Assembly (NCBI GenBank): GCA_021927905.1
Contig: BLLK01000051.1
Span: forward strand, 1,644,046 to 1,708,045
DNA: 64,000 nt
DNA from: Chaetoceros tenuissimus
Taxonomy: Eukaryota > Bacillariophyta > Thalassiosirophyceae > Chaetocerotales > Chaetocerotaceae
Direction: 5' to 3'
The translations under genes and the position numbers were made by a program. Shown here piece by piece: positions 1 through 64,000 of the stretch. The notes beneath the pieces are model-generated. The model did not search any database. It was given only the letters and a program-made list of their open reading frames with translations, and was not told where the DNA came from. How positions within the stretch are numbered: position 1 is the stretch's first letter; each line of letters begins with the position of its first letter.

Positions 1-120
1 GAAAGCATGCGATGCTTCCAATATTGAGCCCAAAATGACAAACATTATGATGAAGAAAGAGGCAAATCTAGTAGAAGCTACAGGGTCTTCTTGTAGTCCT
101 CCTCGCAGAAAACTTTTCAT
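1..120 (-). CDS. 5' end of a signal-anchored protein, cut by window edge
   Basis: Reading the minus strand from the ATG at 118-120 gives 40 codons with no stop before the window edge. Residues 18-34 are strongly hydrophobic (core FFIIMFVILGSIL) and are followed by EASHAF, which looks like a signal peptide or signal anchor. The upstream DNA is AT-rich, as expected ahead of a gene. Nothing of the mature domain is visible, so no function can be given. The call rests only on an open frame with a sensible N-terminus, so it is tentative. Confidence 0.4.
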   Translation of the reverse strand, partial: MKSFLRGGLQEDPVASTRFASFFIIMFVILGSILEASHAF

Positions 121-688
121 GTGCTGCTTTTTTGTAAAAAATGTTCCTCGATTATCTCTTGCCCTGAAAAGGTCTTGACCGTAGATCTGAAGATATTTGA
201 AAAAGCGCTAGTTCTATTCTGCTTATTTTTCTAGGTAGTAGGCAGCTGTGAGGAAAGAGAGTAACAGAGATTTGAGTAATGAGAGAGTAGTAAAGAGTTG
301 TTGTGTGGTTGATGGATGTGCTGATGAACAATGATGATGAAGAAATCTGTCATAACGTGACAAAATACATAACGTCTTCAACGTCTAAATAAGTAGCCAC
401 TTATTAAAAAGGAGTTGATCCTAATTTGTCCACACGCAGAATACTTGTCAACTTCCAAATTCTTTTCATAACATGAAAAAGGAAAAAGATATGTGCTCCA
501 AAATCTTTGTTGCTTAAGTCATGGTACATAGCGAGACTAGGAAATAAGTGTATTCGGGATTTCTTTTTATAAATAAGAAACATTTATTAAAAAAGTAAGT
601 ATTTAAATTTGATCATTGTCCTCTTTGTTTTGAAATACAGAGGCAGTAAAGCAATGCAGATTACAACGGATTTGTACCAATGGGGCTT
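121..688. other. Intergenic, no gene seen
   Basis: This lies upstream of the partial minus-strand gene and downstream of the stop of the minus-strand gene at 689. It is AT-rich with no open frame of note, no tRNA-like fold and no clear repeat. Confidence 0.5.
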
Positions 689-1531
689 TTATTTTGAATC
701 AAAAACAAGGTAGCCTACATCTCCTCTTTGGAAACAAATCATTTCTCCGTCTCTTTTCTTGATTTGCCATGGCTCTTTTTGAAGTTTCATACAAATAGGA
801 GGATTTTCAATAATCACTTTCTTCTTGAAGGGGAAAGTCTGCTCAATTGTCGCTGAATACCATTTAATAGTATAAAGTGTTCCGTCTTTTACAATATCTC
901 CATACCATGTAATGTTCATCCGTCCAAAAGTTTTGATTACAAATCTATCTTGAAGATTAACATTTGCGATAACGGTTTCTTCTCCCTCTTTTTTCTCTTC
1001 CTTTTGCGGTTTCAAAAATAAAATTACTGTAGGTTTCTCAAAAGTCAATAGGAATCTTTTCCAAGTAAAAAATGGTTTACAATATGCACCTGCTTCTTCA
1101 AAATTTGCATATGTTCGATATCGATACTTATGCTCAACTCCAAAAAGTGCCTCGATGTCTTCTTTCGAAATCATATGCTTACTTGGGTCCGATGAAATCG
1201 TAGAAATCCATTCGTTCCATAGTTTTCTATCATTCATGTCAAGCACGAGATTACTTCGTTTGGACACGGTCTTTCTGAGATACTCTACATCAATAGCTTC
1301 ATGTGCTGTCATTACTCCCTTTTCAATTTCTTCTTTTATCATTTCTGGTGATGGAACTTTTTGCATGAGCTCTAGAATCTTTGAGGCACGTCTATGTATG
1401 ATGTGAGAATATGCTGCATATCCTAATGCAGATGAAAAAGATGCGATCAAGCCTGCTAGAGGAAAACCATTTGAGAAAGAAAATGAAGAAAAGAAAAATA
1501 AGGAAATGAATATAGTCGATACTAGTTTCAT
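689..1531 (-). CDS. Unknown secretory or membrane-anchored protein, 280 aa
   Basis: The uninterrupted frame starts at an ATG. Residues 1-21 form a hydrophobic leader (VSTIFISLFFFSS) followed by a second weaker hydrophobic stretch near residues 23-46, so the protein is either secreted or held by an N-terminal hairpin anchor. The rest is soluble. It has a charged Lys/Glu loop near residues 175-185 and a C-terminal part rich in aromatic and beta-prone residues (for example MNITWYGDIV), which could be a small beta-sandwich. I do not recognise a family or catalytic motif. It is a single exon, transcribed away from the spliced gene at 1812 with about 280 bp between the two starts, so the two may share a bidirectional promoter. 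Confidence 0.6.
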   Translation of the reverse strand: MKLVSTIFISLFFFSSFSFSNGFPLAGLIASFSSALGYAAYSHIIHRRASKILELMQKVPSPEMIKEEIEKGVMTAHEAIDVEYLRKTVSKRSNLVLDMNDRKLWNEWISTISSDPSKHMISKEDIEALFGVEHKYRYRTYANFEEAGAYCKPFFTWKRFLLTFEKPTVILFLKPQKEEKKEGEETVIANVNLQDRFVIKTFGRMNITWYGDIVKDGTLYTIKWYSATIEQTFPFKKKVIIENPPICMKLQKEPWQIKKRDGEMICFQRGDVGYLVFDSK

Positions 1532-1811
1532 AGTGAATGCATTATGATCATTATAGTTCTATATTTCAGAATGGGTTCAGTAAATAAATTCCGTGAAAGT
1601 TGAGAGAAGTTTTTGATTGTGTTGCTTCCAACCCCAATGACGTCATTGAAGTTGACATGAAAACGGTATTTCAACTGCTTTTCTCCTTTCACTACTTCAA
1701 TGATGCTACGCTTCTCTTTTTTCAATCTTGTTCTGCACGAGTAATACTCTAAAAGTAAATTTACGCACAAATCACAAATCATTAATAAAATTAAAGTCAA
1801 ATTAGAATAAT

Positions 1812-2655
1812 ATGGAAGCCATTGAAGAAGAAATCGAAGTAGAACTACTAGCCGCATTGGTGGAGAGTATATCGCTTACAAAAGTATACATTGCAAAATT
1901 TGTTGGAGCTTTAATGCTAGTTCGAGGACTCGTGGGAACTCTTGCGCCAGACATGATTGCAAAAGGTCTTGGTGTACAGAAAAATCTCTCATGTACAAAT
2001 GAAAAGCTTATGCGGGAGGCATCTATGACAATGCTATGCGTTCTCATTCTGTTGCATATGGAACGACTTCGGATTGCAGATACCACTAATTGTGAATAAT
2101 TCTATATGGATCACGCATTCCCTCCACTCTATGCTTCATAATCACTCAGCTACAATTGGACCCTCGGTATTTACTGATATCTTTCTTTGCATGGGTTACT
2201 GTCTAGCAGGTGTATACATTGCACTATACGTCCCTGCATATTTTCAAATCATGGAGATTATTCATGCGATGTACTTGATTGTAGGTTTAGGCTTACCTTG
2301 CGTTTTCTTTCCAAAAAAGTCAATTGATTACTTTGGAACGAAATCTACAGATGATCTATCAACCATCATTGTAAATTCATTGGGCATTGGACTTTCGTCA
2401 CTTGGAACTTTATGGCTATATGCATCCTATGCAATCGACGACAAGGAAAGGTTTGATGCAATCACTCAAGAGGATGCCGTTTCTGCTCTGGCATATGGCG
2501 CTGCTGTTAGCTCGTTACTTTACTTTATCAAGATTTTCATTCAAGAAAAGGATCTTGGTGATATCAAAGGTTTTGAAAGAAATATGTCCTCTGCACTTTA
2601 CAAGATGGGTCTTTATATTGTAGTTACTCTACTCCTTCTCTTACCAAATAACTAG
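1812..2655 (+). CDS. Spliced multi-pass membrane protein with internal duplication, 261 aa
   Basis: Two open frames join exactly when a 58-nt intron at 2092-2149 (GTGAAT...CACTCAG) is removed. Exon 1 ends with one base of a Ser codon and exon 2 opens in the right frame, giving 262 codons including the stop. The product has several hydrophobic segments. Its two halves look alike: residues about 27-95 (LMLVRGLVGTLAP then a short loop and MLCVLILLHM) and about 128-200 (MYLIVGLGLPCVFFP then SLGTLWLYAS). The order hydrophobic helix, PD/PKK loop, hydrophobic helix is repeated, suggesting an old tandem duplication of a two-helix unit. I do not recognise the family. The intron call is supported by the splice sites, the frame and the resemblance of the joined halves. 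Confidence 0.6.
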
Positions 2656-3063
2656 CTAGAAGACATGTATTTTTCATGGAACTATGATATACTATATATT
2701 GCGTAAGTATGTTTCGACAAAGAAGTAGCATTTTCGACAAAGTAGCAAGGCGCAAACTAAAAAATTATGTTTATGGTACTGTAATAAACGAATAGTAAAT
2801 ACTCATTTGATTTGCTTCAAACTTATATGGATCGAAGAAATATATAATGTAGAAGAGATTCCTGCGTGTACTTGTGTCTGATTAGATCAAATTATCTAGG
2901 AAAGTCATTGGAAATACGAAATTGTGTCTGTTACATAACCGTAATATAACTGCTGAAGCTATGAACACTTTTTACAAATGTCTCCTTTCTTATCCTCTCA
3001 AACCTTTGCTACTTTTTATTCAATCGCTTTACTTTCTATATACCTTCACAAACTTATATAACG
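2656..3063. other. Intergenic between convergent genes, nothing seen
   Basis: This is AT-rich sequence between the stop of the plus-strand membrane protein and the stop of the minus-strand acyl-CoA reductase. It presumably holds both 3' UTRs. No repeat, RNA gene or open frame stands out. Confidence 0.5.
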
Positions 3064-4531
3064 TTAGAGTCGAGATCTAGATTTCATATGTTGGCTTAAT
3101 CTGTACTTTGGTTTTGGATTGTCAGGCGAGTCTTCGCTGTGTCTGAGCAAGTAGTAATGAATACCTTGGCAAATAAGATGTGCATAATCAACTGGATTAA
3201 AAGTAGGTTCAAAGTCATGGATTGATTGACCTGATATGAAATCATAGCGGTAAAATTGAAAAGGTGCATGAACATCAGCGGTCTTCTGTAGCAAAGGAAC
3301 GATTTTCTCAAGTTTGTTTGCTAGATGTTCTTTTCTTGTGAGGACAAGGATTCTCTTGAGTCGTAAAAGCCTCTTTTGATCCAAGCTAATACTCTTATTC
3401 AAATCCAATTTGTTTGAACGATAGAAAGGTCTAAGAATAAAAGCTTTGCGCTTTCGTGGATTCCAAAAATCTTCCATAGTTTCTATGAAGCTGGCATTAT
3501 CCACACAGTTTTCTTTTCCAGCCGTTATATGAATGACTTTCACCTTACGTACATCACATCTTGCAAGAACAGCATTGATTAGGCAATCGGCAACGTAATC
3601 GCATGGGATGATATCGTAAAGAGACCCCTCATTTCCGATGTTCGTGTGAAGAAATCCCTCTGCAAATAATAGTACAGGTCCATTCACTGCAGTACGACTA
3701 TCAGTCCATCCAGGAGCAGGATAGTGAAGTGAAACGCTGACAATTGAAGGGCGTGCTATTGTCAAGGGAGCACCCTTTGCATTTATTAGCAAGTATGATT
3801 TCACACATATATTTGGAAAAGGTGTATGTATTAGGTTGACCAGCACTTTTCAAAAGTTTCTCTTCTTCCAACTTGGTAAGACCCTTCTTTTTGATCAAAG
3901 TATAAATAGCATCTGCATCTCCATAAGACGAGAAGCAAGTTGAAGATTCATGCAACTCTTCCTTGATATTACCCACTTCCCTCTCTGCTGCAGATGTTGG
4001 CGCGACATAAGCTGTTGAGCAATGCACAAAGTTGATAAGGAACTTGCATTTCTTTGCAAGCGCGAATACATTCAAGGCTGTATCTACATTATTTTCAATA
4101 GCTTCAAGCAAAGTTTGGTCAAAGCCAACATCAGCAGCAAGATTAATGATATGGGTAACGGCATCTATAGAATCATGAGAAGATGAAGTGTCTGAATTCT
4201 CCATGGTCAGTCTCTCGTAATCATCTTTACAAATTCCAAGTCTTTCCTTAGACAGATCTCCGGCAATCGGAATTACTCTGCCTTCGGCAAAAGCTTTTTG
4301 ACAGGCTTTTGATTGAAGACAAGGATTCTGTTTAAGCTGCTGAAAGCGTTCCCTGATATTTGCAATTTTTGCTCCATCAATCCTTTTTGACGTGACTTTT
4401 GGTCTAATTAGAATATATACCTTTTGTACCTCCATTCTTTCGAGTAACATACCAAGTGTAACTTTCCCTATGAATCCAGTCGCTCCGATCAATAGTACAT
4501 TTGTATTTGAGATCATGTTTTTTATCTTCAT
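3064..4531 (-). pseudogene. Fatty acyl-CoA reductase (FAR family), frameshifted
   Basis: The family reduces fatty acyl-CoA to fatty alcohol with NADPH, usually for wax or ether lipids. The N-terminal part (start at 4531) has the Rossmann motif GATGFIGK near residues 17-24, the segment HIINLAADVGFDQ, and the Tyr-x3-Lys catalytic pair in YTFSKYMCE. The C-terminal part has the family's next block, GAPLTIARPSIV, and a FAR C-terminal region with DVHAPFQFYRYDF. The two parts lie in different frames. The switch is at about 3781, only a few codons after the YxxxK block, where family members run straight on, so there is no room for an intron and one extra base is the simplest reading. Joined length would be about 490 residues, normal for FAR. 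It may be a pseudogene, a +1 frameshifting gene, or an assembly error. Confidence 0.75.
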
Positions 4532-4984
4532 TATTTGCTAACAGGTGTATTTTTATGGATAAGATTGAATGCTGAACATCATTCTTGAGAATTGCTTCAA
4601 TATGTCGGGTTTGGGTTTGTAAAGCATTTAGCCTGCCACAAATGAAATGGACCAATAAACTCTCACACCTTAGCGATTCTTCACTTCAAAGAACATATAG
4701 ATAACCACTTAGCATCCTAAACAATAGATACCAGAATGAACATTGTAAAATCAGATAGAATCAACAATAAATCAATAAGAATGCAAAGGTGTGGTGATTT
4801 CTTGTTATTGTATTTCTCATAAAACCCGGAAAGTCATTGGATATGCGAACTCTATTTTGTTCGTCGTTGTTCTTCACTGTTCTTGACGGCAAATTAAAAA
4901 TTCATCTCAAGAACGTAAACTTTAAAAATTACTGTGAATTATCATATTATTATCACACCTATCTCACACCATCATATACACGAA
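4532..4984. other. Intergenic, divergent promoters
   Basis: This separates the start of the minus-strand reductase from the start of the plus-strand phosphatase. It is AT-rich and short open frames in it have no coding features. It probably holds both promoters, but no specific motif is recognised. Confidence 0.45.
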
Positions 4985-5606
4985 ATGATGGCAAACCTCG
5001 ACCCAATGTCAAACGAATTGAAATTATTAAATCTTAATTCCACCAGCAACATTACACTCAACGATCTCAAAAAAACAGCGTTTAAAGCCAAAAAACAACC
5101 TGACGCCAGCAATGAATTGATTGAAGATGCATTTCAGAAACTATCTACACATATTCAATCATTCAAGACGGATCTCAAATTATCTATATTTAGGTCCCCA
5201 TACAATAGCAAGAAACCGAACTGAATTACAAAAACTCCATTGTCAATTCATCATTACCATGACTGCTGAATGCCCTCCAGTATTTCCAGTATTTTTAATA
5301 TAATTAATTGAACATGAATGTACCATACAAGATATTTTACATATCCTAAATCAAGTATATAATTTCGCCAATGATGCCATGAATAAGAAAAAGAATGTAT
5401 TGATTCATTGTGTACAAGGCAAGACTCGATCCGCATGTGCCGTAGTTTATATTTTTGCCAAACGTGAGAATATGTCGATCCATGAATCGTATGAGTATGT
5501 AAAAGGAAAGAGAAGTATTTACATTCCAGAGGATTGGTTGGTATGTTTGCAAGAGCATTTAGACGACGACAGAAATAGGTGCAGTGAGTCGATTCGAGTG
5601 CCTTGA
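4985..5606 (+). pseudogene. Dual-specificity protein phosphatase, broken
   Basis: The Cys-based phosphatase signature HCxxGxxRS is present as HCVQGKTRSA near 5407-5436, followed by the usual helix (AVVYIFAKRENMS) and a YVKGKRS segment like the AYxxVKxxR block of the family. The upstream block LYLGPHTIARN (about 5185-5220) is the typical start of the fold. Two lesions separate the parts. The N-terminal frame from the ATG at 4985 (MMANLDPMSNELK) must shift at about 5175-5185 to reach the LYLG block. An in-frame TAA at 5301-5303 then lies between TAECPPVFP and EHECTIQDIL. The spacing from TAECPP to the HC signature is normal for the family, so the TAA sits inside coding sequence rather than an intron. 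The gene is therefore inactive or mis-assembled. Confidence 0.7.
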
Positions 5607-6682
5607 TGTGTTAAAATCGAGATAAGAATTAAGCTCTGAATCATTATGATCGAGGCTACATGCAGTCTCTATAATTTCAAGATTTTTTCTGTTGCTCTAG
5701 CTTCTTCTAGTTGATGATACACCATTGAACATATAAAAGTACGCTCTCCCCGAGTGACGATTGATTGTTGCAAGTTTGAAATCTATAGAGGAGTCGAGTC
5801 AAGAGGAGATTGATAATTGAGAGCATGGACTATTCAATACAAGTCAATCTATCATGGCCATCTTTCTTTGATTCTTGTTCTCATTTACCATAAGTGCTTT
5901 CTTGTAGATTCATGAAATAGCGCACAAGAGTAAAGAGCTGACTGCAAATTCTAGTATTCATCCTCTTTTGACTGCTAAGTTTCTCCTCTTGTTTATGAAA
6001 AGGACTGCTATCAGCTTCTACATGCATGATATGTGTGAGTCTTTATCTTCATTCCCTCTTCTTTCTCATCTTTCTTTGCATTCTCCATTTGAATTTGCAA
6101 AATTACAACATGGAACACAGTTGGAACACATCACTTCAGTCCTCGAGCACATTCCAGCACAGCACTTGTGCATTATTTCGTAATGATTTTCGGCGTGACA
6201 CAATCTACCGTTTGAACTGCACATGTATTCCTAGCCGTTGGAACAGTACCGCCGTGTCTAATAATCCAATGACTTGCTGTAGTAAGTGTTACGAGAATAT
6301 TTCCTATAACACATATTTTCTTGTCTCATCACATAATCCCATAACCCTTATCATCAAATGACAGATATCAACACGACCAGATTTAAATTCAATCGTGTAG
6401 ATTTTAAATCAGTCTTTAGCCTCATTGACACGTGTGGGGCTTAAGTAATTCAGCTAAATAAGTTGTATGAGATCCGATCGATTTTGTTGTGGATGGACAG
6501 AGGCAGAGAAGGATGTGCAGCTGCCTGTTTTACACAACACAAACATACAACATATATTTCTATTGGAAAGGAATTCAAAGATTTATAGAAGGAGTCTGTT
6601 TTAGAATATTTCAAGAGAGACATTTGAACTACAGACTACAATCATATAAGGGACTGAATCAATCAATAATAACTACAATAAA
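5607..6682. other. Intergenic and 5' leader of the AP2 gene
   Basis: About 1.1 kb without a supportable gene; the small frames here are not protein-like. At about 6435-6465 there is GTGGGGCTTAAGTAATTCAG and a following AGCTAAATAA, which resembles the terminal arm of the foldback element at 21684-22529 (GGGCTTAAGTAA...TTTAGCTC). It may be an eroded solo end of that element family. The last 100 bp before the ATG at 6683 are A-rich, typical of the 5' leader here. Confidence 0.4.
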
Positions 6683-9600
6683 ATGAGCATCAGTCCAAAC
6701 ACAAACACAAACAGAAACACAAGTCAACCTCAACGAAACATTTCCAAAGTTCTCTCCATGGCCAACCAGGAAATTAATATTGATGAATCGACTCTACAGG
6801 CTGCCATGGATGCCGCTTCTTCTCTCAATCATGATTATTCCAAAGACAAGACTAATCATCAGAATGAATTGCCAAGAAGGCTTTTGAACTTTGAACCGAA
6901 TGAAGAGGGTGCTGCTGCTGTCTCTAGTGATCATGCTGCTGGTGATACTAGTGCTGCTAGTGCAAATGCTGTCAAGAGACAACAGAAAGAATCTACTGCT
7001 GATACTAATGCTTTGAAAGAGAGAATGACTAAAGAAGACTCTTCTTCTTCTTCTTCTTCTGGCTCTACTGACCGTCCGAATCACAGCTCGTCTCTTCAGT
7101 CACCGGAATTCAAACTCAAAAAGAATCCAGTCAATACACCAGAAGAATACAGACACTCTTCTTCTCATAACATGTACAACTCCAATTCTTCACTGCAGGG
7201 ATGTACTCCTCTCAAAATGTCTCCATTGGATGGAAGACACTATTCACAAGGAGTCACTCATACAAATATGAATGTACCTCATCCTGCAGTATCTGCACCA
7301 GGAATGCACTCTTCCGGTTTTCCATACCCTTCTCCTGCCAATTATTATCAGAAATACCCGACACAGAAATATTCACCTATCAAGGAGGAATTTCAACCAT
7401 CTCCGCAATTTGAGAATTTTGATGCGTTTGCAAATAATGTATTGAATTCGGGAGGAAGTGAGCATTATTTAATGAGTATGGGGATGAATTCTCCTTGGAG
7501 TGGGGGAATGGGTGTGAATATGATGGGGAGTGTGGGTAGTAGTGGCGGTGTGAATAGGTGAGTAAGAATGAGCGTCAGCGAGCGATGGCGACGAGCGAAG
7601 TGAGGAGCCAGAGCGAACATCAGTGAGCTACGAGTGAGCGAAGCGAAGGAGTGTGTTTCCGAGTGAGCTTCAGCTCACGAGTGTGTTTACATGAGATACA
7701 CAGTTGTACACTTCAGTGTCTTATCGAGTGAGCTTTAGCTCACGAGTGTGTTTACATGAGATAGACAGTACTACGTCTACTCTGTCTTATCGAGTGAGCT
7801 TCAGCTCACGAGTGTGTTTACATGAGATAGGCAGTAGTACAACAATACTGTCTTATCGAGTGAGCTTTAGCTCACGAGTGTGTTTTTCAACTTTTCTTCA
7901 CTTACTCTTCACTTACTCTTCACTTACTCACACTCTTCATCTTTCTACTACAGAAGAGTTCCATACGACTTGCATGATCAGCCAATCTTTAATGAGCATC
8001 ATGATAGTCCCATCAACATTGCAAAGCAACAGTCGAGAACTGCTGCTGCACCTCAGTCTTCTGCTTCTTCTTCTCATCATCATCGTAGATCTACTTCTTC
8101 TACATCACCAGCCAAATACCATACTCCCATCATTACCTCTGGAAATGAAAGGAATCACAAAGGAGAAACTACTGTTCAGACCATGTCTTCTTCTACTGCT
8201 TCCTCTCATAATTATGAGAATTATCATGATGTTTCTTCTGATCAACATCATCCCATGAATTATTATCATAGGCCGTTTGGAATGAGAGGTGCTTCGAATA
8301 GTAATCATAATAGTAATCAGCAGCAGCATCCTCTGGAAGATCCACACATTAGTCCAGCCAAATACGATGCTTCCAATTCTCATCATGGACATGGAAATCA
8401 TCATCCTCATCCTCATGGACATGGACATACTAATCACACAGTCTATGCTACTCCAAACTTTGCTAGATCGACCGATGCCAATGCAAATGCTTCTTCCTCG
8501 GATTCTTCTAGAATGATGCCACCGGCGACTCACTCTGGGAATAAATATGGTGTTCCGAATTCTTCTGGAAGTGGAAGATCCAACATGAGTCATCCAAGTC
8601 AGCATGGAAATCATCACTTGGCACCAAGACAGCCTTCTGCTTCGTATCATGATCCACATTCTTCTCATGCAGCGCATCTAGGGCATCATCCTCATGGACC
8701 GCCATCTTCTTCCTTTCATGCTCCGCCATCGTCACATCATCATCCACATGCGAATTATGGAGCACCACCAAGTCATGCTCCTCATTCACATGATTCTCAT
8801 CATCCTCATCATCATCCTGCACATGCTCATGGACCACATGCTCATGGACCTCCTCCACAGCATCAACATCAGCAATATCCAATGGGAATCAGTCCATACC
8901 ATGGTGCACCAGGATCTTCTCATACACAGCAATTTGGTGGTGGAGGAGTACCACCTCCTCCACAAGGACCACATGGACAATATCCATCTCCATACTACAA
9001 TAACTTCCAAGTGCCAAACAATCGCAAAAGGAAAAAGAATGATAAGCCACCTGGAACCAAGAAGCAAGCTAGAACTCAAAAACGTAAAAAGATGTACTCG
9101 GATTATGTTGGCGTTACTTACAACAAGACTCATGCGAAATATCAAGCTTGCATCACTCATTACAGAAAACAGCACTATCTCGGAAGATACAAATTGGCAT
9201 GTGATGCTGCGAAGTCCTATGATCAAGCTGCTGTACTATTGAAGGGAGATAGTTGGAAGATTAACTTTGATTCCGATGAAGAATACAATACAGCACGTGA
9301 GAAGGAGATCACCGAAATGATTGCCAAGAAGAAGAAGGATATTGAAGAGGATGAGGAGGAAAGTAATGCTTTTGATGAAGCAACGTTCAAAAAGACTTTG
9401 GTAGTTACCTTTTCTTCAGAGGAATCTTTGAAGGATAAACTTGGATTGAATGAGACTGCTGCACCTCCGCCATCTCATATGCAACAGCACAATATGTATG
9501 CGCATCCGCCACCTTCTCATATGCACCATGGAGGATACAATCGTCCATATAGTCATCCTGCGAATCCATATCATGGACATCCAATGGGTATGAATCAAAA

Positions 9601-10117
9601 CTATGGATACGCTCCTCCAAATAGTGCAGATGCTCCATACTCTATCATGAAGCCAAAGGCACCTGTTTCTGGACCAGTTTCTACCCAGCCTCCGCAAACT
9701 CATGGTATGAACTCTGCATCGAAAATGACTAATATGGGACCATCTGCTCAAGGCAAGCTTGATCCTATTACTCCTTCTCCGAATGCACCAGCACTTGCAT
9801 CCAATGATACTCCAGCTCATTCCATGATGATGTCTCCAAACATGAACTTTATGGGAACATCACCTTCTGCCAATTCACTACTGGGAAATAGCATGGGAAC
9901 CCCTCTATCAGTCCTTGGATCGTCCGTGGTTAAGGTCAAGAGAGAAAGCTCTACCCCAAAGGACTTGGAGCATGTATCTGCCAACATGTTTGCTAGCCCT
10001 GATGCCGTTAAAGGTCAGAACAAAAGTTCTATGCAAAATAAGCCTGCTCATTCAGAGGCTGTTTCTGCGTTGTTGGAAATGAGTTCTACAGAGAAGGCAC
10101 CCAAACCTGTTCAATAA
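6683..10117 (+). CDS. AP2-domain DNA-binding protein with huge low-complexity region
   Basis: Two frames join by removing an intron at 7558-7953 (AG|GTGAGT...CTACTACAG|A), giving 1013 codons. One AP2/ERF domain lies at about residues 672-730 (YVGVTYNKTHAKYQACITH, then YLGRYKLACDAAKSYDQAA), with the family's three-strand and helix pattern. A basic stretch with many Lys and Arg at about 643-671 (NRKRKKNDK... QKRKKM) is a likely nuclear localisation and DNA-contact region. Most of the protein is predicted disordered: Ser-rich in exon 1, then a long His/Pro/Gly-rich stretch (about 300-640) with many HPHG and HHP runs, and a Met/Pro/Asn-rich tail. AP2 proteins are expanded in diatoms; targets are unknown. 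The His-rich part might bind metal or drive condensates, which is speculation. Confidence 0.85.
7660..7884 (+). repeat. Palindromic tandem repeats inside the AP2-gene intron
   Basis: Four copies of CGAGTGAGCTTTAGCTCACG (or TTCAG in the middle) start near 7660, 7725, 7791 and 7857, a period of 65-66 bp. GTGAGCT and AGCTCAC form a perfect 7-bp stem with a two-base loop. Between the palindromes each unit carries a second imperfect hairpin ending CTTAT, for example GACAGTA...TACTGTC. The preceding 100 bp are degenerate GAGCGA-like repeats. The whole array lies in the intron, where it doubles the usual distance between splice sites. Confidence 0.8.
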
Positions 10118-10646
10118 ATTGAATCATTGGGGATTCAATATAATGAAAACGAGGAAAGAATGAATTACATATATATAGAATACAATCTTAAGTTATTAGA
10201 TTTCCTCTACACAACACCTCTGACTGTTTCTGTAGTATTGCTTTTCTTGGATGTTCTATGGTATTGCAGACTCTAGTGCTTTTGAATAAAGGAATGCTGA
10301 TAATCCAGCAATTTTAGTCATTGCCTCGTGCCTTTGAAAAAGTTAGGTTATGGTTCTTGTCGTCAGCGCAATTGTGGAAAAAGTCTTTTACGGTATGCCT
10401 CTTTATGAAAATGCCATCTTAACCAATGCTCGAAATGTGGAATAAAGCCTCCAAGACTTCTCTTGCTTACTATGTGCTATTTGTATTTGCAACCTTCAAA
10501 GAGATCGCAAAAGAAGAGTGACCTGAAATTTTTTTATCGGGAATGGATGAATAATAAAATGTAAATACATAGCAGTGATGAATATCGTTGAACTAGTTTT
10601 GTTCTAAATTACTGTTAATTGTTGAAAGTGCATTCAGGAAGCGGCG
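10118..10646. other. Intergenic between convergent genes, nothing seen
   Basis: This lies between the AP2 gene stop and the stop of the minus-strand GT-like gene, and presumably holds two 3' UTRs. No open frame, repeat or RNA gene is supported. Confidence 0.5.
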
Positions 10647-11747
10647 CTATTCCTGGGATCCAAAAGATCCAAAAGATCCTCCTACTTTCTTTGCATCAGC
10701 ATAAAAATTCCATCCCCACCATGTGGGACCAGGAATTTCATCATAAAGAACATGGTATTCATTCAAGCGATCATACATTGTCGCTTCCGGGAACCCACCC
10801 ATAAGACGTGAATATGTATCATAGTCATATCTCGGAGCAGGCTTCAAACCAATTTTGAAATCAGGAGGAGGAATATTATCATAGTTCCACACAAAACTAT
10901 CATTGGATAAATCGCAGGGCTTGACACTTGGATGAGAATGTACCCAATGCTCAGCAGCATATCGCCCTAACCCTAACCCAGCCAGATTAGGGTCAGCTAA
11001 CCCTTGATACAATTTGTTCATTCTCTCCTCAAACTCGTATGGATCGTACAATTTCTGAATGTAATCACACTTGGCTGTCCACATGTTACCAGAAGTATGT
11101 GGATGAGGATAAGGAGACATACGAGAGCTACAGACATTGCACGTATCAGGCATACTCGCACATTCTTGAGACAAAGCACCTCTGGTCAAGAATTTACGTA
11201 ATGCATCGTTTTCAGCTGACGGATGGAATGAACCCTTGTTGTGAATATAAGTGACCATATCTTCAGGATTTTCTTTACAGTGATTGTACAAGAGTTCAAG
11301 TGTCCCCTTTTCATTTCCTTCTTCATCATGGCGAAGAGTCTCAGCATTATCAATATCAATCTTGGTTCCAATGTAACGAACCAAGACTTTGTGAAATGGC
11401 AAAATTAGTTTCATTTGTTCCTCAACGATACTTTTAGATGCTTCAATGTGATCCTGACTTGAGTCACTTGTATAGACATTGTAGAATACCTTGACTGCAG
11501 GGACATCTTCAAAGCATTGACTACATCCGTTGCAATGTTTGAAAGTGCATTTCATATCCCATGGATCGGAATGAGGATGACACCAGCCATCGCAAGATTT
11601 AGGAGAGCTTGTTCCTTCCTCTTTGTCGTTATCTTTAGAAGAAAGAAATCTCGAGAGTTTAGAATCTTCATTGTAAATGTATCCTACACATAACATTAGA
11701 AATGCAACGATGACAATCTTTGCTGTTTTCTTTTTAGTAACAGTCAT
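10647..11747 (-). CDS. Type II membrane protein, putative glycosyltransferase-like domain (copy 1)
   Basis: A short basic cytosolic tail (MTVTKKKTAK) is followed by a membrane anchor at residues 10-24 and an RXL motif (SRFLSS, 33-35). A six-cysteine module (52-78, CDGWCHPHSDPWDMKC then C, C, C) leads into a lumenal domain from about residue 83. That domain contains VTYIHNKGSFHPS (about 166-176), CNVCSSRMSPYPHPHTSGN, YAAEHWVHSHPS and a Trp-rich end. The YxHxKGS block recalls a segment seen in some glycosyltransferase-like proteins, but the assignment is weak and I would otherwise call it a conserved stramenopile domain. Type II topology fits a Golgi enzyme. Part of the domain (GLGLGRY) is encoded by telomere-like repeats at 10965-11003. 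A paralogous copy at 25688-26795 is frameshifted. Confidence 0.65.
   Translation of the reverse strand: MTVTKKKTAKIVIVAFLMLCVGYIYNEDSKLSRFLSSKDNDKEEGTSSPKSCDGWCHPHSDPWDMKCTFKHCNGCSQCFEDVPAVKVFYNVYTSDSSQDHIEASKSIVEEQMKLILPFHKVLVRYIGTKIDIDNAETLRHDEEGNEKGTLELLYNHCKENPEDMVTYIHNKGSFHPSAENDALRKFLTRGALSQECASMPDTCNVCSSRMSPYPHPHTSGNMWTAKCDYIQKLYDPYEFEERMNKLYQGLADPNLAGLGLGRYAAEHWVHSHPSVKPCDLSNDSFVWNYDNIPPPDFKIGLKPAPRYDYDTYSRLMGGFPEATMYDRLNEYHVLYDEIPGPTWWGWNFYADAKKVGGSFGSFGSQE
10965..11003. repeat. Telomere-like repeats inside a coding region
   Basis: CCCTAACCCTAACCC (10965-10979) is followed by TTAGGG at 10987-10992 and CTAACCC at 10997-11003. The paralogue at about 26 kb has unrelated codons of the same length here, so the repeat replaced or overwrote sequence without changing the reading frame. 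Confidence 0.8.
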
Positions 11748-11970
11748 GATGTTCTTTTAGTCTTTTACTTTTGGTTGCTATGTACGTAAGAGTGAATAGT
11801 AAAAATTATGAGGACTTGTAGATTATATATAATAATGAATAGAGCATTACAAAAAGCAGGAGACTTGTGTGTTAATTTGTTCACGAAAGTAGATTATTCC
11901 GTATTTTGTTTCAGAGTGAAAATGTCGCAAGTCATTGAGGTCATCTTCGGCATATTACTCCGAATACAAA
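11748..11970 (-). promoter_or_regulatory. Shared upstream cassette, copy a (drives GT-like copy 1)
   Basis: Read on the minus strand this contains the blocks found ahead of the other cassette genes: GACTTGCGACATTTTCACTC, a block with ACTTTCGTGAAC, AAGTCTCCTGCTTTTTGTAA, ACAAGTCCTCATAA, and TACGTACATAGCAACC just before the ATG. The palindrome TTCGTGAA at 11880-11887 fits the head-to-head heat-shock-element core nTTCnnGAAn. Six copies occur in 10-29 kb, so the cassette genes are probably co-regulated. Confidence 0.7.
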
Positions 11971-12224
11971 AAGGTCATACAACAACACAACTGAAATTGG
12001 AAAAGGGATTGTAAAGTTTATGAAAAGAAGCTAGATAGATTGCATGAATTAGGAGGAATAATTACTTACATAAATCACTGTTGAATAAACAAATACCTAA
12101 AGAGAAGAAGCGTTTTCATCTATGTAAACATGTAAAATCATTTCTTCTTCACTAGCTATTCATTAAATTCACCTTCTTAAAATGTAATTATATAGTTTTG
12201 TGTGTAATGCCAAGATATTCTTCA

Positions 12225-12245
12225 AACGTCAAAAAAATTGACGTT
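12225..12245 (-). terminator. Hairpin just after the sulfotransferase stop
   Basis: AACGTCAA and TTGACGTT form a perfect 8-bp stem with a five-base A/T loop seven bases beyond the stop. The second sulfotransferase copy has the same stem with one mismatch. Its position suggests a role in 3' end formation or mRNA stability, but this is only inferred. Confidence 0.35.
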
Positions 12246-12251
12246 CATCAT

Positions 12252-13334
12252 TTATTCCACAGCTATGTTAGTTTTCACCTTTTCTTGGAGATTAGGCCAG
12301 ACATAATCAGCATTGTATGCAACACCAGATTCAAGGTCACAGTGAATTCTCATTGCTTTCAAATACATGTCCATTTCTAATTGTTTCCAATATGCGTCAG
12401 TTTGCCAAGAAGGATATTCATAAATGTCACAATCATTGTAAACTTCAATCACTTGCTTTTTGGGGAGAGATTCTTCTTGAAGCTTACGCACTGCCTGATT
12501 GTGTTGCAAAGTTGGATCAATAAAACTGTCAACAGTTTCGACTGAGAGTTGACCCGGAGGAGGAGGCACATTGCACTTTGAAGTAAGTTCATTGGAGATC
12601 CGAAGTACTTCATTGAAAGGATCTTGCAATATAGCATTATTTGAAGTAGTGACTCTACACATGTGAGCAGAATTTTGAATAGCAGCCTTGTTGTATACAA
12701 TCCATAGACGCAGACCATGAATCAAAGGTAATCTATCTCTAATGTTCAACGACTTTGCAACGCTTAGAGGATTGCGATAAGTGAAGACTACGGCTGGCTT
12801 GGAGTTGAGAAAAGGTAGCCATGATTGAAAAGTAATACAGAGCCTTGGGTCTTTGAGAAGCCATGGCGAACTTTTAGCATCATTCAATTGTTCTGTAACA
12901 TTTCTCAAATTCTTAATGTCAATTTCACCATTCAGAGCACTTCGAATAGCAATTTCATGATTAAATGAGTCAATGTTTGGATGATTCCAGGCATCTCTAA
13001 GTTGCAGCTGATCATACAAGAAAACTTGATTCTGGTTGACCGCAGGCGACAGTTCGAAGAATCCCTTTTCATTATCAGACGCCGGTTCGAGCAAGGGTCC
13101 ACCAGTCTTGTATCCAAAGCCCTCGACTAAAAGGCCTGAAATCATTGATGTTCCTGAACGATGCATTCCAAGCACCACAAAGCCGCTCGTTGGTTTCAAT
13201 TCTGAATCATGAATCTCAATGTTTGCTAGGCTTCTCTGACGAAATGTGTCTCCTTTGAATTCAAAAGAGAAATAAGCAGCACAGCAAAGTGTGACACATA
13301 AAAGAGTCTTTTTGAGCACGACAATAGGCCTCAT
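12252..13334 (-). CDS. Golgi-type sulfotransferase (copy 1)
   Basis: This 360-aa type II membrane protein has a short tail (MRPIVVLKK), an anchor at about 10-25 (LLCVTLCCAAYFSFEF) and an RXL motif (RSLANIE, 34-36). The catalytic domain starts at about residue 50. The 5'-phosphosulfate-binding loop GMHRSGTSM is at 56-64, KDPRL at 161-165, and the 3'-phosphate-binding segment YRNPLSVAKSL at 186-196 with the expected Arg and Ser. Sulfotransferases of this class move sulfate from PAPS to carbohydrate or tyrosine acceptors in the Golgi; the acceptor here is unknown. It lies in the middle of the inverted 2.17-kb block, flanked on both sides by shared cassettes that point away from it. A nearly identical copy is at 27186-28268. 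Confidence 0.85.
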   Translation of the reverse strand: MRPIVVLKKTLLCVTLCCAAYFSFEFKGDTFRQRSLANIEIHDSELKPTSGFVVLGMHRSGTSMISGLLVEGFGYKTGGPLLEPASDNEKGFFELSPAVNQNQVFLYDQLQLRDAWNHPNIDSFNHEIAIRSALNGEIDIKNLRNVTEQLNDAKSSPWLLKDPRLCITFQSWLPFLNSKPAVVFTYRNPLSVAKSLNIRDRLPLIHGLRLWIVYNKAAIQNSAHMCRVTTSNNAILQDPFNEVLRISNELTSKCNVPPPPGQLSVETVDSFIDPTLQHNQAVRKLQEESLPKKQVIEVYNDCDIYEYPSWQTDAYWKQLEMDMYLKAMRIHCDLESGVAYNADYVWPNLQEKVKTNIAVE

Positions 13335-13520
13335 GAAGCTTTCTGATATTTTTTTTTGAAACTGGAAATTGGAATTATATATGTTTGTTTTTGTGTCGAT
13401 CTGAAAAGTCTAGCTATCTCATAAAACTTGGTGATCCCTTTTTCCAATCGCTATTCGGAGTAAATCGAAACAAAAGTTTTTGTACGCTAATGACTCATGT
13501 GCGTACTTGTCTTGTAGGAA

Positions 13521-13724
13521 TTCAATTCTCGGAGTAATATATAAATGACCTGCGACATTTTCACTCTAAATGACTACGGAATAATCTACTTTCGTGAAAT
13601 TAACACAAGTCTCCTGCTTTTTGCAATGGTCTGCCTATTCATTACATATTCTACAAGTCCTCATAATTTTTACTATTCACTCTTACGTACATAGCAACCA
13701 AAAGTAAAAGACTAAAAGAACATC
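13521..13724 (+). promoter_or_regulatory. Shared upstream cassette, copy b
   Basis: This contains CTCGGAGTAATAT, TGCGACATTTTCACTCT, the TTCGTGAA palindrome at 13591-13598, AAGTCTCCTGCTTTTTGCAA, ACAAGTCCTCATAA and CTTACGTACATAGCAACC, ending at the ATG of the DUF3431-like gene. It matches copy e (26796-26995, reverse strand) more closely than the other cassettes. Confidence 0.7.
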
Positions 13725-15059
13725 ATGACTGTTACTAAAAAGAAAGCAGCAAAGATTCTTGTCGTTGCATTTCTAATGTTGTGTGTAGGATACATTTACA
13801 ACGAAGATTCTAAACTCTCGAGATTTCTTTCCTCTGAAGATAACGACCAAGAAGAAGGAACAAGCTCTCCTAAATCTTGCGATGGCTGGTGTCATCCTCA
13901 TTCCGATCCCTGGGATATGAAATGCACTTTCAAACATTGCAACGGATGTAGTCAGTGTCTTGATCAAGAAGACCAGAAGGTTCTTGAAGAAGAGGACCAA
14001 GAAGAGGAAGAAGGAGAGAAAAAGGAAAAGGAGGGCACCATTGAGCAAGCACAAGGAGAAGACAAAGAAGCAGAAGAAGCATTCTCTAACGACCCGGTAT
14101 ACTTGGAAAAGCTTTGGTTTGGTGAGAACGTTCGTGTAGAGGACATTCCTCAGGAAAAGCCAAACAAGGTTGACCTAGTGATTACATACTGCCATGCAGA
14201 AGATTTTGAAGAGTTTATTGAATATTTTGAAAAGATGTTGCCAGAGCACATTACAGTTATTCATTTGAAAGTCATGTCCAAATGCAACAAAGAGAATATT
14301 CTTGTGGAACATTTGAAAGAGAAGCTGATTGGTCTGTCAAGATGGCAATTCTCCATTTATCCCTTGGTCAACAAGGGTGGATGTGATCTTGGCGTAGCTC
14401 ACTATATTGTCGACTTTTTAAGAGAGCATCCAGTCATGAATACTGATGATAGCAACAAGGTTGTCATGTTTCTCAAGGATGGGCCTCGATCACCTCAAAA
14501 CTTTCATGTTGGAGGTGCCCATTATCGATCTTTGGAGAATATGTTTGAAATTTCATCACAAGGTCGCTTTGTTTGTGGTGCACAAATGAATAATTCTTTC
14601 TCTGCTTTTAGTAATGTGGAAGTACTCAAAACTTTCATGATGACTGGATATACACGATTGAACTCTGCTGAAAAGAGTGCATCTGGTATTGAGTTTACAC
14701 ATGGGTACGAGAATCTTGGTGATTTTGTGGACAAGGATTTGAATTGGTCTTGGCCTGAGTCATCCCTTGTGGAGGTATGCTACGGAGGAACATTTGCTTT
14801 CCATGCCTCGAACTTGTACAACAATGAGAATCTGCTTGAGGACCTTACAAAGGTCATTCGTATTTTGGAGGAAGGAGGTGATCTTTCAGCAGTTGAGCAC
14901 TTTATGGAGAGATTATGGGCAGCCTTGATTTCAAAGCCTTTGAATGAAAAAGAAGTGAAAGCTATTTCAAGCATGCCTGGTAAAAGTGTGATGCAGCATA
15001 TACATACTCCTGGGATATTAATTGCACCTGTGAGTCGTTCATACAGAAAGCATGTTTAA
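13725..15059 (+). CDS. Type II membrane protein with DUF3431-like lumenal domain (copy 1)
   Basis: This has the same N-terminal cassette as the GT-like gene: basic tail, anchor at about 10-24 (ILVVAFLMLCVGYIY), RXL motif (SRFLSS) and six-cysteine module ending near residue 78. A highly charged Glu/Lys/Gln stem follows at about 80-125, then a domain from about 143 (VDLVITYCHAEDFEEFIEYF). It continues with SRWQFSIYPLVNKGGCDLGV and VVMFLKDGPRSPQN. The order (start strand with Asp, then NxG-type turn, then strand with FLK/FLQ) resembles DUF3431, a family thought to be glycosyltransferase-like; the match is weak and by eye. The last block is VMQHIHTPGILIAPVSRSY. The N-terminal 78 residues match those of the GT-like copy 2 better than those of its own paralogue at 24166. 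Confidence 0.65.
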   Translation: MTVTKKKAAKILVVAFLMLCVGYIYNEDSKLSRFLSSEDNDQEEGTSSPKSCDGWCHPHSDPWDMKCTFKHCNGCSQCLDQEDQKVLEEEDQEEEEGEKKEKEGTIEQAQGEDKEAEEAFSNDPVYLEKLWFGENVRVEDIPQEKPNKVDLVITYCHAEDFEEFIEYFEKMLPEHITVIHLKVMSKCNKENILVEHLKEKLIGLSRWQFSIYPLVNKGGCDLGVAHYIVDFLREHPVMNTDDSNKVVMFLKDGPRSPQNFHVGGAHYRSLENMFEISSQGRFVCGAQMNNSFSAFSNVEVLKTFMMTGYTRLNSAEKSASGIEFTHGYENLGDFVDKDLNWSWPESSLVEVCYGGTFAFHASNLYNNENLLEDLTKVIRILEEGGDLSAVEHFMERLWAALISKPLNEKEVKAISSMPGKSVMQHIHTPGILIAPVSRSYRKHV

Positions 15060-15315
15060 AATCCATCATTAGTAGGGAATTAGAAATATGCTTTTAAAGT
15101 AGAAATTCATAACATGAAATACATAACTGTGAGTTGTCTATGTAAATTTCCTAGACAGCAATTTTATAGTGGCATATGTCTTGTACTCTTAGACGATTAT
15201 GAAGTAGTAATGATTTGGCTGCTTAGTGATACGTACTACTCGTAGTTGTGATAAGCGCTACTTGTATCCCAAATGAATATACAATCATATGATGTTACAC
15301 ATCACTGCTATGTAT

Positions 15316-16338
15316 TTACATTTTACTATTCATCCATTTCCGATAAAACAATTTCAAGTCATTCTCCGATACATCATCTTTTAATTGATAAATTCTAAGA
15401 CATCCAGTATCTTCGACGACTTGAGCAATTTCTTCTACAACATGATATGCCTTTCTGTAATTATCATGCGTGGCAACTCTCACATTGTGTATGTCATCTT
15501 TTCTATATTTGAGTGCGTGTAGGAAAGATAAACATGCACTAGGTACTCTGTATCTCCCATCCACCATGTATATATCGTATGCTTCTTGCGATTGAAGTAA
15601 TGTCGATATTTGATAATTGTACTTTATCTTTGCCAAATCGGGATGTATCGGGTTTCCCCATCCTCTCGTCGCTCCAATGTCAGCAAAGTGAAAATTAAAG
15701 TGTGTTACATTCATGTTTTCAACGTTGGATCTTGCTTGTGCAACCCATGTCGCATCACTATCAACTCCCGTATATCGAGGTACGCCGACATGTGCTGCAA
15801 TATATGTTGATTCTCCTAAGCCGAATTCAAACACAGATGAAGCGTTGTAGTAATATTCTCCAAGCAGTAAACGATCTGCATCGACGAGTCCTCCATCTCG
15901 TCTTGTCCAATTTCCTTTATTAGGATCAAGTGTATCATTGTTGAACTTTCGTTTTATGATATCTTGAGGCTGTACATTTGACGACTCATAAATTTCTCTT
16001 GCAATTTCATCAAAGGAAGACATGCTTATGGAAGTATCGTTGTTTGAAGAAGAGACTGGTATATCTTGTTCTCCTGAGATTTCATCGTTTGCATCTTTAT
16101 TTCCAAGTGTTGACTCTAGTTGCTGTATTCGTTCCGATAACTCAGCTTCAAGTTTCTTCTGGTCTTCTAAAAGTTCTTTATTTTCAGTCATACTATCAGT
16201 ATCTTTACTTGTATTTGAACAAGCAATAGTAGTTGCTGCTTCTCTTACAAGATATCTAGAAATCTTGTTTTGATTCAAGGCAAAAGATGCAAATAAAACA
16301 AAGCAAATGACGACACATGTGAAAATCTTTTCGGACAT
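15316..16338 (-). CDS. Type II membrane protein with methyltransferase-like domain
   Basis: An N-terminal anchor at about 5-21 (IFTCVVICFVLFASFAL) is followed by an RXL motif (SRYLVRE, 28-30) and a Glu/Lys/Leu-rich coiled-coil stem at about 50-80. The C-terminal domain has SSVFEFGLGESTYIA (168-180), matching motif I (ExGxG) of class I SAM-dependent methyltransferases. It continues with VDSDATWVAQAR, where the acidic residue would bind the SAM ribose, and YDIYMVDGRYR, matching motif post-II. The acceptor is unknown. It lacks the six-cysteine module and the shared upstream cassette, so its link to the cluster rests on position, topology and the RXL motif. It shares a 398-bp divergent spacer with the helicase gene. 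Confidence 0.65.
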   Translation of the reverse strand: MSEKIFTCVVICFVLFASFALNQNKISRYLVREAATTIACSNTSKDTDSMTENKELLEDQKKLEAELSERIQQLESTLGNKDANDEISGEQDIPVSSSNNDTSISMSSFDEIAREIYESSNVQPQDIIKRKFNNDTLDPNKGNWTRRDGGLVDADRLLLGEYYYNASSVFEFGLGESTYIAAHVGVPRYTGVDSDATWVAQARSNVENMNVTHFNFHFADIGATRGWGNPIHPDLAKIKYNYQISTLLQSQEAYDIYMVDGRYRVPSACLSFLHALKYRKDDIHNVRVATHDNYRKAYHVVEEIAQVVEDTGCLRIYQLKDDVSENDLKLFYRKWMNSKM

Positions 16339-16736
16339 TTTTCTTACTGTATCAATAAAGACCTATGGATGTTTATCGACGTTGTAGTATTAATGGAAGA
16401 CCGTTGATATGCAATGGGATTGGCTGATTTATCTGTATACATGAACTGTATGAGTTCGAAATGAGAAAAGCTTGTACTTACAGTACTACGTAAAGACATG
16501 AAAAGAACTCGCTGAAAACTAATTTAGGTCAATGACTCTTTGTCGCGACACTCTATTTTCTATAAAGATGGAAAAGGAAAGAGGAGAGACAGTGCATGAC
16601 TCAGAACCATTCAAACTCATTTCGATGCAACACACAACACATTTCATGTCCATTTGTTCTTTCAATTCTATTCAATTTATTGTAATTGACTTCATCTCTG
16701 TATCGGGCATCAACTACATTCACTATAGTATCAACA
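16339..16736. other. Divergent spacer, probable bidirectional promoter
   Basis: This 398-bp spacer lies between the minus-strand methyltransferase and the plus-strand helicase. It is AT-rich with no gene. No cassette motif is present. I chose the ATG at 16737 for the helicase, so the upstream in-frame ATG at 16686 falls in this spacer. Confidence 0.45.
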
Positions 16737-18356
16737 ATGGCAAAGAAAAAGAGATCTGAAAGCTCCGATGAGTCTTCTACCAAAAAGGCAAAAGTTGACT
16801 CATCAACTTCCTCTTCTTCGTCAACTGAAAAAAAGAATTTCTATTCCGATGATTCTGCAACCTTTTCAACTCTTCCCTTGTCTGATAAAACCAAGACTGC
16901 CCTCGAAGCACTCAACTTTACTCGCATGACTCAGATTCAGTCAAAGTCCATTCCTGCTCTACTAGCTGGTAAAGATTTAATTGGAGCCGCCAAAACTGGG
17001 TCCGGTAAAACTCTTGCATTTCTCATTCCAGTCATTGAATTGCTTCACAAATCTCAATTCTCAACCAGAAATGGAACAGGAGCCATCATCATCTCTCCTA
17101 CACGTGAACTCGCTATGCAAATTTATGGAGTGGCAAAGGATGTTTATTCTAATGGTAAACATTCACAAACCTATGGACTCATTATGGGAGGTGCCAACCG
17201 ACGTACCGAAGCTGAACGTCTTGCTAAAGGAGTCAACCTCATCATTGCTACTCCTGGTCGTCTACTTGATCACCTACAAAACACCAAAGGATTTGTATTC
17301 AGAAATTTATTAGCCTTTGTCATGGATGAAGCCGATCGCATCCTCGAACAGGGATTTGAAGACGATCTACGACAAATCCTAAAAATATTGCCTAAAGAAC
17401 GACAAACCATGTTGTTTTCTGCGACACAAACCAAAAAAGTGGAAGATATCGCACGGGTCAGTATCAATCCCAAAAATGCAACCTATGTCGAAGTGGCATC
17501 GGAAGATACATTGTCAACAGCTTCTGGACTGGAACAGGGTTATGTGACTGTACCTTCTGACAAACGCTTTTTGCTCCTATTCACGTTTCTCAAAAAGAAC
17601 AAGAACAAAAAAGTCATGGTGTTTTTCTCATCGTGTAATTCTGTTTCCTTCCATTCGGAACTTTTGAACTATATTGATATCCCCGTCATGGATATACATG
17701 GAAGACAAAAACAACAAAAACGTACCACCACCTTTTTCCAATTTTGTAAACAAAAGTCTGGAACTCTATTGTGTACCGATGTTGCTGCGAGAGGGTTGGA
17801 TATCCCAGATGTAGATTGGATTATTCAATTTGATCCACCAGATGATCCAAAAGAATATATTCATCGTGTGGGAAGAACTGCAAGAGGAGCTACTGGGAAA
17901 GGAAGAGCTTTGCTATTCTTGACTCCAGAAGAAACTGGTTTCTTGAGGTATTTGAAAGCTGCAAAGGTTTCTTTGAATGAATATGAATTTCCTACGAATA
18001 AAGTGGCTAATGTACAGTCTCAACTTCAGAGATTGATTGAAAAGAATTATTACTTGAATAAAGCTGCGAGGGATGCTTATAGATCTTATCTATTGGCATA
18101 TGCTTCTCATTCACATCGGGACATTTTCAATGTTGGAAACTTGGATTTGCAAGCGGTTGGGCTTGCGTTTGGATTTACGGTTCCTCCAAGAGTGGATCTA
18201 CCTAGTATCTCTACCAAAAAGGACGGAAAGAGACACAATGGACAGAAGTTGAAGGGAAATAAAAAGAGTAAAGGATTGAGTAGTGGACATGCTTTTTCAG
18301 CATCGAATCCATATGGTAAGAGAGAAAAGGGAGACAAGAGGCAGTTTTCTCATTAG
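16737..18356 (+). CDS. HAS1: DEAD-box RNA helicase, HAS1/DDX18 type
   Basis: This 539-aa protein is a nucleolar ATP-dependent RNA helicase of the kind needed for 60S ribosome assembly. Motifs in order are the Q-motif region ([16 protein letters not shown]), Walker [10 protein letters not shown] (85-92), [21 protein letters not shown] (VMDEADRI), SAT (LFSATQTKK), [18 protein letters not shown] and HRVGRTARG. The C-terminal region with [19 protein letters not shown] is typical of HAS1/DDX18, and a Lys-rich tail follows. I start at 16737 because that ATG sits in CAACAATGG and gives the usual Lys-rich N-terminus; the in-frame ATG at 16686 would add 17 unusual residues. It is a housekeeping gene lying inside the glycan-type cluster. 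Confidence 0.92.
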
Positions 18357-18784
18357 AGAATTTTGTGAATAGAATTCATTGGTTGGAATTGACACAGTTT
18401 AAATGGAAATAGTAAGAAATGTTGCTTAAAAACACAGGAAGTATGATCAACTTAGTATATTCGACCAGACAAGATCTTCGAAAGTAAAATTTGTTACAGT
18501 GTAGATTTATGAGTGCACCAAATTCTTTTTCTACTTTTTGCTCTTCCTCTTTCTTCTGTCGCTCACACCTCTCCGCAGGAAAAAGATAAAACAAGAGAGA
18601 AAATAAATGCTTTTACCTTTATTTATAATTCATATTCATGTTCTTATCGTTAGGGTTGTTGTTGTTGTTGATGATGCAATAGATAAGCGTATCTAAATAT
18701 ATGTTTTGTAAATTATGTGAATACATTTTACATTGTAAAGCTTATCATTTAAAAACAGCCATCATATGTTTGGTTTAGCCAATT
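18357..18784. other. Intergenic between convergent genes
   Basis: This holds the 3' ends of the helicase and the minus-strand SGNH pseudogene. A GTT/GAT trinucleotide run occurs near 18655-18680 next to one TTAGGG. No gene is supported. Confidence 0.45.
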
Positions 18785-20292
18785 CTAATCCACAGTAATC
18801 TTTGTTACTTCAGTCAAGAGATGTCTGACTTTTGTTGTTGTAGCATCAGCACACAATACTTTAGCAATTTCAAGACGTGCAAAATCTGATTCTTTTTGCA
18901 AAAGAGTGATTTTCACTGGTGGCTTCCAAGTAGGTGGAGAAAATTGTAAAAGTCGAAATGCGTTTTTGCCTAATCCAACCCATTTGTATGTGGAATCATG
19001 GAAAGGTTCCACATTCTCTGATCCCTCTACCATGCTCTGAACTGAATAGGATACAGTTTCATTTGTCCATGTATGTGCCACCCATGCAATCTTTACATGT
19101 TGATACTATCCTTGACAACCTAGTACAACACTTGATGAAACATCATTGGAATTGAGAGTCACTTTATCCTCTCAACCTGAGAAAGGAGAACTCATTTCAA
19201 ATCCATGATTCTCCAAGACTAAAGCTGGCAATTTTCTCTCTTCAATTTGATCGGCTTTGCCCCACTCACCAAAGCATACAGATGATTGCTCTTGTTCTTG
19301 CCGTAGTATTACAGAGTTCTCATGCAAAAAACTTTCTTCCATAATCATTTTTGGTAAAACAACATTTTTCAAATGATGGACAATCTGTTCAGCTATGTAT
19401 TGATGATATGGTGGCTGTCCATGCTGCATTGCTCTTGGATGAGGGGTGCCACATGAAGAATGTAAAGTTGCCATGACCTTTGTTCCAGTTCTATCTGCAA
19501 TAGCTTGCTGAGCCGTTTCTGAAGTACATTCCTTTAAGCATAACACTGCTTAGGAATATATGCTCCTGAAAAGGGATTTGGACTAGTATAATTATAGAAT
19601 GAAGGGACAAGACATGGCCATACATTCTTATCCTGCTCTGGGAGATTAATTACACTAAATTTGCTCTTGTCCTGAAGACGCTCATATGCAGCAATAGTTG
19701 CACTCTTTGTTGATGGGGAAGTAAGCCAGGACCATAAATCAAGAATGATAACATGTTTGGCACGTTGAGCGAGAAGTTCATACCATGCGTCAAGGTTTAA
19801 AGGGCTAAACTCATTGATTCTATACTCGGAAATGATGATGTCTGCAGGATCAATGCCACACAATAGATGCTGTGACACACCAGCAGCAGGAATTGCCAAA
19901 TTGGAAGTCTCAACTCCAAGAGCTTTTCCAACGAGAGCACTGAATCGCTTATTTTTATGATCAAGAAAATCGTATCCAGCTGAGATACTTCCTCCATAAA
20001 AGTCAATTTTAAGAGGTGTACCATCTTCTTTTGTAGGTGTCATTAGGTCTTGTTGGTCTTGTTCAAAGCATTGATTACATCCGTTGCAATCCTTGAAAGT
20101 GCATTTCATATCCCAGGGATCAGAATGAGCAGGACACCATCCTTGGCATTCCTTGTTCTCTGCATCGTCTTCATTAGCCAAGTGACGGGCTACCGATTCG
20201 TCTTGCAAGTTTTGAAATACTAGGAAAAGTCCAAGGATCACGGCTAGAACTACCTTCGTAGTTTGTCTTCTTTGCTGAAGTTTTCTCAGCAT
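18785..20292 (-). pseudogene. SGNH hydrolase-like type II membrane protein (copy 1), broken
   Basis: The N-terminus has an anchor at about 13-27, an RXL motif (ARHLANE, 36-38) and the six-cysteine module (49-75). The catalytic part shows SGNH blocks: FYGGSISAG (98-106, nucleophile Ser), LAIPAAGVSQ, SEYRINE, and the C-terminal YHQYIAEQIVHH with the expected His. The family includes esterases and O-acetyl transfer enzymes acting on glycans or lipids. A C-terminal beta-rich extension follows. Three lesions are visible by comparison with the plus-strand copy: a frameshift near 19540 after IPKQCYA, an in-frame TGA at 19172-19174, and an in-frame TAG at 19106-19108. Its anchor differs from the shared cassette, but the Cys module is the same. 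It is head-to-head with copy 2. Confidence 0.8.
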
Positions 20293-20760
20293 CTTGAGAA
20301 TTTGAACGATCCGCTAAATATTTGCTATGATGATTTGTAGAATATGATTGTAATCCAGGTAATGAATAGAGATATATTTTGGCATACTCTCTTCTATAAT
20401 GTTGTATAAAACAACCACCTTTTCTCTTTTCCAAGTACGTACATAAGTCATTCAACTAGATGAGTATTTACAGAGTAATATCTCAATGACTTGCGACATT
20501 TTCACTCTTGAACCGGAATATCCTACTTTCGTGAACAAATTAACACATAATATTCCGATCTAACCACTCTTTTCGGAGTAATATTTTTTACTCTCGAATC
20601 AGAGCGTGAACCAAAAATCAATATTGTAGACCTGACCCCTAACTAGAACTGAATAAAAGCAATTGTACCTTCTTACTCTTTCAGATAGTTACAATTTGTT
20701 CATAAGAATTATGCAACTTTCAATTTCATCTCCACATAGCAAGCAATAATAATAATCATC
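20293..20760. promoter_or_regulatory. Divergent spacer with shared upstream cassette, copy c
   Basis: On the plus strand 20476-20560 carries GAGTAATATCTCAATGACTT, GCGACATTTTCACTC and the TTCGTGAA palindrome at 20528-20535, then AATTAACACA. The later blocks (CTCCTGC, ACAAGTCC) are lost and replaced by other sequence. It probably served the plus-strand SGNH copy. The left half, next to the minus-strand copy, lacks these blocks. Confidence 0.6.
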
Positions 20761-23148
20761 ATGCCTGTTCCTAAAAAGAGTGCAGCAAAGATTCTCATCG
20801 TTGCATTCCTCATGTTATGTGTAGGATACATTTACAATGAAGATTTTATGCTCTCATCAAGATTTCTTTCTGATGAAGAGAAATATTGTGATGGCTGGTG
20901 TCTTCCTCATGCTGATCCTTGGGAAATGAAATGCACATTCAAGCATTGCAATGGATGTAATCAATGCTTTGAACAAGACAAGGATGACAAGCCATTGGAA
21001 GATGGTTCTTCTAATGACTTGTCTGTCATCCCAACTTCTGTCAAAATAATTGATGTGTATGGAGGAAGTGTTACTCGAGGTGATCAATTCTTTGATCATG
21101 AGAATAAGAGGTTCAGCGCCTTGTTAGGAAAAGCATTGGGAATTGATGTAAAGAACAAGGGAATTGCTGGCGCTGGTCCTTCCCAGAATCTCTTGTGTGG
21201 AATTTATGAAGCCAATATCATCATTTCAGAATATAGATTCAATGAGCACGATGGTAAAATTCTAGATCAATGGTACAAACTTATTGCACAAAAAGCAAAA
21301 CATGTTTTTAATTCTTGATCTTTGGTCATGGTTGACTCCACCTGGCAAAAGTGCAACTTTCGAGGCATTTGAGAGAATCAAAGATAAAAGCAAATTCAGT
21401 GTACTGAATCTGGCGGAGCAGGATAAGAATGTATGGCCTTGCCTTGTGCCATCTTTATTTGACTACAGATCTCCTGAAGATTTCACAGTTTGGAGCAAGA
21501 TTCCAGAGAAGTGTCATGTTTATGCAGAAGGTGAGGAGTGCAATTCAGATGAAGCGAAACAAGCAATTGCTGATAGAAGTGGGACTTCTGCCGTGGTATC
21601 TTTAAGATCCTCATGTAATCCTAATGAAACACCAAATCATGCGCTATATGGCACGCCATCATATCATGACTATGTGACAGATCTACCACAACTGGGGGGG
21701 ATAATTTTCACCTAGTGGGACTCAACATTTTTGACACCGGGGGCTTAAGTAACCATTTAGCTCGCTAGGAGGCCTCAGAAGCCTCTTCTGCACCATTGCT
21801 GCTGCTTTTCAACAAGCTCCCCGCGATGAACACACTAACAAACACAACTAATTCAATCAAAATACACTGCTACACTCCATTTCTTCAGTAACCTACGGAG
21901 ACTATTGCAGAAATCGAATCTATAGACACTCCTTGAACAGAAAGCGAAGGAGTCTCCGTAGGTTACCAGGAAAATATTGAGAAATTGAAATGTTCAGTCA
22001 TCTCTTGACTACAAATTTGATCATGACTACATCTTTACACGTCAACTAGTGAATCGATTCAATCTATCAAGGTGATTCAAACACACCATCTATTCATGTT
22101 TTTACTAAAGAATAAGCACTAGTCTTGATTATACTATTATGTAGTTTGTAAATGCGTAGAATGGAGGTATTGTTGGTGTAGAGATGTGTCGTTGAATCGT
22201 TTGATTGAAACCTGCCTCTCTATTGTGGCCTGAATTCTTCATAACTTACGGAGACTCCTTCGCATTATGTTCAAGGAGTGTCTATAGATTCGATTTCTGC
22301 AATAGTCTCCGTAAGTTACTGAAGAAATGAAGCTACAGGCTAGGTATTTCAATTGAATTAGGTGTTAGTTTGTTGTTTGTTAGTGCTCTTATTGCGGTGG
22401 AGACCACCTTTCTTTTGGCGCGAAGTGAGCTATCAGTGAAAAGTGAAAATGTCTGAGCTAAATAATTTACTTAAGCCCACCGTTAAATATTTTAACCGTC
22501 ATAAGGGGGGAGCAGTTGTGCACATGGTAAGATCAACTTGTGCATCACTTCCAAAATGTGGTGTTCCCACAATTGAAGGCAATGGAAGATGCTACTCATG
22601 ACCAAGTGATTCGACAGGGGATGGAAGAGGAAGATCATAATTCAGTCTGCTTTGGAGAATGGGGAACTACCACACAGTCAGAGGAAAAGAAATTGCAAGC
22701 TATTGTACTAGAAAACAATGGATTCGAAAGTAGTTCTCCTTTTTCTGGTCAAAAGGACAAGGTAACTCTCAACACCAATGTAGAAAATGCAAGTGTAGTT
22801 CTTGGTTGTCCAGAAGGATATGACACAATGAAATTGGCATGGGTTGCACATAATGTGAAAGAAGAGACTGTGACTTTTTCAGTTAAGAGTTTAAAGTCAG
22901 AGGAGGAGCCTTCACATCTTTCTACAAGTGAAACAGCGCTTGGAGGAGCTGTTGAAGGTAAAATGTTTGCTGTACGGCGTGTTTTAATTTACTCACAAGA
23001 GTCGTGGCAACCACCTGTGAAAGTGACTTTATCAGGAAAGCGATCTGATTCTGCCAGGCTTGAAGTTGGCAATGTTTTATGTTCCCATCATAGTACAGAT
23101 CGTCGCCTCTTGAATTCACTTTCAGACAATCTGCTATATTTGAATTAG
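20761..23148 (+). pseudogene. SGNH hydrolase-like type II membrane protein (copy 2), split by a foldback element
   Basis: It starts with the shared cassette: a basic tail, ILIVAFLMLCVGYIYNED anchor, an RXL motif (SSRFLS) and the six-cysteine module. SGNH blocks are VYGGSVTRG (nucleophile Ser), IAGAGPSQN, SEYRFNE and YHDYVTD...LVHHFQ. A one-base frameshift lies in or next to a run of T near 21305-21311 (AKHV, then ILDLWSW in another frame). An 846-bp element at 21684-22529 interrupts the gene between YVTD and QLVHHF. The remaining 3' part continues to 23148 with the beta-rich C-terminal domain, intact. The gene cannot make a full protein as assembled. Confidence 0.85.
21684..22529. mobile_element. 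Non-autonomous foldback element (846 bp)
   Basis: The insert is flanked by a 5-bp target duplication, AGATC at 21679-21683 and 22530-22534; removing one copy and the insert restores the SGNH reading frame locally. Its ends begin TACCA and finish TGGTA. The two arms, about 280 and 290 bp, are imperfect inverted copies (both have GGGCTTAAGTAA, then TTTAGCTC, CACTAACAAAC and TTCTTCAGTAAC). Each arm also holds its own hairpin: 15-bp stems at 21889-21903/21951-21965 and 22242-22256/22304-22318. No transposase is encoded, so it must have been moved by an enzyme from elsewhere. I cannot name the superfamily. Confidence 0.8.
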
Positions 23149-23363
23149 CTTTTGGCCTGTGCTCATCAGAGCAATTAATTTGATTCTTTCTTATGCTTCA
23201 CTGATTACTGTATGTAATTACTTTGATTAAACAAGTTGATGATAATATCAATGACCCTAACCATAACTTTACTGAGATAAAAAATATGAATTATGGCAGC
23301 ATCTTCTTTTCTAAAGAATAGAGACGACTTGTATATCCTTATCTCGGAGTAATATCTCAATGA

Positions 23364-23376
23364 CCCTAACCCTAAC
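23364..23376. repeat. Interstitial telomere-like repeat
   Basis: CCCTAACCCTAAC directly follows a fragment of the shared cassette (AATATCTCAATGA). A similar CCCTAACCATAAC lies at about 23254. Confidence 0.7.
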
Positions 23377-23837
23377 TGAGTAATATCTCAATGACCTCTG
23401 CAACAATTGATTCATAAAACCATCATCTCTGCAAGTTTCATAGAGTTCATCTTCCAAATCTCTCACATCCTTTTGACATCCAATATTCTGTTTGAAACCA
23501 AGTGTATATTCAAACATGTTCTTTTTTTATGCACCCATTCCTCTAATGATTCAATCCTTGTACTATTCAATGAAATCTGAACAGAATTTTTGAATTTCTT
23601 TTCTGAATCCACATTTTACATTCACAAAAGAAATCCAATGTTGTCTCTAGAAGTGCCTGTGGTGCACCGCAACAAAGTGGTAGAGGTGATCACAATGCTC
23701 CTTTTACCGCCCTCTAACACTTTGTGAACCTCTAACACTTTGTGGCGCCCTAAAGAAAGGATGCACATGTATGCTGCGCGGCGGCGAACCCTTGGACTCT
23801 CCCCTGATCAGCTTATTGCTTGGTTTTAATGCGATTT

Positions 23838-23912
23838 TGCTTGCTCATAATGTGAAAAAAGAGATAGTCATTGGTTATGTAGAAGTTGGCAATGTTTTTA
23901 CGTGGAGTCATT
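23838..23912 (+). pseudogene. Short relic of an SGNH gene 3' part
   Basis: GCTCATAATGTGAAAAAAGA and GTAGAAGTTGGCAATGTTTT match parts of the SGNH copy 2 coding end (encoding AHNVKEE and LEVGNVL) but are brought close together, with the sequence between them lost. It is a deleted fragment of a third copy. Confidence 0.55.
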
Positions 23913-23980
23913 TTGGGTCATTTGACAGGTGTCAAGTTGTGTATGATCAAGTTGTGTATAATTTCATAATTTCAGAGTCC

Positions 23981-24165
23981 GGAGTAATATCTCAATGACT
24001 TGCGACATTTTCACTCTTGAAACGGCGGAATATCCTACTTTCGTGAACAAATTAACACAAGTCTCCTGCTTTTTGTAGTGCTCTATATTCCATAATCTAC
24101 AAGTCCTCATAATATTTACTATTCACTTCTATGTACATAGCAAGCAAAAGTACTAAAAGAACATC
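23981..24165 (+). promoter_or_regulatory. Shared upstream cassette, copy d
   Basis: Nearly complete cassette: CGGAGTAATATCTCAATGAC, TTGCGACATTTTCACTC, TTCGTGAA at 24040-24047, AAGTCTCCTGCTTTTTGTAG, ACAAGTCCTCATAATATTTA and ATGTACATAGCAAGC, ending at the ATG at 24166. Confidence 0.7.
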
Positions 24166-25482
24166 ATGACTGTATCTAAAAAGAAAACAGCAAAGATTCT
24201 TGTCGTTGCATTTCTAATGTTGTGTGTAGGATACATTTACAACGAAGATTCTAAACTCTCGAGATTTCTTTCCTCTGAAGATAACGACCAAGAAGAAGGA
24301 ACAAGCTATCCTAAATCTTGCGATGGCTGGTGTCATCCTCATTCCGATCCATGGGATATGAAATGTACTTTCAAGCACTGCAACGGATGTGATCAGTGTC
24401 TTGATCAAGAAGACCAGAAGGTTCTTGAAGAAGAGGACCAAGAAGAGGAAGGAGAGAAAAAGGAAAAGGAGGGCACCATTGAGCAAGCACAAGGAGAAGA
24501 CAAAGAAGCAGAAGAAGCCTCGTCCAATGACCCGGTATACTTGGAAAAGCTTTGGTTTGGTGAGAACGTTCGTGTAGAGGACATTCCTCAGGAAAAGCCA
24601 AACAAGGTTGACCTAGTGATTACGTACTGTCATGCAGAAGATTTTGAAGACTTTATTGAATATTTTGAAAAGATGTTGCCAGAGCACATTACAATTATTC
24701 ATTTGAAAGTCATGTCCAAATGCAACAAAGAGAATATTCTTGTGGAACAATTGAAAGAGAAGCTGATTGGTCTGTCAAGATGGCAATTCTCCATTTATCC
24801 CTTGGTCAACAAGGGTGGATGTGATCTTGGCGTAGCTCACTATATTGTCGACTTTTTAAAAGAGCATCCAACCATGAACACTGATGATATCAACAAGGTT
24901 GTCATGTTTCTCAAGGATGGGCCTCGATCACCTCAAAACAAACAAGTTCCAGGTGCACATTATCGATCTTTGGAGAATATGTTTGAAATTTCATCTCAAG
25001 GTCGCTTTGTTTGTGGAACCGCCACAAATGATGGGAAATCTGTTTATAGCGAATGGAGCGAACTTCAAAAGTACATGTTGAATGGATATGTGAGGCACAA
25101 CTCTGCTGTAGGTGCATCTGGTATTGAGTTTACACATGGGTACGAGAATCTTGGTGATTTTGTGGACAAGGATTTGAATTGGTCTTGGCCTGAGTCATCC
25201 CTTGTGGAGGTATGCTACGGAGGAACATTTGCTTTCCATGCCTCGAACTTGTACAACAATGAGAATCTGCTTGAGGACCTTACAAAGGTCATTCGTATTT
25301 TGGAGGAAGGAGGTGATCTTTCAGCGGTTGAGCACTTTATGGAGAGATTATGGGCAGGCTTGATTTCAAAGCCTTTGAATGAAGAAGAACAAGGTATTCT
25401 TTCAAAAGTGCCTGAAACGCATATTGAGTCAAACCCATGGCAACTTGGAGAGTTGTTTGGATCTGTCAGTCGTTCTTATTAG
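24166..25482 (+). CDS. Type II membrane protein with DUF3431-like lumenal domain (copy 2)
   Basis: This 438-aa paralogue of the gene at 13725 has the same layout: basic tail, anchor, RXL motif, six-cysteine module, charged stem (shorter by two residues) and the domain starting VDLVITYCHAEDFEDFIEYF. Most of the domain is nearly identical to copy 1. Two stretches differ clearly: the segment after GRFVCG (ATNDGKSVYSEWSE against AQMNNSFSAFSNVE) and the last 30 residues. Clustered differences in otherwise identical copies fit gene conversion or selection at a surface loop. The frame is intact and the upstream cassette complete, so it is probably expressed. It is tail-to-tail with the GT-like copy 2. 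Confidence 0.65.
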   Translation: MTVSKKKTAKILVVAFLMLCVGYIYNEDSKLSRFLSSEDNDQEEGTSYPKSCDGWCHPHSDPWDMKCTFKHCNGCDQCLDQEDQKVLEEEDQEEEGEKKEKEGTIEQAQGEDKEAEEASSNDPVYLEKLWFGENVRVEDIPQEKPNKVDLVITYCHAEDFEDFIEYFEKMLPEHITIIHLKVMSKCNKENILVEQLKEKLIGLSRWQFSIYPLVNKGGCDLGVAHYIVDFLKEHPTMNTDDINKVVMFLKDGPRSPQNKQVPGAHYRSLENMFEISSQGRFVCGTATNDGKSVYSEWSELQKYMLNGYVRHNSAVGASGIEFTHGYENLGDFVDKDLNWSWPESSLVEVCYGGTFAFHASNLYNNENLLEDLTKVIRILEEGGDLSAVEHFMERLWAGLISKPLNEEEQGILSKVPETHIESNPWQLGELFGSVSRSY

Positions 25483-25687
25483 AGCAAATAGATTAATCAC
25501 AGATGTTGTTTTCAATATTATAAAATCAAAGACATTTTTTTGTTACATATTTGAAAATACTTGCATGTATGGGTAGTTTTCGCATTTTTTAACTGCGTCA
25601 TAACATCTTATCACACGCTCATTGAGAAATTCTTTGCTTTATTTTGAATTAATCTACAAATTTATTAAAACCCCTAACCTCACCTTA

Positions 25688-26795
25688 TTATTTCTCAGAC
25701 AGATATTCCTTTGGTTGGAAAGATCCTCCTACTTTCTTTGCATCGGCATAAAAAATCCATCCCCACCATGTCGAATCAGGAATTTCATCATAAAGAATAT
25801 GATATTCTCTCAAACGATCATACATTGTTGCAGGGATCCCACCTCCAATACGTGCATATGTACCATAATCAAATCTTGGAGCAGGCTTCAACTCATTTTT
25901 TGAAATCAGGAGGAGGAATATTACTATAGTTCCACACAAAACGGCTGTCGTCCGAAAGATCGCAAGGTTTGACGCTTGGATGAGAATGAACCCAATGTTC
26001 AGAAGCATAACGATCACAACCCATGTTAGAACAGCTGAACCGGAGAACCTCTTTGTACAAGTTGGTCATTCTCTCCTCAAACTCGTATGGATCGTACAAT
26101 TTCTGAATGTAATCACACTTGGCTGTCCACATGTTACCAGAAGTATGTGGATGAGGATAAGGAGACATACGAGAACTACAGACATTGCACGTATCAGGCA
26201 TACTCGCACATTCTTGAGACAAAGCACCTCTGGTCAAGAATTTACGTAACGCATCGTTTTCAGCTGACGGATGGAATGAACCCTTGTTGTGAATATAAGT
26301 GACTGTATCTTCAAGATTTTCTTTACAGTGATTGTACAAGAGTTCAAGTGTTCCCTTTTCATTTCCTTCTTCATCAAAGCGAAGAGTCTCAGAATTATCA
26401 ATATCAATCTTGGTTCCAATGTAGCGAACCAATACTTTGTGAAATGGCAAAATTAGTTTCATTTGCTCGTCAACGATACTTTTAGATGCTTCAATTTGAT
26501 CCTGACTTGAGTCACTTGTATAGACATTGTAGAATACCTTGACAGCAGGGACATCTTCAAGACACTGATCACATCCGTTGCAATGTTTGAAAGTGCATTT
26601 CATATCCCAGGGATCGGAATGAGGATGACACCATCCATCACAAGATTTAGGAGAGCTTGTTCCTTCTTCTTGGTCGTTATCTTCAGAGGAAAGAAATCTC
26701 GAGAGTTTAGAATCTTCGTTGTAAATGTATCCTACACACAACATTAGAAATGCAACGACAAGAATCTTTGCTGCTTTCTTTTTAGTAACAGTCAT
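25688..26795 (-). pseudogene. GT-like type II membrane protein (copy 2), one-base frameshift
   Basis: This is a paralogue of the gene at 10647 with the full N-terminal cassette and lumenal domain (VTYIHNKGSFHPS, CNVCSSRMSPYPHP). The frame breaks after IPPPDFK, where a run of six A (plus strand T at 25896-25901) replaces what should be five; dropping one base gives FKNELKPAP and runs on to the end at 25688. The other 95% of the gene is intact, so an assembly or sequencing error is a real alternative to a fresh mutation. Where copy 1 has telomere-like codons, this copy has KEVLRFSCSNMGCDRY, presumably the original sequence. Its N-terminal cassette is closest to that of the DUF3431-like copy 1. 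Confidence 0.75.
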
Positions 26796-26995
26796 GATGT
26801 TCTTTTAGTCTTTTACTTTTGGTTGCTATGTACGTAAGAGTGAATAGTAAAAATTATGAGGACTTGTAGAATATGTAATGAATAGGCAGACCATTGCAAA
26901 AAGCAGGAGACTTGTGTTAATTTCACGAAAGTAGATTATTCCGTAGTCATTTAGAGTGAAAATGTCGCAGGTCATTTATATATTACTCCGAGAAT
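26796..26995 (-). promoter_or_regulatory. Shared upstream cassette, copy e
   Basis: On the minus strand this carries the cassette blocks in order, with the TTCGTGAA palindrome at 26922-26929. Wherever I compared it, it is identical to copy b, including the unusual GCAATGGTCTGCC variant, so the two come from one recent duplication. Confidence 0.7.
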
Positions 26996-27185
26996 TGAAT
27001 TCCTACAAGACAAGTACGCACATGAGTCATTAGCGTACAAAAACTTTTGTTTCGATTTACTCCGAATAGCGATTGGAAAAAGGGATCACCAAGTTTTATG
27101 AGATAGCTAGACTTTTCAGATCGACACAAAAACAAACATATATAATTCCAATTTCCAGTTTCAAAAAAAAATATCAGAAAGCTTC

Positions 27186-28268
27186 ATGAGGCCTATTGTC
27201 GTGCTCAAAAAGACTCTTTTATGTGTCACACTTTGCTGTGCTGCTTATTTCTCTTTTGAATTCAAAGGAGACACATTTCGTCAGAGAAGCCTAGCAAACA
27301 TTGAGATTCATGATTCAGAATTGAAACCAACGAGCGGCTTTGTGGTGCTTGGAATGCATCGTTCAGGAACATCAATGATTTCAGGCCTTTTAGTCGAGGG
27401 CTTTGGATACAAGACTGGTGGACCCTTGCTCGAACCGGCGTCTGATAATGAAAAGGGATTCTTCGAACTGTCGCCTGCGGTCAACCAGAATCAAGTTTTC
27501 TTGTATGATCAGCTGCAACTTAGAGATGCCTGGAATCATCCAAACATTGACTCATTTAATCATGAAATTGCTATTCGAAGTGCTCTGAATGGTGAAATTG
27601 ACATTAAGAATTTGAGAAATGTTACAGAACAATTGAATGATGCTAAAAGTTCGCCATGGCTTCTCAAAGACCCAAGGCTCTGTATTACTTTTCAATCATG
27701 GCTACCTTTTCTCAACTCCAAGCCAGCCGTAGTCTTCACTTATCGCAATCCTCTAAGCGTTGCAAAGTCGTTGAACATTAGAGATAGATTACCTTTGATT
27801 CATGGTCTGCGTCTATGGATTGTATACAACAAGGCTGCTATTCAAAATTCTGCTCACATGTGTAGAGTCACTACTTCAAATAATGCTATATTGCAAGATC
27901 CTTTCAATGAAGTACTTCGGATCTCCAATGAACTTACTTCAAAGTGCAATGTGCCTCCTCCTCCGGGTCAACTCTCAGTCGAAACTGTTGACAGTTTTAT
28001 TGATCCAACTTTGCAACACAATCAGGCAGTGCGTAAGCTTCAAGAAGAATCTCTCCCCCAAAAGCAAGTGATTGAAGTTTACAATGATTGTGACATTTAT
28101 GAATATCCTTCTTGGCAAACTGACGCATATTGGAAACAATTAGAAATGGACATGTATTTGAAAGCAATGAGAATTCACTGTGACCTTGAATCTGGTGTTG
28201 CATACAATGCTGATTATGTCTGGCCTAATCTCCAAGAAAAGGTGAAAACTAACATAGCTGTGGAATAA
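27186..28268 (+). CDS. Golgi-type sulfotransferase (copy 2)
   Basis: This is a 360-aa protein identical to the product at 12252-13334 except for Gln in place of Lys in the segment SLPQKQVIEV (about residue 292). All features of that copy are present: anchor, RXL (RSLANIE), GMHRSGTSM loop, KDPRL and YRNPLSVAKSL. The near-identity, including surrounding non-coding DNA, points to a recent duplication or recent gene conversion. Both copies have intact frames, so both are probably functional and add gene dosage. It is transcribed rightward here and leftward in the other block. Confidence 0.85.
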   Translation: MRPIVVLKKTLLCVTLCCAAYFSFEFKGDTFRQRSLANIEIHDSELKPTSGFVVLGMHRSGTSMISGLLVEGFGYKTGGPLLEPASDNEKGFFELSPAVNQNQVFLYDQLQLRDAWNHPNIDSFNHEIAIRSALNGEIDIKNLRNVTEQLNDAKSSPWLLKDPRLCITFQSWLPFLNSKPAVVFTYRNPLSVAKSLNIRDRLPLIHGLRLWIVYNKAAIQNSAHMCRVTTSNNAILQDPFNEVLRISNELTSKCNVPPPPGQLSVETVDSFIDPTLQHNQAVRKLQEESLPQKQVIEVYNDCDIYEYPSWQTDAYWKQLEMDMYLKAMRIHCDLESGVAYNADYVWPNLQEKVKTNIAVE

Positions 28269-28561
28269 ATGATGAACGTCAATTTATTGACATTTGAAGA
28301 ATATCTTGGCATTACACACAAAACTATATAATTACATTTTAAGAAGGTGAATTTAATGAATAGCTAGTGAAGAAGAAATGATTTACATGCGCGCTTCTTC
28401 TCTCCTAGTATTTGTTTATTCAAGAGTGATTTCTTTTCTGAACAAAGCTATGTAAGTAATTATTCCTCCTAATTCATGCAATCTATCTAGCTTCTTTTCA
28501 TAAACTTTACAATCCCTTTTCCAATTTCAGTTATGTTGTTGTATGACCTTTTTGTATTCGG

Positions 28562-28729
28562 AGTAATATGCCGAAGATGACCTCAATGACTTGCGACATT
28601 TTCACTCTGAAACAAAATCGAAATACGGAATAATCTACTTTCGTGAACAAATTAACACACAAGAGAAGTCTCCTGCTTTTTGTAATGCTCTATTCATTAT
28701 ATATATATTCTACAAGTCCTCATAATATT
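28562..28729 (+). promoter_or_regulatory. Shared upstream cassette, copy f (orphan)
   Basis: A complete cassette start (GGAGTAATATGCCG, GACTTGCGACATTTTCACTC, TTCGTGAA at 28640-28647, TCTCCTGCTTTTTGTAATG, ACAAGTCCTCATAATATTTA) stops abruptly at 28729 and is joined to a gene's 3' end. It matches copy a best. It no longer has an ATG-bearing anchor region to drive. Confidence 0.7.
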
Positions 28730-28730
28730 T

Positions 28731-28810
28731 ACCCTGGTACAAGTGTGATGCAGCATACATATACTCCTGGCATATTAATTGCACCTGTGTGTCGTTCATA
28801 CAGAAACTAA
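28731..28810 (+). pseudogene. Relic 3' end of a DUF3431-like gene
   Basis: The sequence encodes GTSVMQHTYTPGILIAPV then CRSYRN and a TAA, matching the last 25 codons of the gene at 13725 (GKSVMQHIHTPGILIAPV). Everything between the upstream cassette and this point has been deleted. The following 250 bp match the 3' flank of that gene (15060-15310), for example GACGATTAT...GTAGTAATGATTTGGCTGC. Confidence 0.8.
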
Positions 28811-29362
28811 GTAAGAAGAGGAAACATAGTCTTTTTTATTTTCAACATATAATGGCGAGAAGAAACATATTACATGAAATGCAATAACTATGAGTTAAAA
28901 GTAAATTTCCTAAGCAACACTTTTGGTTGCATTTGTCTTGTACTCGTAGACGATTATTACGTAGTAATGATTTGGCTGCTTAGGGGTACGTACTAGTTGT
29001 AATAAGCGCTACTTGCATCAAATATGAATTACTTCATATCATGATGTTCTCATGACTAGGGTTGGGGTGATGAGATCTAAGAGATCCAAGCCGAGGAAGT
29101 GATGAATAATATATAGATAAATGAAAAGCATAATGACAAGTAAAGACACGTTAAATGAAATCTAATTTACTATGAATTCATTGAAAAACAAGACCTTTGT
29201 CGCACGAATGGAATGTTTACAATGACGAGCAAGAATCAAATCAACGTGCAAGCAAAACATACACAAGAACATACAAAATAGAGCCGAAGATCTACTATTG
29301 CAATTAATAGAAAAAGATCGTCTCTTCAATCAACAATAGCTTCAAGTATTAATGCATCAATC
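28811..29362. other. Relic 3' flank, then upstream region of the DHHC gene
   Basis: The first 250 bp are homologous to 15060-15310 and mark the right edge of the duplicated cluster near 29060. The rest is A-rich sequence leading to the ATG at 29363, with no other gene. Confidence 0.55.
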
Positions 29363-31790
29363 ATGGAGTTGACTTTGACTGGAGCTTCACTCACATCGGA
29401 CACATCTCGTGTCAACACATCTTCAAGTACTACCAGCAGTAGTACTACTACTAAGAAGAATGCTGCAGCTGCATCTCCTCATCAGTCCTGCTCTCATGAC
29501 CATAGTCACCACCATCATCATGGCCATGACAGTCAGCAGCTGCAGCAAGTGGGGCCAGCTTCCAACTATCAAAGGGTCGAAGCGATACCCAAAGAAAAGC
29601 TTCTGAATAACCCTCAAGTATTGTTCAGTGCTCTCATTGCATCCATCAAAGGAGGATCTTTTGACACATTCAAGTACCTAGTAGATCTTGTTCTTCTACA
29701 TGAACAGTCGAATGATGTCTTGCAATGGGGAACCAAAATTGATGACACATGTCATTCTTCTCTTGGAAATCGAGGACCGGATGGACATTCCTTGGCTCAT
29801 TGGGCTGCCAAACGGTCCAATAATTTACAATTCTTGCAGTATTTATGTGATTCTGTCAAAGATATCAACATACATAGTCACTCGACGGATGCTGTAGGTA
29901 TGACTCCTCTTCATTGGGCTGCTACAGAAGGAGCTATTCCCATTGTAAACTTGATCTTGACGCATTTAGACCGAACAAGTACTAGTACTGGCTTTCCTCA
30001 TTCTTCCAGTAGATCCAACATGTCTGGACTTGGAGTAGAGATTCATCCTTCTTCTCACCCCATCAATACCAGGGATAAATCGGGATGTACGCCTTTATTG
30101 ATTGCTGCTCAGTATGGTCATGCGGATCTTGCTGCCTTTTTAATTAAGCGGGGTGCTGATCCTTTGGCCGTCGATGATTCAAAAGATACTGCTTTGCATT
30201 GGGCTGCGTACAAAGGTTCTGTTTCTGTATGTGGTTTATTACTTCATTTGAATGGAATTCAAGGACATTTAGATGAAGTCGATGCATTTGGACAAACGCC
30301 ATTGCATCTTGCTGCTTTGAGAGGGAACACTGATGTCATTGACTACATCATGGAACAATCTTGTACCTATGAATTAAACAGAAGAAACCAAGAATCTAGT
30401 GATATTGAGCAAGGTTCATCTAAGCACTTTGCTGAAAAATTACTTACCATGACGGACAAGGATGGGAAAACTCCAGTTGATTTGGCAATCAAAAAGAAGA
30501 AGGACATGGCGGAAATGGTTTTGAAAAAGTACATGGATAAATATTGTACACAACAAATTACCATTGGGCAAAAGATTGTTGCGACCGTCAAACTCTTCTT
30601 TTCCTGTAAGAACTGGTTGAGTTGGATAGGTTTAGTCAGTGAGAATGGAAACCCGCCAAGATTTATCTTTTGGTTTGTAGTCATTAATCTTGCACTTGCC
30701 TTCATGATGGAACTTGTAGTCTATACGAATTTGATTCATATTCCCGGCATCGGTGGAGAAGATCGTCTAGCAGATTGCATGTACTTGCATTATGCAACTA
30801 TATTCAACTTTTTATTGACTTGGTTCTTCTTTATCATGGTCAATAAGACAGATCCGGGGATCCTGGCTGAAGCGAATTATGCAAGTGCACCTGGGAACGC
30901 CATGAGAGGTATCGACGCATGTCTTGATGTTCGATTGAGTCCATTCTGTATTTGGAATGAGAATAAAAAGATTAAACGAGAAATGCATACCTTGACCAAT
31001 GATTTGAGGAACTTGTATGAAGAAACCTTGGAGTCTTTTGCAGATGTCGGTTCAAATGGAAATGATACTCAGAAATTGCCATTGTGTCATTCCTGTCACA
31101 TTGCACGGCCTCATAGGTCCAAGCACTGTCGTGTTTTGAATCGTTGTGTGCTAGTCTTTGATCATCACTGTCCAGTAAGTCTTTGTCATCGCTTTATTAT
31201 ATTTGACTATAGATGCCTCATTGACCTTACACCTTACACCATCGTCTTTGCATCTACAGTTTGTAGGCAATACTATCGGGCTATACAATTACAAGTACTT
31301 TTATCCTTTTGTTCTATTCATGACAATTGCGAACGTACTCTTTACTTCAACTGGCTTCCTGTATTTGCGAAGTGCTCCTTCAGGAACTTCAATGGAAGTA
31401 GGCAAGTGGCTCTTGTGCATCTATTGGGCAATCTATACATTCATGACTGGAGGTCTTTCCTTTTACCATACGCAACTCGTGACAAAGAATCTAACAACCA
31501 ATGAACATGCAAATTTCAGTAAATATGCATACCTCAAGAAGGAAGATGGAAAGTTTACGAACCCTTATAACTTTGGATGCTTCAAGAACTTTACCATGAG
31601 GTTCACTCCTAGCAAGAGCCTGTACATGACTCCTTCTTTTGAGGCTCAATTGAATGGATCGGATGTCAGTATGGATAAAGATGGAAATTCGAAGCATAGC
31701 TTGCATCCTCTCGACATTGAGTCTACCATCAACGTTGGTACAAACAAAAAGGATGATGAGAAATTGAGTCTTGTAGACAATGTAGTTTAA
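29363..31790 (+). CDS. Ankyrin-repeat DHHC palmitoyltransferase
   Basis: Two exons join by removing 31175-31259 (85 nt, GTAAGT...CTACAG), which reunites DHHCP with FVGNTIGLYNYKYF; the product is 780 aa. The N-terminus is Ser/Thr-rich with a His cluster. Five to six ankyrin repeats span about 139-390 (TPLHWAATEGAIPIV, TPLLIAAQYGHADLA, TALHWAAYKGSVSV, TPLHLAALRGNTDV). Two membrane segments lie at about 433-460 and 474-496, the Cys-rich domain with HCRVLNRCVLVFDHHC follows with DHHC at 600-603, then two more membrane segments at about 615-637 and 654-675. This layout is that of Akr1/zDHHC17, which attach palmitate to cytosolic cysteines at the Golgi; ankyrin repeats recruit substrates. It could act on the MGC-type kinase downstream, though nothing shows this directly. 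Confidence 0.92.
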
Positions 31791-31897
31791 TAAAGTTAAT
31801 GTAGTAGAAGTCTGTGAATTCTCCAATGAAATCTCTGAAGTTTCTGAATGAAAGAGTGCAGAAGTGAAGCGATGAATTACTTGAATTTGGTGAATTT

Positions 31898-32488
31898 TCA
31901 AGTGTACGTAGTAATCAAAAAAGTACATACATTTGTGACTAATCCTTCTGGATCTAATCCACAGTTCTGGATTGAAATACAGAATGGAATTACAATCAAT
32001 ACAGCTTCTGGAATGGTACTGTATTTAGTGTAGTACTCCTTATCGCAAATCTCGATTGGAGGAGAGTATCCACTCAAAGCGAGTGCAAGTAGACTCTGTA
32101 CAAAGGTAATATTGCATACACAAGTATCTTCTGGCGTCTTGTATGGCTGCCCTTCCCCATAGATAGTAGCATCTCGAAAGCATTGATCATGGGCTGCACA
32201 TGCGGCATCAATTTCATTGCAAGGCTCAATGTCTAGATCTGCTCTATCTGGATCCGCAGCTCTGCATTTGCTTTCCTGAATTCCACAGAACTTCCCGTAA
32301 TCGAGAAGAGCAACAGCTTGTGCTGTATCGTCTGCAAAGAATGCATCTACTGCAGCTGTGCATGTTCCTGCATGCTCAACACACTCTACCTTATCCTCTG
32401 GAGTACAAGATGCCAATACATCAGTAGGTAAGAGAAAGGCAGTGATAATAGGAAGGATCGGGATGGAACAAGCTCTGAGGTACTTCAT
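31898..32488 (-). CDS. Secreted phospholipase A2-like protein
   Basis: This 196-aa protein has a signal peptide at 1-27 (IPILPIITAFLLPTDVLAS). The calcium-loop-like YGKFCG and the catalytic block EIDAACAAHDQCF (with the His-Asp pair) are the core of secreted phospholipase A2, which cleaves the sn-2 ester of phospholipids. Many cysteines (about 14) suggest disulfides. The overall pattern, with a DxxC spacing and no extended beta-wing sequence, is closest to plant-type small PLA2 as far as one can judge by eye. A hydrophobic stretch at about 130-142 and another at 160-172 are unusual for the family and could be buried helices. It is convergent with the DHHC gene (107 bp apart). Confidence 0.7.
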   Translation of the reverse strand: MKYLRACSIPILPIITAFLLPTDVLASCTPEDKVECVEHAGTCTAAVDAFFADDTAQAVALLDYGKFCGIQESKCRAADPDRADLDIEPCNEIDAACAAHDQCFRDATIYGEGQPYKTPEDTCVCNITFVQSLLALALSGYSPPIEICDKEYYTKYSTIPEAVLIVIPFCISIQNCGLDPEGLVTNVCTFLITTYT

Positions 32489-34198
32489 ACTTTAATCTTA
32501 ATTTATGAGATAGATAAAGACGCCAATCTCTACAAAGAGGTTTAGAATGAGAACAGTGGTGTCAAAACATGTTCCTCTTCAAGAAATAACAGCTGGTCTA
32601 TTTGTTTTTGGATTGAGAACGCTTTCTCACAAACTTGATCTGAAGGGTCATTAATACTTTCATGTCTTGTACGACAAGTAATATTCCTGTCTTCTTTGCG
32701 GATCATGATCATAAAAAAAATATGAAAAGAAAACTAGATCAAGACTACGTACTACTCAATAAGTGAAAAATTCAATGATATCTTTTACTGCTTTGCCTAC
32801 TCTACTATGTATTTCTTTAAGCATATTGGCATTTAATCAAGGGCAAGGCATATTATGTTTACAGTTCTCGTATGATGACTTTCATTCTTCATAGGTATAC
32901 ATTTCACGTGATTTCTCAAAGTTCTTTACTTCTTGCCTTAGGCAGATTCTATGTTATCTCTTGAATGCGCATCGTGCCGTTTTCATACCGGTATTTCTTG
33001 GCACATCAATGACCTCCAACGGGCCAGAACGGAATGTATATAATGAATATTGCTATTTCCCGTGTTATGCCTTCTTTCAAGGCAAATTCCATGCAGAAAC
33101 AATAGTAGCCCGTAGGATTCAAATGGAGTACGAGTATTCGAGTAGTAGTGGTCATACTCGTATCTTGGTTCTTTCTTGACTCTTTTCCTTTCTTGTTGGA
33201 ATACAGTGAATAGTGTGGAAGAAGTATTTCTATCTCCAACCTAGTGTCATCTCATCTCCTCTTTTGACAACGAATACGTCGAATGGTCCTACACAGTGCT
33301 ATCCTATTGATCACTGACAATGCTATAATCATTTCTTATCTCATTTCTCAGCCAGCCATCATTTGAGACGGGAGTTGGTTGAGAGTTGGATAAGATTCTA
33401 GATCGAAAAAACTTTCCGATAGTGAAGCCAGTAATGAAAATACTGAACCTAAGCATTTCCTAATGCTTAATTTTTTCGACGGCTGTACTCACTTCTTCTA
33501 CTATCTACTCGAATATTCGTCACGCATATCAGCCAATATCATATTTTGGTGTCTGTCAGACTGCTTTGAAAAAAATAATGAAAATTCATCTTCCTGACGT
33601 TTTAGTTCAATTCTTCTTCGAGATCCCAGGCAAAATAAGTATTCTGACCTTCTCTTCCTGAAGTTTCAATCATTCCTTTCAGTCCAGTCAGGCGGAAGTA
33701 GAAGCTTGTTCTTCTTGCTTTGATTCAATCTGTCCTTGAAATGCCACCAAATCGATATGCGTCATATGTTTTTCAAAAGTTTGAATACACATGCCTTTCC
33801 TGTATGCTTCTTCAGAGCATAGCTAGTAGTTAATACTTTGTTTCACTGTTTATAAGAGAAACCTTTTACGAATCTAAAAGGGATAATAATACGTTCCAAT
33901 GATATGAGTAATTACACGCGTAATAATGAAGTAAACTTCAAGTGCTGAGCAGCAGTGTTTCATGAAATGTTCAAAATGCCGGAAGCAAACTATTTTAGTG
34001 ATAATCTACATTGGATTGGACACTAAAAGCATTCTATTCAGGCCATTAAAAAGCCGTGTAACACATGATTTCGGACATTTTGAAGATACTGTGTCACCAA
34101 AAAGCTGCTTTTGGTTCTCCTCTTCTCAACCACAAGTTGACATATAACTTCTTTATCACTTCATAATCTTCCTCTTTTCAAACTTCAACAATTGCAAG
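32489..34198. other. 1.7-kb divergent intergenic region
   Basis: This lies between the phospholipase (minus) and the kinase (plus) starts. No frame here has coding character. One short hairpin, TAAGCATT-TCCT-AATGCTTA, is at about 33449-33468. No tRNA or repeat was found. Confidence 0.45.
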
Positions 34199-36055
34199 AT
34201 GGGATGCAATAGCTCGAAGCCAGCTCTTGTCTCTGATATTCTAGGAGATGGAAAAGCCTTTCTCGATAAATATGCAGTTGATCGTGTACTCGGAGAAGGA
34301 GAGTTTGGAGTTGTAAAACTGATTCATGAAAAGCAAGAAGATGGGTCCGATGGTCCCCCTCTCGCTTGTAAAATGTTGAGGAAGGGAGCTCAATTCAAGA
34401 ATAATACTTTGTATTCTGCCATCAAGCCGAAAGTATTGAAATTAGAGTGTAAAATATTGAGGACCCTGGCTGGGAAACATTGCAATGTCGGTCTTGTGGG
34501 AGTTTATGAATCTCCGAGTATGATTTATGTCGTTACAGAGTTTTGTGAAGGAGGTGACATGTACAAATATGTAGCTGATGCATATCATGAGGATGGACTT
34601 AGAACAGAAGACATTAGTAGAATTAGCTTTCAGCTATTTGATGCGGTGGCTCATTGTGCAAAGTATGGAATCATTCATCGTGACATCAAGGTGAGAAGAT
34701 TCGGTTTATAGGGCCTCTTTTTGCTTCTACCACAACTAGCTTTTGCTCACATCTTTTTCTCTCTTTCTAGCCCGAGAACATCATGTTTGCGAGTAAAAAC
34801 AAGGGAGCGCCTTTGAAATTGATTGACTTTGGATCGGGAACTATGGATTCAGATGAAGAAGTGATTGAGGAATCGGCACCAACAACCTGTGAACAAGTGG
34901 ATGGAAATATTTTGAGACAATTTACAACTTTTGCAGGGTCTGCATTTTACATCTCGCCAGAAATGTTTCAAAGAAAATATACATGTAAAACTGATGTATG
35001 GTCTGCAGGTGTAACCATTTTTGTTTTAGTAGCTGGTTATCCTTCCATGGCCTTGCAAGCAGCGTTCAATCAATTACAAAACCACAAAGAGCCTGAAAAT
35101 AGAGTTGAGCAACTCAAACAGTTACCTAATATGCCAGAAATGCCTGACGAATTCTTTGACATGTTGAGCTGTGCACTGGTATACAGACATAAAAAGAGAA
35201 ATGATGCGAGATCTATCTTGGATTGCGAATTTATCAAAATGCATAAATCTATGGATGTCAGTAGACGTGATACTTCCATCGTGGCTGGTGCTACTTTCAG
35301 ACATATTCAAATGCGTGAATATCAACAGTTTGAACGTACCATCAGTACTCTTTTGGCTACTGTTTTGAATAGAAGTCTTTTGCGAAAGGTTTTGAAGAGT
35401 ATTGATGCATTGATTGCTGCATCGCCAGAAGATCACTTTGAAGAGTCAGCTATGCGCTTGGAGGCTACAGCGAACAAAGAGAGACTTCAAGTTATCACTG
35501 TGCAGGAACTTTACTCCATCTTGCAGGAACTTGGACAAGAACAAGTGTAAGTCATTACTTGAATCATATTCTTGGTATTATCTAATTGAACAAAGCATGC
35601 CAACTCACAAATTACTCTTTAGTATTCATCTATGCAAGGAGCATGCAAAGAACGATACCTATGAAAAGTATGCTTATCATGTTGCGAAGTTGCGTCAATT
35701 TTACACATACCAAGATATTGACCTAGACCCAGAAAGTCGTCCAACTTCGCCTGCAGAAAACCCGGTTTCCGCAAAAGACGTTGACGACTCAAGAGGTAGA
35801 ATGCTCAAGAAAGTAATGGAGCAACGAAGCAAGAGAGATGCTCTTATTGACGAAACACAAGATACCAAGAACTCTGGCTCGAACTTGGATGACACTCAGC
35901 ATTCGATCGGGAAACCGAAAGGTCTACCGCAACATAGTGTCCATGAAGGGAATCTTTGGGATACTATACGCAAAGCATTGGATAAAGCACCAAACGAAGG
36001 AATTGGAATGACAAGAGTGAATTCTACTCCAGGTGGATTGAATAAGCTTAGATAA
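34199..36055 (+). CDS. Protein kinase with N-terminal myristoylation signal
   Basis: Three exons (introns 34691-34770, GTGAGA...TTCTAG, and 35547-35622, GTAAGT...TTTAG) give 566 aa. MGCNSSKP fits the N-myristoylation plus palmitoylation pattern that anchors proteins to membranes. The kinase domain spans about 24-300: glycine loop GEGEFG (32-37), Lys58 in ACKML, HRDIKPEN (160-167, split by intron 1 exactly after the Lys), DFG (182-184), SPE and DVWSAGV. All catalytic residues are present, so it should be active. The sequence is CDPK/CAMK-like. The C-terminal part has helical segments such as TVQELYSILQELG that could be a degenerate EF-hand region, but no canonical calcium loop is visible. The tail is Ser/Asp/Lys-rich. 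Confidence 0.88.
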
Positions 36056-36247
36056 AGAATGGCATTTGATAATGTGATTGGGATTGAATTTTGAGTAATA
36101 ACTTCCCCGCAGTTTTAAAGCTTTTGTATGGCTTTTCGATGTTGAAACAATTTGAAGTGGATAATATTAATTTTGAATTTTATGGAATGACAGATGAATT
36201 ACAATTACTCAAAGATCAAACATACAAACTTCTAACATGTTTGTATT

Positions 36248-39200
36248 TTAAGAATTATGTGTAAGTTGACGAAGAATAACTGTTCCGTCCCATGTCGTGC
36301 AAATAGTTCCCCCCAATTTTTGAACCGAAGGCTTAGCTTCAGTTTGGCGCTTGATAATTTCATTCTCTGAAAATGTTTTAAAGCATGATATCTTACTCCG
36401 TGTATTCACCTTGTATTCATCAATCAATGAACCATTCATGGCATCCCAATATTTTACGATATTGTCAACTCCCACACTCATCAAACTGTTTTCTATTGAA
36501 TCATTATTCGCACTGATTCCTTTCCTAAGGACAACTGGACCAGAGCTCTGATCGCAGTGATACATTCTAGCCAAAGGATATCGAATACTATTTGTTCTAT
36601 TGACAGGATTACCGGTATCCAAATCACCGTTCAATGTTTTCATCATGCGGAAGTCCCAAGTGCCAATTGATCCATCATTTGCGGCTGTAGTCATCCAGTA
36701 ACTGGTACGGTTCTCCAAATACATGCTGGAGATTGGACTGTTATGATATCTTAGAACAAAGAGTGGAGCAGAACCAGATCTAGAGTCCCAAATACAGCAA
36801 GAGCGATCAGAAGAAGCTGAAATGATTGTATTTCGTCCCCAGTATTGCCCATGAGTTACCCAGCCTGTATGTCCATGCATAGTCTGTAGACAGCGACCTC
36901 CACTTTGACTAGCAAGATCCCACAGTTTGACGGTGCGATCTGCTGCACCACTTAAAAGACGATCTCCATGCCATGCAACTTCAATACAAAGAATTCTACC
37001 TCCGTGTCCGGCCAACACGTCAAGCTTATCTTTTCCCGGTGCTTTATCATTCTGAGAAAATAACATGCGTGAAGTTCTACCTCCCATCGTCGTTCGTCTG
37101 TTTGCATTCTTTGGTCTAGCCTGTGTACGAAGCTTCCAAACTTTGATTAATCCATCATTTCCTCCCGAGACAAGACTATCTGGTCTGTAGGTTTGAGGTG
37201 GTACAGAAAGACTTGTAATACCTCCACGATGAGAACCAATGCAAACTCCAGGTCGAGGTGCTGCCATTCTTTTCATAGGATGGCCGTTGACGGATGCTCG
37301 CTCATTATTCTCGTATGAATACTCATCTATCAAAATACTTCCCATTGCATCGGCAACATCCCATGCTACAATTTCCCCATATTTGTTACCGGCGACTAGT
37401 TTCTTTCCGCCCAACTCTATTTCTTGTTCTTTCTCGTCCTCTTCGCTGTACTCATGCCTCATAGTGACAGATTTCGTCCTCGTTTGAACTGAACCATTAG
37501 TCAAGACCAATCCGGTTACTGCAGGTCTAGATTTCTTTGTAGATGGACTATGAATATTATTTGCTGGAGGCTGAGATGTCTCTGGCCATTCCATTTCATA
37601 CCCGCGCACAAAGGCACCTCCAATAGATCCTCTCTGAACTTTATCTAGATGCAATGTTGAAGCTAAATAAACACTACCATCAAGTGCGCCAGTAGCAATG
37701 ATTGAACCTCCATAAGAAGCAAGTTGAGTGATTGGAGCTTGATCAGTATATGGAGAAACAGAGTTTGCATCTGTTAAGGGAGGATGTGTCCAATTAAGAG
37801 TTTCCCATTGCGTTTCTAAGTCACTCTTCTTTCTTGAAAACTCAAAATCTTCATTTCTGATTGCGTCTTCTTCATCATCGTCAAAGTCAAGTACTGCCTC
37901 TTCGCATTTCACAGCTAGTCTTCTTGCAAGGGTTAAAAGTTTCTCTTCCTTGTCTGTGGAGTAGAACTTATCAATAGCAACTCGGTAAGCGAACTTCGCA
38001 AGAGTATCCGCTTGCATACCATATCCAAGCATTTCATATAGCGTTGAAATTGTTGCTTCGTATTCCTCATTAAGCATACTTTCATTGTTTGCTGGTTTCC
38101 CTTCTATTCCACTTTTGTCTCGCTGTCTATCTTGTTTATGGATAAGTAATACTCTATCCCAAAGGGAGAGATCACTATAGATCTCATGTGTTGCTATTTG
38201 CTTTGTCATGTAAGAAACCATCATATCATCATCGGCAGTGCAAAAACCTTTAAAAGAAGAAATGGTAAGTCATTAGTCATTTGGCAATCAAAATCATGAA
38301 AGATATAACAACAAAATCTTACCTGTAGTATGAATCAATAACTTGTAAGCTGAGTCGTACGCGGACTCTGCGTAGCAAGCTTCAAGCATAGAACTGCACA
38401 ATCTATAGAGGCAGTCAAATACAAGTGGGTGGAGATTTGATGTGCTCACTTCTATGTGAGAACCAGCCTTGACAGATAACCTATTCTGCTCTCTTCGGTT
38501 CTCAATCTGTAGACGAGATCGTTGGGTGAGAACCGCCATTAAGAACTTTTGAGCTGCAGGATTCTTCATTGCAGCATCTACTTCTGCATTCATTTCTTCG
38601 AATTGTGCATCAACATCTTCTATTGAAATTCTCCCTTCCTTTAATGCATCTACAACCTCATACGCCTTCTCAATAAAGTCTTTCACAACTGTCTTATCAG
38701 TAGAAACGCTAGAGCCTCGCATAAGTTTGGTAAAATTGCCTCGGCCCATGTCATCAGCATCACTTCTCATGTTAGACATCAGCTTGGTTAAATCAAGGGC
38801 ACTCTTGAGAGGTGCCTTTGAATTAGAATACAAATTACCCTGATCAAGATCTTCTTCATTATTCTTCATTTCTTGTTCGATCTTCCATTCGTTAAATTTG
38901 CGTTCACCAAGTGCTTCCTTAAGATGAATCTTTTTCCATATTAGTGGCTGTTCTGATTTCTTAGAAGGCTTCGTCTCAATCTCAAACAATGGTTTATACT
39001 TCCATGGAATTTTATCTAGAGCTACAAGTTCTTTCAAAGAAAGCTTGCTAATGTCCTCTGTCATATTGGTCATCACACTTTGCTCGTCTGCATCATCCAT
39101 AGATGCTGCTCTTGTTCTTGCAGGAGGCGGATTTATCCCTTTTGCTGGTACCAACATCTTTGAAGTGAAGGAGGAAAAATAATCACTCATGAATTCAAAG

Positions 39201-42200
39201 CAAAGATAGTCATCAACATCTTCTTTTAATTCCATGAGACGTTGATTGTGAGCATGGTAGGTTGGTATTTTCTGGTCCAAAGATTCAAGAGAGGTTCTCA
39301 ACTTTGAAATAATAGCTTTCTGCGTTGAATCTTGAGAATAATGTGAACTTTCATCCATAGATTGTTCTTGGTATGTTTCCATGATTTCGTGGAAGAAGGC
39401 ATGACTATCATCGTCAAGATTTTCAAGGAGTGCATGAAAATGTTGACTATTTACAAGTCCCGACAAAAATCTCTTTGATCTAGGGGATACAATCTTTCCA
39501 TATGATGATGGACTTCCAGGAGGCTGTCCAGGCGAAGACGAAGATAAGTTGTGGCGGCGCTCTTCATATAGAGCTGGTGCTTGTCGTAAGAATCGATCTC
39601 TATTGAAAACAGGCTGTTGAGCAGAAACGAAGAATAGACATTCTTGATATCCTCGAATCAGACTACAAATTTGGTGAGCAATGGAAATACGAAAGTCTCT
39701 CTCTGCCAAGCTTTCACCTTCCAGTCTATATAAGTGACGACTGTCAGAAAAGACAGATGTCCCGAATTGTTCTTGTACATCGTCCTCATCGCGCAGTAGT
39801 CTAAAGACGGCTTTTGAAATATTGCTAGAAACTGATGCAGGTAAAGGTGTCAAAGCTCTAATCGCTTCTTGATCCTTAGAACCTTCAAAGTAGTCTGGAG
39901 TCGAGAATCCATTATCCAAGTCAATGACTACTACATCACTTAGCATATTCTTATCCACAAATTTCATGTTACATGTTGGAATTCCAATAAAGTAGGAGAC
40001 AGGTGCTTCGACGAAAGTAATCATCGGCAATGGAAGAACTGGAATACATGGCAACTGCCATTGGAAAGGATACATCAAGGCTGTAATAACTTCAGCAACC
40101 ATTGCCAAGTTTGCAATATCAGCTGAATGTACCAATATCTTACATTCAGTTAAAACGGCGGCGAGTAAAGCAGTGAGTCCTTCTGCCTGTAATAAGCGAC
40201 AAACTGAAGTTACGGAGGCTCCGTGAGGCAAAGGAGGAAGACCCCCTATTGGGGGCAATGAAACATGTAGTCTATCTCCATCACCACTCAAAAAAGGTAT
40301 AGAGCAATGCAATACTCCAGGTATCGGCCTTTGATAGTTGAGAATCAGATTTCGTAGATCTGCATGTACAATATTTTTTACTCCTTCCAAAGTTTGCGAA
40401 GATAACTTCTCGCATAATCGAAGCAAGACTGATTCAAGAATACCAATGATTGGTAAGCTACTCGTGACACAAATTCCCATGGGACACCAAGTCTTAATCT
40501 CAGAATCTTTCTTTTCATTCTCTTCTTCAATCTTTGGAGGTGCTTGAGGTACTTCGGCATAGAAACGAATAACAGCTCCATAGGTTTTCGAAATAGAAGA
40601 ACCGTATTCATCCGAATTAGAACTCAATACCCACCACATAAAAGAAGAAGTACAATTCAAACAAGCATCAAATGCTGCAACTGATGAAGCCATTCTTGGA
40701 GGTGAAGCAGCCGAGAATCGCTTTAGGTTGATATCCATATGCATAGGTGGTGATTTACCTCTCCAAATTCTGCAACCTTCTGGAAAACACCAATATTCCA
40801 CACCTTCTGGTAAGACAACGTTCCTAGTGAGGTTTGTGTAAATGCAATAGCGTGAGTGCGGATTCATCTTTGAAAGTATACTATGAAGCAGTAATTCCAG
40901 TTTGCATAAAATACTTACCGCCCATTGTTATGATGAAAATCAGTCTTTGGAAATTGCTCAAGAACTCCACATTCGGGTTCACTATCAATCCACCCTTCAT
41001 CTCTAGAACCTTTCTTTATAGGCCCAATGTTTTTGGCTCCTACCACAGCGATAAAGTCAACAATACCAGATTTAAGAAATGGACCATTAATCTTGATCCG
41101 TTCCAATTCTTCCGCTCTTAATTTCTCCGCTTGTTCAGCTGACACAGAAACAGATTGTGAGGTTCCATCTACAGACTTTATTTCCTCCTTTTCCATAATA
41201 TCAAAAGCATTTCCGGGAAGGGTCATCATACTTGTCCTCAAATGATCTTGATTTCCAGCCATTGTCATCATACTAGTTCTCATGTGATCTTGAGCAGAAG
41301 TTGCAGTATTCACTGTCGGTTCAACTTGCTCAATTGCAGTAGAAGCCATATTATTTCCTGCATTGAAAACTTCATCCTCAAGTACATTCAAAGTAGAGCA
41401 AGTCGCAAGGGATATATCTAATAAAACGGTTGGATCTCTCCACGGCGCAGACATTTGATCCAAGCTGCCATTGGAATCTCTAGATGCACTACCATGCGTA
41501 TCAAATTGATACCACTTTTCGACATGTGGTATTTCATCCTCTAGTGGTAGGTTCGAAATTGGAATGATGAGAGTTCCCAATCTCAAATCTCCATCCGAAG
41601 TTGCATTAGGATTGACAATAGAAGCTTGTCCTTCTAAAATTGGTGCCACTGGATGTTCCATAAATTGATCAGACGCCGCAGTAAAGGAAGCATTCTTTGT
41701 ATCAAATTCCATTCCTTGTGGTGTCAAAGACGAGTGTCTACTACTAATGGCAGTAGCCGAAGAAGAATTACTCATGGACGCACTACTAGCATTTGATCTC
41801 CGTTTGCGTCGGACATTTGCCAATGAAAGTCTTCCTTTTCTCCACATTCCCATGATTCCTTTTCCTTGAGTATTATGATTATCTTCTTCTTCATCAATGT
41901 CTTGAAAATCATTCCCTGCACCGGTAGCACTTCCACGAAAAGATTGCTGAAAAGTTTTAGTAGATGATCTTTTATGATTTTGCATTGACTCCTTTGGATT
42001 CTTCATTGCATTTTCGTACATGTTATCATAGAGAGTTCTCTTCGAAGGTTGAACCAAGCTGCTCACAAGTCCAGGTCTAGCAGGTACAGAACCAGTAGTC
42101 TGTGCTCTCTGTGGCATAGTCGGTCTATCCATGGATGTATGTGTATGTGTACTCGCCGCAGTACTTCCTACACTTCCAGAACCATTGGAAGGATAAACAG

Positions 42201-42942
42201 CTCTGGCCGATAATTCAATACATAAAACAGTCTGTAAAGGATCGGAAATATTATCCCATCTTAAATCTTCATGCCATTCCATCATTCCATTATCTTTGGG
42301 ACTCATAATTTTTCCTGAAGTAGTTCGTACAACTGTATCGGTATTTAAAGCTTGTGCACACTCGACTAGAGATTGAAACCGTTGAAAGTCCGCCAGGATA
42401 CCTTTACTCAGTCGAATGGAAGTCTGAGGCAATATTCTCTTCTTTTCATCTTTGGTCTGTTCAAATTCTGCTCTTCGTGCCGCAGCTGATAGAATTTGTA
42501 TTTGTTGAAGTTGTTCCTCATCTTTGATTTCTAGTAAACTGAATTTTAAAAAGGGACATAAAGGAACATTTGGAAGAATGAAGGATGGCAGATCCACTAC
42601 ACTGTTGAGTTTGACATTCAAAGACCACTGAGTCGATTCTGATATCGAAGAAGACGACGAACAAAAGGAATGCGGTGAAGAAAGTCCATCTTGTTGTCGA
42701 TAATCATTTGGATAGTGATTTCTAGAATGAGCCGATGGAGTGTTATTGGTCGCGGCCGCTTCTTTGAGTACAGATTGACGAACTGAATGATCCCAACCTA
42801 AAAAGGAAGACGAAGAAGCATCGGAAAGACCGTCATCTGAATAGTCCTGAGGATGCTGAGATGACTGAAGTGAGAGATCTTCTTCGTTACATTGCTGTTC
42901 TTGTTGTGTTGAGGAAGTGTTTGTTGTGCTGCTATTGTTCAT
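36248..42942 (-). CDS. C2-DENN-WD40 protein, SCD1-like
   Basis: Three exons (42942-40919, 40880-38323, 38246/7-36248) give about 2193 aa. Intron 2 (38322-38248, 75 nt, GTAAGA...TTTAAAG) reads through HTTG-FCTADDDMM. Intron 1 is only 38 nt (40918-40881, GTAAGT...TTCATAG); the alternative acceptor further down gives a stop. Exon 1 holds a Ser-rich start and a C2-like region (WSLNVKLNSVVDLPSF, then a long insert, LGTLIIPISNLP). The DENN module starts at the exon junction (DFIAVVGAKNIGP, VLPEGVEYWCFPEGC) and continues with LTALLAAVLTECKILVHSAD and YPFQWQLPCIPVLP. Exon 3 has about seven WD40 repeats (SGGNDGLIKVWKL, SGAADRTVKLWDL, SASSDRSCCIWDS). DENN proteins are Rab exchange factors; DENN plus WD40 is the layout of plant SCD1, which acts in exocytosis and cytokinesis. 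Confidence 0.85.
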
Positions 42943-43863
42943 GATGGGTAATGGCTGTTGATATATATATGTTATGTTGGCCGAGTCGTGCTTTTTATGT
43001 TTGCAGCCAGTTGCTCTTCTATTTCCCTCCTCTTACGATGATGAATCTGCTGATGAATAAAATATAAATTGAATAATTTTATTACTTATTCAATTCAAGT
43101 AGATGGTCATCTTTATGATCATGGTAGATGCAATTCGAGGTATCTCATTATCGTTGTTGCGTTCTCTTCTTCTGTCGAGCAGCGGTTTGCGCACTAGCTT
43201 TTTAGATGCTTCTCTTTCATGTCTTGTAATGGAGTCATTTCTATTCATTCTTGAGAATGTGTTTGTCTTGAGATAAAAGCTCTCATTGAACCAAATGAAC
43301 GAAAAATATAGAAATTATAGAAATGGGAAAGGAAGAAGGAGACATTTCAATAAAAAGAGAAAGAGATGGGAAACAAAGTAGGAGGGACTAAAAGAAAAAG
43401 ACAGAGAGGAGAAGCAAAGGTGAAGAAATTGTACAAAAGACAGAAAGGGGAAGGAGAGAGGAGAGTATATATGATGGTAGATTGTATCTAATGGCAAGGT
43501 CAACGCCCGCATTAGTTATCTGCGATCAATGCTAGTATAACCTCATAACCACTGGATTTACTATCATTTGAACTATGTGCGTTTTTGAGTGAATGATAGT
43601 TTAGAAAAGTAGTGTAATTTTTCTTTAAAATTCTTATAATGATTTTTTCTCCATTTCCATCAAAACCACATGAGTGGTGTAGCAGTAAATGAGTAGAGTT
43701 CTTTCCCCGGACACATTCTGTTCAGTTCCCTCTAAATTCTGAAAACTTTGATGACCGTCCTCTTCTATGAGGGCTTAGAAAAAGTAGAAATATTTCCGTA
43801 GGATGAAAATTAGAAAGATACTTCATATTATATCATTTAAATATCTATATTGAAATATATATT
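42943..43863. other. Promoter of the DENN gene and Helitron 3' flank
   Basis: About 0.9 kb without a gene. The part next to 42942 should be the promoter of the DENN gene. The Helitron's 3' terminus must lie somewhere left of 43864, but I could not fix the CTRR end and its hairpin by eye. A purine-rich stretch occupies 43320-43470. Confidence 0.45.
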
Positions 43864-46800
43864 TTACATATTTCTTAATTCTTGAATTGTGCGTCTGACA
43901 ATTCCATTGAGACGTGACTCTTCCTTAATACGTGCTTTCATTTTTGCCTGTTTGGCAACTTTATCAATCAAGCTATCTTTTGGAAATCCCCCAATTATTC
44001 CAATATCAGAAGCTCTTGTTACTCTCGAAAATACTGTGTATGTCAATCCATGTTCCTTCTCTGTTTTACCAAGATTCACAACAACTTTACATTTCAGCGT
44101 CTGTCCTTGAGCCTTCCAAATCGTCCATGCATAGCATAAACGCATAGGCAACATGGTACGGTTATGCCTTGCTGTTTCATTCACATTTGAAGAGCTTTAT
44201 GACTGCCATTCATGTGTCTCAGGAAAGATTGGTACCCATCCAGCTTTGTCGGGATCATCGCCAAAGAAAGGTCTACCTTTGTATGAATCACCAAAATCTA
44301 CAATCACATACTCTGGCAAATTTGGAGGGGGCTTGTCATTTTCGTATACAAATGCAACAACCTTTCCGGTAGACCCATTGCAGAGACCAACTTGCTGTGC
44401 AATATTTTTCGTAAGTAGTACTTTTGCTCCTTCGCAAAGATACAGTGTAGAAACGAGCCCTCCAGCTTTGTTTGGAGTAGCTTGTTTTCCTTTTCCAGTA
44501 TTCACTGAATTCATTCGGACAATCGGCTTTTGCTTTTTCTTCAAACATTCTAAATTTCGATTGGAAACCTCTTTATTCGTAGTATACAAATGAATCACAT
44601 CATCACCATGAAATCCTCTTCGTCGCCATCGTGTAAAACCAAGAGTATGTCTACTTGCTAGATTTGTAATACAATCCCAATCATCATCAGTATTCTTCCC
44701 ATTGCGTAATCGTTCTAAAAAGGCATCATACCAGACAGCATCAGCATCGCCTTTGTCTAAACGATTTGACTCTGTCAATTTGATTGCAGTTTGAAATTCT
44801 TTGTAACAACGATATCCACTTTCGTCATTTGAACTTGCTCGTGGCTTTGGATCCCATAAACACTTTCCTTTCACAGGTGGAAGCTGAGCTGGATCACCAA
44901 CCAAAATTACAATGAGTCCGCCAAACCATTCATCTGAACACATGATTTGCTTCAACCTTTCGTTCACGTAGTGTAATTCTCTCTGCTTCAACAAAGGAGA
45001 ACTCGTCAATGATTATCATTTTGCGATCTTTCCAGACTTCTTGAAAACGTTTTAATGTATTCGGGGACAATGGCTGAAAAGTCTCATCACGAAAGCCAAG
45101 ACCACTCTTCCAATTCTGCAAAGTAGAACCACCAATATTCGTAGAGGCTATGCCAGTTGTACCATGCTTGCTATAATTTTCGTGAGTCCAATTCAATTCA
45201 TTTGAAACAGACTCGATAACTGCATCCAAATTGAATGACTTTCCTGTTCCACCTTTACCAAGCAAAAGCTGCAATCGGCCAATGCCATCTCCCCCATCTG
45301 TAGAAGATACAATCCCTTGCTCTTTATTTCTACAAGCCGTAAGAATCATGTCATGCGCCAACTTTTGTTTTGCATTCAACTGTGAATATTGTACTGCATT
45401 TTGTTCGTAAGCAACAGCGTCATCTTGAATACTGGTAAGATGTTGTTTGTATACATCAGCATTTTGAAGTTCAAAATCGACATTTGGCGTAGTCCAATCA
45501 TGATCTTTGTCCCATTCAACTCCCATGTCGATATCGTCATCATCATCTTGAGCTAATGGCACATGTGTATTTGCAGCAACAAGATCATCGCCATTATCAT
45601 CTTCTTGCGAATCTAAAGAATGAAAAGACTCTGTATCAAACTCTAATCTTTGGGAAGCCTCCTCTCTTTCATGATTCTTTTCGTGGACAGCAATTGCATT
45701 TTGGAGAAAGTTTGGTGGCGAATCGCCAAATGATTCGAGAAAAGTAGTCCATAGCCCTCTGATGTCGGCATCCTCTTCCTTGTGATTCCATGCATCTTCA
45801 ACTTCGCCTTCCCATGGTTTAAACCTCATCAACATATTTTTACAATATTCTGTTTGTTCTGTCGTCTTCGATGGAGTTGGATAGAAATTGACGACAATAT
45901 TCTTTGAATTTGTGCAAATCTTATTTCGTAGTTGACCTTTTTGACCAACCTTGAAGTTTCGGCAAAAATCAAGTAGGGACATGTCTTCAAGATTATCTTC
46001 TTCCATTCGGAAGTCTTCTTCACTTTTCCATTTTGTAAAATCATTTCTAACTGCGTATGCATCAATAAGAGTCATCAAAACTTGCGGGTCAGTAGAATTA
46101 GCATTGTCGTCATTGGAACTTGAATCGGGGTTCTCATCTTCTGCAACTAAACGTCGCTTGTCATTCTTCAAATTGACATTGATCATTTGATGCGTAGAAT
46201 GAACAATTGGGATGCCAAGCATTAGATGGCACTTTTCTTGCTTTGACATGATTCTTTCGCCTAATAGCTTTCCCATAGAACGGCGTAGAAATGTAGCAGT
46301 AGATGGACCTTGGCGAGTAACAGTATCTCTATATACTGACTTTACAAGCTGATGCACGGCTCTATTGTTTGACATATCACTCTTTGTGACATATTTCGTC
46401 ATGTAATTTAAAACAAGTCCAAGATCAAGTACAAGCTGCCAATCCATATTTGCTCCCCATATCTAAGATGACAGGAAATGAGATTTAGAATATATATAGG
46501 AACAAAAATGAAACACAGTAATGAAACTTACTTCCATGACAGCTTGCATGTGACTATTGATCCATTTGTCATTTCTTTTGCTGACAATACGTAGGCGAGT
46601 AATCAAATCGCCACCCTTGCCTTTCTTCTGCTCAACAACAACTCGTGATTTACTTTGAAGCTCAAAAGGAAAATCAAATCGACAATCGACAGGTATTGTA
46701 GCTGGGTCTTTTGCACCAGCTTCCCTCCTTTCAAACTTTGCTTTCTCAATTTCTCGCTTTTTGTGGTTTCCGTCGCAGTATGCTTGATGTTTATGCCGCG

Positions 46801-47772
46801 ATTGAGCATTGCATGAATTGCAATAGAGTTCCTTCAATGCGTCTTGATTATCAATGACACTTGCCGGATTAATTGCAGATGGATGATGAACAGTTGATGT
46901 CTTTGGACCAAAAATTGTTGCCTTGTCACGATCGTCGGAGTTTGAATCTGAAGGAGGTTTCATATTCATCGTAGTAATAAAATATTCTTGATAGGCAAGA
47001 ATGATTTGCTGACTTCGAATTCCTTCTTGGACTTCCATTTTCATTTTTGCTATTTCTTCATTGGTGTACAAATGGGGTTCTCTCAATAAGCCAACCTCTT
47101 TCATCTCCTTGACTTTTACAAATTGGTCTAATTCAGTGTCGTAATCATCAAAGTAATCATTTCTGTCTGCTTGCCAAATATTATGCAAGACAATAGACGC
47201 AAGTCTTCCTTTAAAAACATTAGAACCCAATTTGGTTAGATCAGGATCATTCTTGAAACGTAGACATCCATGTACGTGAGGAGCTCCACGACCTTGATAT
47301 TCTATACAAAACCACAACCAGCTCAATTTGATACCAGTATTACCAAAGATGGTGTCAAATAGGGTGTGTACTCTATCATAGAAATATGCATCAACAATGT
47401 GCGGATTCTCGAGAACACACTTCCTTTTCCAACTTGCCTCTTCTTCTAATGAATTGAAAGTTGGGAAGGGAGTCGCATTACCTTTTGCATCTCGATTCAT
47501 ACATTTGTGCAAATCTTCCCAATGATTGTCAGCCATTGACATGGTGAACCACACGCTAGGAGCTCCTTCTTGTTCAATCATACATTTAAGCAGGTTCTTT
47601 TTGTTGTAGAGATATTGTGGCGAACCATTGATGTTTGCATTGAAGACTTGCATACTCGATAATAAGGTCTGTAGGTCCTGTCCTCCATGGTTAATGATTG
47701 TATTGATTTCATCTTCGTCCATGGTTGCAAACTCGGGATGTTGATTCAGATAATATGATCGTTGCGAGTATC

Positions 47773-48059
47773 GTTGAAATACCTCTCCTTTGGTAGCTAC
47801 TTGCCCTTAAGCTATGTAGTATATAATACTCTGTAGCTAGATGAAGTACTTGGTCTTCTATAGTTTTAGTTTACTCGATACAGAAACGGATGGATTCTAT
47901 TTAATGAGATGATGCTGCCGTTACGTGCTGCTTCATCTCCTCCACACATTCTTCATTCTGAGCCTTTACTGCCTCCGCGTACGTTTTCTTTTGGCGTTCT
48001 ACAATTTTAGCATGATTGCTACTACCGTCATTGGTTGCCTTCCTTTTATTATTTCCAAC
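47773..48059 (-). repeat. 3' LTR of the Copia element
   Basis: 287 bp. The Gag-Pol frame runs into this LTR and stops at 47901, so about 52 C-terminal residues are encoded by the LTR. Differences from the other LTR: GGTCTT/GCTCTT, GGATTC/GGTTTC, ACGTTT/ACATTT. Confidence 0.9.
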
Positions 48060-51000
48060 GCGCTCCTTCGGGTGAGTGTACCCTGTATATGATACGCTTA
48101 TATGGTCCCATCCCATTATTGCTCTTCTAAAGTTCGTAAAGCCCTTACCCATCAGTGGCTTCGTGTTGTAATCGGCAATCATTTCGTCAGTCGGACAATA
48201 TACAACTTCAATATTTCCATTCTTGTTTCTATCCGTTGACCAGAATTGTTTAATTGCTACATGCTTCATATTCGACGTACACGAATCCCGACCATTCTTC
48301 AAGATCTTAATTTCTGACTCATTATCCTTTGCCAACACATTACTCTCAAGTTTGTATCCTTGTTCTTCCATGAACATTTCGAAATAAATGTTCTTCGGCA
48401 ATCCCTCACTTGTTCCCACTAATTCGCAATCAGTCGAACTACGTGTATTCATCTTTTGTTTGGATGCTTTCTGATCTAGTACACCTGTACCCATCGTGAT
48501 TATTTGCCCTGTATGTCCTCTCATATCATTGTGGACAGCATGAGCCGAATCCGTCATGGTTAGCATGTGCAACAAGTCATCAGCCCCTACGGTCCTGAGA
48601 TCGTCTTGAGTAGTCTTTATCCAGCTCATCATTCGCATAAACTTGTGCCAATCTTCCCTATTCGGTTCATGCACCCTAGTCATCAAGAAAGTGTTAGTGA
48701 ACTCCAAGTCTACTCTACTCCTTTTCATAGCCCACGCTACTTTCATTATGTATTTCAAAAATATGTCGGCTTTCTCTCTATTCAGCTTTGGTGATTTCTT
48801 GTTCACTTTGAATAACCACTTCGCATGTGGTGTCGTGTACTTTCTATTTAGTACCATACCTAATTCCTCCTCAAGATCCTTGATCATTTGCTTGATATAC
48901 GGCACCGTACCGACGTCTACTTTTCCATCTCCTCTAAAGTAAAAATCTATGCCCAGGAATTCAAGCTTCTTCCCTCGTTGTATTGTCAGTCCTGGGAATC
49001 GTTTGTTGATCTTGTCGATGAGGTCGGTGACTGCCTTAGTTTGTCCACCGACAATGTTATCATCCACATACCACCCAATTGTGAGTTGTTTCCCGTCTAC
49101 AGTTTTATTCGCTACACACTTGTCTATCTTGTTTATTTTGAACCCTTCTTGCATCAGCACATCAGCAAACATGTTATACCACAATAATGCCGACTCAATC
49201 ATACCATAGAGAGCCTTCAAGATCCTACAGTATAACACCTTCTTCCCTTTCTCGTATCTTACGCTTTCAGCAAAATCTGGATTAACTTCCACCATGATAT
49301 CTACAAATTGTCCTTCGAATTTCAACAGTGCAAACTTGTCATCCGGTAAGTCGGGAACATCGAATACCGCCACATCTCTTTTCTCGAACGCAAAAATGGT
49401 TACTAATGCTATCAGTGATTCGACTGACATGGTTGATGATGATGCTTCTTCTCTGGGAACAAACTTCCTTTGTCCACTTCCATCACTGCAACACCTACCC
49501 TTGATTTTTCCATCTCTTTTCTCTTTAATTAAATTTATCGCTCTCAATGCCTTTGCCTTCTGTTCCGCAGTCAAAGAGTCGTAGTCAATTACTCCCAGTA
49601 CACACATGTCGTTCAGCTGCTTGTATTCCTTTATCAAAGCCGCGACTGCTCGCTCCTGAAATATCTTAATTCCTTCAGTTGCTGTCATCTGGTTGAACAT
49701 GTAGTCTACTGCCCTTGAATACAATTGTCTTGTAGTAGTATGGTTGAGGTTCTCAGCTAAGTTTGAGAAGTTGAACTCCTCTGTCTGCATGTAGCTTTTT
49801 CCATCAGTACTGCCTATGTTGTTCAAAGGATCTTGCGGTGGTCTCCTAGCCCTTTGGGATCTCTGCGGTCTTTCTTTTGCACCATTACTATCTGTAGTTT
49901 CATTGCTATCTTCTCCTTTGTATTCTGATCCGGTATCCTCGTCACTTGACTCTACGCTATTATCTTCTACATCCGCATCGTCTTCGCTCCTTGGTTCAAC
50001 TTCCTCGCTCCTTGGTTCAACATCCTCGCTCCTTGGTTCAACATCCTCGCTCCTTGATCCTTCATGCTCATCACTAGTATCTTCGCTCCTTTCTTCTTCC
50101 TCCGAAACATCTACTTCCGAATCTTCAGATAGTGATTCATCATCATCTACGTCCGAAGCATGGTAGGAGCTGTCATCAGGTCCGTCTGGTTCTTCTTCAC
50201 TGCTAGTGGATGATACTGTGACATCATCATACACGTAAACACTACCATCATCTGAATCTTCCTCATCTATGTCAGTATCATCAATAGTCATGTTGTGTCC
50301 AGGTGACAAGCCAAGTTTAGGGATTCCATCCTCATCTAAGAAATCCGCTTTCTCTTTCGCAGCTAGCTCGTGTACTCTGTCAATTACCTCATCAGTGATT
50401 GCTAATTCATCCCATTGATGGCCATGTATTCTCTTTCCGGTGTTCAAAGACATAAAGTAGTACCCTCCTTGGGAATTTGAAGGTCGTAGTGCTATTCCGC
50501 GTATGGATCTTGGTTGTCTATTATTCTTCGACTCTCTGTACACCAAACAATATGCTCCGAAAGTAACTTCGAGGTTACCAGCATCATGTGGGCCTCGACC
50601 TTCTATTACAGCTCCAGGGCTTATGTCTTTTGCAATGCTTCCTTCTCTTAGATGTTGATTGATCCAGTAGAATACATCGATGATATTTTCGTCTACCATG
50701 ATCTTTGGAACTTGTTTATATGGTAGCTTGTCCCAGTAACATCTCTGTCTGTCTTTTACAAATCTGATTTCTCTCTCAGCAAAAGGATTATGTTCGTTTG
50801 CAGCACAAGTTTCAACTGTTGCATTCACCTTCCCTTTAATTCTCTCAAACTCATTATCTCCATTCACTAGTTCGACGGTAAAGCCTCTATTGTTGTGTAA
50901 TGCTATTGCGTCGTTTAATGCCTTCACTATTTCATCTGTTGGTCTGTAGTATGTTATTCTTCCTGTTGCACTTATTTTTCGTTTGTTAAATGTGACTCCA

Positions 51001-53081
51001 ATGATGAAGAGGATATTTCTGCCCCTTATGATGAGGTATGGGGCATAGTCACTATAGAAAAAGTCTATGTCCAATATCTCTGTAGGATGGTGGCGTACTA
51101 ATTCTGATGGTAAAGCAGTTCTGAGTACCTTGTTCTTTTTGTTCGCTCGCTTTCTTACTGTTTTGCCTACGATGAGTTGCTCGGCCGATCCCCCATAAAT
51201 TGCTCTTGCTCTAGTAACGTCCTCTGCTGTTACGGGGGCATTAATAATACTGTTGCCTTGTCCACTTAAAATGCGCTTAAATTCTGCATCAGAAGGCCAA
51301 CCCATCCTTCCTTGAAGTATTCTCGCCTTCTCCGCTCCTTCCACTTCAGCGTTGGAGAAGAATCTCTTGTTAGCTTTAACAGTTGAAAAGAAGAGGTGAT
51401 GGAAGGAAGTAGATGTGTGAATCCTGTTTAGGTTACTACTACTGTTGACATCGAAACCGTAGAGACCATTGCTTAATTGTTTGAATTCCAAGATGTAATC
51501 GTCGGAGATAAAAACAAAGAAGCTGCTGGAATGTTGGGAGTCTTTGAAAACTCTGTAATACCGCTCCAGATCAGCCATACTAAGGATATTAGCCAGAGAC
51601 TTGCTATTGAAGTAAGCAGTCAAAGCTGGTAACAACTTAATATGACCTCTCTTGTCATAGTCCATGAATCCTCCATTCGTATGTCCTCGGATTGGCAAAC
51701 ACACACCTACTCCTACCATCAACCCCCTGTTAAAGAAAAAAGAGAAAGTTGAGCCGGTATCGACAATGATAAGCGACTCAGGGAGTCGTGGTTGCGACTG
51801 GACAAAAATGTAGCCAAATTGTGAGAGAATGATATAATTACCTGTGGTGCCATTCTCATTCGGACAATCATTTGCATAATGTCCAGGTGTGTTGCACCTG
51901 TAGCAGGTAATGTCAGGGCGTAGCGGTCCTGTTCTACCTGCTACCGCCTGACATGTCGTTGCACCTCCGCTCTGTGCAAATTGCATACCGTTGCGTCCTG
52001 CTCCTCTGTTCCTCTGCTGATTATTACTTCTATCGCCATTGTTGTTGTTTCCACTCTTCCAATTTGTCATCATGTGGATTGCTGCAGCCATTGTCGTAGG
52101 ATAATTGTCCTGTCCTTGCAATAGACTATTGTGTAGATGATCCCAAAGTCCTCCAAATCTTTTCACATCTGCATTCATGAGGAATGCCATCGCCGCATAC
52201 TTCTGTCTTACATCTTCATCTGTGATGGTTGGGTCCTTAGCTTTCTCTTTCTTCAATAGGTCTTCATGGTCGACAATATCAACACCTGCTTGAGCCACCA
52301 ATTCCTGTGCATTCTCAAAATCCGCTTGGTAATCCTCCAGAGGCTTACCCATCTGCTTGGTCTTATAGAAATCTCTGGTTGCTGTGAAAGCTGTGTGAAT
52401 AGGGTTCGAGGATGTTGTCACGCCATGCACAACTCTTTTGATGCTCTTCAATAGCCAAATAGCGTTGTAGTTGTTTTGCTGTATCTCAAAATCATGCTCT
52501 GCTCTCAAGTTCTCGACGAGGGCTTTGGTACACTGGCCTAGGATTATGCCCCATAACTTAGCCATGTTCTCTTGCAACAGGCTCTTCTTCTTAGAAAATT
52601 GGTTCATCTCCTGTGCGTATAGAGCATTCGCAGGCGCCATTGCCATGCTGTTCTGCTGTACTCTAAGGGTCCTCTCGGCTTCGGTCTCGTTCTCTCCTGG
52701 TTCAGTTTGCACAATCTGCAAGTAAGCTACAATCTTACTAATGTCTGGCAGCTCATTCCTGAGGAGAACCAGCGGGTCCTCTAGCTCTGACACCGCTCTA
52801 GATAGCACGCTTGGGCTCTTGAAGTTTACCAGAATATACGCAGCAAATTTCTTGATGAAGTTTGCCGTGTTTTGGTTGCTGCTCTCTGCCTTTGTTCCCA
52901 TGACCGGTAACTCTTGGATCTGTCCTTTGAAGTTCCTGAATGCATTGCCTCCGCCAAATCTGTTGTTGTTTCTCTGTCTACCATCGATACCTGGGCCATT
53001 CACGTTCCCAGACTGGTCTTGTTGCTGCTGATTCTCTGCAGCCGGTTGCTGCTGCTGCTGCTGATTTCCACTTTCACTCAT
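47901..53081 (-). CDS. Copia Gag-Pol polyprotein, 1726 aa
   Basis: This single frame starts with a Gln/Asn-rich Gag that ends in a zinc knuckle (CYRCNTPGHYANDC, about 392-406). The protease motif VDTGS is at about 440. The integrase shows its D, D, E in LDIDFF, NGDNEFE and NPFAEREIR (about 665-800). A very acidic, repeat-bearing linker (about 950-1090, several PRSEDVE copies) precedes the reverse transcriptase with LYGMIESALLWYNMF and YVDDN (about 1336), followed by RNase H (TDSAHAVH, STDCELVG, KDNES). The RT block VAVFDVPDLPDD replaces the common DIxxAFL, as in diatom elements. A 44-nt intron-like segment lies between Gag and protease (51841-51798). The last 52 residues are in the LTR. Confidence 0.9.
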   Translation of the reverse strand: MSESGNQQQQQQPAAENQQQQDQSGNVNGPGIDGRQRNNNRFGGGNAFRNFKGQIQELPVMGTKAESSNQNTANFIKKFAAYILVNFKSPSVLSRAVSELEDPLVLLRNELPDISKIVAYLQIVQTEPGENETEAERTLRVQQNSMAMAPANALYAQEMNQFSKKKSLLQENMAKLWGIILGQCTKALVENLRAEHDFEIQQNNYNAIWLLKSIKRVVHGVTTSSNPIHTAFTATRDFYKTKQMGKPLEDYQADFENAQELVAQAGVDIVDHEDLLKKEKAKDPTITDEDVRQKYAAMAFLMNADVKRFGGLWDHLHNSLLQGQDNYPTTMAAAIHMMTNWKSGNNNNGDRSNNQQRNRGAGRNGMQFAQSGGATTCQAVAGRTGPLRPDITCYRCNTPGHYANDCPNENGTTGNYIILSQFGYIFVQSQPRLPESLIIVDTGSTFSFFFNRGLMVGVGVCLPIRGHTNGGFMDYDKRGHIKLLPALTAYFNSKSLANILSMADLERYYRVFKDSQHSSSFFVFISDDYILEFKQLSNGLYGFDVNSSSNLNRIHTSTSFHHLFFSTVKANKRFFSNAEVEGAEKARILQGRMGWPSDAEFKRILSGQGNSIINAPVTAEDVTRARAIYGGSAEQLIVGKTVRKRANKKNKVLRTALPSELVRHHPTEILDIDFFYSDYAPYLIIRGRNILFIIGVTFNKRKISATGRITYYRPTDEIVKALNDAIALHNNRGFTVELVNGDNEFERIKGKVNATVETCAANEHNPFAEREIRFVKDRQRCYWDKLPYKQVPKIMVDENIIDVFYWINQHLREGSIAKDISPGAVIEGRGPHDAGNLEVTFGAYCLVYRESKNNRQPRSIRGIALRPSNSQGGYYFMSLNTGKRIHGHQWDELAITDEVIDRVHELAAKEKADFLDEDGIPKLGLSPGHNMTIDDTDIDEEDSDDGSVYVYDDVTVSSTSSEEEPDGPDDSSYHASDVDDDESLSEDSEVDVSEEEERSEDTSDEHEGSRSEDVEPRSEDVEPRSEEVEPRSEDDADVEDNSVESSDEDTGSEYKGEDSNETTDSNGAKERPQRSQRARRPPQDPLNNIGSTDGKSYMQTEEFNFSNLAENLNHTTTRQLYSRAVDYMFNQMTATEGIKIFQERAVAALIKEYKQLNDMCVLGVIDYDSLTAEQKAKALRAINLIKEKRDGKIKGRCCSDGSGQRKFVPREEASSSTMSVESLIALVTIFAFEKRDVAVFDVPDLPDDKFALLKFEGQFVDIMVEVNPDFAESVRYEKGKKVLYCRILKALYGMIESALLWYNMFADVLMQEGFKINKIDKCVANKTVDGKQLTIGWYVDDNIVGGQTKAVTDLIDKINKRFPGLTIQRGKKLEFLGIDFYFRGDGKVDVGTVPYIKQMIKDLEEELGMVLNRKYTTPHAKWLFKVNKKSPKLNREKADIFLKYIMKVAWAMKRSRVDLEFTNTFLMTRVHEPNREDWHKFMRMMSWIKTTQDDLRTVGADDLLHMLTMTDSAHAVHNDMRGHTGQIITMGTGVLDQKASKQKMNTRSSTDCELVGTSEGLPKNIYFEMFMEEQGYKLESNVLAKDNESEIKILKNGRDSCTSNMKHVAIKQFWSTDRNKNGNIEVVYCPTDEMIADYNTKPLMGKGFTNFRRAIMGWDHISVSYTGYTHPKERVGNNKRKATNDGSSNHAKIVERQKKTYAEAVKAQNEECVEEMKQHVTAASSH

Positions 53082-53088
53082 CTTGCTT

Positions 53089-53403
53089 TTACACTAGCTT
53101 TAAATTCTCTGGTAGCCTGGTTGTCGTCCTTCCACTTGACTCCAGTTTTATAGACACGAACACTTTCCCGATATGTGTCACTATAGCGAAGTCTCCGTGC
53201 TTCCCGTACTTGGCTTTGGTTTGCACTCTCACACGTGCTCCAACCACTAGTTTCTTCTCCGAGTTGCTAGGGAGCTTCTCCTTATTTTCACTCTCTTTCT
53301 CTAACTTTAAGTCACTTAACTGCTTCGAAAGCGATTCCACGGTGGCTTTCAGTAGTCTAATCTCTTCTAAAAGGTCGTCGTTGCTCACCTGACTGATGGT
53401 CAT
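53089..53403 (-). CDS. Small ORF ahead of gag with coiled coil and SH3/KOW-like end
   Basis: This 104-aa protein stops 8 bases before the Gag-Pol start and lies just inside the 5' LTR. Residues 8-45 form a heptad-rich coiled coil (LLEEIRLLKATVESLSKQL). Residues about 52-104 (VGARVRVQTKAKYGKHGDFA) resemble a small beta-barrel of KOW or SH3 type. Most Copia elements have one frame, so an upstream accessory protein is unusual. The tight spacing suggests reinitiation or leaky scanning to translate Gag-Pol. Function is unknown. Confidence 0.6.
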   Translation of the reverse strand: MTISQVSNDDLLEEIRLLKATVESLSKQLSDLKLEKESENKEKLPSNSEKKLVVGARVRVQTKAKYGKHGDFAIVTHIGKVFVSIKLESSGRTTTRLPENLKLV

Positions 53404-53473
53404 AAACCGCTGCAGTTCTTAGGTTGTGCAAAATTTCGGCGATTTTTGGGTTATCCTTTTAAATAGAAACCAC

Positions 53474-53760
53474 GTTGAAATACCTCTCCTTTGGTAGCTA
53501 CTTGCCCTTAAGCTATGTAGTATATAATACTCTGTAGCTAGATGAAGTACTTGCTCTTCTATAGTTTTAGTTTACTCGATACAGAAACGGATGGTTTCTA
53601 TTTAATGAGATGATGCTGCCGTTACGTGCTGCTTCATCTCCTCCACACATTCTTCATTCTGAGCCTTTACTGCCTCCGCGTACATTTTCTTTTGGCGTTC
53701 TACAATTTTAGCATGATTGCTACTACCGTCATTGGTTGCCTTCCTTTTATTATTTCCAAC
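53474..53760 (-). repeat. 5' LTR of the Copia element
   Basis: 287 bp. It carries the promoter of the element by position. It also contains an open frame identical in kind to the C-terminus of Gag-Pol, which is a shadow of the LTR-encoded end and not a gene. Confidence 0.9.
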
Positions 53761-55928
53761 GAGTATGCACGATGACGTTCTACAGTATTCTTTAGAAAGT
53801 GAATGAATTGCGTATATTGCACAAACGGATAGCAAAATTGAGGATCATTCTTGGAATATAGCGAATTTACTATTGTCCTCTTATCATCTGTAAGGTTACT
53901 TCCTGTACTCTCTTCATGTTCACTGCATATTTTGTAAGGTGCTTACCAGCCTGATCGAGAGTAACTTCCTTTTGCCTGTCTTGGACTGTAGGATTGCCAA
54001 CACCATAAGGGAAGAGACATGGAAACGCCATTGAAAATAAGCCAGGTGTATCAAAGTCATTGACACGAGCACCATTTGTTGGCCAAGGAATAGGGTCATT
54101 GGGAGGTTGTCTTGCATTTGGAAAAAGACGTTGAAGAGCAGTTACATTGCGTTCTTCTTCAGTTTGCATGTTATCAAAAGTAGGTCTCATGAGTGTCTCT
54201 TCGATAATAGGTAACTCTTCAATCTCTCCAGATGCTCCACCAGTCTCTGGACCTACTTCGAGCTCAGCCACTGCTTCTCCTTCTTCGTCGTCTGAGTCAC
54301 TTGTATAAGTTTCAGTCCCATCTTCACTCTTGTCATCATTTCTATTTCCATTAGCAGAGTCAGATGAGTCTACCTCTTGTTGTGTTGCTGATGCTATCAA
54401 AGCTTCAACTTCATCCTCTTCAATATAACGTAGACTCTCATGAATTGAACCATTCTTGTCAGTTCTAATTTGATCCAAACGTCGCTGAGCATCAACCAAG
54501 TCAATGTCGTGATAGTACTTATTGTTGGCTTTCAAAAATCGTAACCAAATCAAAATATTATCCTTGTTAATGTGAAAGTCAACATACCCATTTGGTGCCC
54601 TTGGATTCCGCTTTTGTACAAGAAAGACATTGAGTTCTTCTGGCATTAAAGGAAGTGCTTGACATATATTTGTGATGTCTTGTTCGACATTGAGAATTTG
54701 GCCTTGATAAGCAACTCCACCGCCTTTTAAGCGAATAATTCTCATGTATGGACAAACCAAACAAATCATTTGCTCTTCAATTTCGGTTAATTTTGGTAAC
54801 TTGAGATGAGAATAGTCGTGCCATGGATCCATATCATTTGTAGCATCATACATTCCTTTCGTTTTCCTATCTTCACATCGCTTGCAAAGGTACTCACGTT
54901 GTCTATTTCTCAAACGAATGGACACTTTTCCTCTCTTTGTATCTAGCCATTTCTCCCTGCATTTTGCACAATGTATCATAACATCCTTACTTTTGCCTCC
55001 ATTCTCATTATCGACACAAGAAAGAAATTTCTTTTGCAAAGTCTTGATCTTTGGATGTTCATGCAAAGGCTTTACTGGCACTCTCCCTTGATCAAGTAAG
55101 TTGAAACAATCGCCAAGAGACAACTCTCCATTTTCCTCAATTGCTTCAGGAATTGGTACATCTCCAACTCTCATTCTATGCAAATTTACATCAGCTTCCC
55201 TTTCGAAAGAGAAAGTAGGCTCATTATTTCCTTGGAAGAAGTTGATGCCTGATGACACATCATTCATTCCATCGGTGTCCAATCCATTCAACGAAAGCTG
55301 GGAAATATTTTGACCTGCATCTACTTCAGTCAACGGTGATAGAAGTGATGAAGGAAGCACTTCTTCTCTTGATGGTGATGCAATTGGATTGTTTCCAAGT
55401 AATTCTAACTGGGTTAGCTTGTCATGTCCACGTTGAGAAGTATCGACTTGAGACTGCGATTGAGACTGCCATTGTGACTGTGAAGTATTGGATCACTTCC
55501 TAGTACTTCCGGAATGTGAACCTCTCTTCCTTGGCCAACCTCTCTTTCTTGTAGATCTCAATTGAATACAGCCAGAGCAACCTGGTGTAGAAGTACACTT
55601 TTTACAAGCAGCGTTGCAAGAAGTGCATATTGGATGCCGATGTAGACTGCAGTTGTTCAAGTTGATATCTATGGATCCAAGCAGTCTTCCAGTTCGTGCT
55701 CCATCAATAATTATCCCTGTCAGAAAGATCGTGGACTCTTTCTGTATATTTGTATCCTTCAAAGAGAGGGTATCGTGGAGGGGTTGACTTTGATGATAGA
55801 GAACTTGGTCACGAATACGGATGCCCATCCTCTTTTTGATACACGACTTGAGATCTTTGACTGAATCTCACTTTGAAACATCCATTGAAAACGAAACTCC
55901 ATCCCACTTTACATAAATAGAGAAGCTA

Positions 55929-56796
55929 CTCAATGATTCTATATGTGCTTTTATTCTTGTTTCTAATGAAACCTTTTCATTTGCTGCAAAGTCAAAATCC
56001 TTTTTCATTTTCGTATTCAAAACAATGTCAAAAATGTATAGAAAGTCGTTGATCTGCTGATTGAAACCAAAAAACAGTTGTATGCATCAGAACTGCAAAA
56101 ATTTAGCGGACTGTGTAGCTTGAGGAAGTTGAATAAACTGCTCCTTGAAGTGATATCTCTTGAGATCCGTGAGTGTATCGAAAAAGAAACAATCTTTGAG
56201 AAGAAGTGGCTCAACCAGTCCATTCCAGCGCATTCTATTCTGATAATAAGCAGGATCATGATTCCTTTTCTTTACTCTTTGCATTCCACTAAGTTCACTA
56301 AATTTTCTCAGAGCAAATAGCTTCGTGATGGATCCACTGAAAACTTCTCTTTCTAATTGACTTTCTCTACTTTCTATGCATCGCTTCTCTCTTTTGGTTT
56401 CATGCTTTGATAAGATAGAATCAATATCATAAAATAGATATGCATTTGCTAAAAGGGCTGAGCACAGAGCAATAGCAAAGCAAGTCTATGTTGAAATGCC
56501 TTCAGTCTCATTTGGACTTTCATTTTTGAAATGAATCAATTTGACATAGTAGGGAATCACTAGAAGAATTGTATGGATTAGTACACAACATAATTGTATT
56601 TGTTTCCTAAATAGTATCAAACACTGAAAAAACTTATCTTTTTCATAAAGGATTCGCATGTACAATTTGGTATGCAAGACTGCATGATCAAAGAGAGCAA
56701 AGCAATCCATGATCAGAAAGTCTTCCAGTATTTCATCTACAGGAGTCATTGATGGATCATCCAAATGAATGTGGAGGTCTAAATATATGAAAATAT
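55929..56796. other. Region between Helitron and satellite, no supported gene
   Basis: Small frames exist on both strands (for example a 92-codon minus-strand frame at 56486-56764 with one hydrophobic stretch), but none shows a motif, signal or paralogue. It probably includes the Helitron 5' end. At 56797 GGTTAGGGTTAGG marks the start of the satellite. Confidence 0.4.
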
Positions 56797-59700
56797 GGTT
56801 AGGGTTAGGATAGCATAGAGAAAAGGAAGATTGTGTGTATGTTTTAGATTGAGTTATGATGTTATTGGATGATGAAGAGCAGAGATTGAATGAGAAGCAG
56901 GTGAGTGGAGTAAGTGTAAGCTAACTGTAGTGTTGATAGAAGAAGTGTGAATGTGAGTAGGAAGATAGAAGAGTGAAATTTTGAGAGTTAGGGTTTCGGT
57001 TTATTGGAGGTAGATAGAATATGATAGAATAGATGATGATGGATGGAGATAGCATAGAGAAAAGGAAGATTGTGTGTATGTTTTAGATTGAGTTATGATG
57101 TTATTGGATGATGAAGAGCAGAGATTGAATGAGAAGCAGGTGAGTGGAGTAAGTGTAAGCTAACCGTAGTGTTGATAGAAGAAGTGTGAATGTGAGTAGG
57201 AAGATAGAAGAGTGAAATTTTGAGAGTAGGGTTTCGGTTTATTGGAGGTAGTAGTATAGATAGAATAGATGATGATGGATGGAGATAGCAGAGAGAGAAA
57301 GGAAGATTGTGTGTATGTTTTAGATTGAGTTATGATGTTATTGGATGATGAAGAGCAGAGATTGAATGAGAAGCAGGTGAGTGGAGTAAGTGTAAGCTAA
57401 CCGTAATGTTGATAGAAGAAGTGTGAATGTGAGGAGGAAGATAGAAGAGTGAAATTTTGAGAGGTAGGGTTTCGGTTTATTGGAGGTAGTAGTATAAGAT
57501 AGAATAGATGATGATGGATGGAGATAGCAGAGAGAGAAAGGAAGATTGGGTGTATGTTTTAGATTGAGTTATGATGTTATTGGATGATGAAGAGCAGAGA
57601 TTGAATGAGAAGTGCAGGTGAGTGGAGTAAGTGTAAGCTAACCGTAGTGTTGATAGAAGAAGTGTGAATGTGAGGAGGAAGATAGAAGAGTGAAAGTTTG
57701 AGCAGTAGGGTTTTGGTTTATGGAAGATAGTAGTATGGAGATAGAATAGATGATGATGGATGGAGATAGCAGAGAGAGAAAGGAAGATTGTGAATATGAT
57801 TTAGATTGAGTTATGATGTTATTTGATGATGAAGAGCAGAGATTGAATGAGAAGCAGGTGGAGTGGAGTAAGTGTAAGCTAACCGTGGTGTTGATAGAAG
57901 AAGTGTGAATGTGAGTAGGAAGATAGAAGAGTAATTTTGAAATTTAGGGTTTCGGTTTATTGGAGGTGGAGTAGAATATGATAGAATAGATGATGATGGA
58001 TGGAATGCCCATGAAAAGGAAGATTGTGTGTATGTTTTAGATTGAGTTATGATGTTATTGGATGATGAAAGAGCAGGAATTGAATGAAGCAGGTGAGTGG
58101 AGTAAATTAAGCTATCCATAGTGTTGATAGAAGAAGTGTGAATGTGAGTAGGAAGATAGAAGAGTGAAATTTTGAGAGATAGGGTTTCGTTTATTGAAGG
58201 GATGTAGTATGAGATAGAATAGATGATGATGGATGGAGATAGCAGAGAGAGAGAGGTAGATTGTGTGTATGTTATAGATTGGGTAATGATGTTATTGGAT
58301 GTTGAAGAGCAGAGATTGAATGAGAAGCAGGTGAGTGGAGTAAGTGTGAGCTAACCGTAATGTTGTTAGAAGAAGTGTGAATGTGAGGAGGAAGATAGAA
58401 GAGTGAAAGTTTGAGCAGTAGGGTTTTTATTTATGGAAGATAGTAGTATGGAGATAGAATAGATGATGATGGATGGAGATAGCAGAGAGAGAAAGGAAGA
58501 TTGTGAATATGATTTAGATTTATTGGATGATGAAATGAAGAGCAGAGATTGAATGAGAAGTGCAGGTGAGTGGAGTAAGTGTAAGCTAACCGTAGTGTTG
58601 ATAGAAGAAGTGTGAATGTAAGGAGGAAGATAGAAGAGTGAAAGTTTGAGCAGTAGGGTTTTGGTTTATGGAAGATAGTAGTATGGAGATAGAATAGATG
58701 ATGATGGATGGAGATAGCAGAGAGAGAAAGGAAGATTGTGAATATGATTTTAGATTGAGTTATGATGTTATTGGATGATGAAGAGCAGAGATTGAATGAG
58801 AAGTGCAGGTGAGTGGAGTAAGTGTAAGCTAACCGTAGTGTTGATAGAAGAAGTGTGAATGTGAGGAGGAAGATAGAAGAGTGAAAGTTTGAGCAGTAGG
58901 GTTTTGTTTATGGAAGATAGTAGTATGGAGATAGAATAGATGATGATGGATGGAGATAGCAGAGAGAGAAAGGAAGATTGTGAATATGATTTAGATTGAG
59001 TTATGATGTTATTGGATGATGAAGAGCAGAGATTGAATGAGAAGCAGGTGAGTGGAGTAAGTGTGAGCTAACCGTAATGTTGTTAGAAGAAGTGTGAATG
59101 TGAGGAGGAAGATAGAAGAGTGAAATTTTGAGAGGTAGGGTTTCGTTTATTGAAAGTATGTAGTATAAGATAGAATAGATGATGATGGATGGAGATAGCA
59201 GAGAGAGAAAGGAAGATTGGGTGTATGTTATAGATTGGAGTATGATGTTATTGGATGATGAAGAGCAGAGATTGAATGAGAAGCAGGTGAGTGGAGTAAG
59301 TGTGAGCTAACCGTAATGTTGTTAGAAGAAGTGTGAATGTGAGGAGGAAGATAGAAGAGTGAAATTTTGAGAGATAGGGTTTCGTTTATTGAAAGGATGT
59401 AGTATGAGATAGAATAGATGATGATGGATGGAGATAGCAGAGAGAGAAAGGTAGATTGTGTGTATGTTATAGATTGGGTAATGATGTTATTGGATGTTGA
59501 AGAGCAGAGATTAAATGAGAAGCAGGTGAGTGGAGTAAGTGTGAGCTAACCGTAATGTTGTTAGAAGAAGTGTGAATGTGAGGAGGAAGATAGAAGAGTG
59601 AAATTTTGAGAGATAGGGTTTCGTTTATTGAAAGTATGTAGTATAAGATAGAATAGATGATGATGGATGGAGATAGCAGAGAGAGAAAGGAAGATTGGGT

Positions 59701-62700
59701 GTATGTTATAGATTGGAGTATGATGTTATTGGATGATGAAGAGCAGAGATTGAATGAGAAGCAGGTGAGTGGAGTAAGTGTGAGCTAACCGTAATGTTGT
59801 TAGAAGAAGTGTGAATGTGAGGAGGAAGATAGAAGAGTGAAATTTTGAGAGATAGGGTTTCGTTTATTGAAAGTATGTAGTATAAGATAGAATAGATGAT
59901 GATGGATGGAGATAGCAGAGAGAGAAAGGAAGATTGGGTGTATGTTAAAGATTGGAGTATGATGTTATTGGATGATGAAGAGCAGAGATTGAATGAGAAG
60001 CAGGTGAGTGGAGTAAGTGTGAGCTAACCGTAATGTTGTTAGAAGAAGTATGAATGTGAGGAGGAAGATAGAAGAGTGAAATTTTGAGAGATAGGGTTTC
60101 GTTTATTGAAAGTATGTAGTATAAGATAGAATAGATGATGATGGATGGAGATAGCAGAGAGAGAAAGGAAGATTGGGTGTATGTTATAGATTGGAGTATG
60201 ATGTTATTGGATGATGAAGAGCAGAGATTGAATGAGAAGCAGGTGAGTGGAGTAAGTGTGAGCTAACCGTAATGTTGTTAGATGAAGTGTGAATGTGAGG
60301 AGGAAGATAGAAGAGTGAAATTTTGAGAGGTAGGGTTTCGTTTATTGAAAGTATGTAGTATAAGATAGAATAGATGATGATGGATGGAGATAGCAGAGAG
60401 AGAAAGGAAGATTGGGTGTATGTTATAGATTGGAGTATGATGTTATTGGATGATGAAGAGCAGAGATTGAATGAGAAGCAGGTGAGTGGAGTAAGTGTGA
60501 GCTAACCGTAATGTTGTTAGATGAAGTGTGAATGTGAGGAGGAAGATAGAAGAGTGAAATTTTGAGAGATAGGGTTTCGTTTATTGAAAGTATGTAGTAT
60601 AAGATAGAATAGATGATGATGGATGGAGATAGCAGAGAGAGAAAGGAAGATTGGGTGTATGTTATAGATTGGAGTATGATGTTATTGGATGATGAAGAGC
60701 AGAGATTGAATGAGAAGCAGGTGAGTGGAGTAAGTGTGAGCTAACCGTAATGTTGTTAGAAGAAGTGTGAATGTGAGGAGGAAGATAGAAGAGTGAAATT
60801 TTGAGAGGTAGGGTTTCGTTTATTGAAAGTATGTAGTATAAGATAGAATAGATGATGATGGATGGAGATAGCAGAGAGAGAAAGGAAGATTGGGGGTATG
60901 TTATAGATTGGAGTATGATGTTATTGGATGATGAAGAGCAGAGATTGAATGAGAAGCAGGTGAGTGGAGTAAGTGTGAGCTAACCGTAATGTTGTTAGAA
61001 GAAGTGTGAATGTGAGGAGGAAGATAGAAGAGTGAAATTTTGAGAGGTAGGGTTTCGTTTATTGAAAGTATGTAGTATAAGATAGAATAGATGATGATGG
61101 ATGGAGATAGCAGAGAGAGAGAAAGGATTGTGTGGAAAGTGCTGTTTTGTACTGATTGCGATGGTATTGATGATGAAGAGCAGAGATTTTCAACGAGAAG
61201 CAGGTGAGTGGAGTAAGGTAAGCTAACTGTAGTGTTGGATAGAAGAAGTGTGAATGTGAGTAGGAAGATAGAAGAGTGAAATTTTGAGAGTTAGGGTTTC
61301 GGTTTATTGGAGGTAGATAGAATATGATAGAATAGATGATGATGGATGGAGATAGCATAGAGAAAAGGAAGATTGTGTGTATGTTTTAGATTGAGTTATG
61401 ATGTTATTGGATGATGAAGAGCAGAGATTGAATGAGAAGCAGGTGAGTGGAGTAAGTGTAAGCTAACCGTAGTGTTGATAGAAGAAGTGTGAATGTGAGG
61501 AGGAAGATAGAAGAGTGAAATTTTGAGAGGTAGGGTTTTGGTTTATGGGAGGTAGAATATAATAGAATAGATGATGATGGATGGAGATAGCAGAGAGAGA
61601 AAGGAAGATTGTGTGGTGTATGTTTTAGATTGGATTATGATGGTATTGGATGATGAAGAGCAGAGATTGAATGAGAAGCAGGTGAGTGGAGTAAGTGTAA
61701 GCTAACCGTAGTGTTGATAGAAGAAGTGTGAATGTGAGGAGGAAGATAGAAGAGTGAAATTTTGAGAGGTAGGGTTTTGGTTTATGGGTGGTAGAATATG
61801 ATAGAATAGATGATGATGGATGGAGATAGCAGAGAGAGGAAGGAAGATTGTGTGGTGTATGTTTTTAATTGGATTATGATGGTATTGGATGATGAAGAGC
61901 AGAGATTGAATGAGAAGCAGGTGAGTGGAGTAAGTGTAAGCTAACCATAGTGTTGATAGAAGAAGTGTGAATGTGAGGAGGAAGATAGAAGAGTGAAATT
62001 TTGAGAGGTAGGGTTTTGGTTTATGGGAGGTAGGATATGATAGAATAGATGATGATGGATGGAGATAGCAGAGAGAGAAAGGAAGATTGTGTGGTGTATG
62101 TTTTAGATTGGATTATGATGGTATTGGATGATGAAGAGCAGAGATTGAATGAGAAGCAGGTGAGTGGAGTAAGTGTAAGCTAACCGTAGTGTTGATAGAA
62201 GAAGTGTGAATGTGAGGAGGAAGATAGAAGAGTGAAATTTTGAGAGGTAGGGTTTTGGTTTATGGGAGGTAGAATATAATAGAATAGATGATGATGGATG
62301 GAGATAGCAGAGAGAGAAAGGAAGATTGTGTGGTGTATGTTTTAGATTGGATTATGATGGTATTGGATGATGAAGAGCAGAGATTGAATGAGAAGCAGGT
62401 GAGTGGAGTAAGTGTAAGCTAACCGTAGTGTTGATAGAAGAAGTGTGAATGTGAGGAGGAAGATAGAAGAGTGAAATTTTGAGAGGTAGGGTTTTGGTTT
62501 ATGGGAGGTAGAATATAATAGAATAGATGATGATGGATGGAGATAGCAGAGAGAGAAAGGAAGATTGTGTGGTGTATGTTTTAGATTGGATTATGATGGT
62601 ATTGGATGATGAAGAGCAGAGATTGAATGAGAAGCAGGTGAGTGGAGTAAGTGTAAGCTAACCGTAGTGTTGATAGAAGAAGTGTGAATGTGAGGAGGAA

Positions 62701-64000
62701 GATAGAAGAGTGAAAATTTGAGAGGTAGGGTTTTGGTTTATGGGAGGTAGAATATGATAGAATAGATGATGATGGATGGAGATAGCAGAGAGAGAAAGGA
62801 AGATTGTGTGGTGTATGTTTTAGATTGGATTATGATGGTATTGGATGATGAAGAGCAGAGATTGAATGAGAAGCAGGTGAGTGGAGTAAGTGTAAGCTAA
62901 CCGTAGTGTTGATAGAAGAAGTGTGAATGTGAGGAGGAAGATAGAAGAGTGAAAGTTTGAGCAGTAGGGTTTTGGTTTATGGAAGATAGTAGTATGAGAT
63001 AGAATAGATGATGATGGATGGAGATAGCAGAGAGAGAAAGGAAGATTGTGAATATGATTTATATTGAGTTATGATGTTATTGGATGATGAAGAGCAGAGA
63101 TTGAATGAGAAGCAGGTGAGTGGAGTAAGTGTAAGCTAACCGTAGTGTTGATAGAAGAAGTGTGAATGTGAGGAGGAAGATAGAAGAGTGAAAGTTTGAG
63201 CAGTAGGGTTTTGGTTTATGGAAGATAGTAGTATGAGATAGAATAGATGATGATGGATGGAGATAGCAGAGAGAGAAAGGAAGATTGTGAATATGATTTA
63301 TATTGAGTTATGATGTTATTGGATGATGAAGAGCAGAGATTGAATGAGAAGCAGGTGAGTGGAGTAAGTGTAAGCTAACCGTAGTGTTGATAGAAGAAGT
63401 GTGAATGTGAGGAGGAAGATAGAAGAGTGAAATTTTGAGAGGTAGGGTTTTGGTTTATGGGTGGTAGAATATGATAGAATAGATGATGATGGATGGAGAT
63501 AGCAGAGAGAGGAAGGAAGATTGTGTGGTGTATGTTTTTAATTGGATTATGATGGTATTGGATGATGAAGAGCAGAGATTGAATGAGAAGCAGGTGAGTG
63601 GAGTAAGTGTAAGCTAACCATAGTGTTGATAGAAGAAGTGTGAATGTGAGGAGGAAGATAGAAGAGTGAAAGTTTGAGCAGTAGGGTTTTTATTTATGGA
63701 AGATAGTAGTATGGAGATATAATAGATGATGATGGATGGAGATAGCAGAGAGAGAAAGGAAGATTGTGAATATGATTTAGATTGAGTTATGATGTTATTG
63801 GATGATGAAGAGCAGAGATTGAATGAGAAGTGCAGGTGAGTGGAGTAAGTGTAAGCTAACCGTAGTGTTGATAGAAGAAGTGTGAATGTAAGGAGGAAGA
63901 TAGAAGAGTGAAAGTTTGAGCAGTAGGGTTTTTATTTATGGAAGATAGTAGTATGGAGATAGAATAGATGATGATGGATGGAGATAGCAGAGAGAGAAAG
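56797..64000. repeat. Satellite array, unit about 239 bp, about 30 copies, runs off the right edge
   Basis: The marker AGATGATGATGGATGG recurs at 57031, 57267, 57506, 57748, 57988, 58221, 58461, and so on to 63966, spaced 233-245 bp and most often exactly 239. Sequence variants come in blocks. One type (CGTTTATTGAAAGTATGTAG with GTAATGTTGTTAG) fills about 59.0-61.1 kb at a constant 239-bp spacing. Another (GTGTGGTGTATG, GATGGTATTGG) fills about 61.6-62.9 kb. A third (GTGAATATGATTTAGATTG) is scattered at both ends. Each unit has a TAGGGTTT motif. There is no long conserved reading frame. Position, telomere-like start and block structure fit a subtelomeric or centromeric satellite. Confidence 0.92.

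Follow-up and report, generated by a model that had tools for sequence, protein, structure and literature searches.

The locus examined here raises the question of how a short block of DNA carrying a sulfotransferase-like gene came to lie in opposite orientations at two places between neighbours of the same kind. The window, meaning the whole 64,000-nucleotide stretch of Chaetoceros tenuissimus DNA that was analyzed, was compared with itself by BLAST. Positions 11799-13963 (block copy 1) and 28732-26557 (block copy 2, 26557..28732) matched on opposite strands at 97.4% identity over 2,182 columns, including an exact run of 1,418 bp (12462..13879, equal to 26641-28058 inverted). The presence of the block in both orientations, claimed in an earlier note made from the same DNA, is thus borne out, with the right end corrected from 28729 to 28732. 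The copies are separated by a 12.6-kb interval (13964..26556, length computed), which is predicted to be an invertible segment; block, exact run and interval have no strand of their own.

The sulfotransferase-like gene (ST) lies wholly inside the block and is the sole ORF of at least 200 aa entirely within it. ST1 (12252..13334, - strand, 360 aa) and ST2 (27186..28268, + strand) differ by 1 aa, with a dS of 0. To the left of each block copy stands a GT-like gene, GT1 (10647..11747, - strand, 366 aa, consisting of a t1 leader, a Cys module and a GT-like body) or GT2 (25893..26795, - strand), and the two align directly at 90.1%; GT2 is frameshifted near its 3' end, in an A run, and similarity goes on in the other frame to ~25718. 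To the right of copy 1 stands DUF1, a DUF3431-like gene (13725..15059, + strand, 444 aa), and to the right of copy 2 a relic of such a gene (28733..29043, + strand), comprising the last 27 codons and 3' flank and matching 14976-15294 (DUF1 3' end and flank) at 76.3% in direct orientation. The neighbours are therefore alike at both copies, as had been noted before. A segment bounded by inverted repeats is found in both orientations between like flanks, the comparison being of two paralogous loci in one assembly, with one orientation each, and not of one locus in two cells. A micro-inversion was looked for at 12071-12134 and not found, the differences there being indels and substitutions only.

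The ends of the block are formed by 5' cassettes. Cassette A (11512..11936, - strand) holds GT1's promoter and its first 78 codons, and cassette B (13544..13961, + strand) those of DUF1. The corresponding cassettes at locus 2 are C (23980..24404, + strand), which belongs to DUF2, the second DUF3431-like copy (24166..25482, + strand, 438 aa), and D (26557..26990, - strand), which belongs to GT2; a truncated cassette E, the promoter part only and of A type, lies at 28582..28732 (+ strand). The earlier description of the block ends as inverted cassettes agrees with self-BLAST, in which 11512-11936 matched 13961-13544 at 92.0% and 23980-24404 matched 26990-26557 at 89.9%. Cassettes A and B (425 bp at 92% identity, including an exact run of 96 bp) are 94.1% identical in the coding part and 91.7% in the promoter, and their dS of 0.20 indicates that they have not been recently homogenised. 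A mobile element with the cassettes as terminal repeats was considered and rejected on the grounds that like neighbours stand on like sides and that ST is the sole inner ORF of at least 200 aa.

The cassettes do not follow the genes to which they are attached. The first 78 codons of GT2 match those of DUF1 (98.3% of nucleotides, dS 0.045) and not those of GT1 (92.7%, dS 0.26), as the note had proposed, so that cassette D is the match of DUF1's cassette B. The exchange extends into the promoter, where GT2 differs from DUF1 at 0/181 positions and from GT1 at 15/181; conversely, the relic promoter E differs from GT1's cassette A at 3/137 positions and from DUF1's cassette B at 16/130. For the whole cassette, the pairing of GT1 with GT2 seen in the bodies was rejected (AU p=0.0019, SH p=0.027), and none of the 11 two-against-two cassette sites backed it. 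With coding sites alone the body tree was not rejected by SH (p=0.22; AU 0.018), and these sites gave no choice between the two non-body trees. The eight-sequence cassette trees were poorly supported and are left out of the results. Separate trees of the N- and C-terminal parts, the check suggested in the earlier note, disagree. Locus 2 is presumably the changed copy, with some uncertainty of polarity arising from cassette C, in which the promoter is closer to A (7 sites grouping A with C and B with D) and the coding part closer to B. Of the proposal that inversion swaps promoter and anchor between neighbours, the inverted block and the exchange of promoter and N-terminus between GT-like and DUF3431-like genes stand, while the likening to phase variation is not supported: the exchanged cassettes are of the same kind, so that a flip would not obviously silence a gene.

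The block is far less diverged than what surrounds it. For ST1 and ST2 dS is 0, as given above, against 0.24 for the GT bodies and 0.175 for the DUF bodies, and the block core (12235-13879) holds 1 mismatch in 1,645 bp. The near-identity of the block between flanks with a dS of ~0.2 points to recent copying or homogenisation of the block, as judged from these sequences, and for the same reason a plain flip of a co-duplicated unit is insufficient. Divergence is higher at both edges of the block than in its core (left, ~8 substitutions in 428, p=2.3e-5; right, 4 in 84, p=2.5e-5), which implies at least two episodes. The copies are thus inverted repeats that are long, nearly identical and evolving in concert (2.17 kb, flank dS 0.175-0.24). 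A permutation test gave 0/5000 for 6/6 pairs, ordinary paralogue pairs included, and reflects uneven divergence only.

Mosaic paralogues are present elsewhere in the genome, where bodies of SGNH-, sulfotransferase- and GT25-like type carry similar leaders; unrelated bodies were found with similar N-termini, and related bodies with dissimilar ones. In the window, an SGNH-hydrolase-like gene with a t2 leader (19534..20292, - strand, 252 aa) is accompanied by a second SGNH-like gene with a t1 leader (20761..23148, + strand), which is broken by an 846-bp insertion (21684-22529). A contig-58 cluster is colinear with this one (90.5-95.8% over 5.3 kb), the colinearity being interrupted by that one insertion and where the cassettes lie (1,521 bp against 587 bp). 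The body at 19534..20292 carries a t2 leader in the window and a t1 leader in its contig-58 duplicate, which is 503 aa long, and over 129 bp the leader found in the window matches, at 85%, the one on a sulfotransferase gene at C38:1524 kb. In the divergent contig-58 pair SGNHa/SGNHb, 98/100 bases are alike at -10..+90 and 301/446 in the bodies at +290..+740; for SGNHb of contig 58 and of the window the corresponding counts are 82/100 and 435/450. The second SGNH gene of the window has an a-type Cys module, matching the contig-58 a-gene at 46/50 and its own partner at 47/50, and because these are nearly equal the window pair is no proof of partner-to-partner transfer. Four GT25-like genes with 63-72% amino acid identity have four different leaders. 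With 4 leaders and 6 families of bodies, 10 leader-body combinations occur, so that no fewer than 6 transfers are required if every leader had a single origin. A 116-bp stretch with the t1 promoter element (20432..20547, + strand) is reversed at C38:1524 kb (L075:4959-5067) in an otherwise colinear intergenic region; it was not accepted as another flip, because a palindromic ancestor with differential loss would explain it equally well. Viral contigs were searched with the cassette and the DUF profile, and no relative was confirmed.

The enzyme names, of which GT, DUF3431 and sulfotransferase are taken over from the earlier note, are tentative labels, no Pfam match above cutoff being obtained for the GT, DUF, SGNH, GT25 or block ST proteins. 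The best sulfotransferase match of the block ST was PF13469 (E=0.12, 13 bits against a cutoff of 27); it contains GMHRSGTS, which we take to be a P-loop-like motif, and a profile of 5 family members matched no PDB chain at E<=1. For GT no relevant Pfam family was found, and the PDB profile search was empty at E<=1. DUF3431 was not matched by the DUF1 body or its paralogue L045 at E<=5, and the DUF profile returned ten chance-level PDB matches, the best at E 0.18 (mS51), followed mostly by cyclin-dependent kinases. PF13472 matched the contig-58 SGNH-like copy below cutoff (E=0.041). Modelling the structures of DUF1 and GT1 on two-row alignments was uninformative (mean pLDDT 31.3 and 30.7).

The N-terminal leaders share a motif. 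In 7/7 leaders treated as independent (t1-t4, the block ST, the adjacent methyltransferase-like gene and a contig-17 gene), RXL follows a hydrophobic segment, compared with 1/9 body paralogues without the module (L003; Fisher p 0.0014) and 1/15 other ORFs with a hydrophobic start (Fisher p 4.7e-5), the motif having been spotted first and tested afterwards and the two control sets sharing 7 members. The methyltransferase-like gene (15316..16338, - strand; Methyltransf_31 E=0.026, below cutoff) has the 66 bp of its 3' end repeated, inverted, at 10515-10580. The word anchor may be wrong as a label, RXL being typical of cleaved diatom pro-peptides; by this analogy it may stand for a leader that is cleaved off. 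Excerpts of PMC4557024, PMC5525289 and PMC5647440 describe RXL in silaffins, silacidins, cingulins, frustulins, silicanin and SAPs, diatom biosilica proteins which resemble the present leaders in having a signal segment and then RXL in the N-terminal part; those carriers are biosilica-associated, whereas here enzyme-like proteins bear the motif, and its cleavage is putative. The excerpt of PMC10328945 handles RXL (silicanin homologues) and sulfotransferases separately, and interprets the enrichment of sulfotransferases in diatoms as a stress response; among the matches listed it is the only one to have both, and in the excerpted text they are unconnected.

We regard it as probable that a duplicated cluster was reshaped when inverted 5' cassettes recombined ectopically and underwent gene conversion, and that an inversion or inverted gap repair took place at least once. 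The 5' cassette consists of ~190 bp of promoter, an RXL leader and usually a Cys-rich module, and is common to non-homologous enzyme genes. Such cassettes, often inverted in divergent pairs, would pair among themselves and with copies located farther away; a crossover, or gap repair in inverted register, would turn the segment between them, and gene conversion would overwrite promoters and leaders. One event of this sort at locus 2 would have inverted the ST block and put DUF1's cassette on GT2, a deletion would have taken out most of the right-hand DUF gene, and later conversion would have made the ST core identical to that of locus 1. This order of events is presumed, as is the choice between crossover and inverted gap repair as the route of inversion. 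A single assembly was used, and the identical ST core could in part be a consensus artefact. Inverted copying from locus 1 could stand in for the flip step.

That copying is a possible reading in its own right, if clearly a less probable one: break repair at locus 2, primed by pairing of the GT2 cassette with B of DUF1, would have copied B, ST and A of locus 1 in inverted register and been end-joined to the DUF relic. A single step would then cover orientation, cassette exchange, near-identity and truncation; the dS of 0 for ST against ~0.2 for the flanks is as expected, and the block stops inside cassette A at 11799, beside the deletion junction. The more diverged edges, however, call for at least two episodes, and the homology of the right flank of locus 2 to that of locus 1 looks as if the whole unit had stood there earlier. 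Unlikely, in our estimate, is that the inverted unit was the DUF2-GT2 segment (23980-26990, between cassettes C and D) and not the ST block, locus 2 having begun as an inverted DUF-ST-GT copy in which the DUF2/GT2 stretch turned later. The mosaic of cassette C, with an A-like promoter and B-like coding part, is what would remain after a crossover close to the ATG, but neither the relic right of block copy 2 nor its direct-orientation homology to DUF1's right flank is accounted for.

It is improbable that the hybrid assembler made one of the two block copies, or the identical core, in a repetitive region. The excerpt of PMC8613185 gives a heterozygosity of 1.56% for the probable source genome, an Illumina and Nanopore assembly, and the core difference of 1 in 1,645 is below it; the GT2 frameshift also sits in an A run. 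Against this, the flanks of the two loci are distinct (~90-92%), the block edges differ, and another contig also holds mosaics. Least probable of all is a live switch, in which the ST block or the 12.6-kb interval would flip in growing cultures and alter the pairing of promoter and leader. Substrates are present, as the 1,418-bp exact inverted repeats 12.6 kb apart and the 425-bp cassettes, and the 2.17-kb copies, being the longer substrate, would flip the 12.6-kb interval, an outcome absent from the earlier note. But cassettes A and B are near-equivalent, so that little change is expected; a Pfam scan of ten ORFs between 10.6 and 31.5 kb found no recombinase, eight of the ten having no family at E<=0.01; and a comparable 24-kb yeast region, per the excerpt of PMC9731477, gave no flip in ~53,800 mitoses. 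The most likely reading is an evolutionary rearrangement that stays stable over short periods, and not a programmed switch. A broader proposal is rather doubtful: that inverted leader cassettes are hubs re-mounting promoter, RXL leader and Cys module on carbohydrate- or sulfate-tailoring enzymes, with the ST block or the 12.6-kb interval present both ways in populations, giving heritable, reversible variation in cell-wall or silica-vesicle enzymes.

The suggestion that such inversion is rare in nuclear genomes has to be tempered, flip/flop being already known in yeasts. In budding yeasts, switching of mating type by flip/flop has at least 10 origins (PMC6692504, excerpt). There as here, inverted repeats with a gene's 5' end bound a nuclear segment that is invertible or, in the diatom, predicted to be so; the yeast strains vary in orientation and one site is thought to be silenced, whereas the diatom block is known from one assembly. 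The 24-kb flip/flop region of Saccharomyces chromosome XIV, with 4-kb repeats, is likewise described in the excerpt of PMC9731477 as a nuclear inversion between near-identical, gene-containing inverted repeats with recurrent homogenisation; both orientations occur across strains there and stability was tested, while the diatom repeats also hold 5' gene ends, so that events re-mount leaders on other bodies. Oomycete CRN (Crinkler) genes, according to the excerpt of PMC3726527, similarly combine like N-termini with unrelated C-terminal bodies and vice versa, which is attributed to recombination. CRNs are secreted plant-pathogen effectors, whereas the diatom bodies look like carbohydrate or sulfate enzymes, and the diatom exchange, unlike that of CRNs, takes in promoters and inverted divergent pairing. 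Among the matches listed on divergent pairs, gene conversion and chimeric genes, no title or opening of an abstract describes an exchange of this kind.

To our knowledge, the enzymes that sulfate and glycosylate silaffins are mostly unidentified. Silaffins are both sulfated and glycosylated (excerpt of PMC4557024). With a promoter in common and an RXL leader that can be cleaved, carbohydrate- and sulfate-tailoring enzymes would be directed to the secretory, cell-wall or silica pathway. Precise junctions are now given for asking whether diatom nuclear inversions still happen. If the preferred reading, cassette-mediated reshaping of a duplicated cluster, is right, the diatom would fit enzymes for secretion by swapping a ready-made promoter-plus-leader cassette and not by point mutation in targeting signals, cassette swapping between unrelated genes would go through inverted pairs, and sulfate and sugar enzymes, with candidate genes named here, would be tied to the RXL leader of silica proteins.

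The ST-bearing block (11799-13963 and 26557-28732) lay on opposite strands at its two loci, with 97.4% identity over 2.17 kb by self-BLAST, and each copy carried one intact sulfotransferase-like gene (ST1, on the minus strand in copy 1; ST2, on the plus strand in copy 2). The left neighbour of both copies was a GT-like gene on the minus strand (GT1 at locus 1, GT2 at locus 2). To the right, copy 1 was followed by a DUF3431-like gene on the plus strand (DUF1) and copy 2 by the relic of such a gene (28733-29043), which matched the 3' end of DUF1 and its flank at 76% identity in direct orientation. As the neighbours are homologous and occupy the same sides at both copies, the block has been turned round relative to both flanks; the inverted block between like-placed neighbours described in the earlier note was thus borne out by self-BLAST and neighbour homology. 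The names GT, DUF3431 and block ST were taken from that earlier reader and from motif reading. Pfam gave nothing relevant above cutoff for GT, the DUF3431-like proteins or the block ST, and profile searches of the PDB with ST, GT and DUF produced no credible match.

Each block end fell within a repeated 5' cassette of ~425 bp, made up of ~190 bp of upstream sequence and a leader of 78 codons. Five copies were present: A (on GT1), B (DUF1), C (DUF2, which adjoins GT2 on the left), D (GT2) and a truncated E (the relic). The promoters of D and B showed 0 differences in 181 positions and E differed from A at 3 of 137, indicating that cassettes switched partners along with the block. On four cassettes, pairing according to the bodies was rejected by the AU test (p=0.0019 for the whole cassette, 0.005 for the promoter, 0.018 for the coding part) and by the SH test for the whole cassette (p=0.027) and promoter (p=0.023); the SH test did not reject this pairing for the coding part (p=0.22). 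The exchange of 5' ends between GT2 and DUF1, also claimed earlier, stood on the identity of the D and B promoters and on the AU results. Cassettes A and B of locus 1 were separated by a synonymous divergence (dS) of 0.20, that is, without recent homogenisation, which speaks against continuous exchange at that locus.

Between ST1 and ST2, dS was 0 (360 codons), whereas the GT bodies (221 codons, to the stop of GT2) reached 0.24 and the DUF bodies (360 codons) 0.175, so that the block must have been copied or homogenised much later than its flanks. Inversion inside an old tandem duplicate could not on its own have produced these values. The block core (12235-13879, with its counterpart at about 26641-28285) held 1 mismatch in 1,645 bp, with a longest exact run of 1,418 bp. 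Divergence at either edge exceeded that of the core (p of about 2e-5 in each comparison), with 4 mismatches in 84 positions at the right and approximately 8 substitutions in 428, indels left out, at the left. Copying or homogenisation apparently took at least two episodes, and some of the identity in the core may stem from consensus calling.

A crossover at locus 2 between an A-type and a B-type cassette would turn the block round, and gap repair with locus 1 as template in inverted register would lead to the same end state. Locus 2 is favoured as the changed copy because the coding part of cassette D, though on a GT body, groups with both DUF cassettes against A (12 coding sites separating A from B, C and D). 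Such a flip or inverted gap repair was ranked first, followed by an inverted copy of the block. Ranked third was inversion of DUF2-GT2, the stretch between cassettes C and D, rather than of the ST block; this would account for the mosaic of cassette C but does not fit the DUF relic at the right.

As now arranged, the two block copies themselves form the substrate for a flip; recombination between them would turn round the intervening 12.6 kb (13964-26556) and exchange the bodies of DUF1 and GT2, whose leaders are near-identical. The closest known behaviour is that of a 24-kb yeast region whose 4-kb near-identical repeats are kept alike by homogenisation (PMC9731477); it was reoriented repeatedly in evolution, but about 53,800 mitoses and 950 meioses passed without an observed flip. 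Flip/flop mating-type switching has at least ten origins in budding yeasts, and in one case the repeats contain a 5' gene end, as the block ends do here (PMC6692504). N- and C-terminal parts are recombined in oomycete CRN genes (PMC3726527). What is new here is the setting in which such known processes come together.

Queries run against the whole genome (41.03 Mb, 68 contigs) were ST, the cassette (protein and DNA), the bodies of GT and DUF, and a second leader; scoring covered first-look candidates, and all counts are lower bounds. Other bodies were found to carry a related leader and/or the Cys-rich module that usually follows it: a divergent SGNH-like gene pair on contig 58, a homologous but broken pair in the window (19534-23148), four genes that we take to be GT25-like (without Pfam support), a sulfotransferase gene (PF03567, E=2.6e-16, above cutoff) with a broken relative, and a protein with four modules. 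Ten leader-body combinations, of four leader types (t1-t4, our assignment) and six body families, were counted, leaving aside the contig-16 and contig-54 relics and a contig-17 gene; given a single origin per leader, they would require at least six transfers. Four-module proteins occurred at L075:1455-2291 and L027:1378-2805, one fused to a GT25-like body, with no Pfam match above cutoff. Invariant in 11 aligned modules were C, W, C, H, W, K, C, C, G, C and C. In the contig-17 protein (L019:1483-2676; DUF707-like, PF05212, E=0.0019, below cutoff) the module was C-terminal instead of N-terminal.

The contig-58 and window SGNH clusters formed a colinear 5.3-kb duplication (90.5-95.8% identity). 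The two differ by one 846-bp insertion and in the cassette stretch, which measures 1,521 bp on contig 58 and 587 bp in the window. The insertion (21684-22529) breaks the second SGNH-like gene and contains inverted repeats (21829-21965 and 22242-22381, 87%) like those of foldback elements. A fragment of a DEAD-box helicase gene region (L074:201-1064 on contig 58; window 17836-18718, 90.9%) travelled with the pair in the segmental duplication. The leaders of the contig-58 pair were alike at 98 of 100 bases (-10 to +90), with bodies alike at only 301 of 446, whereas its right-hand gene matched the window counterpart at 82 of 100 bases there, yet at 435 of 450 in the body. In the window, the left leader resembled that of the sulfotransferase gene at 1524 kb on contig 38 (85% over 129 bp), and the right-hand gene carried a Cys module of left-hand type, matching its partner at 47 of 50 positions, the contig-58 left gene at 46 of 50 and its own counterpart at 37 of 48; with the first two so nearly equal, either may have been the donor. 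A permutation test gave 0 of 5000 for each of six pairs, ordinary paralogues included, and so shows only uneven divergence. With leaders and modules on many bodies and these mosaics, the GT2/DUF1 exchange is one case of a recurrent process. Between the leaders, the window pair and the contig-38 pair had colinear flanks (85% and 82%) around a reversed 116-bp promoter stretch (86%). The contig-38 locus retains a relic leader on the side of this stretch, so that loss of different halves from a palindromic ancestor explains the reversal equally with a flip.

Elsewhere in the window, a Helitron-like element (44197-55360; matches to Helitron_like_N, PIF1 and DUF6570) appears to have been split by a copia-type LTR retrotransposon (47772-53761, RVT_2), whose 289-bp LTRs are 99.0% identical and which is therefore young. 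A satellite of ~240-bp units, ~90-95% alike by self-BLAST, runs from 56809 to 64000 and reaches the contig end; no TTAGGG pair was present on the plus strand of the window. Two CCCTAACCCTAA sites were located, at 10965 and 23364. The 3' end of a methyltransferase-like gene recurs directly outside GT1 as a 66-bp inverted repeat (10515-10580 and 15300-15365, 92%), so that inverted copies bracket the whole of locus 1.

An R-x-L motif (RXL) soon after the hydrophobic segment was found in seven of seven N-termini (leaders t1-t4, the block ST, the adjacent methyltransferase-like gene and the contig-17 gene with the C-terminal module), treated here as independent; t1-t4 may be distantly kin. It occurred in one of nine body paralogues lacking the module (L003) and in one of 15 other hydrophobic-start ORFs (L008), of which some window ORFs are possibly spurious; the two control sets have seven ORFs in common. 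The enrichment (Fisher p=0.0014 and 4.7e-5) is post hoc, the motif having been spotted before testing. According to PMC5647440, PMC5525289, PMC9650480 and PMC4557024, RXL is present in many biosilica-associated diatom proteins; the first describes N-terminal RXL as a pro-peptide cleavage site with a processing role yet to be proven, and the last reports silaffins to be sulfated and glycosylated. The leader may still be a transmembrane anchor, as the earlier note assumed. The cassette is inferred to supply tailoring enzymes with a shared promoter and a cleavable leader into the secretory, cell-wall or silica pathway.
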